Origin: Leptasterias polaris
Lineage: Eukaryota; Echinodermata; Asteroidea; Forcipulatida; Asteriidae
Assembly: GCA_037783415.1 (NCBI GenBank)
Contig: JAZGTN010000177.1
Span: 372,001-436,000, forward strand
Length of the DNA: 64,000 nucleotides
Reading direction: 5' to 3'
Made by a program: the position numbers and the translations under genes. The notes beneath the pieces are model-generated. The model was not told the origin of the DNA. It made no database searches and was given only the letters and a program-made list of their open reading frames with translations. Shown piece by piece: positions 1 through 64,000 of this stretch (the first letter of the stretch is position 1; every line of letters starts with the position of its first letter).

Positions 1-2426
1 GTGTAGTGTTTGGGTCATTTGTGCAGTAACCAGTGCGATAAGCATAACAAGTTTCAAAGTTAAATCTTTCATTGAAAGTGTGACGGCTGGAGATAACCTG
101 CGTAAATAGTCAAACACAGTTTTTACATCCCATACAAAACTGTAACGGGGTGCCGGCGGTCTTAGAGTATAAACACCTTTCAGAAATCGTATAATTAAAG
201 GATGTGTTCCCACTGTTGCACCCCCCTCCAACACAACAAAGAAAGAGAGTGCACTGCGTGCAACGTTAAGTGAACTGTAGCTGAGTCCGAGCTCATAAAG
301 TTCAGTTAAAAAGGTAACGATTAGGACTGCATCTGCCTGCAAAGTATCACGTTTCCTGATACGGCAAAAGTTAAGCCATCGTGCAATGTACCCATTGTAC
401 TGTTTCCTAGTTGAATGCCTCCAGGATGACAGGATGATGTCTGTAGCCTTCTGTGGAACCCCTGTACTCTCAATGGATCTCCTGACAACCTGCAACAAAT
501 AAGTTCCAATTTGTTGTTAAGTGGGTGGCGAAGCCCTGAATGAGGTTGCGTCAAGAGGGTGCTTGATTTAGGCAATATCAATGGTTCCTGTACTAACATG
601 TTAAGCATTTGCGGAAACCAAGACTGTGATGGCCACTTTGGAACTACTACAATTCCTTCTGCTTTGTCTGCATTGATTTTCCCAATACATCTTCCAACCA
701 TACAAAATGGAGGGAAAGCATAAAAATTCAATGATTCCCAGTTCATAGATAAAGCATCAATAGCCTCTGCATCTGGGTCTGGTTTCCATGACACATATCG
801 TGGAAGCTGTGAATTTAATCGGGATGCAAAGAGATCAATCTCTGGTTTATCAAAATACTTCCATAAGTTACTAAATACTTTCTTATTTAGCATCCATTCT
901 GTTTCATCCTGAAATTCTCGAGACTTTTTGTCAGCCACTGTGTTTTGTGCACCAGGTAAGTGCACTGCTGAAACCCAAATGGATCTCTCTATGCACCAAC
1001 TCCACAACTGCTTTGCCAGTGAGTTACAATCTTCAGATTTAATGCCACCCATATGGGTTATGTAAGCTACGGCAGTGGTGTTGTCCAATTTTAACCTTAC
1101 ATGAACATTCATGAACAGAAGGATTTCAGAGCAAAGAAAGCTGCTAGGAGTTCAAGATAATTGATCTGATTTTCCCCCGCTCTAACAGTTTCACTGGAAT
1201 TCCAGCGTCCTCCAATGTGGGTGGAACCATTGGTGGCTCCCCATCCTTTACCCGATGCATCAGATGCAAGTACAATATCAGGATTTCCATGACAAATGCA
1301 GGAGAAAGATTGCCACACATTATTAATCCACCAAGTTAGTTCGATCTGGGATAGTACAGACAAGTGCATGTGTCTGTCAAAATGGCCACAATTAACTCGC
1401 AAAGCCATTGTTTTGTCTTTTTCCAACTGTCTGTAATGTAACGTGCCATACTGTACAGCTGGGAAAGAGGCTACGAGTTTGCCCACCACCATTGCTACAT
1501 GTTTTATTGTAGGCTTGTTTGTGTCCAGCAAAGACTGGCACACCTCTACAAGTTCTTGTTTCTTCGAGTCTGGCAAAGAAATTTTCATTTCTACTGAATT
1601 AATATTAAATCCCAAATAGTCAATGCTTTGTCGTGGTATAAAGATCGACTTGGTAGGATGGATGATGAATCCCAATTTTTCCAGGGTCTGGGCTGTAAGT
1701 TGAACAGATTGTTCAGCTTCCTCTTTAGAGGGTGCTACTATCAAAGTATCATCAATATATCCAGTTATTGTGTCCCATGCTACATGTACGTAACCTTGAA
1801 AATGGTGGCTTCAGGATCTTAGTAAAAATGCGAGGGCCAGAACTCAATTCATTTGGTAAAGCTGTGTATTGGTATAATGCATTATTCCATTTAAACTTAA
1901 GCAGTTTTCTACACTCTACCGCAATAGGTACAGAATAGTAGGCATCTTTAAGGTCAAGTGAGGCCATGTAGCAATTCGGCTGCACTAAATATGTTGCAGT
2001 TTCAAACGTATCCATTTTGAAATGTTTATAATCAATATATTGATTAAGCAATGAGAGATCCAAGATCATTCTCATACCACCATCTTTCTTCTTACGAGTA
2101 AAGATATTTGAGATAAACTGACCATTCTCATAACATGTGGGTTCAATGATCCGTTTCTCAAGGAGATTTTTTATTTCCTCAGAGACACATTGACTTTCCT
2201 CACGTGTAAGTTTATATGGAAATGGTGTAAAGAACTGGTGTGGAGGCCGACCCAGTTCCCCAAATTCTAGTTTATATCCTGTAATGGCCTGTAATATCAA
2301 CTTATCTGATGTAAGTTTTTCCCATTCATTGCGAAATAGCCTCAAACGACCACCTACCACCAAGCATTCTAAATTGTTTACAAACAAGTTTGAAAGACCT
2401 ACCTCACCTGCGGTAGAGCTTGTCAT
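1..2426 (-). pseudogene. DIRS-type retroelement ORF: RT, RNase H, tyrosine recombinase (frameshifted, cut by window edge)
   Basis: Read from right to left this is the polymerase ORF of a DIRS-like retroelement, which uses reverse transcriptase plus a tyrosine recombinase instead of an integrase. The RT fingers and palm lie at about 2426-1750, including SLDLKDAYYSVPI and, in another frame, GYIDDTLIV (catalytic YIDD near 1746-1757). RNase H follows: LASDASGKGWGAT near 1250, then NTTAVAYITHMGG and the DIRS-typical EIDLFASRLNSQLPRY down to about 540. From about 500 to 1 another frame reads the recombinase N-terminal part (STRKQY, then FLTELYELGLSYSSLNVARS); the catalytic half is outside the window. 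Three frame changes are visible, near 1760, 1110 and 500, so this copy cannot make the protein in one piece. The first coincides with loss of two bases in a CA run just before YIDD. The order RT-RH-YR is diagnostic of DIRS. Confidence 0.93.
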
Positions 2427-2440
2427 AGTACCAGCCTCGG

Positions 2441-3790
2441 TTAGGTCTGGGACAACTTCTTGGTCGGGTTTGCAGTTGTGTTCATGACACCAAACTGTTT
2501 CCGTTGATTTGGCCTGGTGTGGTTGCGGAAGTTTCGTTGTTGAAACGGTCTGTTTTTGAAGTTGTACTGTCCGCCTAAAAAAGAATTTCCAGCACCGCCA
2601 CCAGTTTTCCAGCCAGCAGCTTGATAGCGTTTATTCATGAAGTTCATGGGGTTGTATCCATGGTTTGAGTAAGGATGATAGTTCCCTCTCTGCATTCGTG
2701 CAAAACGCATCACCCCAACTGTTGCTTTTTGCTCCTCTTGGAGATCCTTAACTTGTTTGCCAAGGTCATCGCCAAACAGCATTTGGGTGACCTTGGTGGA
2801 TGGTTTGCACAAATGTGAAAATTTTTGGTTTATGTCTGGCCGAATGAGTTCCTTGCGAAGACAATTCATTTCGAAGTTAGCCGATGCTAACAACGCAAGG
2901 CCATCCTCTTGTTCAGTTGTCAAACCCGCCGAACCACATGCTTGTGCTAAAGCTGTGATGCCTTTAATGAGAGGCTTCTGAATTCTTTGCAATTTCAGGT
3001 CCCTTGAACGGGTTTTTGCCGTTATGTTGTCCCATATTTGTGGGTTGACTTTCGGGATCACCAAAGCCTCACAATTTTTTGGGCATTGATACTTGTCAGC
3101 AGTATCAGTCATATGTTTGTCCTCCAGTTTCTCCTTCATGAGAAAAGATAGGCTGTTTGCAACATCATCATTAATTGGATTACCAACACTGGATGGGACA
3201 GTAAATCTTGAAGCAAATCCTTGCTCTTTGCTCACCGTGACCGCGGTGTCATTCGATGTATCTTTGGACATTGGTCCCTGATCATTATTAGTCCCGGTAC
3301 TGCCGGTGGCGGTGTCCATTAAGACAACGCTGTTGTCGTCAGCGTAGCTGCCGTAGGTTGATGAAAAACAACCGTCTGACTCCGTGTGATTATCACACAT
3401 GCTCATGTCTGGGGCATTCATCGCCCCCATAATCATCTCTTGAAAATTTTGTGCGTTCATCGCCTGTTGTTCCAACAATTTTTCAAGCTTATCGACCTTT
3501 GCTAAAATGCCGTCTTCCTTGGTTTTACGGCATGGAGGTCGCTTATTCATGTCATTACCACCTTTGGTTTTTGAACTCCCTGCGCCAGCAGTTGGTACAG
3601 TTGCTGTACGCTGTTGTTCGGTGCCTTCGGCTACCAAGGCGGCGGCGGGTACGGGTACACTACCAGTAGTATTAGGTTTACACGCATTGACATTAGTCAT
3701 ACATGTATTGTTCGTTCGTGTTGTAGAACGTGTATTTTTTGTACTTTTCGTTCGATTTTCCACAGCATCGGCTGTTTCAGCCGCATCCAT
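2441..3790 (-). CDS. DIRS-type element ORF1 (Gag-like), intact
   Basis: An uninterrupted 449-residue frame immediately upstream of the RT/RH/YR frame in the same element, separated by about 14 bases. The N-terminal third is Ser/Thr/Asn-rich and low complexity. A short coiled-coil-like stretch (ILAKVDKLEKLLEQQAMNAQ) follows. The middle contains CPKNCEALVIPKVNPQIW, the block seen in DIRS ORF1 proteins of aquatic animals, then a helical region. The C-terminus is Arg/Asn/Gly/Phe-rich (about residues 370-430), suggestive of nucleic-acid binding. There is no classical CCHC knuckle. ORF1 being intact while the polymerase frame is broken may be chance. The start shown is the first ATG. Confidence 0.85.
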   Translation of the reverse strand: MDAAETADAVENRTKSTKNTRSTTRTNNTCMTNVNACKPNTTGSVPVPAAALVAEGTEQQRTATVPTAGAGSSKTKGGNDMNKRPPCRKTKEDGILAKVDKLEKLLEQQAMNAQNFQEMIMGAMNAPDMSMCDNHTESDGCFSSTYGSYADDNSVVLMDTATGSTGTNNDQGPMSKDTSNDTAVTVSKEQGFASRFTVPSSVGNPINDDVANSLSFLMKEKLEDKHMTDTADKYQCPKNCEALVIPKVNPQIWDNITAKTRSRDLKLQRIQKPLIKGITALAQACGSAGLTTEQEDGLALLASANFEMNCLRKELIRPDINQKFSHLCKPSTKVTQMLFGDDLGKQVKDLQEEQKATVGVMRFARMQRGNYHPYSNHGYNPMNFMNKRYQAAGWKTGGGAGNSFLGGQYNFKNRPFQQRNFRNHTRPNQRKQFGVMNTTANPTKKLSQT

Positions 3791-4083
3791 GATTATCCAG
3801 TAATTATACTGTGATAATAATTAAATTTTAAAGATGGATTTCAACCCGATTATGGTTGATAGAAAAACTGTGAAAAAGGTCAAGCGGTTACCGCTTTCCA
3901 TGCGTTGTAGCGATATGATTGCGCATGCGCGTAGCCGGACTCTCACGGAATCTCTCGCGAGATTTCGAAATAAAATAGCTGTTTCGCTGCGCTTGCTGCG
4001 AAACAGCTAATTATTGATATTTAAAAAAAAATGGCCAGAGGTTTCCCTACGGGAGGTGAGCCCGTTTTGACTGATTTCTATTC
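3791..4083 (-). repeat. DIRS 5' non-coding end with an 11-bp hairpin
   Basis: Non-coding DNA upstream of the ORF1 start. It has a GC-rich stretch (TGCGCATGCGC near 3922) and a perfect inverted repeat AGCTGTTTCGC (3977-3987) / GCGAAACAGCT (3998-4008) with a 10-base loop. DIRS elements carry inverted terminal repeats, and this segment is in the right place to be one. The exact outer boundary could not be fixed because the other end lies outside the window. Confidence 0.45.
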
Positions 4084-4599
4084 CAATAACATTTATTAAT
4101 TTCTATGAAAAGCACTGTTGAACAATGTTCCTAAATTCTTAGTAACTTACTCGGCATGCAAATAACTTGACAATAAAAATGCGAAAGGTTCCATCTTTTC
4201 TTTGGTTGTCCAGTAAACGGACAAACGAAAGCTACAGTAGAATTTTCCAGTTCCACTTCAATTCATCACTTGTTTCTCTTATAAAAAGATCACAGGCCAT
4301 TAAATTCCCATTATTCTCCCCTAATAAAAGTAAAACTACCAGAAACGATGTATAAATCTGACACTTCGATCGGCGTCCATGTTATTCACACGGCGATGCC
4401 GAACACATGCGTTGTGTGCATGTGCATGTGCATGTACATTCGGCCTAACAATGTACTGTAAAAGATTGACCGAAACTGGATTGCGCCATTCCCACCCCCT
4501 TTGTTACGTATTGGTTTATTAGTTTTCCAGCGGGAGTAAGAATTTAAAATATAATTTCTAGGCACAACCTCTTTTTTATCGACGTGCATAATAATCACT

Positions 4600-4821
4600 C
4601 AGATGCAGGGTGTCTTTGTTCGGTTGTTTTTGCACTTGGGGTCGAACGAATCACAGTTGAATAAATTGAGAACAAAATTGTCCTTTCGTGTTGCAGTTTT
4701 TAACACACGCGATTTAGATTTTGCGTCTTTTGCGTACTTTCTGCATATATTTCGTACCACCGTACTCAGATGTGAAAATGTGTGCATGGTACGCAAAATG
4801 CGTACAGGTTGGCAGGTCTGA
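4600..4821. mobile_element. DNA-transposon end, CAGACCTGCCAAC type
   Basis: The right edge (about 4808-4821) reads in reverse as CAGACCTGCCAACCTGTACG, closely matching the terminus of the complete element at 39447-40036 (CAGACCTCCCAACATGTACG). The interior has GCGTAC/GTACGC repeats. The left end was not found, so this is probably a truncated, CAG-ended (hAT-like) non-autonomous element. Confidence 0.5.
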
Positions 4822-4859
4822 AGCTTTGAAGGTTGTAAAAAGAACAAAAGTACCAATAC

Positions 4860-5037
4860 CTGGCCAGGGAACTTTGTAAGATTTGGCAGGTGAAAGTGAA
4901 AGTAGTACCTGTGGTGGTTGGAGCACTTGGCCCCATTTCGAAAGCACTTGGGAATTATCTAGATGAAATAGGGACAACTGTGAGGGTAGATCTGTTACAG
5001 AAGGCTGTAAATCTTTTGTATGCTGTGATAAAATGAA
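4860..5037 (+). pseudogene. Non-LTR retrotransposon (LINE) 3' end
   Basis: The plus strand reads ELCKIWQVKVKVVPVVVGAL followed by GPISKALGNYLDEI and VDLLQKAV, then a stop and an AATAATAATAA-type tail near 5037-5058. The VKVxVVPVVVGALG block is a common C-terminal signature of LINE polyproteins. The fragment is 5'-truncated, as expected for incomplete target-primed reverse transcription. It sits just left of a COG6 exon on the opposite strand. Confidence 0.7.
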
Positions 5038-5148
5038 ATAATAATGATAATAATAAAAAATTCCCCAAAAGGACCTGCGTTTCTGCTTACAAATAATTTA
5101 ACTGTTTTCATCACAGAAACATACAAATAATAGATTAAAAAAAGTTAC

Positions 5149-5280
5149 CTTAGCAAAATCATGATGTCTAGCATCTAATGGAACCACAGATGAATCATGG
5201 GACATTAGAATTTCTCTCAAAAGATTCAAATTTTGGACCAGGGTTGGAGTTGGTCCCAGGTCAGCAGGTGGTAATTCAAC
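5149..5280 (-). CDS. COG6: COG6 exon I (last visible)
   Basis: 132 bp, exactly 44 codons, reading [20 protein letters not shown] then [18 protein letters not shown] and HHDFAK. The acceptor is TTTACACAG and the donor GCTAAG|GTAACT. The next exon (toward the C-terminus) is not found in 1-5148, where a DIRS element fills the intron. Confidence 0.96.
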
Positions 5281-8200
5281 CTGTGTAAAAAAAGGAAAAT
5301 GTTATTCCAGCAATAAGAGAAAATTTTCACCTGAAAGAATTTGTAAACACAAAAAGTGCCCTCTGTTGGCTCCCCAGAGTGCCCTGTGAAATAGACACCT
5401 TGTTAGCTTCCTCTTTTCTTCTGCTGCTAAACACATTCACAAGATTGAGTTTAGTGGTGAAAGGGAGAGGAAGCTCTACAGGTAAATATCCTTTATATAC
5501 CCCAACCACACTTCTGTGATGGGGGAGTCTGGGGGAGTCTACGTCACTCTACTTACCTGTTGACTACATTAGCATAGGTTAGCACCATAAGAAGGTGGTA
5601 GGTACATGAGATGCTTCTGTAGGTACAAAGGGGCCTGGTGTAGACTGGTGTAGCACGAGTTGTACCCCGAAAGGGGGAAATGAGACTCACTGCAGTGGAT
5701 ATGTAGTGAATTCTTCCTTTTCTTTTGATGAATGGCCCAAAGATGTGGCCAGGGCCGGTATTCACGAAACTACTTAAGTCACCAAATAATAAGCACGAGG
5801 GGGGAACGATATGTAAACAATAGAAATACATGTATTTTGTAAACAATATAAATCTTTTTAGATTTGTTTAGATGGTTAGGGATTATAAAGAATAATACAT
5901 GTTTAAAATGTACCATCTGTTTAAAAAAATTGAGCCCACCCACCTTCCAAATATTCTTTACACCGAAAAACAAATTATTGCCACAAATGAAGAATTATAT
6001 GTTTTAGATCAATGCTCTTTCAGCAATCTTTCAACGAAGAAGATTAACTTATTATTAAAAACCAGCCATAATTCCTTAATTGGAAAACGTTATATTTTGG
6101 AAAACGTTAGATTCCGGTTACATCACCTTTAAAAATAACTATGACAATAATAATGACAGTTATTTCACATTCAATAGATTGAAAGAACAAAATTTACATT
6201 TATTCATCCCAAAAAGAAGTCAAATCAGGACTTGAATTCTCCTATACATTAGTTACGGAGCTCCACGAGTGCAAAAACAAGGCGATTTAAATAAACGAAC
6301 AATTGTCTTTGTCACACAGCAATTTGGAGGCAACCAACAATTACTCCATTGTGGAAATTGACAAGTCAATGTTTTGTCTTCATGGAGATTGTCTTAATAC
6401 TGGCTGCATGTACACTACATTGTACATTGCCCTGTGTGACATGAGCCGAAAATGAGTAGGGGCCTACAACACAAAATTTTATTTTACATTTCCCTTCCTC
6501 TTCAAAGGCAAAGTAAACTTTAGTGGGTTTTTTTAACAGTTCGATTGTTTTTAATCCCATATAAATGTAAATATACACAATCAAATTGACCTGTGAAAAT
6601 TTCATGTTAAAAGGTGATACAATTTTTTGAAAAATTGCCGAAAAACTGGAGCGGTTATGTCCACACATGGAAGAGTAATCGATTATTGAAATACACAATC
6701 TGAGAACATTTCATGCAGAAATGTTTCTCAGATTGAAAGGTTTTGAATTCTACCTCTAAAACCTTATTCCTTAGAAGGGAATCATTCCTCAAAATGTTAT
6801 CAATTATCATGCTGTAACAAGTGAGCTATTATGGTCAATAATTTGTTTTAGTAATTACCTAAAGGTATACCTTGCCTTTAAGAAACCATAAAGTTACAGA
6901 ATGATAAGATGGCAAGAAACATTTTTTTAAACTTCCGTTTTCATTTATATAACACAATTATGGTTGCCCGAAAACGTGTTTTAATGACCAAAAGCACGCT
7001 GCGAAAAGCTGCTGAGAATTTGAAAGTTGAATGTTTTTATAACACAGAGGACCCAATACACATTAAAAGTGAAATTGAATGACTGTTCTAATGAGCTTTA
7101 ATTTCGCACAAAATAGAACATATCGATGTTTAAATTGGCCACTTATTTGTCGAAAATCGCAGGGAAAACCTAGATACAAAATGTACAATTTGGGGAAATA
7201 CTGAAGAACAAAAAGCATCACCAAATATAGTATAAAAAAGACAACAAATAATTATAATTTATTGGTTTTGTAAACCCTGTTGAAGAACTGCTATTTGAAG
7301 GAGAATCAGTTCCTTCTCCAACTGAAGTTTTTTCGATTTCTACCTCTGCCTTTTTACGTTTCAATTTCGCATCTTCTTTTTTCCAGCATAATTAGTTTTC
7401 CGTACTCTTCTTCATTTCCTCCGACCTCCTTTTTGTAGGCATCATCGTTGATCTTCCATGACGAGTGCCTGACGATGATGGGACGGTGTTGGAGTCTGCC
7501 AACTCATCAATATTAGTGCTAAAGGTTTAAAATAATTTCAATACGGAATTAGCTTTCTTGTTTGCTTTTAGGAAGTATAATAACTATTCGGCTATACCAG
7601 TTATCAATTTCAAACCTATTGTTTTAAATCTTAATTTAACATTGTATGGATGTCCTGTCATGCATCACGTCACTGACTTTTCGTTTACAAATTTTCTTGG
7701 CGAGTATGATGTAAATGCTGTGCCAGCTCAACATAGTTCAAAGACTTTGGGACTAATGACTTTCTTTTAAAAAATATTTTAAAAAAACAACAGCAAAAAT
7801 AGTTTGGTTCAAAATGAAGTGTCAACCTCCGTCATTTACCCCGCCATTTTTATAAGTTTCGATGAGCAATATAAAAAAAATTACCTTTACCTGTCGTCCG
7901 GTGTTTCCGCAATGGAACCATGAGCAGCTGATGTGGCGACTGCAGGCTCCTCATCCGGAGGAAGGCTGTCAATTCTGCCAACGATCCCTACTATAGTTGG
8001 AGAGTTCTCTTCTATCAGGGTCATTAGTCTTTGGTCCATAGGACACAATTCCAGGTGGGCAGGTCCTCCTCCTTGAAAGAAATAGTTTTATTTTAAACAC
8101 CATGTAATTTTAGCCTTGACTTTTAGACATGCCACCAATTGTCACATTAATAGACAGACCCCTTTAGCTCCGCCCCTTGCCTTTTAATCAAGCACAGGGG

Positions 8201-11200
8201 GCGGGCCTAATTAATGGATTGGTCTATTATCAGTTACAAACACTTTTTCAATAACTTGCTAAAGCAAGAAAAGCTTAAGTGTTGAGAGTTTTCCAAAATG
8301 CCAAGCCTTAAAAGTCAATATTATATATTTTATGTACTGTGCATCTTCAAAGAACACCTACATAATAACTAAGGTTACTAATGGGGTGTTCTTTATGGAG
8401 GTATTATTTTATCTATTGGTTTTATTTTTATGATAAATTTACTTCATTTATTTTCATACCTAATTGCTTGTTCACTTCCCATTAATTAATGGTTTTAGTT
8501 ATCAATTCCAAAATGATTAATTGACCCATTATTTGATTGATTGGTGGACGGATTTGATTGGTTGATTGATGTAATTATTTATTTATTTATTTATCAATTT
8601 ATTTACTTATTTATTGAATATTATTATTAATTTTAAATAATTTTTATGATTATTATTATTTATTTTCTTCTTTTATTCATTTCTTCACATTTAAATGTAG
8701 TTATTGATAATAATTTTAATATCTATTTGTTCAGTACAATCTTTTAAAACAATTAAACAAATTAGTATTGCATACCGGTTTTCACTGATTCCTTTCGACA
8801 TTTTGAGGCTTCCTCCTTTATTTTACTGTTCATGTTCTGCCACTTCTTCTGTAATTCCGGAACAACTCGACGCACTGACGGGAAATGTGCATTTGCGCGA
8901 TTTGCCGCCACGCTTCATGCTTGACTTGAGAAGTCACCTTCGACGAAAACTTCGGTCGAAGCACATCGGCCCTCTTCTCCCATTCACTTAAGAGGAGCAA
9001 CTTTTCCTTCTCGGAAAAAATAGGTTTCCGGGCAGTCTTCTCCTTCAGGGTTGAGGCCATTGTTGTGTTACAATTCGTTACAACTGTTTTAGACCATGTA
9101 GTGTTAAAACGCACACGTCTAACATTTTTTCCAGTGTTAAAACATACTGCTTTTCTATCATTAATGCATGTCTAAATTCATATTGTGCGTGGGACGCGCG
9201 CGTATACTAAGTGAGGCCAACGCACAAAAACAAAAGAAAAACAATTTATATTAAAAATTAATATCCACACCCGTCATCTGTGGCACCGCTGTTGCACTAG
9301 GGGGTAATGATAATTGATTGATTGCCTCTGAGTCATCATAGTAACCATTGATGACGTATGTTTTGTGCGCATGTGCACTAACTTGATCTAAACAACTTAA
9401 CTTAGTAAGATTTAAGTGGGGTACTAAGATAAGTGGGTCCTTAGATGTTTTGTGAATAGCTACTTAAGCACCCGACTTAAGTTAGCGGGGTGCTTAAGAC
9501 TTAAGTGAAAACTTAAGCTCCACTAAGTTTAGTTTCGTGAATAACGGCCCAGGTGTACATCAACAAAGATCCCCATATTACCATTTAGAAGACTATCCTA
9601 ATCATCGTAATACTTGGTGCGGAAAGCGGTAACAAAAAGCTACAGAGCTGCCTTCGTCACTCCACTCTTCGTCCTACAATGTACCTTCAACAAGCGAGGT
9701 TCTTAGTTTACAGCACTTCTTCAATCTTATTAGTCTTCATAATTAGCATCGTGTACGCTGAGGTTACGTGGACCCTGATTGGCTCGGTGGTGTTTTCCCC
9801 TTACAACAGAGGGGTCCAGGTAACCAAGGCTTACGTTACTTCACTTAAACAAGTCCCAGAAGTCTACGGGCATTTCTTGTGTGTAAATATAGTCATTCAT
9901 TTAAGCCTCAGAAATCATAGGCAAACTTTTTCTTTACTGTTCGGCAGATGCGAACATTTTCCTTCTTTTTGATAAGCTTCTTCTTTCTAGCCTATTTCAC
10001 TCCACTGCAGGAGGAAAGCCTCTTCACCAATTCTCCATTTCCTTCTATTCTGCGCTGTCTGTTGCCAAGCAATGCCCCTATATGTACTTAGTTCATCTCT
10101 CCATCTTCTGTTTTGTCTCCCTCTTTTTCTTGTACGGTTTCTTGGAGTCCAGTTGGTTGTTTTGCATGCCCACCAGTTGTCATATCTCCTTGCTAGGTGA
10201 CCTGCCCATCTTCATTTCTTTGATTTGATGGTCTTAATGATATCCTGCACTCTTTCTTAGGTCCTCGTTCGTCACCCTGTCCTTCTTTGTTACTCCTATC
10301 ATTATTCTTTCCATAGCCCTCTCTGTCACCCTTAGTTTTTTCTCAAGTCGTTTGGTGGTTGTCCATGTCTCGGCACCATACGATAGGACAGGTATGATGC
10401 ACTGATCGAATACCTGCCTTTTCAGGGATATAGGAAGGGTGTGGTCTCAAAAGATGTGGCTGAGTGTGCCAAACTTCACCCATCCTAACTGGATTCTTCT
10501 CTTTATTTCATCTCCTGTTTCGTTATTGAAGGTGATCTTTCCCAGATAGATGTACATGTAGTGGTCAACAATCTCCAAATCTTTTCCCTGAGCAGCTATT
10601 TTGAAGTTTTGAATATTGCTACTCATCATGACCTTTGTTTTCTTGATGTTTATGAGGCACACCTTACTACTTTCATCAGCAAGCTCTTGAATCATTCCCT
10701 GGAGTTCCTCTGGGGTGTGACTGAAAATGAGGATATCATCAGCAAATCTGAGATGGGTGAGATGTTCTCCATCTGTCGAGATCCCTTTATCACTCCAGTC
10801 GATATTCTTAAAAAGAATTCTTTGATAAGCATTAGCGTCTAAATAAAATACTGCTTATCCACTAAAGGTATGCAAGATGCTTTTTGGTGAGTGAAGGGGC
10901 ATTGCCCACCCTTAAAGGTAGACCGGCATAAGTCAAGCATCCACAGGGACATGATGCATTGTTCCCTGCGTGAAGAGAACATAACCAAGATAATGAATGC
11001 ACTCATACAAATGAGTATAAAATCACTTTGAGATGACAGAGAAGGAGTCCCTGTGCTGGTCATTCTGAGAAGTAAGTGATTGAAAGACCAAATGATTAAT
11101 CTTGGAAAAGCCATCCATGGGGAGAAACTTGACAGCCTTGGAAAACTGGTGAGGGGCTTAGCCCCCCCAGTAAAAGTTTTATAGAAGGGATGGCGCAAGG

Positions 11201-14200
11201 CCAGACTTGCCATCAGTAGGAAGTATCCCGATGTGTCAGATGTTGCAGGGACAAGTTGCATCTGCATTCAGGCTTATTTTTCCTGCAGTTTCTGGGCACT
11301 TCTGTTCGACTTGTGTGGATAATATTGACCAAAATAAGCAACTTAAAAATTTCCATTTTGTTGTTACATGTACATGTACATGTACAGTATTTGTTTTTGA
11401 TTTTTTAAGGTGCTTGGGCTCCTTTTTTGTTTTTGTCCAAGTTTTTATTGATATAAAAAAAAAAAAAAATTGTTTACGCCTCTTGTTTTTGTCATTTTTT
11501 TTTCTCTTCTGGATTTTCTTCTTTTTAAAAAGCTATTTAACAATGCTTCAAACATGTGACCCAACTTGCCTTTTGGGGGATAAATTATGCATGAAATTAC
11601 ATTTTCTTCATTACCTTTATAAACATACCAGTGATGATGTCACCAAAAATACGCAGTGCCCTATTATGACAAGTTAAAACTGTCTTGATTTTCAAATCAA
11701 ACTTTCTTGAACCCAAATTTCTTTATTAACTGATAGATAATATCAATAAAAGCTTAAATGTTAAATGTAAACAAAATCAACCATTACATAAGGAAGTTAT
11801 GTTAACAAGAATGTGTGATCAGAAAAACAAATGTTACAGTGTCCCTGAAAGACCACCTTGTCACACTGCCACTGTGGTATTCCTTCAAACTCTTCTCTGC
11901 AGCATAACTTCAAAATGAAACTGAGCTAAACCTTGAAATCAATCAGACAATTGAACCTCAATCAAGATAGCACCTGAACAATGACATTATGATAGCATCA
12001 TTAGAAATAAAGTTTGATGTTTGAAAAAAATTATAACTCCTGAACCATTAACTGGATTTTTACAATCTATACAACATCGTAAAGGTCTTTATAAACTAAA
12101 CACAGATATGACCCCAATTTGACATTGTCTTTCTAAATTTATAGGTTTTTCCTTTATCTTCTTCTTATAACCATCAAACCTTCTGTGCAGCATAACTCAA
12201 GATTGAAACTGAATTGAGCCTTGAAACTCATCAGACAATTGAAAGTTGTCATGATTTCATAATGATGTCAGCAGGTATCACATTCTCCTAAAATCAACAG
12301 GGATTTTCTATTCTAGTAAGAAAATACTCACTTCTGATACCTACAAATGCATTTACAATGCGCATACACAAGCATCTCCTCTGAACAAAAACAAAGCATG
12401 ACTTCTTAGCACTGCACATCCCGAGTGTATACACAAAATATCTTGTTTTTCTTTTTCTTTTTCATACGTGGGTATCCCTGAACTCCATTTTTAGGAGGAA
12501 TGGTATTGAAGGCGAGTATTTTCTTGCTTGACTGGAAAGTCCCTCTGGATTTGGGGAAATTCTATTGCAGAAAATATGTCTCCTCCGATATTTTCTAAGG
12601 AGATGCTATTTGCATGTCGGTGGCTGTTTGTGAACCTGAGATGTTTTTGCGCCGATAACGGTTTTTCTTAAGCTAATAGAGTGGGCATAACCAAAGAAGA
12701 TGCTATTAAAATATGTAGTGGCTATTTGTGAACCTGAAACGCATTTCACACCATTAGCAGTTTGCCTGGTCAGGTTGAGGCTGGTTGGTTTTTGTATGGT
12801 TGACTTGTAGGACCCAAGTGGCTGAGCAGGAGCAGGCTCAGGTGTTGTTGTAGATGTCACATTTATGGCCTCAACAATCCACTGAGCAAGAGTTGTGAGT
12901 GATTGTTGTGTCACTGCACGGCCCCTTTGTATGATCAATGTACAACTTTAGAAAGTGGACAGGGCACCAATATTTATGGGAAGAAAATATCTAGAGGTAA
13001 ACAATTTGGAGATTGGTTCTTGGTTAAGAAGCAAATTTTGTGGAATTAGCCGAACACCTGTGGTCAAACACCTGGTTCCCTAGTGCAAGTTGCCCTGATT
13101 CTATGGACCCTTTGAGAGTGCATCTGGAATAATGTTCACTCTCCAAGACAGGTGCTTTGCTTGTAGTGAGTAGATCTGACAAGGAATGCACCAATTGAAT
13201 GTTTACATGCAAAGAAAAGGCGAGTGGGTACCCCCTTGGCGATTAAGGAAGAAAACTACTGTGGAATTGTGAGTTTTTATTCAGACTGTACAGTTTATGA
13301 CCCCACTGTCATATGCTGAAGAGCCTTTTGGACTGCTAGTTTTATTAGGTTGATATGTAGTATCTTTTCTGTGGGTGACCAAGGATCAGGGAGTTGCCTT
13401 TATTTTCTGCTAATGTCCGGACCATGTCAAATTAGAAGTTAACAAATGTTTTAAAGGAAACAAAAGCTTAAAATTATAAGGAGTCGTTATTAAATTTAAA
13501 AACAAATTAATCTTGTTGTTTTCCTGTGGATTTTTTTCACAGGTGCTTTTCTTTGTTTGTTATACATTTCTTCTATTCGTTTATTTATATTTGAAGTTGG
13601 TTTCTTTAATCTTCAATGATCTGACGTGCCAAACATCTTCGCATGTAAGTTTGGCTATGATTATACTGTCTCACACATTTTTTATGAGTTATTTGTCCAA
13701 TATTTTGCTGAGGCACTTCTAGCAGCAGATCACCCCTCCACTGTTGTAGATTCATTCCTGTTCTATGTGCTGCTTCCCGGTCACCTAATTGTTGCTGCCA
13801 TTCTGGGAGAGCCAGATCTCTCTTCATGCCAGCTTTGAATGACGAATGGGCCATTTCAGGAAGAGTGAATATGGTGGGGTGTCGTGGCCGAGCGGATAAG
13901 AACACCAAACTCAAGCTCTGGTGTTTCTGTTCAGCAGAGTGTGGGTTCGAGTCCCGGTCGTGACACTTGTGTCCTTGAGCAAGGCACTTAACTATAATTG
14001 TTCTCTCCACCCAGGGGTAACATGGGTACCTGTGAGGGCAGAGATGGTTCTTGTGATTGATTTAGCTTAGTAGCGCATATTTGTTGCACAGGCTGTATAC
14101 TCCCCAGGGAGCTGAGATGGTTTAAGGAATGAAATAATGGCCCAGTGACCAGGAGTAATAATGTTGGAAGTGCTTTGGAACGCCCTTCGGGTGTGAAAAG

Positions 14201-17200
14201 CGCTATATAAACATTGGTTGTTATTATTATTATTAGTCATTTCAACTGGATCTGCTGGTTGATTCCTGCTGGGAGCTGGGCATGCACATGGGGTCTGGCA
14301 TTGTCGTACACAAGAAAGATTGGTGCATCTCCTGGGAACATGTTTTCACACTCACGGGCTGTTTCGACCAGAAACTCTTCAAATCTTTCTCTTGTAACAG
14401 TCTCAAATGCTATCCGGTGGTTTACACGGCCAGTCTCCCCTGAAACAGCAAATGTCATGTTACAGTTGCGTCCACTTTGAGCGTGTACAATGCGCCTTGC
14501 CGGGATACCGCGAGGTGCTCTACCAAAAGAGCGCCTTGTCCATATGTTGTAGGCAGTTTCATCAATGAATACGCAGTGGCCGACAACTCCATACTACATG
14601 AACCACTGCGTGTACTCTACTCGCATATCGAGTACCCTTGGCGAGTTGCGGGCATTAGGCACATCCTCTGAAAATTAAGGGTCATGAGCATGCTGTCTAG
14701 GGTTCTGCCAATGGTACTGGGAGACACAGTTGGTTTGTCTGGTAGCGAATGTTTGAGCTCATCTTTCATGTGTTTCATTGTTAGATGTGGGTTGTCATCC
14801 AGTAATCGCTCAAGCTCATCTCGCATTTACTGATCTATCTTGGTGTTGTGTGCTCCCCCAGTCGGCAACTTTTCGTGACGACCGGTACGCAAATAATGTT
14901 ATGTTGCCACTATTGACATTGCAGTAGATCTCTTGATGCCAAGAGTGTTTGCATGCTAATTGTAGGTAGTCAGCCTGGTTATTCTCGAATGCTTCAAAGA
15001 GTCTCTCCCTATCTACATTATTCACTGCTCTGTACCGATCACGGGCAGCCATCTTTTCTTACAAAATTGTTTCGGCCTATACTTGGAGATAACGCCAAAC
15101 TAGTGTACAAATGAGTTTTCCCTCAAAGTATCTGCCTTTATACAGGCAACTACGAATCAGAAAGCACATAACATAGAATTTGAATTTGAATTCAACCATT
15201 TTGAAAATGTTTGCTCATTAATGAAATTGAATGGTTGACCAGCTCTTGCTGCTGGCTTTTACGAAATTGAATGAGTCTTGCGTTCTAATGAAATTGACTG
15301 ATCTTATTTGACCAGTGAATGCTAAACTGGTGAAATTGAATGACTCCTTTTGACTGTTGAATGCTGATTCAACGGAGCATTCGTTTAAAACGAAATTGAA
15401 TGAGCCAGGAGTTAAAATGAATGGATTTTTGTTGGTCGGGAAAACCTATACTTTGTTGACTCAGTGAAATTAAGTCATCTTTCAGGAAAACCATTATTCA
15501 AAACTGTTACTCTATAACAAAAAATAACTCTACCAGTAATAAGAACTCTACCAGTAATAAGAACTCTACCAGTAATAAGAACTCTACCAGTAATAAGAAC
15601 TCTACCAGTAATAAGAACTCTACCAGTAATAAGAACTCTACCAGTAATAAGAACTCTACCAGTAATAAGAACTCTACCAGTAATAAGAACTCTACCAGTA
15701 ATAAGAACTCTACCAGTAATAAGAACTCTACCAGTAATAAGAACTCTACCAGTAATAAGAACTCTACCAGTAATAAGAACTCTACCAGTAATAAGAACTC
15801 TACCAGTAATAAGAACTCTACCAGTAATAAGAACTCTACCAGTAATAAGAACTCTACCAGTAATAAGAACTCTACCAGTAATAAGAACTCTACCAGTAAT
15901 AAGAACTCTACCAGTAATAAGAACTCTACCAGTAATAAGAACTCTACCAGTAATAAGAACTCTACCAGTAATAAGAACTCTACCAGTAATAAGAACTCTA
16001 CCAGTAATAAGAACTCTACCAGTAATAAGAACTCTACCAGTAATAAGAACTCTACCAGTAATAAGAACTCTACCAGTAATAAGAACTCTACCAGTAATAA
16101 GAACTCTACCAGTAATAAGAACTCTACCAGTAATAAGAACTCTACCAGTAATAAGAACTCTACCAGTAATAAGAACTCTACCAGTAATAAGAACTCTACC
16201 AGTAATAAGAACTCTACCAGTAATAAGAACTCTACCAGTAATAAGAACTCTACCAGTAATAAGAACTCTACCAGTAATAAGAACTCTACCAGTAATAAGA
16301 ACTCTACCAGTAATAAGAACTCTACCAGTAATAAGAACTCTACCAGTAATAAGAACTCTACCAGTAATAAGAACTCTACCAGTAATAAGAACTCTACCAG
16401 TAATAAGAACTCTACCAGTAATAAGAACTCTACCAGTAATAAGAACTCTACCAGTAATAAGAACTCTACCAGTAATAAGAACTCTACCAGTAATAAGAAC
16501 TCTACCAGTAATAAGAACTCTACCAGTAATAAGAACTCTACCAGTAATAAGAACTCTACCAGTAATAAGAACTCTACCAGTAATAAGAACTCTACCAGTA
16601 ATAAGAACTCTACCAGTAATAAGAACTCTACCAGTAATAAGAACTCTACCAGTAATAAGAACTCTACCAGTAATAAGAACTCTACCAGTAATAAGAACTC
16701 TACCAGTAATAAGAACTCTACCAGTAATAAGAACTCTACCAGTAATAAGAACTCTACCAGTAATAAGAACTCTACCAGTAATAAGAACTCTACCAGTAAT
16801 AAGAACTCTACCAGTAATAAGAACTCTACCAGTAATAAGAACTCTACCAGTAATAAGAACTCTACCAGTAATAAGAACTCTACCAGTAATAAGAACTCTA
16901 CCAGTAATAAGAACTCTACCAGTAATAAGAACTCTACCAGTAATAAGAACTCTACCAGTAATAAGAACTCTACCAGTAATAAGAACTCTACCAGTAATAA
17001 GAACTCTACCAGTAATAAGAACTCTACCAGTAATAAGAACTCTACCAGTAATAAGAACTCTACCAGTAATAAGAACTCTACCAGTAATAAGAACTCTACC
17101 AGTAATAAGAACTCTACCAGTAATAAGAACTCTACCAGTAATAAGAACTCTACCAGTAATAAGAACTCTACCAGTAATAAGAACTCTACCAGTAATAAGA

Positions 17201-20200
17201 ACTCTACCAGTAATAAGAACTCTACCAGTAATAAGAACTCTACCAGTAATAAGAACTCTACCAGTAATAAGAACTCTACCAGTAATAAGAACTCTACCAG
17301 TAATAAGAACTCTACCAGTAATAAGAACTCTACCAGTAATAAGAACTCTACCAGTAATAAGAACTCTACCAGTAATAAGAACTCTACCAGTAATAAGAAC
17401 TCTACCAGTAATAAGAACTCTACCAGTAATAAGAACTCTACCAGTAATAAGAACTCTACCAGTAATAAGAACTCTACCAGTAATAAGAACTCTACCAGTA
17501 ATAAGAACTCTACCAGTAATAAGAACTCTACCAGTAATAAGAACTCTACCAGTAATAAGAACTCTACCAGTAATAAGAACTCTACCAGTAATAAGAACTC
17601 TACCAGTAATAAGAACTCTACCAGTAATAAGAACTCTACCAGTAATAAGAACTCTACCAGTAATAAGAACTCTACCAGTAATAAGAACTCTACCAGTAAT
17701 AAGAACTCTACCAGTAATAAGAACTCTACCAGTAATAAGAACTCTACCAGTAATAAGAACTCTACCAGTAATAAGAACTCTACCAGTAATAAGAACTCTA
17801 CCAGTAATAAGAACTCTACCAGTAATAAGAACTCTACCAGTAATAAGAACTCTACCAGTAATAAGAACTCTACCAGTAATAAGAACTCTACCAGTAATAA
17901 GAACTCTACCAGTAATAAGAACTCTACCAGTAATAAGAACTCTACCAGTAATAAGAACTCTACCAGTAATAAGAACTCTACCAGTAATAAGAACTCTACC
18001 AGTAATAAGAACTCTACCAGTAATAAGAACTCTACCAGTAATAAGAACTCTACTAGTAATAATACTGATAATAGTAATGGTTGACACCCCCAGAAATCGT
18101 ACAAAATAGAGTCACCACATAGCATGATGAGTAGGCCCGAAGAGAGGGTCCTCTTTGGTTGAGAAAACATTTACAGAAAATTACCTGTTGGCTATCAAAC
18201 ATGCAATAGTATTACTATTTGGATAAGTGAAAGAAGTAGACTCATATATATATATTTTTAGAATAAGCTGAAAAGAAAGACATTTTGAACAGCCAATTTA
18301 TCACAATTGGGTTATCCTTTTGCGATTGATTTTAAATGATCTCTCAGTAACCTCATTTCATACCTTTTCCATGAGTTTGGAAGAAAGGACATTCAGTGCA
18401 TTCAAAAATACTTTCTTGCAAAGCTCTTCCAGCTCTTCAAGACATGCAAGTAAAGAAGCTTCCTTCCCAAGTAACTGCCTGAACAAAATCAAAATATCAA
18501 AGGTTATACTTTCTTTTATGAATACAAAAAAAACCCTTAGATTTGAACTAGAATCTGATCAGTCTTGAACTTTGCAAATGAAATAATTTTTGTACTTCAA
18601 TTACAGATCCGTGGCAGAGTTACGTAGTTTGAAAATAGGTGTGAGAGATTATCGGCATGTTGTCTACAGTTATTTTCATATCACATCTAACCCTCCATCA
18701 ACATGATGCATCATTTACAGATCATGATTTGATGTGCCCCGACCATTGCATAAAATGGTTTGCCATTAATATACAAATGCATTGGTATCCTGTTTGTTTT
18801 GATTGAACCATAACTAAAATCCGCTGTTAAAACATAATGTTGAGTAACAAATGTTTGACTTTTAAGTGATTTACTTTGTCCAAGAATAGGACAAAATTAA
18901 ACTTTAGATGCTCATTTCTATTAACCGTTGCAAGGCAGCAAAAGGAAGAACAAAACCTTTCAAATAAGTATTTTTTTTCAAAATTATTTTTCTTACCCTA
19001 TTGTGTATGAGTAGAACTTGAGCAGATTGGTGAGTTTGTAAAGAAGCACTGTTGCAGGTTCTGCAACTATTACCTGTTCCACTCTCACCTGCAAAAACAA
19101 TGGCACAACAAAATGTGATTACTGGATCTTCAAGACACCAAAAGGATACAGATTTTAGACCCGAAGGATCTGTGTAGTGCTTGAAAAGATATAATAGACT
19201 TACTTCAATTAATCCACTAAGGTCATATATAAGCATGTCCAAACTAACAATTTCCTGTTTTTCAAAAGTAATCCTCATTTCTTTAAACAAAAATGAAGAA
19301 AACTGGGTTTTTTATTTTCCAGAAATTTTCACTGAAAACAGGAATTTTAAACAAAAGAAAAAAACCCACAGTACTGCATGGTTATATGTTGATGACAGTT
19401 TAGAAATGTTTAGCCCCAGATAAACTAAGTACATGTAGTGTTCACCGTTTTAAATTGTAATAGAGTGGTTAATATGCAGTGTAAGATAGTCTCCTCGGCA
19501 TAACACTTTCCTTACAACAGGCTCATTCATACATGTAGGTAACTGTATCATTCATACATGTAGGTAACTGTAGACAACTTACATGTAGATCACACACAAA
19601 ATACCTCAAGACTAAACAGAAAGGCCATTTGTTAAAACATCTGTAGTTTTTGCCCATGTTTACCATTGATAGCAAAGCTCACAAACATGCCTTGCATGGA
19701 TGGCTGGATCGCAATGGGCACAGCTGCAGGCATGCCATCCGGTCTTTTGGGAAAGACCTATGGCTTTCAAGTAAATGGGGCAATACAAATTTAAAGTTCC
19801 TAATTCCAAAAATAAGAAAAATTGAGTATTATAATTATACAGTGTAGATCTATTTGATTAAGTTCTACCCTTGTTAAAAACAAAGCTTGAGTTTTTAATC
19901 AATACTCACTGACATCACTGACACTGACATTGTGTAGCCACAATAATACAATGATCAAGCAATCATTTATTACCAAGATCCTCATAATATACACATTGAA
20001 ATTCAATTTCCATCTTTATTAATAACTTTGATCTACAAATTAAATGTATGTCCACTTCTGTTATTGAGTTACAAACAGTTGAAAACAGTCAGAGTTTAAT
20101 TTGGTCCAGTAATGAGGCCTTTACTGCCATGAGCAAAATTAGTATAATGATCACAATGACTAGAAACTGTTGAAAGATCACAGTGGGTGTTTTTCAATAG

Positions 20201-23200
20201 TAGGATATTTGATAACATGGCCGGCTGGATCACAAAATAGACACAAATCATGGAGATATTTGTAAATTGTGTTTGATGTGTTCTAGTTTTGGTTTTATTT
20301 CATTATTATAACATTTTAAATTGGTAAAAAACATACATTTTCTCCTGGAATTTGTTCTTTCTTTCTTATTTTCATTTTAAGTTAAGGGTCCTGCAGTAAA
20401 TTGAGGTTTTTGTTGTTGAGGGGCCTGACAATGAAACTGGTCAAATTTGGGGGTAATAGACGTTTATATTCTACCTTTGGACGATCTTTCTAGTCATGCA
20501 CTCGAGTCAATACTTTTTATATTACGGACCCAATAATCTCCCAAAGAGGCCGAAGTTTCAAGGTGGAAAAGGAAAAAAACCAGCAAGAGATGAGGGGAGG
20601 ATGGGGGGAATTCGAAGATCAGCAGGAAGGAGGGGTGGGGAGGAATAAGAAGAGAAAGAGGAATTAGGAAGGGATGAATAAAACAAAATAAAAAAATTTA
20701 AACAGAGAAGAGGTATTAGAAGAATAGAGGAAATAAAATAGAACAAGGAAAGGAAGACCAATAGAAATAGGAAGGGAATTAGAAAAATGGAAAGAAAAGA
20801 AATTAGAAGGGGAGGAAGAGAAATAAGAACAACAAGAGGAAGATAAATTAAAAGAAGAACAAAAGGAAACGGAGTTAGAAATAGAGGAAGAGGAATTAGA
20901 AGAAGACGTAGAGAAACTAAAAGAAGAAAAAAAAATGCTGATAAATAAAAAGAAGTTAGAAATAGAGGAAGAGGAAGAGAAACTAGTAAAAGAAGAAGAA
21001 GAGGAACTAGTAAAAGAAGAAGAAGAGGAACTAGTAAAAGAAGAAGAAGAGGAAGAGAAATTAAAAGAACTAGTTTTAGTGTTTGTGAAAACAAACACTA
21101 GGTGTTCGGGTATCAGTGAGGTCAGTGTTGTGTTAATGTGTGAACTATTTGATGAAAAGATTGTTGATACTTTTGAAATTTCAAAGAAAGTAAAATGTAA
21201 ATCTGTTACGTTTATACCCTAGTTTACACGAGAAATAATTGCTCACGTTACTACATAAGACTGCATTGACCTCTAAATAGAAGGTGTATTAAGTGAACAT
21301 CTACATGTATGACCTTTTTCATGTAAAATAGTAATAAACTGAATTGATGCGCATTTGATAGTGCCCTAACTGCGTAGTCTCTAACACAGAATGGACTAAT
21401 TTAAATATCCATTATATTTGGATATTTCAAAGTCACACTTCCAGGGGTTACAATCGAGCAAGGCAATCTGGGAAAGAAAAAGAAAAATGGCGCGGCAAGT
21501 TCTTACACCACTGGGAACGAGGTATTATGTCTGTGGGAAAACAACACTAGTTATAGCGCCCTCTATATTTATTCAATACAAACGTATATACAGTGTAATC
21601 CAAACGTTGGTACTGATTGTGTGTACACGCAAACACCACGGTCTTGGAACTAAGACTAGGAGCAAAGACTTGCAACGAGAACAAATTGTAAAAAAAAAAG
21701 CCAAAACGTTATGTTGTCTTTTCGTCTTAAGGTTCTTTTTCGATCGCGCGACAAATGGAAACAACACCTTTTCCCCCATAGATACTGTTTAACTCCATGG
21801 ATTTTGTTCCAATCTCCCCAAAACATTTGATGTGATATTACATGTATATGGGGTCACATTCTATTGTAGCGTTCGTTGGGGTTTTAAAGACATTTCCGAT
21901 GATGAAGGCCTATAGATTGTAAACATTCAATTTATGGTTCAGGAGTTATGATCTTTTCCGTTACCAACTGTTGAAGCGCCTTGAGCGTCACTGAGTGACG
22001 AATATGAGAAGCCACTATTATTATTATCAAACCAAGTTCCGATTTCAACCAGAAGACAAGGTCAAATTGGGTCACACTGTGTATTGTCTGTTAGGTTTTT
22101 GAATACCTTTCTGATGAAATATAGATTACAAAAATACAATGTCTGGTTCAGGAGTTATGTTTGATTTAATAAAAAATTCTAACCTAAAATATTACTAGCC
22201 ATGGTCGTTGTCTAACAGTACATCAAGTTTGAACTCAGTCGGCTGTTTGGTTTAGTAGATACTTGGCTTCAAAAAGTGCACCTTTAAGGGCCTTACCACG
22301 TGACACATGAAGACGTCATAAATTAATATAAAGGTCATTATGTTTACCAATTTTGAAAAGATTCTCCTAAACTTTGCCACACATCTAATAAAAGTGTGTT
22401 TTGAACAGTTTTCAACCTGCCGATAGAGGGCGTTTTTGAATTGTGTGACGTCACTGTCCTATTTTTTTAAACCAGACAATTGCCAGACTACAACATCGTT
22501 AAAAACAACTATAAAAATTGCCACTTTTGAATTACAGCCACTTCAGGTTTCGACAGAAAGTAGATGTCATGTGAGGTCATGCCCCAGACAAAATATAAAG
22601 ACTTATATGACCTTTGTGTGATCCCGCAAAAAGCAACCACCGGCCTCCTACATGTATTAGTAGTTTGATACAGATTTTCTAAGATTTAATTATTTGATGC
22701 TTAAAAGCCTTGTAATTTGACACCCGATGACGTCAATGATTAACTGACGTCCTTATAATGAGGTTCAAGTTTGTGCCAAGTTTCAAGGTTAAATTCAATT
22801 TCAATATTGAGTTATTATCTGGAGATGAGTTGAAGGGGATGAAGAAGAAAAATTTAAAAAAATTAAAATAAAAAAAAAGTTGAAAAATAACGATAGGTGT
22901 TCGGCTATTGCCCAAACACCTTATGAGAGGAAAAGAAATTAAGAAATAGAGGAAGAGCAATTAGAAGAAGAGGAAGAGAAACTAGAAGAAGGAGAGGAAA
23001 AGGAATTAGAAGAAGAGGAAGAGGAACTACAAGAAGAAGAAGAGAAAGAGAAATTACAAGAAGAATGAGAGGAAAATGAATTCGAAATAGAGGAAGAGAA
23101 ATTGGAAGAAGAGGACTTTTTTGGAGCTTTTCAGTGAAATCTTTACTTCGAATCAAAGATTATGTCACTTATAATACATAATTACAAGGTAATGATTAAA

Positions 23201-26200
23201 ATTGTAAGAGCAATAAAGACAATAAGCATACAGTAGAGTGATGAAAGAGCCAGACACTCTTTGGCAAGGGCAGAAACCTTCACTCACAAAGTGCAAGACT
23301 CCCTTACACTAAACCAGATACAGAAGGAAGAAATTTTTAAGTATTTAAGATGGCGATATATTAAAGGAAGATTTCTTGAGACACCGGGCAAGGTAATTGC
23401 AAAGGATTTTGTGTTGTAGGTGACTGCGACAAATGAATAAATGTCCAGTACAGGTCAAAGTTGAGTTGGAGATTGGGAAAAATGGGATGAAGAAGTGAGT
23501 GGATCCTTAACAGAGAGAATGGAAGATTGAAAACATGGTTGATCGAGTCCAGTGGTATATCATGTGAGCTCCAGATGTGTTCCAAGCATGCAAAAGCTCA
23601 CCATAGAAGCGATGAAGGTTTGTAAAAAATTTGGACAAAGTGTGAGTAAGGAAGAGTTTGAAGTCGAGATTGAGATTCATCATGTTCATGTGTCTGTGAA
23701 GATTGTGCATTTTTATGGTGTGTGCGGGATGTGGACAGAGATTGAGACAACGTTGGATGAGACAGAGTCTTAAAGTGAGCATGCATGCTTGGAGGCAAGC
23801 TAGACCTAGACCTCCCCTCTCAGGTTTCAATAAAGAAGGTTTTTCTTAAGGAGGTGCCTCTCGCTGGACTGAACAAAATTACTGAGCATATCCTGGAGTT
23901 CACTTGGGGAGGGGGTGGTGAGAAAGGATGGCTAAACAGCGGAAAGTTGTTGATGTTTGAGGCCGTAATTTCATTAGCAATGAGAACTTTGTCTTCGTAT
24001 GAGAGACAGCCTGCAATGCCTTTCCAGCATGAAAGGCTGTCGGAGAGTTTGTTTTACAGACGATCTGGTTTTGTTCGAGGTAGCAATTGGTACTTCCTTA
24101 GTGAACTCAATGAAAGGGAAGTCCCTTGTTATTCTGGGAGAAGTTGAGGGGCTTGTCGGTTCTGCCAGTCAAGGACCCGACCCAAAGGCCCAAGATTTTT
24201 GGTAATTGAGGCAGGCAGCAGAGGATTTGTTGAGAAGTTTATACACACCATCTACAGTACATGTACATTATTAAAACCAGAATTGGTGGTGACAAAGATT
24301 GTAACGTGTCTGCATAGGACGAGACCTGGCAATATATTTAGGTTCCAGGGAGAGGGAACTCATTGGTGCTCAAATGATTTCTCAATGGCAATTGGAGTAT
24401 AACAGTCCAAAGAGCAAGCAGCCTTGGCAGATACCTTTAACTGCTGTGGAGGAGGCGGTAAGTGTACCACCCACCTTCAGAAGGCTCTTGGCACTATTAA
24501 TATGGAGTAGTTGTATGTACATGTACATTTTGTAAGATATGTATCGTTCAAGTAGGGTCAAGAATAAAACAAATATGTCCTATTGGTTATCCCTCTATTA
24601 TGGCACAAAGATTATGAATTTAAATTTGTTTAGTTTAGTAGACATGAATTTGTGTACATAGGAAACTTGTATTTGATGTATTTGAACCCCGATGATGTAA
24701 TAATGATGTAACCTGTTTTATGAACTAAAGTTAGTTGTTAGCTACTATACACACTACATTTTATAAATACGGGGGGGGGGGGGGGGAGGGCTGTTCTAAC
24801 GCAGGGTAAAATCAGCAAACTAATACATACTGAAAGTGAACCACTCATTGATAATTTCATACACAGAAACCTTTTCAAATTCTAAACTATTGGCTGCAGA
24901 CCTAAAAACATGTTTGAATGTCAAAATTAGGTCATCATTGTGCATGAAATGAAGAAAAAACAAGAAGTGTTCATCAGGGCATTGCCCTGAACACCCCAAA
25001 AATTGAACAAAAACATGCCTTGGTGCCCCCTTACATGGATGACTGCCTCCATTCACAAGATGCTATCCAATGGACTGCAAGATCACACCATTGTGTTGCC
25101 AGATATAGTGACAACTTCTTTGACTATCAGCAAGCTTAATCAACAACAATGGACATCTCCTACTGTACATGGAAATGTAGGAAAAGGTTTGGAAATGTAG
25201 GAAAAGGTTTGGAAATGCATCAGTCTGCTATTATTCAAACTGTGTAGCCACCTTTAACATTGATCTGTGTCAGGAGATGTGGAACCCAGCCCTGGTCCAG
25301 TAAATCAGACAGCTGATTCTACATCTGATTCTATATCTTCCGATGATCTTCCAAGACTGAACATTTATCATCAGAATTTAAGAAGTCTTAACAACAAATT
25401 AGACATCTTCCATAGTGTTTTAGTAAGCAGCCTTTTTCCATTTGGTCAGTCTTTAACTGAAACCTGGTTATCAGCAGAGGTAGCAAATGCATAAATATCA
25501 ATTCCTGATTGTACAGTGTTTCGCAAAGACAGATTGACTGGTAGAGGTGGTGGTGTTCTACTTGGTTGGATAAAATTATGCAACCGTAGTAAAATATTGG
25601 TATATGTGTGTCTACAGGCCCCCAGGTAGTGGCATTCAACAACTAACAATCTTGCTGACTGTCTTACTAATGTATCTCGTGAGTACAGCATCATATGTCT
25701 CATGGGGGACTTCAATCTACCCATCCTGCAATGGAGTTTAGTCACTCAGTTAACAGACCCAAGCTCTGTCATTGATGACATGTTTGTGGATGCTAATATG
25801 GGTGCCCACAATTTATATCAACTGAACTTTAACCAAACTAGAGGTGAAAGAATACTTGATCTTGTAATATGTTCAGAGAATCTAAATGCTACTTCAGATC
25901 TAGAAACAAGTATTTTTTTTACTGTGAACTGGGTATATCACTAAACATTATTCCTTCACTGGCAAAACAACCAACATCAAAGAGACAAAACTACAACTTT
26001 CGCAAGGCAGACCTGAATGATCTACATAGAACTCTAGAATGTATCCCTTGGTGTATACTGGAGGCAACGGATAGCTGCGATGAAGCCACATCACTTTCAA
26101 GCGAGCAAGATCAACATTCAAGCAGCTTTCTAGAGAGAAATATGCCGAATATCTATACAATGACAGGAGACTTGGGAAGAAATCCAAAACGTTTTTGGAG

Positions 26201-29200
26201 ATTTGTGAAGGCAAATTCACAAAAACATTCACTTCCGTCTGTACTACGAAATGAAACAACATCCATAGAGATGCGGCCAACTCGAACAGTACAGCAGATC
26301 TCCTGATGGAATATTTCCAAACTGTTTATATTCCACTTACTGATAACACAGACTTGACCTTACCAGAAGTTCAAACGACTAATTTGGACTCAAAATGTTG
26401 CTAATTTAACTTTGTTTCTCTTTAACCACTCATTTCTAAGGTTTTTGGAAGGATTCTGTGTAATCATTTATTGTGACATGTCCAACCAGCTATATCCGAG
26501 CAGCAGCATGGTTTTGTAGCTGGTAGGGATTGTACCACCAATCTCACTTCTTTACTTCAGGAGGCATATAGTGCTGTTGATCGGAGAGGGCAGTTGGATA
26601 TCATTTTCACAGATTTCCCTAACGCTGTTGATCGCGGGTTAGTCATAAACACTTAATTCATAAACTTGCCTCTGTCAATGTTAATTTTAATTTACTTAAT
26701 TTAATAAGTACATGTAGCTATCTTACATGTACATATATAGGGGGCACCGTGTCGTTGTTGGTCAATGCTCTACATGTAGCTGGCACCCGGTTCCATCTGG
26801 TGTCACCCAAGGTTCAGTGCTAGGTCCGATGTTATTTTCTTTGTTTATTAATGACCTACCAGTGTATTACTAATAAGTCTCTATTGTTTGCTGATGATAT
26901 GAAAGTTTATCGACCTGTGTACAATTAATCTGATTGCATTTCGTTGCAAGAAGACATCCATAAGATCACCAACTGGTGCTCAACCTGGCAGCTTAATCTT
27001 AACTTTGCTAAATGTTCAATTTTAAGTGTTACTCTTAAAAAGAAACCCTGCCTTTTTAATTACTCTGTGAATAATAATGTTCTTATTCGTGTCAGCATTC
27101 AAAAGGACCTTGGTATTTTTATTGACTGTAAACTTAATTTTGTGTATCATGTCAATTACCTTTAAGGCAATACAACAAGACACATGATGACGTCATCAAT
27201 CTAAAACTCCACACAGATGTGGTTTGTATGAAGGTCATTATGTATACCAATTTTGAAACGATTATCATAAACTTTGCCACAGACATCTAGTAAAAGTGAA
27301 TTTTGAGCTATTTTTAACCTGCCACTAGATAGAGGGCATATTTAGATGTAATGATGCCACCAGTCCTATTTTTGTACACCAGACTCTTGCCAGACTATAA
27401 CATCGTTGAAAACAACTTCCAAAAAGTTGCCACTTTTAAATTCCAAGGCACTTCTGGTTTTGACTGGAAATAGAGGTCATGTCATGTCACGCACACAATA
27501 AAAAATAAAAATTGAAGACCTATATTACATGTGTACCTCTATATAATCCCGCAAAAAGTAAGCGACAGTCTCTTCTTCTTGATTTGATGTGGATTTTCAA
27601 AGATTAAAATATTTAATGTTTAAAAACCTTTCAATTTGACACCTGATGACGTCATCATGACGTCACTGAAGTGGTTTCATCTCCCTATAATCTAACTATA
27701 TGTGAAGTTTCAAGTTTATATGAGCTTGGGAAGAGTGCTTTTGTTAGCGGACAATCAACGGAGAGAAGAAGAAGACGAAGTATTAAGAACCCCCTCCCCC
27801 CACCAAAACCAATTTTTTTTAAATAACAAAAACTAGAGATTCAGAGTTTGTTTTACCACAAACTCTAGGTGTTCGGATATCGCTGGGCTCTATGCTGTTT
27901 TAATGCGTTAGCTATATCATTGAATCGCTGAAAACAATGTTGATAGCTTTTGAAATTTAAAGAAATTTTGAAAGTAAAGTGTAAATCTGCTACGTTTATA
28001 CGTTTGTTTACACAGGAAATACATTTTTGTAAAGGCTACTCAAAATATGAAATTTCCTAAATAATAAACTTTTGTTTAGCCAGATATGAAAACCGATGAC
28101 ATCATTCTGAAGTTAGAAAAGTTTTTATCAACAAAGGTATTTAAGTATGTGCCAAGTGGAAAACAAAGATGAACTTTTTAAAAGAAATTAGCAAAAGAGT
28201 ACATTATTTAGATTTGAAAGGGCAAAAGGTCTATTGTCAGTTCATAGTCATACAGAGGAACATTTTTCCCACTTCCCCGTCATCTTGGCCACAGATCTTG
28301 AAACGAGCTTTTGAATGACTCACAAGTTTAAGTATTATGTATTCCATTCAATGGAGTTTATTTATTTTTCAATGGGTTTCGATTCTTTATTGATTAAAAA
28401 AAAACACACTATATGCTATTCATGTTGACATTATTAAGTAACATTTCTGAAAGGTTTTTAACAGGGTTTAAAAAACAGTGAGTTGGATACTCAATAAGTA
28501 TCAGTGCATGAATCATTGATTGTTCAAAACATATGCACTGATGATGATGTCATTAAAATAAGTCAAGTAAGAGCTATCGGTTGCATGTTTTAAAATAGCT
28601 TGTTTGATTTTTAGACATTGATTGTCATACAGAACAGTTTGTTAAATTTAGAATATTAAAAGAAAAGACTTTTGTTTATGATAATTATGCAAGGCAAAGA
28701 CAAAGCATGAGGACGGCAAGTCTAAGCCTCTTGTGAATTTATTCTAATAACATAATGAGTTATTAACTGATGCACCATAGAGGTACATGTAGACTACCTC
28801 TATGGTGCATCATACACTCAGCAAACGAAATAAGGAATGGAACACAGCAACGGGTGTGAAACTTTCACTGTATACCTTTTAGGCACTGGATGCACTGATG
28901 ATGTCTAAAAATAAGTTAAGTATGAGCTATTGGTTGCATTTTAAAAAATACAATGTAGATTGCTTGACTTTTAGCTATGATCTTTATACAGAACGGTTTG
29001 TTAAATTTAGGATATTGAAAGAAAAGACAAATCATGAAGACGGCAAGTCTAAGCCTCTCGTGAATTTTGACTAATAACATAATTAGTTGAGAACTATTTC
29101 TACCTGTATATGGTGCATAATATACTCAGCGAGGAAATTAGGAATGCAACACAACAACGAAGTAGAAAATCTTTCACTTGGAGAGACCATTTGGGTACTG

Positions 29201-32200
29201 GATGTGCTGTATTCTGAAGAAGAAAAAAACAATTATAAACAAAGTAAGACTGACGGAAAATTAAGTCAAGCGGAAACTGTTCAAATAAATAAAATTCAAG
29301 ACCTAACAAAAATATTTTATCATTGTATAATAATACTAATAATTTATTGAATTTATATTCCACTCTATCCAGGACCAATAATATTATTAGAGTAATTTGT
29401 TAGTGGAAGGTGCACATACTGTTTTTAAAGTTGACTTATAAACAAAAAATTCTTAGAAAAACCTTCATCGCAGGGTTTTTAAATATTCATGTCATAATAC
29501 AAGAGTTGACGGAAAACATTCATCAATCTGAAAGTGACACAGCAAAAAATCATACCCGTTTCTAATTGCCCAATTTTACCTCTTCGTTCGACGATCATAC
29601 TAAACGTTCCTTAGTTTAAAAACGTCACCAAAGTGGCCACTTGATGATTAAGGGTAAACTTTATAACAAAACTGTGCATTAAATAAAAGAATAATTTTGA
29701 AAAGCAATAATGTTCATCGTACGAAGCTTACCGTTTAAATTCCCGTGTTGCAGCGATAAACACATGCCGTAAAGTCCCAGTCCAACACGCCCTTCGCGAG
29801 CCGGTGTCAAGTCCGTGCTTCTCGGTGTGTGATCAAAACATAACGCCAATGTTGGTCTTTTTCTGCTTGCATTTTCTCACATAATTACAAGTCATACGAA
29901 TTACTGAAGCAGGAGGTCATCTCAGTGAAACTTCGTCTTCAATTCCCTATTGATCATTAAGCCATGAGAAGGGCGAATAGGGGAACAATTAGACACCGAA
30001 TCTGAGCAGAATTCAGGTCTATAACGTTAGTACGCCATTGATAAGATTGCACTACGTTGAACAATGAATGAAAACACGCCACAACACCTAGCCTTCAGTA
30101 AAGACGCACACACGATGATGTAACCAATACAAGGTTGCTGTATGTGTTGATTATTTATAGTGTCCCCCAACAAGCGTCTTGACTAGCAAGCCTACCCACC
30201 GTTGCGCAATGGAATCAGTCGCGAGGGGGTATGCCATGCTGCGTTAGGCAATCGACTGTCCCTTCGTCTTGATTTGATATAGATTTTCAAAGATTAAAAT
30301 TGTTAATCTTTAAAACCTTGTAATTTGACACCTGATGACGTCATCATGACGTCACAACTGCTTGATGGAGGTTTTATCAAGGTCCTTACATGGTTTAAAT
30401 TTGAAGTTGATCAGATATACAGAAGTTAATATTTTCGCCGGGAATTGTACCAAGGCAAAATTTTAAGAATTGCACAAAGGCAAACTTTGACCTTCCGGTA
30501 CGACTGTAAGTAAAGGTCATGTGATTTTGGCGTTAACTTTTCAAATGTTGCCCGTGTCTTGATCTATCATATGCCCAATTATGAATACTGTAGCGTTAAT
30601 ATTCAGAGACATACAGGCATTGGCATGAGGGCACTTTTTGAGCTAAAATGGCTTGTAATTTGACACCTGATGACGTAATCATGACGTCACAACTTACTCA
30701 GCTTCTCCTAGTTATGTTCTAACTTCACATTAAGTTTCAAGTTGATCAAAGATTCGCAAGTATGCGTTTGCTTGCGGACAAAGCCCACTGAGAGGAATAA
30801 GCAAAGGAAGAAAAAAAATATATAAAAAAAAGAGTTGTTCGGGCTTTCTGCCCGAACACCTAACAAGAGGTGTTCTGAGCGTTCCTCCGAACACCTAAAA
30901 CACTTCGAGGTAAAAGGTGTTTTGACTGTGGGGCCGATACCTCTAATGCAGTGTTTAGTTAAACTTATATTTTTTTCTCTCTGTATTTGTTTGTACATTT
31001 ATTGCAATGCATAGTAGAGTATAATCAAAGGTGTTGTGCAATCTAAGTGTCCATTATTTTATTATTAATTAAAAGATGCATTTCTATAAAGGGGAAAAGG
31101 ATGTATAACGGAAACCAACCTTCAAGGGTCTGCAAATGCCTTCAGTGATATGTGCCAGAACATCTTCAATGTCAGAGTTCTTTGCTATAGTGAAAACAAA
31201 TAAACAAACAAACAAATGGCTAGTAAGCGCATTAAATTCACGTGCTTTAACATGTATTTTCTTCAGATCCAAGACTGACTTGACCTTCCAGCGTCAACAG
31301 GATCTCTTGAAACAGGGAAGTTGCATAGACAATTTTATAACAACGCAATTTACATAACAGTAATAATAATTTGCAGTACTTACATAGTGTCTAAAAGTAT
31401 CTTTATTTGTAAAACAGTTACGCAAAACTAGGTTTGAATGATGAGACCCATTGTATAGCACCTTGCATGGGTTTATAATGCAATGAGGTGCTACCTGAAG
31501 CACAACTAGGCCAGAAACACCATGGCAAATCCCTTCTCTTCAAGGTAAATGTACTTGGGTACCTACAGCTCCCTATCCTTTATTAAAGACAAAGTAAACA
31601 TGGTTTGTATTGCTTAAGAACACAAGGGCCAAGACAGAGACTCTAACCCATAGTCTGACTCATTTGTAAATGGTTAGAGACTGAATTGTTGGAGACCATT
31701 GAAACCATATATTTCAAACGCTCAGATTCACTACTCCTACTTATCCAAGTACCGTATTTTCCTGCGGATAAGACGCTCGGCGGATAAGACGCTCGGCGGA
31801 CAAGACGCAGGACCCTAAAATGACCCCCAAAAAATTCAAACGTCAACAGAAAAGGCGCACCGCCGCATAAGACGCATGTTTAACAGTACACAGAAGAACA
31901 CCAGGCGCCACCCGGTGTCGGTACATTGACACAAAGGTGTCATTTTGTTGCCTTTTGGAGCGTTCACACTATTTGAAGCATGAATGAAACCGTAACCACA
32001 TGGGCGTGTAGAGCCATGCAGAAAAGACCAACGTAAATTGATACCGACCTTCGTCCATCCATTCAGCCAACGCTGTGCATAGTTAATAATATGAAGTCTG
32101 GCCCAATCAGCGGCCAGAAACGATGGTCCACGCACTGTCTGAAGATATTGCAACACGAACCCAGGCCCTCCTAGCCTGAACATCCGACGTCCCACAACGA

Positions 32201-35200
32201 GGATCCTTGCTGATAAAGACAGGTTACCAGTCTAAGTCCCTCCGAGCCAGTAGATGTTGCGCCCTCTACCGGTGACTAATACCAAAACTAGCGTCGCCTT
32301 TTCATATAGGCCTACCTTATGCAAATAATCCTGTCACACCCGGGAAGACGTAACAAAATGTTTCATTATAATTTGTTAAAGTTTTTGTAATGTTTTTTTT
32401 ATTTTTATATAAAATTCTTTTCCATTATTTCAAACCTTTAATTTGTTAATCTCGTTCATAAGATTTTGTTTTAAAGTTCTTTTTATTTATTTCAAACTTA
32501 TAATCTCGTTCATAAGATATTTGTTTAAAACATCTCTCCTCTTCTTTAATAATGTTAGTTTTGTTTTCAAGGATCATTTTTTTATTTGATAAATGAAATA
32601 AACGAAACAGACACATGAACCATCTCTCAAATGAATATTTGAACGTTTAATCAAACAAACGAAAGTGCAATTCGTATAGGTAGGCCAACAAACATTGGTA
32701 CTTAATTATCCCATCCTTAAATAGTACGTCAAGCCTCCTAAAGCACACTTCGGAGATATTCTGTACAATAAAAACCCTCAAAGTTCACCACACAATAGAG
32801 GTTGGGTGAATGCCGTTTGTACAACAGCATTTTACGCGGCCACACAGAAAAACGTTTTTACAACGCCGACGTCTGTTGGACCGAAAGCACCAACGCATTG
32901 CTGCATTGTTGGAATGAAAGCACAGTCATGGGGGATCAACACGTTGCGGCATTGTTGGAATGAAAGGACAGTCTGGGGGATTGCGGCATTGTTGAAATGA
33001 AAATACGGTCTCAGTGTCTGGATAGTCGAGCCTTGTTTGACCGCATTATTGAGTAAGGATTCTTCACACAAAGACCGTTGATTTGAACTGGACAAAATAA
33101 AGGTATTATTTTACGCAGTGATCATCAAAAAAAAATCAATCAGCAGACAAGGCTCATCGAAAGATAAGACGCACCGATGTTTTGGGGGTCTAAAAAGTCA
33201 GACAAGACGCGTCTTATCCGCAGGAAAATACGGTACAGTGGTTTACTATAGTACAAAATTTCAGCCATTTTAGAAAATAGTGCATTGAGATCCTTCAAAT
33301 CATAGACATTTTATTTACTAAACAGGCCACCATTTCCAAAAATATTGCAGCCGTTTTTCTCAAAATATGGCATAAATTTTTGAGGGGCACCACGGCCAGT
33401 TATAAGGGCATCGACGGCACTGGCCATTGTGTAATTCGAGGCCTGATATGGTGTCTTGTATAATACTTACATTGCATGGTTACCAGTTTGAGAAATCCCT
33501 GAATATTCTCTTTCTCTGATGCAGTTGTTTGATGTAACCAGGCAAACATGTCACCTACATAGCGTAAAGGATCATGGCAGTGAAGCTCTATTGGCCGTGG
33601 TGTTCCACCTGGTCCTAAACAAGTATTTAGATGTACAAAAGTACCAAAAAGTATTCAATCAAACATCAAATGAACTAAAATATTTATAAAACATAAGTCA
33701 TCGTCAGGAGACTGGAACGATGTGGAGAGAATTAAGTGGCTTTACTAATTTGCTGCTGAAGCTGGAACTGCTGTGATTGGTGCTCACAAAGATTTTATTA
33801 CACATTTCTAGTGATAAAATCTAAGATGTCTGGAAATCAAACATTTGCAGCCAAGGAAACAAACACTTTGACAAAAATTTCAAAAGGCATTTTACTGGTT
33901 CCCGTGACATAATAATTATACAAAAACATTAGTTACAAACATCACATGGGGGGAAAAAAATGGGCGAAGAGATAGGCTAGACACTCTGCCTGAAGAACAG
34001 ACAACAGATAGAAAGCTCAAGACTAATGGAGTGGCATCCAAGGACAGGGGAAAAAAACAGACTAACGAAGAAGGAGATGGAGAGATGACATTAGATCTCA
34101 TGCAGGAACAATATGAAGAAGGAGATGGAGAGATGACATTAGATCTCATGCAGGAACAATATGAAGAAGGAGATGGAGAGATGACATTAGATCTCATGCA
34201 GGAACAATATGGAAAAGAACAGCAAGGAATAGAGATCATGACATTTTCATGAGGAGGGCTACAACCTACACTGTATTAACACAGGCCAAATGAATAAATA
34301 AATGAAAGAAAAATATTCAGTAAAAATCACAGAACAACTTTTAAAATGAATAAGCCAATTCAATTGGAACAACTAACCAACAGGTTCAAAGGTAAAATGA
34401 TCAGGGTTTTGTATTATCCAATTAACAAAAACAATAACACCTACCTCCTCTGGTTAAGGCATCAATGAAACCCCGTACAACAGCAGTTCTTCTTGCAGTT
34501 CCATACTCATCCAGACCATATCTACGAAACACAAGTAAAGGTCATACGATTTTGGAGTTAACTTTTTAAATGTTGCCCAAGTCTTGGTCTACCAGATGCC
34601 TAGTTATGAACATTATAGCTTTAACATTTTCATGACATACAGGGAATAGCAATCGGTAATTTTCAAAACTTTAAAACATTGTAATTTGAAAACTGATGAG
34701 GTCATAGTTCAAGTATCATCTTCATGTTAAGGTTGTATATGCTAAGTTTCAAGTCTGTACAACCTTTACTTTTGGCCAAGAAGTTTCCGGGGGAATAAGA
34801 AGAGGCGGAACCCACCCCCAAAAACCCCAACAAATAACCCCCAAAACAAACCAAAACCCCCCCCCCCCCCCCACAAAAACCCCCATAAGACAGCCCAACA
34901 AACATACAGACAGACAGACAGCCCGACAGACAGCCCAACTGACAAACAGCCCAACTGACAAACAGACAAACAGCCCAACAGCCCAACAGCCAAACAGACA
35001 AACAGCCAAACAGCCAAACAGACAAACAGACAAACAGCCAAACAGACAAACAGCCAAACAAACAACCCAACAACCCAACAAACAACCCAACACCCCAACA
35101 ACCCAACAAACAAACAAACAAACAAACACCCCAACCACCCCAACAACCCAACAAACAAACAAACAACCAACCAACCCAACAACCAAATACCCCAACAAAC

Positions 35201-38200
35201 AAACAAACAAACAAACAAAACAAACAAAATAAACTGTACAATAACAATAGGGATTCGGCTGATGGCCGAACACCTACAACAACAAGAACACCACAATATG
35301 CAGTTTGAGCATCTGTTGACTATAGCTTTCTTAGGGTCCTTTTTCTTTTTTTATTTCCTGTTATGGGCCATAGCTTTCTTTCTGCTTGAGTCTTTCAATG
35401 CTCATTACACTATTATTTTATCAGTTGTGAGAGTTGTTTTCCATCATTTGTATGCTCAGAAATGCTAGTAGCTCATTTAAATAAAGATGCTAACCTAAAC
35501 AGTACAGCTCTGTCCTGTAGAGCTATCATTGCTTTGCAATGTAGAGCAGTAACCTCCACAGTGTCTCCAGTAAATCCTCTGCATTCTCCTGTTAATTGAA
35601 CAAAATAAAAGATATGTTATCGAAGCTTCTAAAGTGCAATGTGACAAAAGAGGGTTTATGATTATTGCAACAAGGTTATTTCAACTTAAATTCTTCCTAA
35701 ATCCGAAGGGATTTTCTATTCTAAAAAGAAAATACTCACCTCCGATACCTACATGTACAAATGCATTTACAATGTACAATGCGCATGCGCAAGCAACTCC
35801 GCTGAACAAAAACAAAGCACCTCCCACGCACTGCACACCCCGAGTGTACACACGAAATACGCCCTTCTTTTTTACCTTAGCCTTGTCCGTGCGTGTGTCC
35901 CTGAACTCCACATTTTTGATTCTTTATTTTGGGGGAGGGATGGTATCGGAGGTGAGTATTTTCTTATTAGAATAGAAAATCCCTGCGGATTTAGGGATAT
36001 TCTATTACAGAAAATACGCCACCTCCAATACCAATACAAATGCAGAGTGGCACTGTTGAACCACAAGATAGGGAGGGAACAGGAAGTGCAGTGTTGGCCC
36101 CAGAGTAGATGTCTTAACTAAATTATGCCTGAAACAAATGAAAAACAGGAGCTGTTAAGACATACCAGTAAGCTGTGCTTGAGGTGCTCTTAAGAGGACA
36201 AGTCTGCATGGCATGGCATGGCCGAACTGTCATGATGATTAGCTGTGTTGTGTCACCACGCAGCCCTTTTGTCCGATCAATGTAGAATTTAAGAATAAGG
36301 ACAGGGCACCATAACTTATCCTTCTGGATGCTTGAAAAGGACGTAAGACTTGGGACAAAGATATCTGGAGGTGAAAAAATTGGCGACTGGTTCTTAGTCA
36401 GGAAGCCAATTTGCGGAATTAGCCGAACGCCCCCTGGTTCTCAGCTCAAGTAGCCTGGTTCTATGGACAGGGCGTGGAGTTCACTTCTACGACGGGCCGT
36501 GGAGGCCGCTAGCAAAAAGACTGTTTTGACCGTCAGCAAATGAACGAATGAGGATTCAGCTGGTTCAAAGGAAGACTTTGCCAGCTGAAGAAGGATGCTG
36601 CCAAGGTCCCGGAAGGGGTAAGCTTTTTAGTGGGTGGTCTGTCTACGAACATACCCTTCAGGAGAAGTGAGATGGCAGTGTTGTTTGAAAGGTTGGAGCT
36701 ATCGTCGAACCCTCTATGTATTATGGCAATGGCAGATCTGTAGCCATGAATGGTTGCAATTTGGAGACCCGAGTTAAACAGATGAAGAAGAAAATCCCCA
36801 ACCTCTGTTAAAGATGCAGAATGGGGACTGAAGCCTTTCTTGTTGCACCATTTGATGTAATGTTGTAAGCGATTGTCATATGTTCTTCTGGTTGAAGTAC
36901 GTCTGCTCTTGGTCCGAAAGGCCAGCTGTTTGAAAGTAAGATTTGACAGAGATGGAGACTGTCCGGATCCGGATGTAGGAACTTTGTGATTGGTTGTGTC
37001 AACATGTCTGGATGTTTCGGTAGGACGATAGGAGGTCGTATTAGAAGGTCGAGAAGCTGAGGAAACCAAACTTGCCTTGGCCAAAGAGGGGAACCAAAAT
37101 TATCTTGCAACTCTGCTGTTTGATCTTTTGTAGCACTCGAGGTAGCAGGGAAATTGTGGGAAAGGCATACCCCAAGAGGCCTGTCCAGCTGAAGCTCAGG
37201 GAGTCTGTTGCCCAAGCTAGAGGATGAGCATGTCCGGTGCAAAAGGTTGGAAGTTGATGGTTGAGATGGGATGCAAAGAGGTCTACATGTATGTGAGGCG
37301 TGTCCAGATTATTGAAAATTTGTTGGACTGTGGGGCGGTGAAGGGACCACTCTGTGGGCACTGCTTGACCCAGCGAGAGTGCATCTGCAATGACATTTTC
37401 TTTCCCCGACAGGTGGTGTGCTTGTAGTGAGATCTGGCGGGGAATGCACCAATTGAGGAGTTCCCATGTATGCATGCAAGAGAAGGTGAGTGGGTACCCC
37501 CTTGGCGGTTTATGTAGGAAACTACTGTGGAATTGTCTATCTTTATTAAGACTGTACGATATATGATTCTGCTTGTCATACGTTGAAGCAGGTTCTAGCA
37601 GGTTGATGTGAAGTACATGTAGCTTCTCTGTGGGTGACCAAGTTCCGGCCACCGAAAGATCGTCCAGGTCAGCACCCCAACCTGACTGTGAGGCATCTGT
37701 TGTCAGAGTCACTGATGGTGTGGGTTGCGGGAATGTTGTGCATCAGAGAAGGTTCTGATGACGAAGCCACCGATTGAGATGGGATTGGATGAGGGAGTTG
37801 ACTGGAACTGGTAATTACGTCCCTTCGGGGTCGGTAAGGAAAAAGCAGATGAAGCTGAAGAGGGCGCATATGCATCCTGCACCATGGTACTAAGTCTACA
37901 AGACTGGCCATGAACCCCAGTAGATGAAGCCAGGCCCTGGCTGGGAGCGTTGAAGAGGTAAGGAAGAGTCGAATACATTTTTTCGGGGCAAGGCAGCGTT
38001 GGGGGAGGCTTTCCCGGTCGTCATGTTGAGGGATGTTCCTAGGAATACTGGGTTTTGGGATGGGACTAATGGAAGACTTCTCTGTGTTGATGATGAACCC
38101 TAATTCCTGTGTAAGATGTATGGTCGTTGATAAGTTTTGGAGAGTGTCTGATCGTAAGAGGGGCCCACAATCATCCAGTCTTTCAGGTACATAAAAATGT

Positions 38201-41200
38201 GAATCTGTTGATGACGTAGAGCTGCAGCCACCACTTTGGTAATTCTGGTAAAGACCCTTGGAGCAGTTGAGAGGCCTAACAGGAGGCATCGAAACTGGTA
38301 GGTCTTGTGTTGGTAAGTGAACTGAACTGGAGGCACCCCTGGTGATTTGTATGAATGGGCACATGGAGGTAAGGGGCATGGTCCAAATAGAACCAGTTCA
38401 TTTTCAAAGCTTCAACATTTGTGAATCTTAACACCCATGCTATAGGACAAAAGAACTGATGCTTGACTGTGGTTTCACCTAACAAAGGAGCATCAGGCAG
38501 TCTGGACACCAATGCAGGGCTGCTGCTAATATGTTACTAATCCTTACTAATCCTCCATGGCCAAGATGTCCAGAACAATGTTTGGTGTTTGGCTGGATGC
38601 CATGATTTAAGCTTTTTAGTTTTTTGCTGTTTGTCGTTTTCAAAATCTCAGAACTTCTGAATTATGCGTTCGAATTAAATTGATATATTAAGCCAACGCT
38701 TGATGTAATGGGATACACTCTATTCAAACAACCGAAAGTAAATGTAGACAAATTTAAAACATTTCTCAGACTGTATCTTTTTTAAAGTGTCCATATCAGG
38801 TATACTTGCTTTTCCTCAAATGGGCGTGTTAACGATGTGCCAGAAGGGATACATCCGGTTACCAACACTCTGAAAACTCCCTAAATTGTTTCACAAGTCC
38901 TCGCCTTGACATTTTTTTATTTAAGCAACCCAAACCCAAACTGAATTTTGTTCACATAAAAGGGGAAACAACTTTAAAGTTTTTTTTTTGCAAAAGCAAT
39001 TTAAGAAAATATAGGGGAAGAAAAAGGAATATAGATAGCGGGTAGTCCGTCATGCTTCCATCTTGCATAATGTGTAGTGCCCAATCCTTTTACTCCAGTA
39101 CGCAATACTGATACACGGAATTATGTCCATTGGTTCTCTTTTTTGTGCACTGCGCATTACAGCCAATGGATGTCAGACACATAGATCTCTGACCTAATTC
39201 ATAGTGCACAACGCATTAACATGTAAAGGCCAAGCAATGCACATTATGAATATGTTTGGATTGCTTGGCATGCATTTTCAGAATTGCGCACTACGTTTTA
39301 TGCTCGACAGACATATGAATTTTCGGCCCAAATCTTAAGTTTTCACCAGCAGCCGTTGTTTCATGTTCTTGTACGGAACGCACCAGGGTTAGATACCAAG
39401 TTCGTACCCAAACCAAACAATTGCTGGCGATACGAATGTGCAATAGCAGACCTCCCAACATGTACGATTTTGGCGTACTTTTAATTTTTTTTTACCCATT
39501 TTACACTTTTATTATTTTGTTCTTCATTTGTACGATTTTTGACAGTGCCTTTTTCAATATTTTTATTTTTTATTTTTGGCGCGCCATACGCGGGCCTCCA
39601 TAGCATTTTTCATTGTCAAGACTTGACAAAGTCTAGTTCCATGTTGTATGTCGTTCCCGGTCGTGTGGTCCGCATCATCGTGTTCACTGTAATACGTTCA
39701 ATCTCCAAAGATCAAAAACAAGAGACTACATGTAGCAGCTCGTCTGAGAATAGACGATTTGCGTGGAGTGATAATCTGTGCAAGCATGGCTGCTTAGTGC
39801 AGTATGTACATGTAATGTACATGTACAGTGTATCGTACATGTACATGTACATGTACATGTACTTATGTTCATTGCAAACGCAGTTTGTACTATCATGTAC
39901 AACCACATGCTTGACACGCTACACGACACCTGGAACGTTCTAAGCTGGGCAAGATGTCGAACAAAAAAAGGTTTGGTATTTACTGGTTAGTGTAAAAAAA
40001 AAAATTATTTCTGAAATCTTAATGTTGGGAGGTCTGCAATAGTGATCGCAATGTGTGCTTCTCCATTGCTCGTGATCGTATTGAAGACATTATTGGCGGT
40101 GGCACTGGGGTTGAATGATGCACTAAGTCCTGATCTCAGGTTATACTTGGTCATTTTTTATGGTTTAAAGTAAAATGTATCAAATAATAAACCACAAGAT
40201 TATCACTCCACGCAAAACGTCTATTCTCAGACGAGCTGCTAGTCTCTTGTTTTTGATCTTTGGAGATTGAACGTACATGTATTACAGTGAACACGATGAT
40301 GCGGACCACACGACCGGGAACGACATACAACATGGAACTAGACTTTGTCAAGTCTTGACAATGAAAAATGCTATGGAGGCCTGCGTAAAAATATGGCACG
40401 CCAAAAATTAAAAATTAAAATATTGAAAAAGGCACTGTCACAAATAAAGTAAAATGTGTAACAACATTTGTAAAGCACTATGGAAATAACAAAACGGAAT
40501 GCAAGTGTAAAAGGTATGTGTGTTTTAGTTTTAAATTCATTATTTTAGTCAGAGCTCTTTTAACATGGGCTATAATCCAAATACAATGGAAAGTAATCCG
40601 ATTATACATGTAGCCACAATTGTTCTGACTCCTCACACTCCAGAGGACCGAATAAGCTGAGGGCATTGAAGCGATATACAAAAGATCCTCCCAACCGTTT
40701 GGCAAATGCTGTTGAATCGTTTGTGCCTCAAACCATTTGGCAACCGTTCGACGGTAGCTATACCGGTTCTAGTCGAGGGAAGTGGCCCACCAGCCCCGAG
40801 GGAGAGATTGTAAGACAATTTTCAGCGTTTCCATCCGGAAATGTTTGGGTCGAATGCAGGCGTTGAGGGGCCGAAGGTTGATGATTGGTCGCCACTGGTC
40901 GAGTTTCTTGGGAGCCAGGAAAAAGGTTGAGATGAAACCTGGTCCAGTGTTGTGAGGAAGAGGGACTACATGTATAGCCTTCTTTTCTAGCGGAGAAGTG
41001 ATCTCTTTCTCCAAAGCGCTCCGACGAGCAGGGTCTTTTAGGACCGGAGTAGGTCGGTTGGGTAACTGAGAGGTTGAGGAAGAGGACTTGTAAACTCTAG
41101 TTGATAACCCGAGGAAAGGGTCCGAAGGACCCAAGAATCTGTTGTGACTGAAGTCCATCTTTGAGAGAAGTCTAGCAACCGACCCCCTACCGGTCCAGGA

Positions 41201-44200
41201 GCAGGTGGAACATGAGGTATAAGGCATGTGGAGCCATTGTCTCCTTGGTCCTCTAGGCCACTGTGTCTTGAAGGAGTGGGTTGAACTAGAGGGTGTTGCA
41301 TTGGCTGCAGAGGGTTGAGAATGGTAACTGGGTTTGGCAGTCGGGCGAGTGAAGGTGGCCTTTGGTTGACAAAAATGGGATAGGTGGGAGCGACGAAAAG
41401 ACCCTCGGTTGCTTTTCCTGCCCTTGACGTAGTGCGAGAGGACAGTGAAGAAGATTTACTTGAGGGGCGGCACAGGTTAATCTTCTCATCAGTCTTCAGA
41501 CGCTTCGCTTCTTGGAGCATGACTTGAGATGGCCAGAAGAGCTGGTCGAGAATAAGAGACCTACGCAGGGAAGTAGCTTTAGCAGAACTGGTAGCGATGG
41601 TCCGTAGGCAGGAACCTAGGCAGTCATCAAGAAATTTAAACATAACAGGGAGGAGTTCTGGATCCACTGTCGCGGGATCTTCTGAAGCCCGAGCAAGAGT
41701 ATCCGACAATAAAATTGACAGGTTGAAACTTAGGCCCCATAGCGTAAATGGCGGTCTAGCTTCTCGAGAGAACTGTTGAGGTCTTTCGTGCGTTTATCTG
41801 GAAAGATGTTTTTCCCAGTTGGTTTATCAGATCGAAGCTTATCTGTAACCGTTGATGAGATTGTTGGGACCGTGACAAATCTATCGGTATCATCGGTATT
41901 TGTTTTGAAGAGAGAAGGTTCACAAGCAGGAATTTTCAGATGTTTTTTCTTTTGAAAGATTGAGAAAACCTCTTTAATATTCTCAGAGCAGAAGCTGTCT
42001 ACAGGAATGGTAAACTTTGGTGGAGGAGCGGGCTGGGTGGAATCCCTGCGAAATGACAAGCGGGAGGCCTCTTTGGGAGGAGGAGGGAACTGTAAAATAC
42101 TACTCACTTCAGGGATCAATACCTTCCCTCTGTGGAACATGAATGTGTTCCCAGGCTCCACCAAATCAAGATCTGACCCAACAGAGCTCCTTGGAGAGGA
42201 TTTAGAACGGGAGTAATGCCCAGGGGAGTAACATCCGAATGATCAGGGATCGTTTGCAGGTGACCCAAGGTGGGGTCTTTTCGGCGAGCGGGAACGGGAA
42301 CGTCTAGAGCGGGAGCGGTGGAACTCGATGTCACCTTGGAGATGTCGCCGAGAAAAATCCGCGGTTTGCGGTATAGTGGGCGAACACCAGAGCGAGAAAA
42401 ACTTCCGTTATCTGGTGGCCGTTTCTGAGGATAGTAGTTGGTAAAATGTCTGATGGGTGGCAAAAAGGTAAGTGTAAGGACCCATGGAAGGATGTGTCAA
42501 CTCATATTGGCAAGGATCGTCAAAGAAAAATTACCAAGGAGAGGCCTGGAAGTTGGCGGGGCGTTGAGGGTAAGCCCGGAACTCCCCCGGAAACCGGTGT
42601 AGGCTTGGTTGTTCCAAAGAGGCGGGAATCGGACGATCATAATACGCGGCTAGAGGATGGCAAATCTTCCGAAGCACTGCTGTTAACCATTGACACGTTG
42701 ACCTCGGGTGCGGGAACCGGTGAAAACATCATTTGGTTTGAAGAAGATGTTGTATTTTGAAGATTATCGGTTGAATCCTGGAAATTTTCCTTCTGCGTAG
42801 GTTTCTTGCGTGCCAGACTATCCTGCCATGCCGTAAAAACTTTCCATTCCGCGGCAGACCAGCCGGAGCAGACCCCGCAGGGTTTTTCCTGTGAACACAC
42901 ACGACATCTCTGGAACCTTGGATGAACGTCGAATTCTAAGGTCGACGAAGGACCAGCGCAGGATCTACATTTCGCTTTCCTGTAAGATTTTTTCTTTGCC
43001 TTGGATGATTCTGACATGTGTCCAGAATCTGGACCAAACTGCTTGCACTATAGTGTAACGCTACGTTGTACCGAGGGTCGAGAGAAAAACTACAATGTAC
43101 TTGACACTATGGCACGCTGTAAAAAGAAGGGCGTATTCCGTGTGTATCCTTGGGACTTGCAGTGCTAGGGGAGTTGCTTGCGCATGCGCATTGTTAATGC
43201 ATTTGTAGGTATCGGAGGTGACGTATTTTCTGTAATAGAATTAATATATTTGTAGGCTTTTTGCAGGCATGGTATTTGACCCTTGAAAAAAAATTTGTTG
43301 TTTAAGCTTAGAATAGACCATCAACACATGTACATGTACAGTAGAACTCTGCTACAATGTGTAACAAACACCACAGGCTCCATGAATTTTGTTCGGTATA
43401 CATGTAGTGGTCAATCAGTACAGCAATTTGTGTTGTCTCAAGTGAAGACTTATTCTAAGGTGGCGTCTGTGATGTGCCATGAGGTGCGCCCTCTTTTGGT
43501 CTCTAGTTTCACCCATGTGACCTCTTTGTGCATCATCACAGTTTAAATTTGTTGTTGTAATCTTTTTAAAACTTGTATTATATTCGCAAAAATTTAAAGT
43601 AATAACTTAATGTTTTTAGCTCTGTAAATATCAAAATGAATATTGATGCTATTGAATCTTATTTTAAGTATAGCTTCAGTGTTACATTGCTCATTTTAAT
43701 GGCTGGCCCCCCTGTGCGCAAAATCGGGTTAAAGAATGTTTGATTTTACTTGTGATGGCAATTTGTTCCATAGGCGTGGCGCAGCATGAGAGAAATGTTG
43801 GTCTCCCCATGAATGATTGGATATGGGATCAATAAGGAGGCTAGAATCGTACGACCGTAGTTTGCGAGGAGGATGGTATGGTTTGAGAAGATCATCAATA
43901 TACATGTATGCAGGGGCACTGTTAGTGAGTGATTTATACACAAAAAGCATAAGTTTGTACTGAATCCTACTGCTTACTCAGGGTTTGAAATTAGCAGTCG
44001 CCCGGTCGCCAAATGCGAGTGAAAACAGCGGCGGGCGAGTCGAAACCCTTCCTTTATTAGCCCGCCGGGCGAGTCAAATACATGTAATTGTTCTTTTTCA
44101 CAATAAATGAGGGTACGGTGGTAAAATCCCAAAGAAAGTTTTTATTAAAGCTTTTAGTTTGATAAGTCTGGATATTTGCTAGATTTAATGTGGTTGCGAT

Positions 44201-46856
44201 CGCGAACGGAATAGCGATCGTTCATTTCGGTATACAAACGTTAAAACACCATGCACAAGACACATGTACTGCCGAGTATCCACAGCACGTGCATTGCGGC
44301 CCAACATAACGTTCGGTCGCCCACCGGTACGGTACATGCATAGCGCATACACAACACACAGTACATGTACAGCGGTACATGTACATCACAGTCGGTCCAA
44401 AGTCCAAGCTAACCAACATTCCACACGTTGTGATTGGTTGTTGATGGCCGTTGATAATTACCATAAGAGCTTGGCTAGACTTCAACGATGCAGGGCAAAG
44501 TTCATTGAATTATTTCTCAATGTGCGTTGTCGACCGAACGTTGATTCGCGAAAATTGTATTGCAAACGAAGTTCAAAACAACCGATCTTCAAATCACGAA
44601 TCCATGAAAATGGTTGATGATGGTAAAAGTATAATTTAGGATAGAAATTAAGGGATAAAATCATCCCAAAACGCCATTTTGCGAATTTCACTTACGTGCT
44701 TTTTTTGTTGTTGACATTTTGAAAATTGTGTGTCACGTCAATACATGCGGGCTAGTGAAAAAACCTGCGGGTGATCCAAAATTTTGATTGACTCGCCCGG
44801 CCGGCGAGTGGAAAAAAAAGTTAAAGGAAACCCCTGTTACTGGTAACCAGTGTAATTCTTTTAAAAAAGGCGTAATATGGGAGGACTTTTTAGTCCAGGT
44901 AATAACACAAGCAGCAGAGTTCTAAATTCGTTGAAAATGCACAATTTGAGTACAAGGAAGACCATTATATAAAAGTGAGTTGCACATATGTGAAGTCTGG
45001 AAACTACGACTGAGTGGACTATCCGCACAGAAGCATTCTATGTAAAATATTTTCTAACTTCACCAATATTACCAATGAGAAATGTTGTAAAACGTGCAAT
45101 CTTAGACATGCAAACTGAATGTCGTGGAAGAGTTGAATATAATACCAAGATTAAGAGCTTCTGTAACAGGGGTTATTGCTGAGTCACTTATATTAATGAG
45201 GATGGAAACTTTAGAGAGTTGTTGACATGAACCGATTATCACAACTTCTGTTTTCTCATCATAAGTTTAAGGAAATTTTCAAGCATCCAAAAACAAATCT
45301 CACTAACACTATAATTTGGGAAGGATTCAAAGAGAAATGTAAACCTGAGTGTCATCTGCATATATGATGGTTAAACTTATGTTTCTTGATAATGTCATGA
45401 ACTGGGTAGGTGTACACTGTGGACCACAGTGGTCCACAGTCGTCCAGAAGTGTTAATAAGCCGATGAAATCTTAGCCACGGCTAATATTCCGAGAATAAC
45501 TGTATTAAGTTTCTGCTTTTCATTGCCTTAAAGGTTTTCATAAAACAGTAAAGTGTTGCACTTACAAAAGTAATCATATACATACCCTGAATCCATCTAT
45601 ACAATCGTTCATATGCAGTCTCCTCGTGAAGAGCCATGCATTCCATTATCTCTAACCTGCAAAATTCAAACCACAAATTTCTATTCAAATAGTTGTAAAA
45701 TTATTAAACTGTTTGCGAAACCTTGGAAGTTTAGGAGGCCATAGCAGACTATCAGTTAACAGTGTTAGTTATATCATGATACTTTCCAATCTTAATAAAT
45801 CATGTTCAGCATATAGTTTTATTAAAGATTAACTATTTCAGACAGCAATATTTTAGTTGTATATATTTATTTTGTCATCAAATCTTCTACATGTATCAGT
45901 GTCTTTGATTAAAGCCAGAAGACAACATTGGTAATTGTCAATCACCAGTATCCACACTGTACATGTACGTGACGTAATTTACAAATAAAATGATAGAACC
46001 ATGAAAGTTTAAGCTCAACTGATCATCAGAATCCTGAGAATTAAAGAACCAAACCTTATGTTTTCACAGTTTTCAAACATCAGATTTTGGACTTGGGAGA
46101 TCAAATCTACATTGTACTTGTTTTTACCCAGATATCTCAAAAACTATAGCATTTCAAGCAAATATATATCAAGAAGTTATAGACCTACTGTACATGTATA
46201 TGGCATATTCTTGGAAATATGGACCATTTTACAACCTCAAATGTCATTTTTCAAAAAAATCTTTTTGACCTTGTAAGATATTTTAAATAATTGTATACAT
46301 ATTTAAGTTTACCAAAATGTTCATGTAAGGATAGTTCAGTTAGTTTTCATCTTGCAGTGGTCATTTAAAAAAGTAGAGTCTCCAGCAGTGAAACCTGTGA
46401 GTTTGTCACTCTTTCACCATTGAATTGATACTCTATAGCTAACATCTAACTCTCTATACTAACGTCACCAAATTATGAGAAAATTTGTGGTTTTAGGGAG
46501 AATATTTTGTATTACTATTATTATTTTTATTATTATTATTTTTTTATTTTATTTTATTATTTTATTATTATTATTATTATTACTATTTTTTTTTAAAGTA
46601 ATTATTTATTTTTTTCTTCTGTTTGGGGGGTCACACAATTTTGGGGGTCTTCAGCCCCTCAAACACCTTCCTGCTGGAACATTTTTGTTTTAAAAATATT
46701 AAAGGCAAATAAAGTGAATTCCCATATTTATAAAGGATTCTATCAAAACATAATAAATTGACAATGTACATACCCAGCAGTTTGGTGATTGGTTCGCAAA
46801 AGAATCTTGCAGTCATTGTGTATTTGCTTGGCTCGTTCAAGGGTAGAAAAGAATTC
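5149..46856 (-). CDS. COG6: Conserved oligomeric Golgi complex subunit 6 (internal exons; both ends outside)
   Basis: COG6 is a lobe-B subunit of the octameric COG tether, which acts at Golgi membranes in retrograde vesicle traffic and keeps glycosylation enzymes in place. Nine consecutive exons on the minus strand join in phase over 291 codons: 46774-46856, 45586-45656, 35495-35588, 34445-34521, 33471-33614, 31120-31184, 18997-19088, 18364-18478, 5149-5280. Each has an AG acceptor and GT donor. Recognisable COG6 blocks, in order, are [89 protein letters not shown] and [12 protein letters not shown]. This covers roughly residues 190-480 of a protein usually about 650 long. The N-terminal coiled-coil exons and the C-terminal third are missing from the window. 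No stop or broken splice site is seen, so the gene looks functional. Introns are swollen by transposons: about 13 kb between the last two exons, 12 kb between 31120 and 19088, and 10 kb between 45586 and 35588. Confidence 0.95.
5330..5690. repeat. Fragment resembling the DIRS-3 terminal region
   Basis: Shares short ordered blocks with 62040-62470 (gccctct, cctcttttct, a run like gaaggtggtrgg followed by cgagatgct), and has a duplicated GGGGGAGTCT at 5521-5540. Probably a diverged solo terminus of the same DIRS lineage. The similarity is patchy. Confidence 0.35.
7265..9060 (-). pseudogene. Myb/SANT-like (NAIF1-like) Harbinger accessory protein, broken
   Basis: Three coding blocks in order on the minus strand. 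Block 1 (about 8797-9060) starts [20 protein letters not shown] and continues [20 protein letters not shown], a Myb/SANT-like DNA-binding domain. A small deletion near 8905 shifts the frame, after which [19 protein letters not shown] is read. Block 2 (about 7885-8077) has plausible splice sites (TTTCAAG| and |GTAAAG) and reads [20 protein letters not shown]. Block 3 (7265-7520) reads [20 protein letters not shown], then meets a stop, then a Lys/Glu-rich helical tail in another frame. In PIF/Harbinger elements such proteins help import the transposase and bind transposon ends. This copy is dead. Confidence 0.7.
8140..8236. mobile_element. Short palindromic MITE inside the Harbinger intron
   Basis: About 95 bp whose halves are imperfect complements: AATAGACAGACCCCTTTAGC and CTCCGCCCC on the left against GGGGCGGGCC, TAATTAATGG and ATTGGTCTATTAT on the right. 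It could fold into a long hairpin. Family not identified. Confidence 0.5.
9551..9984. other. No recognisable feature
   Basis: Open frames here are short and show no known domain. The segment separates the Harbinger element from a LINE fragment. Confidence 0.5.
9985..10830 (-). pseudogene. LINE reverse transcriptase, 3' part
   Basis: The minus strand reads [20 protein letters not shown] (RT catalytic FADD at about 10733-10760), then [28 protein letters not shown], then [19 protein letters not shown] and RWAGHLARR...[11 protein letters not shown], ending near 9985. YLGxxI, GAETWT and RWAGHLAR are standard blocks C-terminal to the RT of RTE/jockey-like LINEs. The last third has frameshifts. The stretch [12 protein letters not shown] contains an extra Met-Tyr encoded by TACATGTA at 10553-10560. 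The 5' part is absent. Confidence 0.85.
10831..11870. other. No recognisable gene; poly-T/poly-A tracts
   Basis: Contains an A-run near 11456-11469 and T-rich low-complexity DNA to about 11530. No coding signature on either strand. Confidence 0.5.
11870..12295 (-). repeat. Two adjacent copies of the dispersed hairpin-repeat family body
   Basis: The blocks CAGCATAACTTCAAAATGAAACTG and CAGCATAACTCAAGATTGAAACTG (near 11901 and 12185) each continue with ctcatcagacaattga-like sequence. ATAACTCCTGAACC (12034) and the blocks around it recur at 54010-54170 and, reversed, at 21900-22170. The CTTCTTCTT tract at 12157-12166 is the pyrimidine stretch usually beside this family's hairpin. Confidence 0.6.
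12300..13400 (-). mobile_element. Internally deleted DIRS-type element (DIRS-4 fragment)
   Basis: Left part (12300-12600) matches the terminus of the 35.7-43.2 kb DIRS element block by block, including ATTTTCTATTCTA...GAAAATACTCAC and an inverted copy near 12505. At 12600-12950 is the end of the recombinase frame ([12 protein letters not shown]). The stretch 12880-13110 aligns to 36260-36475 and 13090-13395 to 37370-37650 (RNase H region). The DNA between, coding the rest of the recombinase, has been lost. All frames are interrupted. Confidence 0.75.
13610..15052 (-). pseudogene. IS630/Tc1-like transposase, broken and split by a SINE
   Basis: Minus-strand coding relics in order: [20 protein letters not shown] (N-terminal helix-turn-helix region), [20 protein letters not shown] (second helical part), then [20 protein letters not shown] with the first catalytic Asp, then [17 protein letters not shown] with the second catalytic Asp. 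Past the SINE comes [20 protein letters not shown]; the Glu preceding MAHSS is the expected third acidic residue of the NPVE motif. Frame changes and a TAG near 14595 show it is dead. Upstream, 15220-15410 holds five GAAATTGA(A/C)TGA-like repeats, possibly subterminal binding sites. No terminal inverted repeats were found. Confidence 0.75.
13859..14237 (+). mobile_element. tRNA-derived SINE, full length, 7-bp target duplication
   Basis: The head has pol III promoter boxes: TGGCCGAGCGG (A box, about 13884) and GGGTTCGAGTCCC (B box, about 13942), as in tRNA-Leu/Ser-like genes. The body continues to AAAGCGCTATATAAAC and a (TTA)n tail ending at 14236. CATTTCA occurs on both sides (13852-13858 and 14238-14244), the target duplication. 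It interrupts the transposase relic precisely. Confidence 0.88.
15220..15410. repeat. Five GAAATTGA(A/C)TG repeats
   Basis: Copies near 15220, 15262, 15290, 15330 and 15390, all in the same orientation and irregularly spaced, just upstream of the transposase relic. May be subterminal transposase-binding repeats; this is a guess from position. Confidence 0.5.
15526..18063. repeat. 18-bp minisatellite, 140 identical units plus one diverged unit
   Basis: The unit AACTCTACCAGTAATAAG repeats head to tail from 15526 to 18045 with no difference that I can see. A 141st copy at 18046-18063 differs at two positions. Because 18 is divisible by three, four of the six frames are open throughout (hexapeptides NSTSNK and TLPVIR on plus, LITGRV and LLLVEF on minus). 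That is a property of the unit, not evidence of a gene. It lies in the COG6 intron, 300 bp left of exon H. Confidence 0.99.
18364..18478 (-). CDS. COG6: COG6 exon H
   Basis: 115 bp reading [20 protein letters not shown] then [19 protein letters not shown]. The acceptor is TTGTTCAG and the donor GAAAAG|GTATGA. It lies 300 bp right of the 18-bp minisatellite. Confidence 0.93.
18997..19088 (-). CDS. COG6: COG6 exon G
   Basis: 92 bp reading [20 protein letters not shown] then [10 protein letters not shown]. The acceptor is TTTTTGCAG and the donor GG|GTAAGA. Almost identical in pattern to [26 protein letters not shown] of vertebrate COG6. Confidence 0.96.
19089..20557. other. COG6 intron, nothing recognised
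   Basis: AT-rich. A direct repeat of about 22 bp (CATTCATACATGTAGGTAAC at about 19524 and 19550) is the only structure noticed. Confidence 0.5.
20558..21078. repeat. Purine-rich (GAAGAA/GAGGAA) microsatellite
   Basis: About 520 bp almost without pyrimidines on the plus strand, ending in a 24-bp periodic stretch built on GAACTAGTAAAAGAAGAAGA (20990-21050). Long apparent Ser/Phe- or Leu-rich frames on the minus strand and Glu/Lys frames on the plus strand are by-products of composition. It abuts a hairpin-repeat module. Confidence 0.9.
21072..21235 (+). repeat. Hairpin-repeat family, copy 1
   Basis: Begins with a stem AGTGTTTG / CAAACACT directly followed by AGGTGTTCGGGTATC. The next 140 bp match the copy at 27850-28020 (TTTTGAAATT, AAAGTAAA, TGTAAATCTG, TTACGTTTATAC). 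The purine microsatellite lies immediately on its left, as in other copies. Confidence 0.7.
21890..22925 (+). repeat. Hairpin-repeat family, copies 2 and 3
   Basis: 21890-22170 matches the reverse of 54010-54170 and 12030-12170 (GGTTCAGGAGTTATG blocks). 22270-22800 aligns over about 500 bp with 27165-27720: shared blocks include TTTGCCACA, TTTTTAACCTGCC or similar, CCAGACTA, ATCCCGCAAAAAG and the GATGACGTCA segment. It ends in an A-rich tract and the hairpin AGGTGTTCGGC-TATT-GCCCAAACACCT (22897-22922). Confidence 0.7.
22923..23117. repeat. Purine-rich (GAAGAG) microsatellite
   Basis: About 190 bp of GAAGAGGAA-type repeats right after the hairpin of the preceding repeat. Minus-strand Leu-rich open frames here are compositional. 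Confidence 0.9.
23340..24490 (-). pseudogene. L1/Tx1-like LINE reverse transcriptase fragment
   Basis: The minus strand near 24400-24490 reads [18 protein letters not shown], matching the RT motif (R)GIRQGCPLSGLLYS. Further left come a region of the form [20 protein letters not shown] and then [12 protein letters not shown] (about 23800), the KxGGLGLP block that lies C-terminal to the RT in L1-like LINEs. The remainder to 23340 keeps some coding character but has frameshifts and stops. The YADD block is not legible. Confidence 0.6.
24771..24786 (+). repeat. Poly-G run of 16
   Basis: Uninterrupted G tract directly after TTATAAATAC. Such runs are length-polymorphic and error-prone in assemblies. 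Confidence 0.95.
24830..25240. repeat. Possible hairpin-repeat remnant and a 20-bp duplication
   Basis: GTGTTCATCAGGGCATTGCCCTGAACACC at 24966-24994 is another hairpin of the AGGTGTTCGG type. GTAGGAAAAGGTTTGGAAAT is duplicated in tandem near 25177-25216, just before the LINE. Confidence 0.5.
25255..27165 (+). pseudogene. CR1/L2-like LINE with 2A-like motif, endonuclease and RT
   Basis: Starts with [10 protein letters not shown] (25267-25296), a 2A-like motif, then [20 protein letters not shown] and [10 protein letters not shown], the apurinic endonuclease N-terminus. [12 protein letters not shown] (about 25695-25735) is the endonuclease GDFN motif. RT blocks follow in several frames: [20 protein letters not shown] sequence near 26500, [20 protein letters not shown] at 26790-26850, and [12 protein letters not shown] (catalytic FADD) at 26885-26925. 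The thumb/connection part [18 protein letters not shown] runs to 27165, where a dispersed repeat cuts it off. Multiple frameshifts and stops. Members of this clade in sea urchins and other invertebrates are known to carry N-terminal 2A sequences. Confidence 0.85.
27165..28020 (+). repeat. Hairpin-repeat family, copy 4 (longest)
   Basis: 27165-27720 aligns with 22270-22800. It includes a double CRE-like palindrome, TGACGTCA-type cores at 27646-27653 and 27658-27665. A GAAGAAGA tract (27766-27780), an A-rich tract and the stem AGAGTTTG / CAAACTCT come next, then AGGTGTTCGGATATC and 140 bp matching 21085-21235. This copy suggests the family order: body, purine tract, stem, AGGTGTTCGG, tail. Confidence 0.75.
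28533..29210 (+). repeat. Tandem duplication, about 340-bp period, two diverged units
   Basis: Unit 1 (about 28533-28885) and unit 2 (28886-29210) share ordered blocks: TGCACTGATGATG, GAGCTAT(C/T)GGTTGCAT, CAGAAC(A/G)GTTTGTTAAATTTAG, GACGGCAAGTCTAAGCCTCT and CACTCAGC/ATACTCAGC. Unit 1 contains an extra inverted arm that makes a perfect hairpin. Confidence 0.8.
28768..28812. repeat. Perfect 18-bp-arm hairpin
   Basis: TGATGCACCATAGAGGTA (28768-28785), spacer CATGTAGAC, then TACCTCTATGGTGCATCA (28795-28812). The arms are exact complements. The sister unit has only the right arm in diverged form. Confidence 0.95.
29211..30240. other. COG6 intron, nothing recognised
   Basis: No coding signature, terminal repeats or long simple repeats seen on either strand. 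Confidence 0.45.
30240..30905 (+). repeat. Hairpin-repeat family, copy 5 with two body modules and two hairpins
   Basis: Two modules each contain TTGTAATTTGACACCTGATG followed by CRE-like TGACGTCA sites (30333-30354 and 30669-30690). The stretch 30510-30680 aligns with 34545-34700. An A-rich tract leads to GTTCGGGC-TTTCT-GCCCGAAC (30837-30857) and then a second hairpin AGGTGTTCTGAGCG...CCGAACACCT (30867-30895). Confidence 0.75.
31120..31184 (-). CDS. COG6: COG6 exon F
   Basis: 65 bp reading [20 protein letters not shown] then LK. The acceptor is TATAG and the donor TTGAAG|GTTGGT. HITEGxCRPLK is a conserved COG6 block. Confidence 0.95.
31752..33233. mobile_element. Pogo/Tc1-mariner-like non-autonomous element, TA target duplication
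   Basis: Long terminal inverted repeats: the left end CCGTATTTTCCTGCGGATAA and the right end, reversed, identical for at least 25 bp, each flanked by TA (31750-31751 and 33234-33235). Left subterminal DNA repeats GCGGATAAGACGCTCG. The interior (1482 bp) has three imperfect copies of GCGGCATTGTTGGAATGAAA at about 32897-33000. No transposase is recognisable. It sits in the COG6 intron between exons F and E. Confidence 0.88.
33471..33614 (-). CDS. COG6: COG6 exon E
   Basis: 144 bp reading [20 protein letters not shown] then [19 protein letters not shown] and GFLKLVTMQ. The acceptor is TTTAG and the donor CAAT|GTAAGTA. This is the longest visible exon and carries the [16 protein letters not shown] signature. 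Confidence 0.95.
34067..34210 (+). repeat. 48-bp tandem repeat, three units, in an open frame
   Basis: Three identical units at 34067-34114, 34115-34162 and 34163-34210. In frame they encode [16 protein letters not shown] three times, inside an open frame of about 73 codons (34031-34252). The peptide is acidic. Source unknown; it may be a LINE or captured coding remnant. Located in a COG6 intron. Confidence 0.9.
34445..34521 (-). CDS. COG6: COG6 exon D
   Basis: 77 bp reading [20 protein letters not shown] then ALTRGG. The acceptor is CGTAG and the donor GGAG|GTAGGT. Matches the DEFGTARR...[16 protein letters not shown] block of animal COG6. Confidence 0.94.
34540..35275 (+). repeat. Hairpin-repeat family, copy 6 with C-rich/CAAA microsatellite
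   Basis: The body 34545-34760 aligns to 30510-30740. Instead of a GAA tract it carries poly-C (34857-34871) and some 350 bp of CAGACAAACAGCC, CCCAACAA and CAAA repeats, ending at about 35225. The hairpin GATTCGGC-TGAT-GGCCGAACACCT (35252-35272) closes the module. Very Cys/Leu/Val-rich minus-strand frames here are compositional. Confidence 0.75.
35495..35588 (-). CDS. COG6: COG6 exon C
   Basis: 94 bp reading [20 protein letters not shown] then [10 protein letters not shown]. The acceptor is AACAG and the donor TTTAG|GTTAGC. Enters and leaves in phases that match its neighbours. The 10 kb intron on its right holds the second DIRS element. Confidence 0.93.
35750..35757. other. TACATGTA footprint-like insertion (DIRS-2 left end)
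   Basis: GATACC-TACATGTA-CAAATGC here, but GATACC-TA-CAAATGC in the same repeat at 12337-12350 and in reverse at about 43198-43212. Six extra bases at a TA. Confidence 0.9.
35768..35776. other. TACAATGTA footprint-like insertion (DIRS-2 left end)
   Basis: ATT-TACAATGTA-CAATGCGC here, but ATT-TA-CAATGCGC at 12351-12362. Seven extra bases at a TA. Confidence 0.88.
36480..38387 (-). pseudogene. DIRS-2 RT (3' part), RNase H and tyrosine recombinase
   Basis: From the right: RT palm [11 protein letters not shown], then [17 protein letters not shown], then [16 protein letters not shown], where the catalytic YLDD reads YLKD, an Asp-to-Lys change at about 38184-38195. RNase H follows, with [20 protein letters not shown] (about 37710), INLLEPAS, and [17 protein letters not shown] near 37240-37295. 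The recombinase N-terminus is [20 protein letters not shown] and [18 protein letters not shown] sequence at 36700-36920. Frames change several times. RT would be inactive from the YLKD change alone. Confidence 0.88.
37614..37621. other. TACATGTA footprint-like insertion (DIRS-2 RNase H)
   Basis: GAAG-TACATGTA-GCTTCTCTGTGGG here against TGTAGTATCTTTTCTGTGGG in the DIRS-4 fragment near 13360. Adds two residues in frame. Confidence 0.75.
39447..40036. mobile_element. CAG-ended (hAT-like) MITE with 6-bp target duplication
   Basis: Left end CAGACCTCCCAACATGTACG and right end reversed CAGACCTCCCAACATT give at least 15 bp of inverted repeat. CAATAG flanks both sides (39441-39446, 40037-40042). A 6-bp duplication is unusual for classic 8-bp hAT elements but fits the hAT6-type groups. 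The interior includes one arm (39505-39780) of an inverted pair whose other arm lies outside at 40190-40460, plus a (TACATG)n array at 39836-39862. Confidence 0.75.
39727..39734. other. TACATGTA footprint-like insertion
   Basis: GAGAC-TACATGTA-GCAGC here. The inverted sister copy reads (reversed) GAGAC-TA-GCAGC at 40236-40246. Confidence 0.93.
40190..40460 (-). repeat. Inverted second copy of 39505-39780
   Basis: Reversed, it aligns with 39505-39780 over about 270 bp, both reading [10 protein letters not shown]...ISKDQKQET...[12 protein letters not shown]. The two copies differ by two 6-bp insertions, one in each (39727-39734 and 40274-40281). The peptide family is not recognised. Confidence 0.85.
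40274..40281. other. TACATGTA footprint-like insertion
   Basis: Reversed, GTAA-TACATGTA-CGTTC here. The sister copy reads GTAA-TA-CGTTC at 39689-39699. Confidence 0.93.
40772..43017 (-). pseudogene. DIRS-2 ORF1 and RT N-terminal part
   Basis: ORF1 starts near 43017 ([20 protein letters not shown]) with a Cys-rich segment (CRSC ... [16 protein letters not shown]), as in other DIRS ORF1 proteins. It continues in broken frames through 42464-41040 with Ser/Pro-rich stretches. The RT begins at about 41000 ([20 protein letters not shown], then [20 protein letters not shown]) and is cut at WWATSLD by the 2.4 kb insertion. Confidence 0.85.
43735..43972 (-). pseudogene. CR1/L2-like LINE, C-terminal fragment
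   Basis: The minus strand reads [20 protein letters not shown], then [15 protein letters not shown] and [18 protein letters not shown], the well-known C-terminus of CR1/L2-like RT proteins (FKxLLxxYKxLxxxAPxYIxDLL ... FSxxAPRLWNxLP). The sequence AY-MY-IDDLL has two extra residues from TACATGTA at 43901-43908. The 5' end is cut by the element starting at 43979. Confidence 0.88.
43979..44836. mobile_element. CAGGG-ended (hAT-like) element with 5-bp target duplication
   Basis: Starts CAGGGTTTGAAATTAGC and ends (reversed) CAGGGGTTTCCTTTAAC. Both subterminal regions carry GACTCGCCCG(C)/CGGGCGAGTC motifs in inverted orientation (about 44033-44075 and 44790-44810). TTACT flanks both ends (43974-43978, 44837-44841). 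A 5-bp duplication fits hAT5-type families. 858 bp, no transposase. Confidence 0.75.
44842..45585. other. COG6 intron, unclassified repeat-like DNA
   Basis: Begins GGTAACCAGTGTAATTC and has the character of a dispersed LINE 3' region, but no domain or tail could be confirmed. TGGTCCACAGTGGTCCACAGTGGTCCACAG-like short direct repeats occur at about 45410-45440. Confidence 0.35.
45586..45656 (-). CDS. COG6: COG6 exon B
   Basis: 71 bp reading [20 protein letters not shown] then WIQ. The acceptor is GCAG and the donor G|GTATG. The [10 protein letters not shown] block is among the best conserved parts of COG6. It ends with one base of the next Gly codon. Confidence 0.95.
46490..46615. repeat. (TTATTA)n / poly-T low-complexity tract
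   Basis: About 120 bp of TTATTATTATT and T runs between COG6 exons A and B. Possibly the tail of a retroposon on the opposite strand. Confidence 0.85.
46774..46856 (-). CDS. COG6: COG6 exon A (first visible)
   Basis: 83 bp reading [20 protein letters not shown] then RTNHQTAG. The acceptor is TTAG at the right edge and the donor is GG|GTATGT at the left. It ends with two bases of a Gly codon, which the next exon completes. The preceding exon (containing the start of the domain) was not found to the right. Confidence 0.93.
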
Positions 46857-47068
46857 CTAACAGTAAAATAAACAAATTAAAAGATAAATGTGGTAAAAAG
46901 AAAACATTGGTAGAATCATGGTGTTTGATTTTAGAACGACTACCCTCCACATATATACCAATAATTCTGGAACCTTGACGTCTACATGTAGGTACCACAG
47001 GCCTCACAGGCACAGCTCTAGCAGATTGACCCAGACTTACATACATGTACATGTACGTATCAGTGTTG

Positions 47069-47070
47069 AA

Positions 47071-47101
<31 letters not shown>

Positions 47102-47215
47102 AGACCATATTTTTCAGGTCTTGGTCTCGGTCTCGAATGTCGAGGTCTCGGTCTCGGTCTCGATCTCGGACACAGGTCTCGGATAGTCTCGGTCCGAGAC
47201 CTTGCCGAGACCCAT
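47069..47215 (+). repeat. GGTCTC hexanucleotide array, left arm
   Basis: Imperfect (GGTCTC)n next to the left hAT end. The complementary orientation of the array at the right end would let the arms pair. Confidence 0.9.
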
Positions 47216-47549
47216 TAAAAACTCCAGAATGTTTGAAGTTGGTTGTTCGATTAACCATTTTTGGTTTATGGTTTATTGCCTGTATCACTCTAGGCAGTTC
47301 ATCACCAGCAGCATGAACTGTGTGTCCTTATTCATTAACAAACCGCATGTCATGCAATGTGTACTGTGTGCATCCACTGAGCGGCAACGATGTTTGACCA
47401 TGGTTTGACAGAGCCAACTACAGGATGTACATTGAACCTTGAAAAGAGTTTATAAACTATACAATTTTAAGAAAAAAGTTTGCGTTTGAATTTTTAACTT
47501 TGATTATACATTGCAGTCTTGTTGACACTAATGTGTAATGTAACGCAAT

Positions 47550-47760
47550 TACTCCATGATTGATCATTAAATTTGCTTTTTAAGGATATAGAGTTTGTGG
47601 ACAACACAACAGGAGAGTGTAAAGCATTTGGTTCCAAAGTTTTGTTTTCGATCAAATCCACCACTGAACAGACGGGGACCAGTTCAGCCTTCATCAGATT
47701 TGTGAGTTGTGATCACAACATAAAGTATATACATGTACAGGCAACTTTACTTAGTGAAAT
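47550..47760 (+). other. Possible captured exon inside the hAT element
   Basis: After TTTTTAAG the plus strand reads DIEFVDNTTGECKAFGSKVL, FSIKSTTEQTGTSSAFIRF, followed by GTGAGT (a good donor, about 47701). An acceptor-donor pair around a stop-free 120-bp stretch looks exon-like. I do not recognise the protein. It could be a host fragment captured by the transposon, or chance. Confidence 0.3.
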
Positions 47761-47914
47761 GGATGTTTGTCATGTTCGCAGTATTTTACTTACATGATTT
47801 GAACAATTACATACTTGCTGAAATGGATGAAACAAAACAAATTTTGGGGCGTGTTTTTCTATGTTAAAGAAGGAATCAGCTAGTATGAGTAGGACTAAGG
47901 CTGAGGAATATTTA

Positions 47915-48134
47915 GGTGTTCATGCAGTAGTGCGAACACCTCTTGTTATTGTCCTGGTTTGTTTTTTTCTTCTCTTCCCCCTATCTTCTTCTTCCACTCA
48001 ACTCTTCTCTAAAACATAACTCAAAAGTGAAACTGAATTGACCCTTGAAACTCATCAGACATTTGAACCTCATCATTAAGACGGCACCTGAACTATTGAT
48101 GAAGTCATCAGGTATCCAATTAAAATCAAAGTTC
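47915..48134 (-). repeat. Hairpin-repeat family, copy 7 (left half, interrupted by gypsy)
   Basis: AGGTGTTCATGCAGTAGTGC / GCGAACACCT hairpin (47919-47946), then a CTTCTTCTTCC tract and CAAAACATAACTCAAAAGTG-type body. The body resumes at 54006 after the gypsy element (CATAACTCCTGAATCAC), matching 12000-12170. Confidence 0.75.
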
Positions 48135-48733
48135 TATAGGGTGAATGGTTACTTTAACTATTCTTACCCTACTTCTGCGTCTTGGGTGACTAACTGGCCT
48201 CCTGTTGACGATGTTATTACGCTGGTCCGTTACACTCCAGTCAAATAATGTGGTTTAATTTATTTACAACTTATCTATAGTAATTATGCCTAGAGAAAAT
48301 ACCTAAAAGACTATGGTGTCCTCAAACCAGAAGGTTGCTGTCTATAGGAGTGATTTACTGCCAATTCAGTTCCCAACCATCCTTTGGACGACCATCTAAA
48401 AGCTAACCCTAAATAAATTACAACTAGCTAACATGAGGAGCTAACATGAGGAGCTAACATGAGGAGCTAACTTGTCTCTCTTGAAAGCTGGAGAAGAGTG
48501 AGAGAGTATTTGCCTCCATGGGGTTTTTATATGCCTATGTACAACAAATAAAGGATTAGGGTATGCTCTATGCATACACAAAAGAAGTTAACTAAATGCC
48601 TTTATATAACACTTGGGGTTTTTGGGCTCTTCCTAGCTAAAGTAGAGAGTCCATTGTGATTATTCACAGTTGACATTCCAAGTACAGTTACACAAAAGGG
48701 AAAGGCAACAGCTGTTAATGGAATTTCACTACA
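48135..48733 (-). repeat. Gypsy 3' LTR
   Basis: On the minus strand it begins TGTAGTGAAATTCC and ends CACCCTATA. It carries three tandem copies of a 13-mer (GAGCTAACATGAG) where the other LTR has one, and TATA where the other has TA near 48354. Confidence 0.95.
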
Positions 48734-48746
48734 TCTAGCCCCTTCC
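48734..48746 (-). other. Gypsy polypurine tract
   Basis: Reads GGAAGGGGCTAGA on the minus strand directly before the 3' LTR, the expected plus-strand primer site. Confidence 0.75.
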
Positions 48747-48803
48747 AAGATCACAACTTCACAAGAAAGTGATCGATAATACACAAAAATTAATTACAAA
48801 ATT

Positions 48804-51800
48804 TCATTTATCAATTACTACAGTATGTACATATCTACTTGGCCACCGAACGTGACGTCCAGAACGAGTAATTCTTTCTGGTTTTACTTCAGGTGCACTG
48901 GTTGCTGGTGGTTGTTTCTTAACATTAGGGGTTGTTGTCGGTATTGACTCTGAGTCAATATGAGCAACCTTTAATCTATCAATGCTCACTGAATCATGTT
49001 TGCCCCTTTTCTCGATTATAAAGAATTTACTCTTTCTGTCAATGACACGGTACGAGCCTTGGTAAGGTGGTTGCAATGGTTTCTTGACAGAATCTACGCG
49101 TACAAACACATGGGTACATGAACGTAAATCTGTATGAATATGACTTGTGCGTTGATTAGGCCTTGTAGATTGTGGTTTTAGTTCAGACATTTGTCGACGC
49201 AAACGATCGACATACTTGGCTGGATCTAGACTATCAATATTTTTGACAGGAACTAAAAGTTCACCAGGTAATCTAAGAGTGGATCCAAAAACTAACTCAG
49301 CAACGCTACAACCTAGATCAACTTTTAGAGATGAACGGATACTTAGTAATATTAGTGGAAGTGATTCAGTCCATCTGTTAGGTTCGCTCTGCGTTTTAAA
49401 AGCAGATTTAAGTTGTCAGTGGAAACGTTCCACTAATCCATTTGCTGCTGGATGGTACGCAGTAGTACGAATGTGTTTGCTGCCTATTAATTGTGAAAGT
49501 TGTTGGAACAAGTTTGATTCGAACTGTCTACCTCTATCTGTGGTTATTATTGCGGGTACACCAAACGTAGCTATCCATTTTTCAGTGAATGCTTTTGCTA
49601 CAGTTTCAGCTGTAATGTTAGGAATGGGTACTGCTTCAGGCCACCTTGTAAATCGGTCTATGCATGTAAGTAGCAACAACTATTGGATGGGGGTAAAGGA
49701 CCAACAATGTCAATGTGTACGTGACTAAATCGAGCGTCAGGTGTTGCAAAGGTACCTATCGGAGTCACTGTGTGACGATGTACCTTGGCACGTTGACACT
49801 GAATACAATGTTTGGTCCAAGTTCTGACATCTTTGTTAATTGATGGCCATACGAATCTTTGAGTAATTAGACGCTGTGTTGCTCTAATACCAGGATGAGA
49901 TAGATTGTGTATCGAATCAAAAATGTTACGTCTGAATTCTGGTGTGATGTATGGACGTGGATGTCCAGTAGATGTACATGTATTACAAATTATGGTATTC
50001 TGTGAAGTGAGAATAGGCACCTCTTCGAATTGAAGACTAGACGCTTCACGTAGCTTACATAGCTCTGGGTCTGTCTTTTGCTGAAGGGCGATTTGGTCAA
50101 AATTCACATCACTACCAGGAAGACTAGAATGAGTAACTAAACTGACATCATATCGTGATAGAGCATCTGCTACAAGGTTTGCTTTACCCTTAATGTAACG
50201 GATGTTTGTACTGAACTGAGAAATAAAGTCTAAATGACGTACTTCTCTTGGCGAGTATCTATCAGGCTTTGCATTAAAAGCATATATAAGCGGCTTATGG
50301 TCAGTCAAAATATAGAAATGACGACCTTCCAAAGCATGCTTAAAATGGCGTATGGCTAAATATACAGCCAGCAACTCACGACCAAAAGTACTGTATCTAG
50401 TCTCTGCTGGTTGTAAACGTTTTGAGAAAAATGAAATTGGTCTCATTACGCCGTTTTCACATTGCTGTAATACACCGCCAACTGCAAGGTTGGATGCATC
50501 TACCATTAGACATAGAGGTAGGTCTACAGCTGGGTGCACTAACAGAGTAGCTTCTGCTAGAGTAGATTTTGCTCTTTGGAAAGATGACAATTCATATTCA
50601 GCAAGTAAAATTGCTTTGTTTTTTGACTTGCAAGACAGCATGTCTGTCAAGGGTTGCAAAATATCAGCACAATGTGGGATGAAACGTCGATAAAAATTTA
50701 TCAATCCCAGAAATTCTCTCAATTTGCGGAGTGAATTGGGTACTGGAATATCTTGGATTAAAACTTCACCTTATTTTCCAAAGGTTTGATACCATGACAG
50801 TCAAAATGGTGGCCTAAGAAATCAAGACTAACTTTGAATTCACATTTACTAGGGTTAATTACAACTCCGTATTCTCGTAAACGGTCAAAAAGCAACCTGA
50901 GATGATATTCATGTTGTTGCTCATTTTCACTTGCAATCAACAAATCATCAATATAAGCATAGGTAAAGTCAAGGCCGTATAATACCTGATCAATAAATCT
51001 TTGAAATGTTTGTGCAGCATTTCTCAACCCAAAAGGCATTCTTAACACGTTGACTGCCGGTCATAAATTCGTAGGGGCATCCCATTTGCCAAGCATCTAA
51101 GTGTGGTGCGCATGCGCGCATACCAAATAGGTATTTTTTTGGGTGTCTACATGTTGTAGCATACAAATTCTGATGTGTCCTCACCACTGCCAGAAGCGTA
51201 TTCGGTGCGTTCTCAGCGATGCCAGTGTATTCATTTCACTATACAAAAGCCTTTCATTCTCTACGAGTATACTCGTAGTGGCAGAATCCGTTACACCTGT
51301 TACTACGAATATACTCGTAGGCGGCAGTCAACGAGTTAAATACTCAAAAAGTCCAAAGGGTGTAGTTATTGCCGTTTTTGGTATATCTTCGGGTTCAACA
51401 GGTAGACTGGTGGTAAGCTTTGACTAGATCAACTTTACTGAAAATCTTTTTGCCATGTAAGGTTGATGCAAAATCATGAATGTGGGGAATTGGGTACCTA
51501 TCGGGTACTGTGGCATTATTTAAAGCACGATAGTTACCGCAAGGTCTCCAATCACCAGTTTTCTTAGGTACCATGTGCAAAGGTGAAGACCATGGGCTTT
51601 TTGAGGGACGAATTATTCCCAAGTCCAGCATGTGATTAAATTCTGCTTTGGCTATATGTAACTTGTCCGAGGACAATCGTCTGGGACGTGCATTCACTGG
51701 TGGGCCAGTGGTGGTAATATGGTGCGTGACATTGTGTTTTACAGGATGCTCTTGATAATTCGGCCGAGTTATATCTGAATACTCTCTAAGTAAAAGAGTG

Positions 51801-52210
51801 ACGCCATTGCTATCTGGTATGGCAAATACAGGGCTTGGTGAAACTATTGACGATTTGCAGCCTGAAACGTTTAATGCAGTTACTGTATCGATTAGTTTAC
51901 GATTTTTAACATCGACTGCTAAAGAGAAATGCCTTAGGAAATCTGCACCGAGTATTGGTATAGGCACAGATGCGATGATAAAAATCCATTTATACGATCG
52001 CCTTAAACCTATGTCTAAAGTCATTGACCTTTCTCCGTAAGTTGATATTGGAGTCTTATTAACTGCCTGCAATGTATATGGGCTACTATTCTGTTTATCC
52101 CTAATGCTAGGTGGTAAAACACTCACTTCGGCACCAGTGTCGATCAAAAATTTAGTACCAGTGAATTTGTCGGTTACATAAAATAGACGGCTTTTGGATT
52201 GGCCAGACAA
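48804..52210 (-). pseudogene. Gypsy Pol: protease, RT, RNase H, integrase (broken)
   Basis: Order on the minus strand: aspartic protease ([14 protein letters not shown], near 52145), RT ([20 protein letters not shown] near 51510; MPFGLRNAAQTFQRFIDQ; catalytic AYIDDLLIA near 50955), RNase H (LMVDASNLAVGGVLQQ and ILTDHKPLIYAF), integrase with HHCC part (HNLSHPGIRATQ ... CIQCQRAK) and core ([27 protein letters not shown], with NGLVERFH as the Glu), and a C-terminal tail to 48804. Defects: a frameshift at about 51400, a MITE at 51046-51335, breaks near 50740 and 49670, and a stop near 49415. Order RT-RH-IN identifies Ty3/gypsy. Confidence 0.93.
51046..51335. mobile_element. TTAA-flanked (piggyBac-type) MITE inside the gypsy RT
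   Basis: 290 bp bounded by TTAA on each side (51042-51045, 51336-51339). Ends CACGTTGACTGCCG and, reversed, CTCGTTGACTGCCG. The interior repeats CTACGAGTATACTCGTAG-like palindromes. Removing it with one TTAA makes the RT reading frame continuous across the site, so the target was precise. Confidence 0.93.
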
Positions 52211-52236
52211 ACTCGTCGTCCCTAGATGCTGGCGTT

Positions 52237-53091
52237 TTAGTTTCCCTCATTAGTTAGTCTATTTGAGTTTGATTCATGATATGAACATGGTTTGACACAT
52301 TTGGTTGCTTTGTCTCCGAATCGCCAATGGTACCAACATTCCGAACCTGCCCGTGGCACGTCGCTAGACTGCCTGGATGGACTTCGGTACTTTTTATTCC
52401 TTTTAGAGCGATCTCTGCTACGACTATGCCTATTCTGTTGGCTACCTGTAACTAGGTCTTGCACTAATGTCGTTAGTTGGTTAATTTGTGCTTGCAATTT
52501 GCCAAATTTTTCCTCAATTGCTTGTGGTTGTGTATCTGAGCAAGCGGCTACTGTACAAGCGGCTACTGCAGGTGATGGGGATGCCACTTCGACAATTTTA
52601 TCAGCTATTACAGCTAATTGTTCAAGATCCACATCATCACTTGAGGATGCTAGAATTAAGTGTACGTTTTGAGGCAAACGTTGCAGGAACAATTGTCTCA
52701 AAATACTATTTTCTAGTTTATTTTCCCCTAGAAGTTGCTTCATTCGTCGAAGAAGTTGGGAAGGCTTTTTATCGCCAAGCTCTTCAGAAATTAGCAATTG
52801 ATGTAGTCGTTTTTGCTCGGATTCAGAAGTGCGTTTGATAAGTTCTGACTTTATTATATCATATTGATCAACCGTAGGGGGATCTATAAGTAAATCTCTT
52901 ACTTCCTGTGCAATTTCTGGTTGAAGTGACGATACTACATAAGCAAATTTAGTAGATTGGCTAGTAATATTTCTGGTTTGGAACTGTGCCTCTACTTGGG
53001 CGAACCATATTGTTGGATCTTTCGGCCAGAAAGGTGGTAATTTGAGACTTACGGCTGCCAGTGGCACTGAAGTCTCAGGTGGTTTAGCCAT
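52237..53091 (-). CDS. Gypsy Gag polyprotein (intact)
   Basis: 284 codons. The N-terminal capsid-like part has [20 protein letters not shown] and [20 protein letters not shown], then [20 protein letters not shown] and [11 protein letters not shown], the pattern of gypsy Gag proteins of invertebrates. The C-terminus is basic ([20 protein letters not shown]) and ends with [18 protein letters not shown], a Cys/His cluster that departs from the usual CCHC knuckle. Starts 335 bp inside the 5' LTR. Confidence 0.9.
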
Positions 53092-53407
53092 AATTATCTA
53101 AACAAACTTATCAACAAATGTTAAATCATTTACTCCAGCGGCTAATCTTACTATAATTTGATCAGAAGTATTGTAACTGTGGAGTTTACGAATGCCTGGA
53201 CAAACAAGGTTATAAATCTTAGCACCACGAATTGAAATTATATCAACAGTGAATGAACAATCTGGTAACTTAGGATACTTCGGTATCTAATAAAATTGTG
53301 TGCTCTAGAATCGGCCAGAAATAAACATCGAATCATCACCAATTATTAATGAAGAATATTTCTTCCTTATGACTACAGTTAATAAATATACAAGTACAAT
53401 TTAGTTT

Positions 53408-53424
53408 GAATGTCGGGATCACCA
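53408..53424 (-). other. Gypsy tRNA primer binding site
   Basis: Reads TGGTGATCCCGACATTC on the minus strand, two bases inside the 5' LTR. It starts with TGG as required to pair with a tRNA CCA end. The tRNA species was not determined. Confidence 0.75.
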
Positions 53425-53794
53425 GTTATAGGGTGAATGGTTACTTTAACTATTCTTACCCTACTTCTGCGTCTTGGGTGACTAACTGGCCTCCTGTTGA
53501 CGATGTTATTACGCTGGTCCGTTACACTCCAGTCAAAAATAATGTGGTTTAATTTATTTACAACTTATCTATAGTAATTATGCCTAGAGAAAATACCTAA
53601 AAGACTATGGTGTCCTCAAGGTTGCTGTCTAGGAGTGATTTACTGCCAATTCAGTTCCCAACCATCCTTTGGACGACCATCTAAAAGCTAACCCTAAATA
53701 AATTACAACTAGCTAACATGAGGAGCTAACTTGTCTCTCTTGAAAGCTGGAGAAGAGTGAGAGAGTCTTTGCCTCCATGGGTTTTTTATATGCC

Positions 53795-53802
53795 TACATG
53801 TA
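53795..53802. other. TACATGTA footprint-like insertion in the 5' LTR
   Basis: GCC-TACATGTA-TGTACAAC here, GCC-TA-TGTACAAC in the 3' LTR (48536-48537). LTRs are identical at integration, so the difference arose afterwards. Confidence 0.95.
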
Positions 53803-53871
53803 TGTACAACAAATAAAGGATTAGGGTATGCTCTATGCATACACAAAAGAAGTTAACTAAATGCCTTTATA

Positions 53872-53880
53872 TACATTGTA
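53872..53880. other. TACATTGTA footprint-like insertion in the 5' LTR
   Basis: TATA-TACATTGTA-ACACTTGG here, TATA-TA-ACACTTGG in the 3' LTR (48607-48608). Seven extra bases at a TA. Confidence 0.93.
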
Positions 53881-54360
53881 ACACTTGGGGTTTTTGGGCT
53901 CTTCCTAGCTAAAGTAGAGAGTCCATTGTGATTATTCACAGTTGACATTCCAAGTACAGTTACACAAAAAGGAAAGGCAACAGCTGTTAATGGAATTTCA
54001 CTACAGTTCAATATTCACAAAAATCATAACTCCTGAATCACAAATTTGATTTTTCTTCATACACATCATTCGAAAGGTCTTTACAAACTAAGTAAATGTT
54101 TCACTGATATGACCCCGTTTTGACCTTGTCTTCCAGTTCAAACCAGAAGTTGAAACAAAATACTATTAAAAAGCCATTGTTTCAGGTTGAAAGGTAAAAT
54201 TATGTCATCATTTACATCATTCAAGAACTACTTGTTTTTTTAACATAATAAAAATTGAATTTCTAGTTTTATTTTGGTTTTGGCAATGGTTCAACAGTAC
54301 ATAGGTAAATCACTCTTGGATTGAGGGCCCCCTGACAAGTTAGTTTTTATTGAATTTTAA

Positions 54361-54396
54361 TGAGGTCTCGGTCTCGGTCTCGGTCTCGGACTGTAA

Positions 54397-54438
<42 letters not shown>

Positions 54439-54475
54439 TGTCTCGGAAGATCAGGTCTCGGTCTCGGTCTCAGAC
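54361..54475 (+). repeat. GGTCTC hexanucleotide array, right arm
   Basis: Imperfect (GGTCTC)n just inside the right hAT end. An apparent Ser/Val open frame over it is compositional. Confidence 0.9.
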
Positions 54476-54509
54476 TTTGAGGTCTTGACTACAACACTGG
54501 TACGTATGT

Positions 54510-55185
54510 GTAACTGGAGGCCAGTAATCCTGAAAGCATCACCCCAAAAAGTGAAGCTAGCCCTTCCAGTGTTTTTGTGTGAGAGGTCACTGACACAGGA
54601 GGTATGGTTCTTGCTGACGCCTCACCGATGACATTCCAGAAGAGGTGCCAGCTGAGGCAGACCCACTCACTAACTCTTGCTCTTTTTGTGGTATCTGAAT
54701 GTATGCATTATTTTAATTGAGTGTGGAAGCTTAGGGCTCAGAAAAATTTGCATTTGTATGATTAACAAGTAAGGAAGTACCACAAAACAACACAGAAAAC
54801 TTATGACCTTACTGCTTTGCAAACTACAAAGGAACCCAGAACCCAAAGCTTGTCGACCTTTTTTTACATGATACGATGCAAATATGGCCTCTCCTGGAAA
54901 ATCTGTAGAGGGTACAATTTATTGCTGCACCAGAGAGGCATGGATCATTAAAGACTATGCATTAAGCTGTGGCTGACCATAACACTTGTATACTACATGT
55001 ATTTGTATCAATTTTATTGACTGCCCACACACAAATCACTTCTTCTACATATAAAACACTTTAGAGTTTGCCCACACACAATGAAATCCCTGATTTTTTT
55101 CTGTCTGAAATATAAATATATCTGTCATGGTGACATTTCGTAGGACAATACAATTTTTATGGAAGTGGTCAAATGAAATTTTGAA
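54510..55185. other. Intergenic or intronic, nothing recognised
   Basis: A stop-free stretch at 54615-54690 reads LTDDIPEEVPAEADPLTNS on the plus strand but lacks supporting splice sites. No repeats identified. Confidence 0.4.
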
Positions 55186-55189
55186 GCCG

Positions 55190-55920
55190 TCACAACAGTA
55201 ATATGAAGACATAGGAAAAGATTTCTTGGTGTTGTCGCAAACTTGTCGTACGACAATCCCACGACAGTAGTGCGACAAACATGACCTTTCATGGTCCATT
55301 ATCAGGTGTAAAAGTCAAGCTACTGTCATGATACTGTCGTGCGACAGTCGTACTACTGTTGTACTACAGTCGTGATACTGTCGCAGCTATTTCGTATAAA
55401 ATTTGCCAGGTATATAACGGTGCCAGCGTGTTTCGGTTTCGTTCTCACTCAAGTTTTTGTACAGTCCACATGTCAGAGACAAGCTTTAAATTTACAAATG
55501 GCACCAACGAAGAAACCAGCTTTTACACCCCTCCAGATATGGGAGAATAACGCACAAGGTAATTGCGATTAGCTTGCAAATGTCATGTGAAATTCGTTCA
55601 ACATTTGTACTACATTCGCATGAAATTTCATTTTGTACGTATCACACGAATGTTGTCTGATTGTCGTGGTGTTTCGTGGTAAAGTCGTACAAATAACACC
55701 AAACTTTTCCCCTCCTATAGGCAGGTCAGTTTCGCACAACTGTCGTAGGAAATTTGTACGAAGGTTTCACGACATAACACGACACTACTTTGACAAAAAG
55801 CCAACAAATATTCGTGGAGTGAAAATAAAGTAGTTCTAATTTTAAGACAGGACAGATTTGTTGTCGTAAAACATCAAAGAAATACGACACGAAACCTCCT
55901 CTTTTCTGTCGTGAACCTGC
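55190..55920. repeat. Cluster of TCGT(G/A)CGAC-type palindromes around a TATA-like box
   Basis: GTCGT/ACGAC/GTCGC motifs occur roughly 20 times in 730 bp, some as perfect palindromes (TTGTCGTACGACAA at 55242, CTGTCGTGCGACAG at 55327). In the middle is TATATAAC (about 55411), followed by short open frames beginning MSETSFKFTNGTNEETSFYT and MAPTKKPAFTPLQIWENNAQ in different frames. Could be a transposon with dense terminal binding sites, or a regulatory array. Unidentified. Confidence 0.45.
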
Positions 55921-56109
55921 ATATTCCTATCGAGGTCCCATTGTGACTGCTTGTTTCGAGATAAACTTATCACAGTATTCTATTTTTACACACAGAATAC
56001 TGTGATTTGAAAGGATTTTACAAAGAGTGTTAGGTACAGAAGTTATCTGTTGGTAACAGAGGAGTTTAAAGGAGTTTGAAAAGTTCTCACTTGGTATTAT
56101 TATATTTAA

Positions 56110-56285
56110 GAACAAACACTTGATTGGTTTAAATTATGGTTATGTTTTATTATCAAAAAGTATGCGTTAATGAAGCAAAATCAGATCCAGTTGCTCTTAA
56201 TTGCGGAGTCCCGCAAGGTTCTGTTGCAAGACCCAATTCTTTTCTCCATATATTTGTCTGGATTAACACACATTTTTCAATTAAT
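56110..56285 (+). pseudogene. LINE RT fragment
   Basis: The plus strand reads KSDPVALNCGVPQGSVARPN then SFLHIF, matching the RT motif SGVPQGSVLGPILF of CR1/jockey-like LINEs. Only this motif region survives. Confidence 0.65.
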
Positions 56286-56289
56286 TAGG

Positions 56290-57980
56290 TGTTACCTATC
56301 ACGCGCGCACAGAAATGGCGACCGCGACCTTCTGCTTGTTTCGCGATAAACTTATTGGTGTTTTTACCTACGGAATACTGTGATCTGAAAGGATTTTACA
56401 AAGGGTGTTACATGTAGGTACAAAACTTATCAGTTGGTAACAGAGGCATTCGTTTTCATTTCTAAAGGTATGTTGTGATTATTTTCAATCATTTTGTAGC
56501 TTTGTTTGACAGAACAGTTGAGAAAACTTGTTTGCACAACTTTCCACGTAACAAGCATTTACTTCATGCGCAAACAATGTTTTCAATTTTTTTTTGATAT
56601 ATCTCTTATGTTTCCAACCTCAAAGCTTCAGTTTAGTCACGCAAACAAATCAACTGTGAAAATTATTTAAAAGATAATTTCATCCTCACAACATAAAATC
56701 ACAACAACAGTTACAGTATCTGAGGTTTTCTAGGTACGGCTGAAAATAGTGTGAGTTTCCGAGGCACGGTGATGAGTGAATGACGCTATGTTTGATAATG
56801 CTTGAGTGCTGAAGAGTTAAATCTCAATGTCTAGATAAGAACTTAAGCCTAAAAAAATAGGGTAGGTAGGTAGTGTTTTTATTTTATTTTTTAATACAAT
56901 TGAAGAGAAACAGAGAGAAACGGTTTCAAACATATTTATAACTGATTTCTATAGACTTTAATTAGTAAATTTCTTCCCTTGAAAAAATAAAAATATCCAG
57001 GGTACATGTACAGCATGTAGGCCCCTGTTTTAGGGTAGGTCGGGTTACGCAACATAAAAATTTTTTTTTTAGGCCTTAGCAATGGTGCCATGATGGCGTC
57101 ATCGGTTTTCAAATCTGGCTCAATAACATTAAATCTTTGCATTAATTGTCTGTGAATGTTTGATGTATGAAAGTTCTTTATATCTGTTTGTGACCTTATT
57201 TGACCTGGCTTCCTGTCCAAACTAGAAGTTGAAAAATGTATATCATCGGGTCAGCAACAACTTAACAAGGTTGAATCTCATATTTTTGGTAAAATTGAGT
57301 AAGAATATATATAAAAGGTGCTTTATTTTTGTCTAAATAAACTGTAACAGTTTCAATTTTGTCAAAAAAAGTAATTAAAAAGATACAGGTCATTAACAAC
57401 TAATGACGTAATAATCCATTAACATGTTATAGTGCAACAAAGTCGTATCTCAGACATACATGTACATGTACTGAGAATTATGACGTTTTTCCTCATTTAT
57501 TGCACGCGATGCAGGTTTGTGCAACAAGGCCGTAACTCCAAGATACATGTACAACCTTTTGACCAGTCAAAAACCGGTCTTATCTACATGTACAATTTTC
57601 ATGGTAATTAAGGGATAAAACTTGTTTCAAAGGTAATTAAGTGTGTATATCACATGTTTTTTAAATTATAAATGTCTTCATATATGTACATGTAATTCTT
57701 AAGTACAAATGGACTTGTCTCAACCAGTGATTGTTTAAAACGTCCCCAAACCTTTAAAAGATATCTACTCATAACTGCAAGTGGAGTTACGACCTTGTTG
57801 CACATGAAGCTCTTTTTAACTGTTTACTGGTTTTTATGTTCATATTTATGCCTTTATTTTTACTGTCATTCTACAAACACTGTATTTCTAGTTATCATTG
57901 TTATACTGATGATATTCAAATTCGTGTTTCATTTCTGCCCAACCAAGTTGAGGCAGTTAATAACATTCAGTAACTTGAAG
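56290..57980. other. Dispersed-repeat remnants, no gene recognised
   Basis: A stretch at 56316-56460 repeats sequence from 55935-56070 (TGCTTGTTTCGAGATAAACT versus TGCTTGTTTCGCGATAAACT, GGATTTTACAAAG, GTTGGTAACAGAGG), i.e. a direct duplication some 380 bp apart. Many TACATGTA octamers occur (57003, 57471, 57545, 57590). Confidence 0.5.
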
Positions 57981-57985
57981 CTTGT

Positions 57986-58160
57986 ATAGACCTTATGCAT
58001 TGACGTCACCAAGCCGCCATCTTAGAGGTAAACTGATGATGAAACAATGGAAACGCGCTGATTTGTACACGCGGCACACAGGACTGGCCAATGAACATCT
58101 TCCTTTTGACCTCTAGGCGAGGGCGCCCTACTCAAATGACGCCATATGCATAAGGTCTAT
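57986..58160. mobile_element. Small MITE with ATAGACCTTATGCAT ends
   Basis: 175 bp with 15-bp perfect terminal inverted repeats (57986-58000, 58146-58160). TGACGTCA lies just inside the left end. Target duplication uncertain, possibly TA. Confidence 0.7.
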
Positions 58161-58545
58161 TGGATATGTCACAGCTCCTGAAACAATCAGTTCGGGTCAG
58201 ATCACTTGACTACATGTGTATATGCCAAACTATTACAACAGTCAGACGTCTGATTTGTATATTCACCTAGATATTCCGTTGTCACAGGCAACCAACTACC
58301 ATGCTACATGTACATGCATGCCTCGTTTTACCCATACAAAGAGTTAGAGGTGGTACAATGTACTGGAAATCATGATTGAAATCCCCCTTTTCCGGGGATT
58401 ATTGTGTAATCCCTGATTCAAGACCTTTGTCCAAGTTCTTTTATACAAATGTGGCTTACAAGAATGGATGAGCTGCCGCCGTTTTGTAGCATTGTATTCA
58501 GCTCAATGAGAGGTAAGTCTGAGTGTTCTGAGATTCCAGTATACC

Positions 58546-58830
58546 ATGGCAGATTATCGGCCATGGTTTATGATTCAAGGTGAATGCATACTCAAATTTT
58601 CTCAAATGAGAACAACAAATCCTGGTGGTACATGTAATTATAAGAACTGTCGTCGTCTTTCCTTTGTCAACTCAAGGTTTCATTGTGGAAACGATATTTT
58701 CAAAGAAAATTATTACTCATTTTTGCAGGACGCTCCGAAAAATAGTAATGCACAGAGGCATAGTATTAATTTTGAAAACGTACGTGAAGTGATTAATTAT
58801 GATGAATCCGAGTTGTTACTCACTGGTTGA
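58546..58830 (+). CDS. Uncharacterised 94-codon open frame
   Basis: Begins MADYRPWFMIQGECILKFSQ and contains NYKNCRRLSFVNSRFHCGND and SINFENVREVINYDESELLL. Just upstream at about 58514 is a good donor (GAGAG|GTAAGT) preceded by MDELPPFCSIVFSSMR, and at 58545 an acceptor-like TTCCAG, so two short exons are conceivable. No family recognised. A LINE tail follows directly, so it could be LINE-associated. Confidence 0.3.
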   Translation: MADYRPWFMIQGECILKFSQMRTTNPGGTCNYKNCRRLSFVNSRFHCGNDIFKENYYSFLQDAPKNSNAQRHSINFENVREVINYDESELLLTG

Positions 58831-58854
58831 AAACAGCAGTTACAGCAGCTTAAG

Positions 58855-59165
58855 AAGATTTTCCTTTCATAACTATAATGTAGGTTATTCTGTTATTCAT
58901 CTGTTATTCATCTGTTATTCATCTGTCTAAATCTTGTAGAAATCTTGATGTCATGTTCACAACCTTGTTTCTTCCCATATAGATTTTGGTAATTCACTTC
59001 TTAACAAGCACATTTACAAAAATTGCTTGATACAGCAGCTCGCATAGTTATGCTTACAAATTGTAGAACACATGACACCTGTGTTGCACTCTCTTCATTG
59101 GCTACCTGTCAATTTTTATATTATGTTTAAATTACTTCTACTTGTGTTTAAATGTGTCTATGCAT
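58855..59165 (+). pseudogene. CR1/L2-like LINE, C-terminal fragment
   Basis: The plus strand reads LDYGNSLLNKHIY-like sequence, then PVLHSLHWLPVNFYIMFKLL and LLVFKCVYAW, corresponding to DYGNSLL...ITPVLxSLHWLPVxxRIxFKxLLLxYK. An 11-bp unit TGTTATTCATC is repeated three times just upstream (58889-58921). Confidence 0.8.
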
Positions 59166-59170
59166 GGCAT

Positions 59171-59280
59171 GTCATGGCCAAGTGATCTAGTTCACCGGAC
59201 CAAAGCTCTGTTGTAAGCAGCAGAGTGTGAGTTCGAATCCCAGTCATGACACTTGTGCCCTTGAGCAAGGCACTTAAAGG
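59171..59280 (+). mobile_element. tRNA-derived SINE, head fragment
   Basis: Matches the SINE at 13.9 kb from the A-box region (ATGGCCAAGTGAT, degenerate) through GAGTTCGAATCCCAGTC (B box) to GAGCAAGGCACTTAA, where TTAAAGGGACAC begins different DNA. The break at TTAA suggests another TTAA-targeted insertion, whose right end I did not find. Confidence 0.75.
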
Positions 59281-59430
59281 GACACACCGGCTCCGTTGGG
59301 CTATTTTGGCTACAAAATAGACTTAAACATGACTCCAAAGGTCTTCCTGGAATGGAGAAGAACGGTTCCTAAAAGAAACCATCAATTTTGGCCGTTTTTG
59401 AGCATTTTTCAAATAACGAAGGTCACATGG

Positions 59431-59462
59431 GTTATCCGAACCACATTTTTGGTTCGGATAAC
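59431..59462. repeat. Perfect 12-bp-arm hairpin
   Basis: GTTATCCGAACC (59431-59442), 8-base loop, GGTTCGGATAAC (59451-59462), within a short plus-strand open frame of unknown identity (59296-59604). Confidence 0.9.
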
Positions 59463-59924
59463 GCTCATGATCTTAGGAGTTAGTTTTACTTCCAGCCGTA
59501 TAAAATTTAATTACTGCACCGAATTCAACTCTGTTTTTTTAGAAATTATTCATGAGTATTTGACAAAAGAAAATACATATTCAAATTATGGATACAAGTT
59601 GTAAATAATTTTTTTAAATCCAAAGTAAGAGTGTGTGCAACAGAAGCATGTTTTACAATGCACAGCGGCAATCGTGTAGCTGGCTGGCGGAGTGGCTCGA
59701 TGGGGCTAGCGCTACGGAAACCCCCAAGCCAAGAAATAGCTGTACCTGGAAGCACATGTACATGGGGTAGGGAGCAAGATCACCAACTACATTGTTGTCA
59801 TTGCGGGTTTGCCAGTCGGTACACCTCGCTGATCGAATCCGCAACGTTTCAATGCTCTGTGTAAGTTCCTTCCACCGATTTGTACTGAATTTCTTGGTAA
59901 TTAAATAAGATTGATGTCAATACA

Positions 59925-60240
59925 TAGGAATACATGTACCACTTAAAAAAATTACAAAAAACGAATCCCCCCCCCCCCCCACCCCAAGAAAGAAAAAAAA
60001 AACACAAAAAAACGAGCCCCCTGTAGGGACAGGTGAAAAAGAAATTAACAATTATGTGCAAAAAAAAACCTCCCTCGAAATATTATTGCATCCCTCGACA
60101 AACAAAATCCCAACAAAATCATTTTGTTTCCTCAAAATATTATTTTATTCAATCAAAATAAAATTTTGTCACACACAATATTTCATTTTTTATTTTGTGA
60201 ACGAAGTGTGTTTTTCTAGGTAACAAAATAGATTAATACG
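59925..60240. repeat. Low-complexity A/C runs and AAAT-rich DNA
   Basis: Poly-C (59968-59979), poly-A runs, then ATTTTGTTTCCTCAAAATATT-type degenerate repeats leading into the next feature. Confidence 0.6.
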
Positions 60241-60572
60241 TTCGTTCCCTCAAACACTTTCGTTCCCTCAAGATACGGTTTTGTTCCCAAAAAATACACT
60301 TTTGTTCCCTCAAGATACGCTTTCAATTGTGTTTGCCCAAATTATACTTTCGTTTGCCCGAAATATGCTTTGTTCCCTAAAAATAGGCTTTCGTTGCCCC
60401 GAAATGAGATTTCGTTCCACAGATATACACGCTTTCGTTCCCTAAAAATATGCTTTCGTTTTGTCGAAATACGATTTTGTTCGCCCGAAATATACTTTCG
60501 TTCGCCAAAATATGCTTCCGTTCCCCAGAATTCCTTTTTCGTTCCCTCAAGATAGCTTTCGTTCCCCTGAAG
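60240..60572. repeat. Degenerate GCTTTCGTTCCCTCAAGATA repeat array
   Basis: Around 14 variable copies of a 20-26-bp motif of the form (tat)RCTTTCGTTCCCtcaaRA. Flanks (60080-60160 and 60620-60710) carry related TTCCTCAAAATATT / inverted GAGGGAACAAA sequence, so the whole block is loosely palindromic. Apparent EGTKxxFxGT-type repeat peptides on the minus strand follow from the array. Confidence 0.8.
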
Positions 60573-60939
60573 TCCAATCAAAACAATTGGTTCTACCTGG
60601 AAATCATATTTTGAAGTAACAAAATAACACTTCGAGGAAATGAAATAGCAATTCTGGGAACCAAATATTATTACGAGGTAACACTAATGTTATTTAGAGG
60701 GAACAAATATATTTTCCTTTTTGTTTTAATCTTTAAATAAAAAAGAAAAAATCACCTGTCTCTTTAGGGGCTCCCCGTACCAAAAGTAAAACCTGGTCGT
60801 CACAACGACCATCGGGTGGATGGAGGGTTACGATCGTATTCCACCTACTTTTGGCAATCTAAAAGTCGTAGGCGTAGTGTGGTACATGTACCTGTTGTAG
60901 AATTATGATTAAGATTTTGTGTTTCTTTTTCTTGTTGTT

Positions 60940-61113
60940 CTACCATATTTTAGGTTTCTTTCTCTGTGTTTTGGGGGCGATCTTTGGAAGTCTTAGGAAT
61001 GTAGATTGGACTGGCGCGTGTACACGTATTAGGGGCATGTGTCGGTTGTTTATACACACTTTATGAGCTGGATCTGGATGGATAACATAGAATGGATCCT
61101 CATGCCTTGCCAT
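60940..61113 (-). CDS. Uncharacterised 57-codon open frame
   Basis: Starts ATGGCAAGG in a fair Kozak context (ACTATGG) and reads MARHEDPFYVIHPDPAHKVC, INNRHMPLIRVHAPVQSTFL, then a basic tail RLPKIAPKTQRKKPKIW. The composition looks protein-like (few low-complexity residues, HPDP and APVQ motifs). No family recognised. The frame is open 18 codons further upstream. It may be a first exon, a transposon ORF or chance. Confidence 0.3.
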   Translation of the reverse strand: MARHEDPFYVIHPDPAHKVCINNRHMPLIRVHAPVQSTFLRLPKIAPKTQRKKPKIW

Positions 61114-61401
61114 AGTAAAACATCTACATAAACAGAGCACCAGTCTACTTGCAACATTTCGCAGCAATATCCCGTAAATTTGACACTTGCAACAGCCAGT
61201 AAAGCGTTTACGCTGACCTTTGACCGCTTTTGTTTTTTCCGGTCATTTCTCGTTAATTACTTGATATTTTTGTATTTAAAAAGTATAAAAACCATCGTGG
61301 CCTGTCGTGGCCGAGCGGATAAGAACACTGAACTCAAGCTCTGGTGTTTCTGATCAGCAGAGTGTGGCTTCAAATCCCAGTCGTGACACTTGTGTCCTTA
61401 A

Positions 61402-61714
61402 AGGTATTATACAGGATTGGTAGAGCTGACAAAATAATCACAGACAGTGTTCATGTTTTGTGTAATCAACCACATACATGTACATGAAATAACAAACCTG
61501 TGAAAATTTGAGCTCAATTGTCATCATAGTGAAAAGAGACCTTATGTGTTTTCTGTTTTTCAAACATCGAGTTTATTATCACGCGTGATAAAAACTATTG
61601 TTTTACTCATTTCTCAGAAACCCTTTCTACCATTACTTACTTTAAATCATGTAACTTATGTGTGAATCTGTGAACATTTGTGTTTTTCGATCTTACTAAT
61701 AGTGTACAGGGCCT
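61402..61714. mobile_element. TTAA-flanked MITE inside the SINE
   Basis: TTAA at 61398-61401 and 61715-61718. Ends AGGTATTATACAGG and, reversed, AGGCCCTGTACACT. The uninterrupted SINE has CCTTGAGCAAGG here. The interior (AACCTGTGAAAATTTGAGCTCAA, CTTATGTGTTTTCTG) matches a second copy near 45960-46090 in a COG6 intron. Confidence 0.8.
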
Positions 61715-62003
61715 TTAAGCAAGACACTTAACCACATGCTTCGTCCTTCGGATGGGACGTTAAGCCGTAGGTCCCGTGTGTTGTGTAATGCACGTAAAAG
61801 AACCCAGTGCACTTATCGTAAAGAGAAGGGGTTCGCCCCGGTGTTCCTGGTTTGATTGGCTGCATATTGCGCCACAGCACCTTGTAAACTATTACATGGT
61901 GCTATGCAAAGGAAAAGGTCTCATACTTCAACACGTAACTCCACATACCTTGTAGGAAAAATACTGAGTGCTTTGAGACACCCATCGGGAGTATAAAGCG
62001 CTA

Positions 62004-62011
62004 TACATGTA
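62004..62011. other. TACATGTA footprint-like insertion in a SINE tail
   Basis: GCGCTA-TACATGTA-TAAGAAC here, GCGCTA-TA-TAAGAAC (reversed) in the SINE tail at about 62955-62970 and GCGCTATATAAAC at 14198. Confidence 0.9.
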
Positions 62012-62039
62012 TAAGAACTGCGTATTATTATTATTATTA

Positions 62040-62470
62040 TCTAGACATAATTATCTATGATTCTACATCACTAAATTTCTTACCCACAGTAGTGTGGTAG
62101 GAGTCTACTAACGATACTTACCCGTAGAGCCACTACTAATGCATTTTCCCTAACGGACAGGTTTAAATTATTAAGAGTTTACATATACATGTATACGCAA
62201 CAGAGCCCTCTCTTGTCCCAGCCACGAAGCCCCGCGGCCTGGCCGCCATGTTGTATAATTTCCTCTTTTCTCGAAGGCCACCCAGAGGTACCTCCAGAGG
62301 ATCGAGCTGCCGTGGGGAGGAGGGAGGGATGCTCTACGGGCAAGTATCGTTCGTAGACTCCTACCACACTACTGTGGGTATGAAGTCTACTTCACTCAAC
62401 TTACCCATAGAGCCACTACTAATGCATCGACTCGCACTGTGAGAAGGTGGTGGGACGCGAGATGCTGTTG
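62040..62470 (-). repeat. DIRS-3 terminal region with inverted repeats
   Basis: CCCACAGTAGTGTGGTAGGAGTCTAC (62084-62109) recurs inverted at about 62356-62381. TTACCCGTAGAGCCACTACTAATGCAT (62119) recurs directly at 62401. This mix of inverted and direct copies fits a DIRS terminus. Confidence 0.6.
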
Positions 62471-62589
62471 CGTAAGAACTAAGCTACCCATAAAATGGAA
62501 GAAACAAATCTTGTTGTAGCAACAAATTACAAGCCTAGAGCATAAAATACACAATATTGTACTCACTGTATGTCTGAAAAGGCCTGCAG

Positions 62590-62934
62590 GTCTATCGGCT
62601 CTCAGCCGGCTTGTCCTCTCGGTTGGTGGTGGGCCTTGGTGCTGCCAACGCCGCTCTCCCCATTGCTCCATCTTGTTGGAGGACATCCTTCAAATAGCAA
62701 GATGTAAAGGTGCTCGACGTCTTCCAGCATACTGCCTGGATAATGTCGTTGATGTGCACGCCCTTAAAGAATGCCCATGACGCTACCATACCCCGAACTT
62801 CATGAGCATGGACAGGGGTTTCGAGAGGGGTAGGCCAAGCATCTGTTGAAGCTGGAAGCTGCCTTGATTGCCTGCACTATCCAGCGGGCGATCGTGTCTG
62901 TCGAGGCCGCTCGATGTGGGGGAATGGAAGTAAT
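62590..62934 (-). pseudogene. DIRS-3 tyrosine recombinase, C-terminal part
   Basis: Minus-strand blocks: RSSTDTIARWIVQAIKAAS-like, then VHAHEVRGMVASWAFFKGVH, INDIIQAVCWKTSSTFTSCY and LKDVLQQ. HxxR (HEVRG) and the final Tyr in TFTSCYLKD are the expected catalytic positions of a DIRS recombinase. The frame shifts once within the block. Confidence 0.8.
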
Positions 62935-62935
62935 A

Positions 62936-63030
62936 AGAATAATAATAATAATAAAAACTAGTTCTTATATAGCGCATTTCACAATAACGTCTCAATGCGC
63001 TTTACATTAGTGCCCTGGTCATTGGGCCAT
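62936..63030 (-). mobile_element. SINE tail fragment joining two DIRS-3 pieces
   Basis: Reversed, it reads GGCCCAATGACCAGGGCAC, AAAGCGCATTGAGACG, GCGCTATATAAGAAC and an (ATT)n tail. It lies exactly where the DIRS RNase H frame ends, and the DIRS resumes only at the recombinase C-terminus. Confidence 0.8.
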
Positions 63031-64000
63031 AACCCTGCGATTTGGCGGGGAGGCAGTGATGCACCCCAGCCAGTCAGGGAGGCATCTGTGTTGTGACAGT
63101 GATCGTGGGTTGGGGCTGGGTTTTCCTCTAGTAGCCACCACCGGAGGTGCGGGAGTATATGGTGGACAATATGGACCAGATGGTTTATTGGGTGCCGTTT
63201 CTGTCGATAAAAAGCTAGGAGGTGGAGCTGGAGTGGGCGCATATGGAGCCTGCAAAAGGGAATCAAGTCCACCATACTGGCCATAAGGCCCAGTAATCGT
63301 AGCCACGCTACTGCTGGTACCGTCGACTCCCGTAGGAAGAGACGAACACATTGCCATAAGTTTGACAGACGCTCCGCCATCGGGCAGGAGACTCCCCTCT
63401 GGAGGTCGATCCATGCCCCGAGATAAGTTGGACATTGTGTCGGGATCGGGTGCGACTTCTCTTCGTTGATGATGAACCCTAGGGACATGAGGGAAGTTGC
63501 TAGCCCCACTGTGGCGTTCAGAGCGCTGCGTGCCTCTGTCTCCGACCGACCTCCGACGAGCCAGTCGTCGAGGTATATGAAAATTGTACAACCTTGTCTT
63601 TGGAGCCTTGCCCCCAGGGTTTTCACAATTCTTGTGAAAACCCTAGGGGAGGTTGATAGACCAAAGGGAAGGGTTACGAACTCGTAAGTCCTTTCCTTGT
63701 AGCGGAACCGGAGGAACCTTGACTGATCGGGGCCGACCGGTACATGTAGGTACGCATCCTTCAGGTCTATGGATGCCGCCCATGAAGGTGTTGGTACCGA
63801 GTCCAGAACTACCCTGAGGGTGTCCATCCGAAAACTCTTTGGTCTTATAAATCTGTTCAGTGGTCTCAGATTTAGAATGGGCCGCCAGGCGCCGGTCTCC
63901 TTCTTGGGTGTCAGGAAAAAACTTGACATGAAGCCCGAGAGTTCTTGACTTGAGGGCACTACGCGAATGGCTTGTTTGAGCAAGAGAGACTGGATCTCTC
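63031..64000 (-). pseudogene. DIRS-3 reverse transcriptase and RNase H start (cut at both sides)
   Basis: One open frame across the RT: FFLTPKKETGAWRPILNLRP, LNRFIRPKSFRMDTLRVVLD, SIDLKDAYLHVPVGPDQSRF, LPFGLSTSPRVFTRIVKTLG, catalytic IFIYLDDWLVGGRSE, then the thumb and TDASLTGWGASLPP at the start of RNase H, where the SINE cuts in. All RT catalytic residues look intact. The frame continues past the window end. Because RNase H and most of the recombinase are gone, this is a dead copy. Confidence 0.9.

Follow-up and report, generated by a model that had tools for sequence, protein, structure and literature searches.

The closest described systems are the excision footprints of Tc1/mariner transposons (Tc1, Sleeping Beauty, Frog Prince and Hsmar1), the cyanobacterial palindrome HIP1, and hexanucleotide microsatellites of the type (TACATG)n. 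Tc1/mariner elements insert at TA, and their footprints consist of TAs flanking a few extra bases. In the available parts of the published accounts, these footprints retain one overhang, as in the Sleeping Beauty type (PMC3878927, PMC8151067), or are variable. HIP1, according to the available text of PMC4390886, is a single palindromic octamer that is hugely over-represented.

In this report, we examined TACATGTA, a palindromic octamer with near-random flanks, in the window (the whole stretch of 64,000 nucleotides analysed here, from Leptasterias polaris) and in the genome that it belongs to. Like a Tc1/mariner footprint, TACATGTA originates at TA and its extra bases match the terminal CA...TG of a Tc1-like element; unlike the footprints described in those sources, it keeps both overhangs, apparently forms one dominant product at some 10^5 sites, and was not seen with a donor in place. 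It shares its over-representation with HIP1 but, unlike HIP1 as that text presents it, is generated when bases are inserted at TA and differs from one repeat copy to the next in its presence. Runs of the unit are present, as in a (TACATG)n microsatellite, whereas single units arise here at TA without a local template. No account of TACATGTA or TAGGCCTA insertions was recognised among the papers listed by the literature searches.

Abundance and target sites of the octamer

The window holds 64 copies of TACATGTA against 2.6 expected. A 256.3-kb sample of the same genome holds 126 (8.4 expected), where the octamer ranks first among all 136 TA-N4-TA words, and the genome of 629.7 Mb contains 164,656, whereas its reversal, ATGTACAT, is found 75,241 times. 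One-mismatch forms show no excess (148 versus 147), and the TACATGTA insertions therefore look young. In the sample, TAGGCCTA, which has the same form, occurs 16 times (1.6 expected) and is common to two copies in decayed form; it looks like a second, older word with the same behaviour. The 7-bp derivatives TACATTGTA/TACAATGTA are found merely 10 times (5.3 expected), and TACCGGTA merely 5 times (1.8 expected) even though the sample holds TA-CC...GG-TA elements. Single-overhang forms are not in excess either: TACATA/TATGTA were counted 190 times in the sample for 208 expected, and TACACTA/TAGTGTA 21 times for 31 expected, leaving no sign of single-overhang scars.

The octamers are clustered, with 12 pairs less than 60 bp apart compared to a mean of 4.9 and a maximum of 12 in 500 shuffles, and C2 contains a hot domain. 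Their empty targets are also biased: 76 of 97 carry an A at -3 or a T at +3 (52 expected), T at -1 is avoided, and TTAA is absent (0 versus 10.6 expected). The most favoured target, GTAC (16 versus 4.5), differs from the published consensus for Tc1-like targets, given as ATATATAT in the available part of PMC7913693. The bias of TACATGTA appears to match the Tc1-like one in part.

Insertion at TA in repeat copies

TACATGTA arises through insertion at TA. Among unique insertion rows, 9 of the 15 that are 6 bp long create it, as do none of the 119 of other lengths. These indels thus outnumber all other 6-bp insertions in that comparison, the opposite of what a first-pass annotation of this DNA had named as grounds for rejecting a transposon origin. 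The words listed in that annotation are all present at their positions, including the (TACATG)n run at 39836, and its pairs of an empty TA and a filled site proved clean at 53795/48536, 39727/40240, 40274/39693 and 35750/12342, with 62004/62962 added from reading by eye. The 7-bp CATTG and CAATG cases that it had placed in the same class look unrelated (Table 1), and both TACATTGTA and TACAATGTA were rejected as members of the TACATGTA class.

Table 1. Positions in the window of the octamer, its empty counterpart and related words
Position	Feature	Comparison
53795..53802	TACATGTA, one LTR of Ty3-like element	6-bp gap versus TA at 48536
48536..48537	Empty TA, opposite LTR	Paired with 53795
39727..39734	TACATGTA, arm of inverted pair	Other arm empty at 40240
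40274..40281	TACATGTA, opposite arm of inverted pair	First arm empty at 39693
35750..35757	TACATGTA, DIRS terminus	Copies at 12342 and ~43.2 kb empty
62004..62011	TACATGTA, repeat tail	Related tail near 62962 empty; strings read by eye
57544..57551	TACATGTA, clean 6-bp insertion	0/6 other repeat copies have TACATGTA
57585..57592	TACATGTA, clean 6-bp insertion, repeat of 57544 site	Versus other copies
57687..57694	TACATGTA within 12-bp insertion (~two units), repeat of 57544 site	Versus other copies
57457..57470	TACATGTACATGTA in place of ~12 bp of other copies	Repeat-copy comparison
61475..61482	TACATGTA, possibly local duplication	CA-CATG or TACATG in its copies
39836..39861	(TACATG)n run with four TACATGTA that overlap	
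37614..37621	TACATGTA in DIRS-like element	72% identity to 13360; poor, ambiguous alignment
53872..53880	TACATTGTA, outside class	TACATTG insertion in 2/40 LTR copies
35768..35776	TACAATGTA, outside class	Reads as tandem duplication of TACAATG

Comparison with additional repeat copies shows that the polarity is one of gain, and alignment of paralogous copies places the extra bases between a pair of TAs, as expected of a footprint. No other copy shares TACATGTA at a covered site (0/13 in one comparison and 0/12 in another), at variance with a HIP1-type word, which would be conserved across homologous copies. The 53.8-kb copy is its sole carrier among 40 aligned LTR copies (the best 38 other matches and the window's two), and the insertions at 39.7 and 40.2 kb are both missing from C50 and C70, the two other covering copies; C137 does not extend over them. 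The comparison at L070:3007 comprises 17 alignments that are mainly tandem units rather than 17 separate copies. No footprint site was found occupied by an element. The 41 matches listed for 56900-58700 include no second haplotype of that region, and the copies compared with it are all free of an element there.

Candidate donor elements

The donor search examined nine element groups. The first-pass annotation had taken the presence of a CA...TG element somewhere in the genome as essential to a transposon origin, and the genome does hold a TA-flanked element with matching ends: J is Tc1-like, has the form TA-CACTGG...CCAGTG-TA with TA on both sides, and is represented by three close copies, at 100, 99 and 93%. 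Its terminal repeat was not found in the sampled DNA. Within those 256.3 kb no CA...TG element was confirmed; L022:3635-4929 (terminal match 18/22) and L066:384-3532 (19/20) are two candidates with such ends. A looser scan returned many further CA pairs at 15-17/20, judged by eye to be due to chance. DDE_3 gave 71 matches, many with open frames.

The other groups were set aside as donors. Family A, with 12 left ends at 99-100%, reads TA followed by TAGGTTTTCCCGG at 8 left junctions and at the one right end read; D looks like a relative of family A, and the ends of family H (C20) read TA followed by CCTGTGTGTT. The 22/22 inverted repeat of L012:7825-9665 continues past the TA, while the 167-bp insertion at L013:9716, which starts with TACATGTA, resembles a truncated non-LTR fragment that includes (GATA)n. 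At 57986-58160 lies a young, abundant family without TA/CA bounds, and no usable terminal repeat came from the paired ends of B, C, E, F and G.

Possible sources of the insertions

With a confidence just short of even, we lean towards reading TACATGTA as the excision scars of a recently very active, TA-specific transposon of the Tc1/mariner type with CA...TG ends. Such a transposon would enter at TA, duplicating it, and would on departure leave two terminal bases on each flank, which end joining would convert into TA-CATG-TA. An older second family with GG...CC ends would leave TAGGCCTA likewise, and the words would be palindromic because of the terminal inverted repeats. The (TACATG)n runs could come from repeated insertion or from slippage within TACATGTA, and a few hyperactive, locally hopping elements may have made the approximately 10^5 scars. 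This interpretation, at its core already that of the first-pass annotation, agrees with the insertion at TA, the gain, the apparent youth, the lack of a template at several sites, the partial target bias, the clustering, the DDE_3 matches, the second word TAGGCCTA and the existence of J; it is at odds with the lack of an occupied site and of any excess of single-overhang forms, since footprints should include such forms among variable joints. The low count of TACCGGTA beside TA-CC...GG-TA elements and the preference for GTAC also speak against it. Moreover, the scars are unusually uniform, and they seem far more numerous than such elements (three close copies of J versus about 10^5 scars).

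A uniform product without single-overhang forms would also suit a micro-insertion at sites where no element ever was: a transposase at work where no element sits, or some other TA-specific nuclease, would cut TA, and end joining would uniformly add CATG and TA. That no donor was confirmed in 256.3 kb, and that scars apparently far outnumber elements, point the same way, but we know of no enzyme that performs such an insertion, and by itself the proposal leaves the use of two words, CATG and GGCC, unexplained; we regard it as rather unlikely. A broader reading, to which we give less than even odds, is that a hitherto undescribed TA-directed process of recent activity inserts exact palindromic tetramers, at present CATG and formerly GGCC, at approximately 10^5 places of an animal genome. 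It would do so in hot domains spanning some 100 kb, with no element at the site or via a hyperactive low-copy transposon with near-constant rejoining of its excision ends. Replication slippage, in which TACATG units would arise and expand as a microsatellite is born, draws support from the existing runs (TACATGTACATGTA occurs 11,153 times genome-wide, and 7 of 104 runs in the sample have at least two units) and from 61475 and 35768, which resemble local duplications. Slippage would, however, copy its unit from adjoining sequence and show no preference for TA, whereas neither CATG nor TACATG adjoins the empty sites of 39727, 40274, L014:3126 and L070:3007, and two of nine TACATGTA rows, both from one site, pass a tandem-duplication test. 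We consider it very improbable as the source: unlikely for single units, and possible for the growth of runs.

The absence of decayed neighbours bears on further proposals. If germ-line elements were cut out in the sequenced tissue by programmed excision, TACATGTA would be renewed each generation, which would account for the absent decay, and the product is indeed uniform; against this, the assembly has no occupied site and nothing else points there, making it a highly improbable source. The same lack of decay, together with a palindrome in near-random flanks, could reflect a functional word (HIP1-like, or a transcription-factor site) maintained by selection or conversion. This has hardly any likelihood in our view, given that insertions create the word in dead repeats of various kinds, each time in a single copy, and that selection on some 10^5 sites seems implausible. 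An assembly or sequencing artefact placing CATGTA at TA deserves equally little credence: it would fit insertions that are exact, private and undecayed, but not their target bias, their hot domains or the sharing of TAGGCCTA in decayed form between two copies.

These insertions account for the excess of one octamer in the genome. If they are footprints, they would form a genome-wide log of events that usually go unseen, the departures of transposons, and a natural population could then be used to measure how often elements leave, how locally they hop and how the breaks are repaired. If they form without an element, they would reveal a mutational process not known so far, one that places a fixed word at TA. 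Under either reading, the insertions look young and are easy to score.

Abundance of the octamer

The assembly that contains the window (G000:C177:372001-436000) comprises 629.7 Mb in 334 contigs. It was sampled in eighteen 10-kb stretches, of which 16 were spread over the assembly and 2 flanked the window, together with seven 5-kb stretches, one lying 27 kb away from the window. Counting excluded the satellite loci L010 and L019 as well as the satellite of the window itself (15.4-18.1 kb), which left a set of 24 sequences totaling 256.3 kb. The window carries fragments of DIRS-like and Ty3-like type and a decayed piece of a DDE_3 transposase, which suggests an animal genome. Within it, the octamer TACATGTA (TA-CATG-TA) occurs 64 times versus 2.6 expected under a second-order Markov model; the second-ranking 8-base palindrome, ATGTACAT, occurs 25 times versus 2.9. 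Over the whole set, the 126 occurrences of TACATGTA (8.4 expected) make it the highest of all 136 TA-N4-TA classes, with 51 in 170 kb away from the window's contig. Genome-wide, TACATGTA counts 164,656 and its reversed control ATGTACAT 75,241. Flank composition is near background beyond about 4 bases. The phenomenon is real and strong. The first-pass annotation had cited insertions of this kind at TA, and the stated word is present at every coordinate it cited; the 7-bp variants that it included, TACATTGTA and TACAATGTA, are to be dropped from the class.

Another word, TGACGTCA, shows a large excess on both strands of sampled loci such as L013, L014, L016 and L017 (166 versus 5.3), and is mostly common to copies within repeat families.

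Gain by insertion in single copies

In an all-against-all alignment, TACATGTA was common to a related copy at none of 13 covered sites. The same was true of all 12 sites covered when the sequence set was enlarged, under a somewhat different filter; 10 of them face a 4-6 base gap, four (22649, 37614, 45960 and L012:5651) are ambiguous, and a fifth, 61475, can be a local duplication. Our table of short insertions (134 rows, 3-15 bp) has 15 rows of 6 bp, of which 9, at 8 sites, make TACATGTA, 2 make a second octamer, TAGGCCTA (TA-GGCC-TA), and 4 make other words; no row among the 119 with a different length makes TACATGTA.

Comparison with further copies gives the polarity. Among 40 aligned long terminal repeats (LTRs), namely the two of the window's Ty3-like element and 38 other full matches, 40 being scored out of 134 candidates, just one carries TACATGTA. 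Both insertions in the inverted pair at 39.7/40.2 kb are absent from the two other copies covering them. At L070:3007 the insertion is not shared in any of 17 alignments to related units, most of them tandem units from the locus itself. In the 57264-57803 family, TACATGTA occurs five times in the window copy, distributed over four places, and in none of the six further copies listed for this segment (73-77% identity). Two of the places are clean 6-bp insertions, the third has 12 bp inserted (about two units), and at the fourth TACATGTA substitutes for about 12 bp. TACATGTA is an insertion, and an apparently recent one. Individual occurrences may differ: one can be a local duplication, and another is probably not an insertion, because it encodes part of a reverse transcriptase (see table).

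With TACATGTA masked, its 24 one-mismatch neighbors number 148 versus 147 expected in 221.3 kb, and 168 versus 169 in a larger set with slightly cruder masking; mean per-base decay would lie below about 3%, at two standard deviations. The 38 LTR copies elsewhere (about 21 kb, 92-96% identical to the query) hold no TACATGTA, so the process is also uneven.

Targets, clustering and a second word

Among 97 isolated TACATGTA sites, TTAA (0 versus 10.6) and ATAA (5 versus 20.8) are avoided as empty targets and GTAC (16 versus 4.5) is favored. A at -3 or T at +3 is found in 76 of the 97 (52 expected), a bias due in part to halves ending in ATG (22 of 194); without these halves and without T at -1, the frequency of A at -3 is 0.41 versus 0.30. 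Tc1-like targets are given in one study as ATATATAT, with a central TA (PMC7913693).

The TACATGTA sites cluster. Neighboring pairs within 60 bp number 12, a figure that takes in a 25-bp tandem duplication at 19530; 500 shuffles average 4.9 such pairs and reach 12 at most. No TACATGTA is present in nine of the 24 sequences (70 kb together). Of the 35 distinct TACATGTACATGTA loci among the matches listed for contig C2 (to 3.155 Mb), 15 fall in a hot domain of 140 kb. On contig C1, TACATGTA is almost absent from the first 1.25 Mb (G000:C1:1-1250000) and dense beyond. That first stretch is probably largely satellite: two loci separated by 248 kb share 99% identity over 2.26 kb, and the unit measures about 185 bp.

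TAGGCCTA occurs 16 times in the 256.3 kb (1.6 expected), with unrelated flanks, and also in loci that hold no TACATGTA. Two of its three covered sites are private insertions, one versus TA and one versus TG; the third is common to a copy, which has the decayed form TAGGCATA. Since it is partly shared in this decayed form and its one-mismatch neighbors number 55 versus 46 expected, TAGGCCTA appears to represent the same phenomenon at an older stage.

Features of the window and of the sampled genome
Feature	Position	Strand	Remarks
TAGGCCTA	L008:6964; L009, L011, L022 and other sampled loci; window 32307
TACATGTA	28784		by eye, in loop of inverted repeat GATGCACCATAGAGGTA
TACATGTA	61475		possible local duplication
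TACATGTA	63741		encodes part of DAYLHVP in DIRS-like reverse transcriptase frame
Hot domain	G000:C2:2142113-2281756
Family A	G000:C16:248587-250880		11 further copies
Family A, decayed relative	window ~13.6-15.45 kb	minus
Family J	C84:260946-262729
Candidate CA...TG elements	L022:3635-4929; L066:384-3532
TA-CC...GG-TA elements	31750-33235; L016:2559-4092		ends CCGTATTTTCC / CCGTAATTTTC
Inverted-repeat element	57986-58160		175 bp, ends ATAGACCTTATGCAT; many genomic copies, 96-98% identity
Tandem array	15526-18062		18-bp unit, 140.9 copies, 99% matches, two frames open

Possible excision scars and candidate donors

On the Tc1/mariner mechanism, a CATG scar between TAs would be expected from a CA...TG element at TA if both 2-base overhangs were kept; overhangs of this type are described as 2 or 3 bases (PMC3878927). 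The Sleeping Beauty and Frog Prince footprints tabulated there (Table 1) retain one overhang, whereas here the single-overhang words TACATA/TATGTA (190 versus 208), like TACACTA/TAGTGTA (21 versus 31), are not in excess in the 256.3 kb. Other studies give the Sleeping Beauty scar as CAG, with variable joints (PMC8151067), and that of ZB as zero to three bases (PMC7913693). TACATGTGTA (7 versus 1.2) and TACACTGTA (9 versus 3.3) are in mild excess. If both 2-base overhangs were kept, the palindromes would follow from the inverted repeats. Alternatively, the overhang could be 4 bases long and self-complementary (CATG, GGCC), in which case the ends would simply re-anneal, thereby explaining the uniform scars; this would need elements whose ends begin with CATG, and scans of element ends found none.

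A profile search of the genome (PF13358) gave 71 matches to DDE_3, of which many have open frames; the ends of nine groups of these were inspected in part. Family A is young and Tc1-like: its twelve left ends are 99-100% identical, many copies have stop-free frames of about 380 amino acids, and subterminal parts are rich in CATTCAATTT. Its ends, TA followed by TAGG (TA followed by TAGGTTTTCCCGG), do not fit those of a TACATGTA donor. The sample contains at least two TA-CC...GG-TA elements, and no transposase shows among the frames listed for the window; despite these elements, TACCGGTA reaches only 5 versus 1.8 in the 256.3 kb.

Extrapolation from the sample would put the excess of TACATGTA at about 140,000 genome-wide. 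The 256.3 kb hold two candidate CA...TG elements and no confirmed one; if at most both are real, such elements would number fewer than about 15,500 genome-wide (95%). Family J is flanked by TA at each end, and its terminal repeat, CACTGGCGTGCAAAAGTCTTCGCGCACC, gives it CA...TG ends. Three of its 31 matches are close copies (100, 99 and 93%), two of them with stop-free frames. Judging from these sequences, an element of the right kind thus exists and looks recently active. The first-pass attribution of the insertions to Tc1/mariner-type excision, although unproven as a mechanism, is the best reading available.
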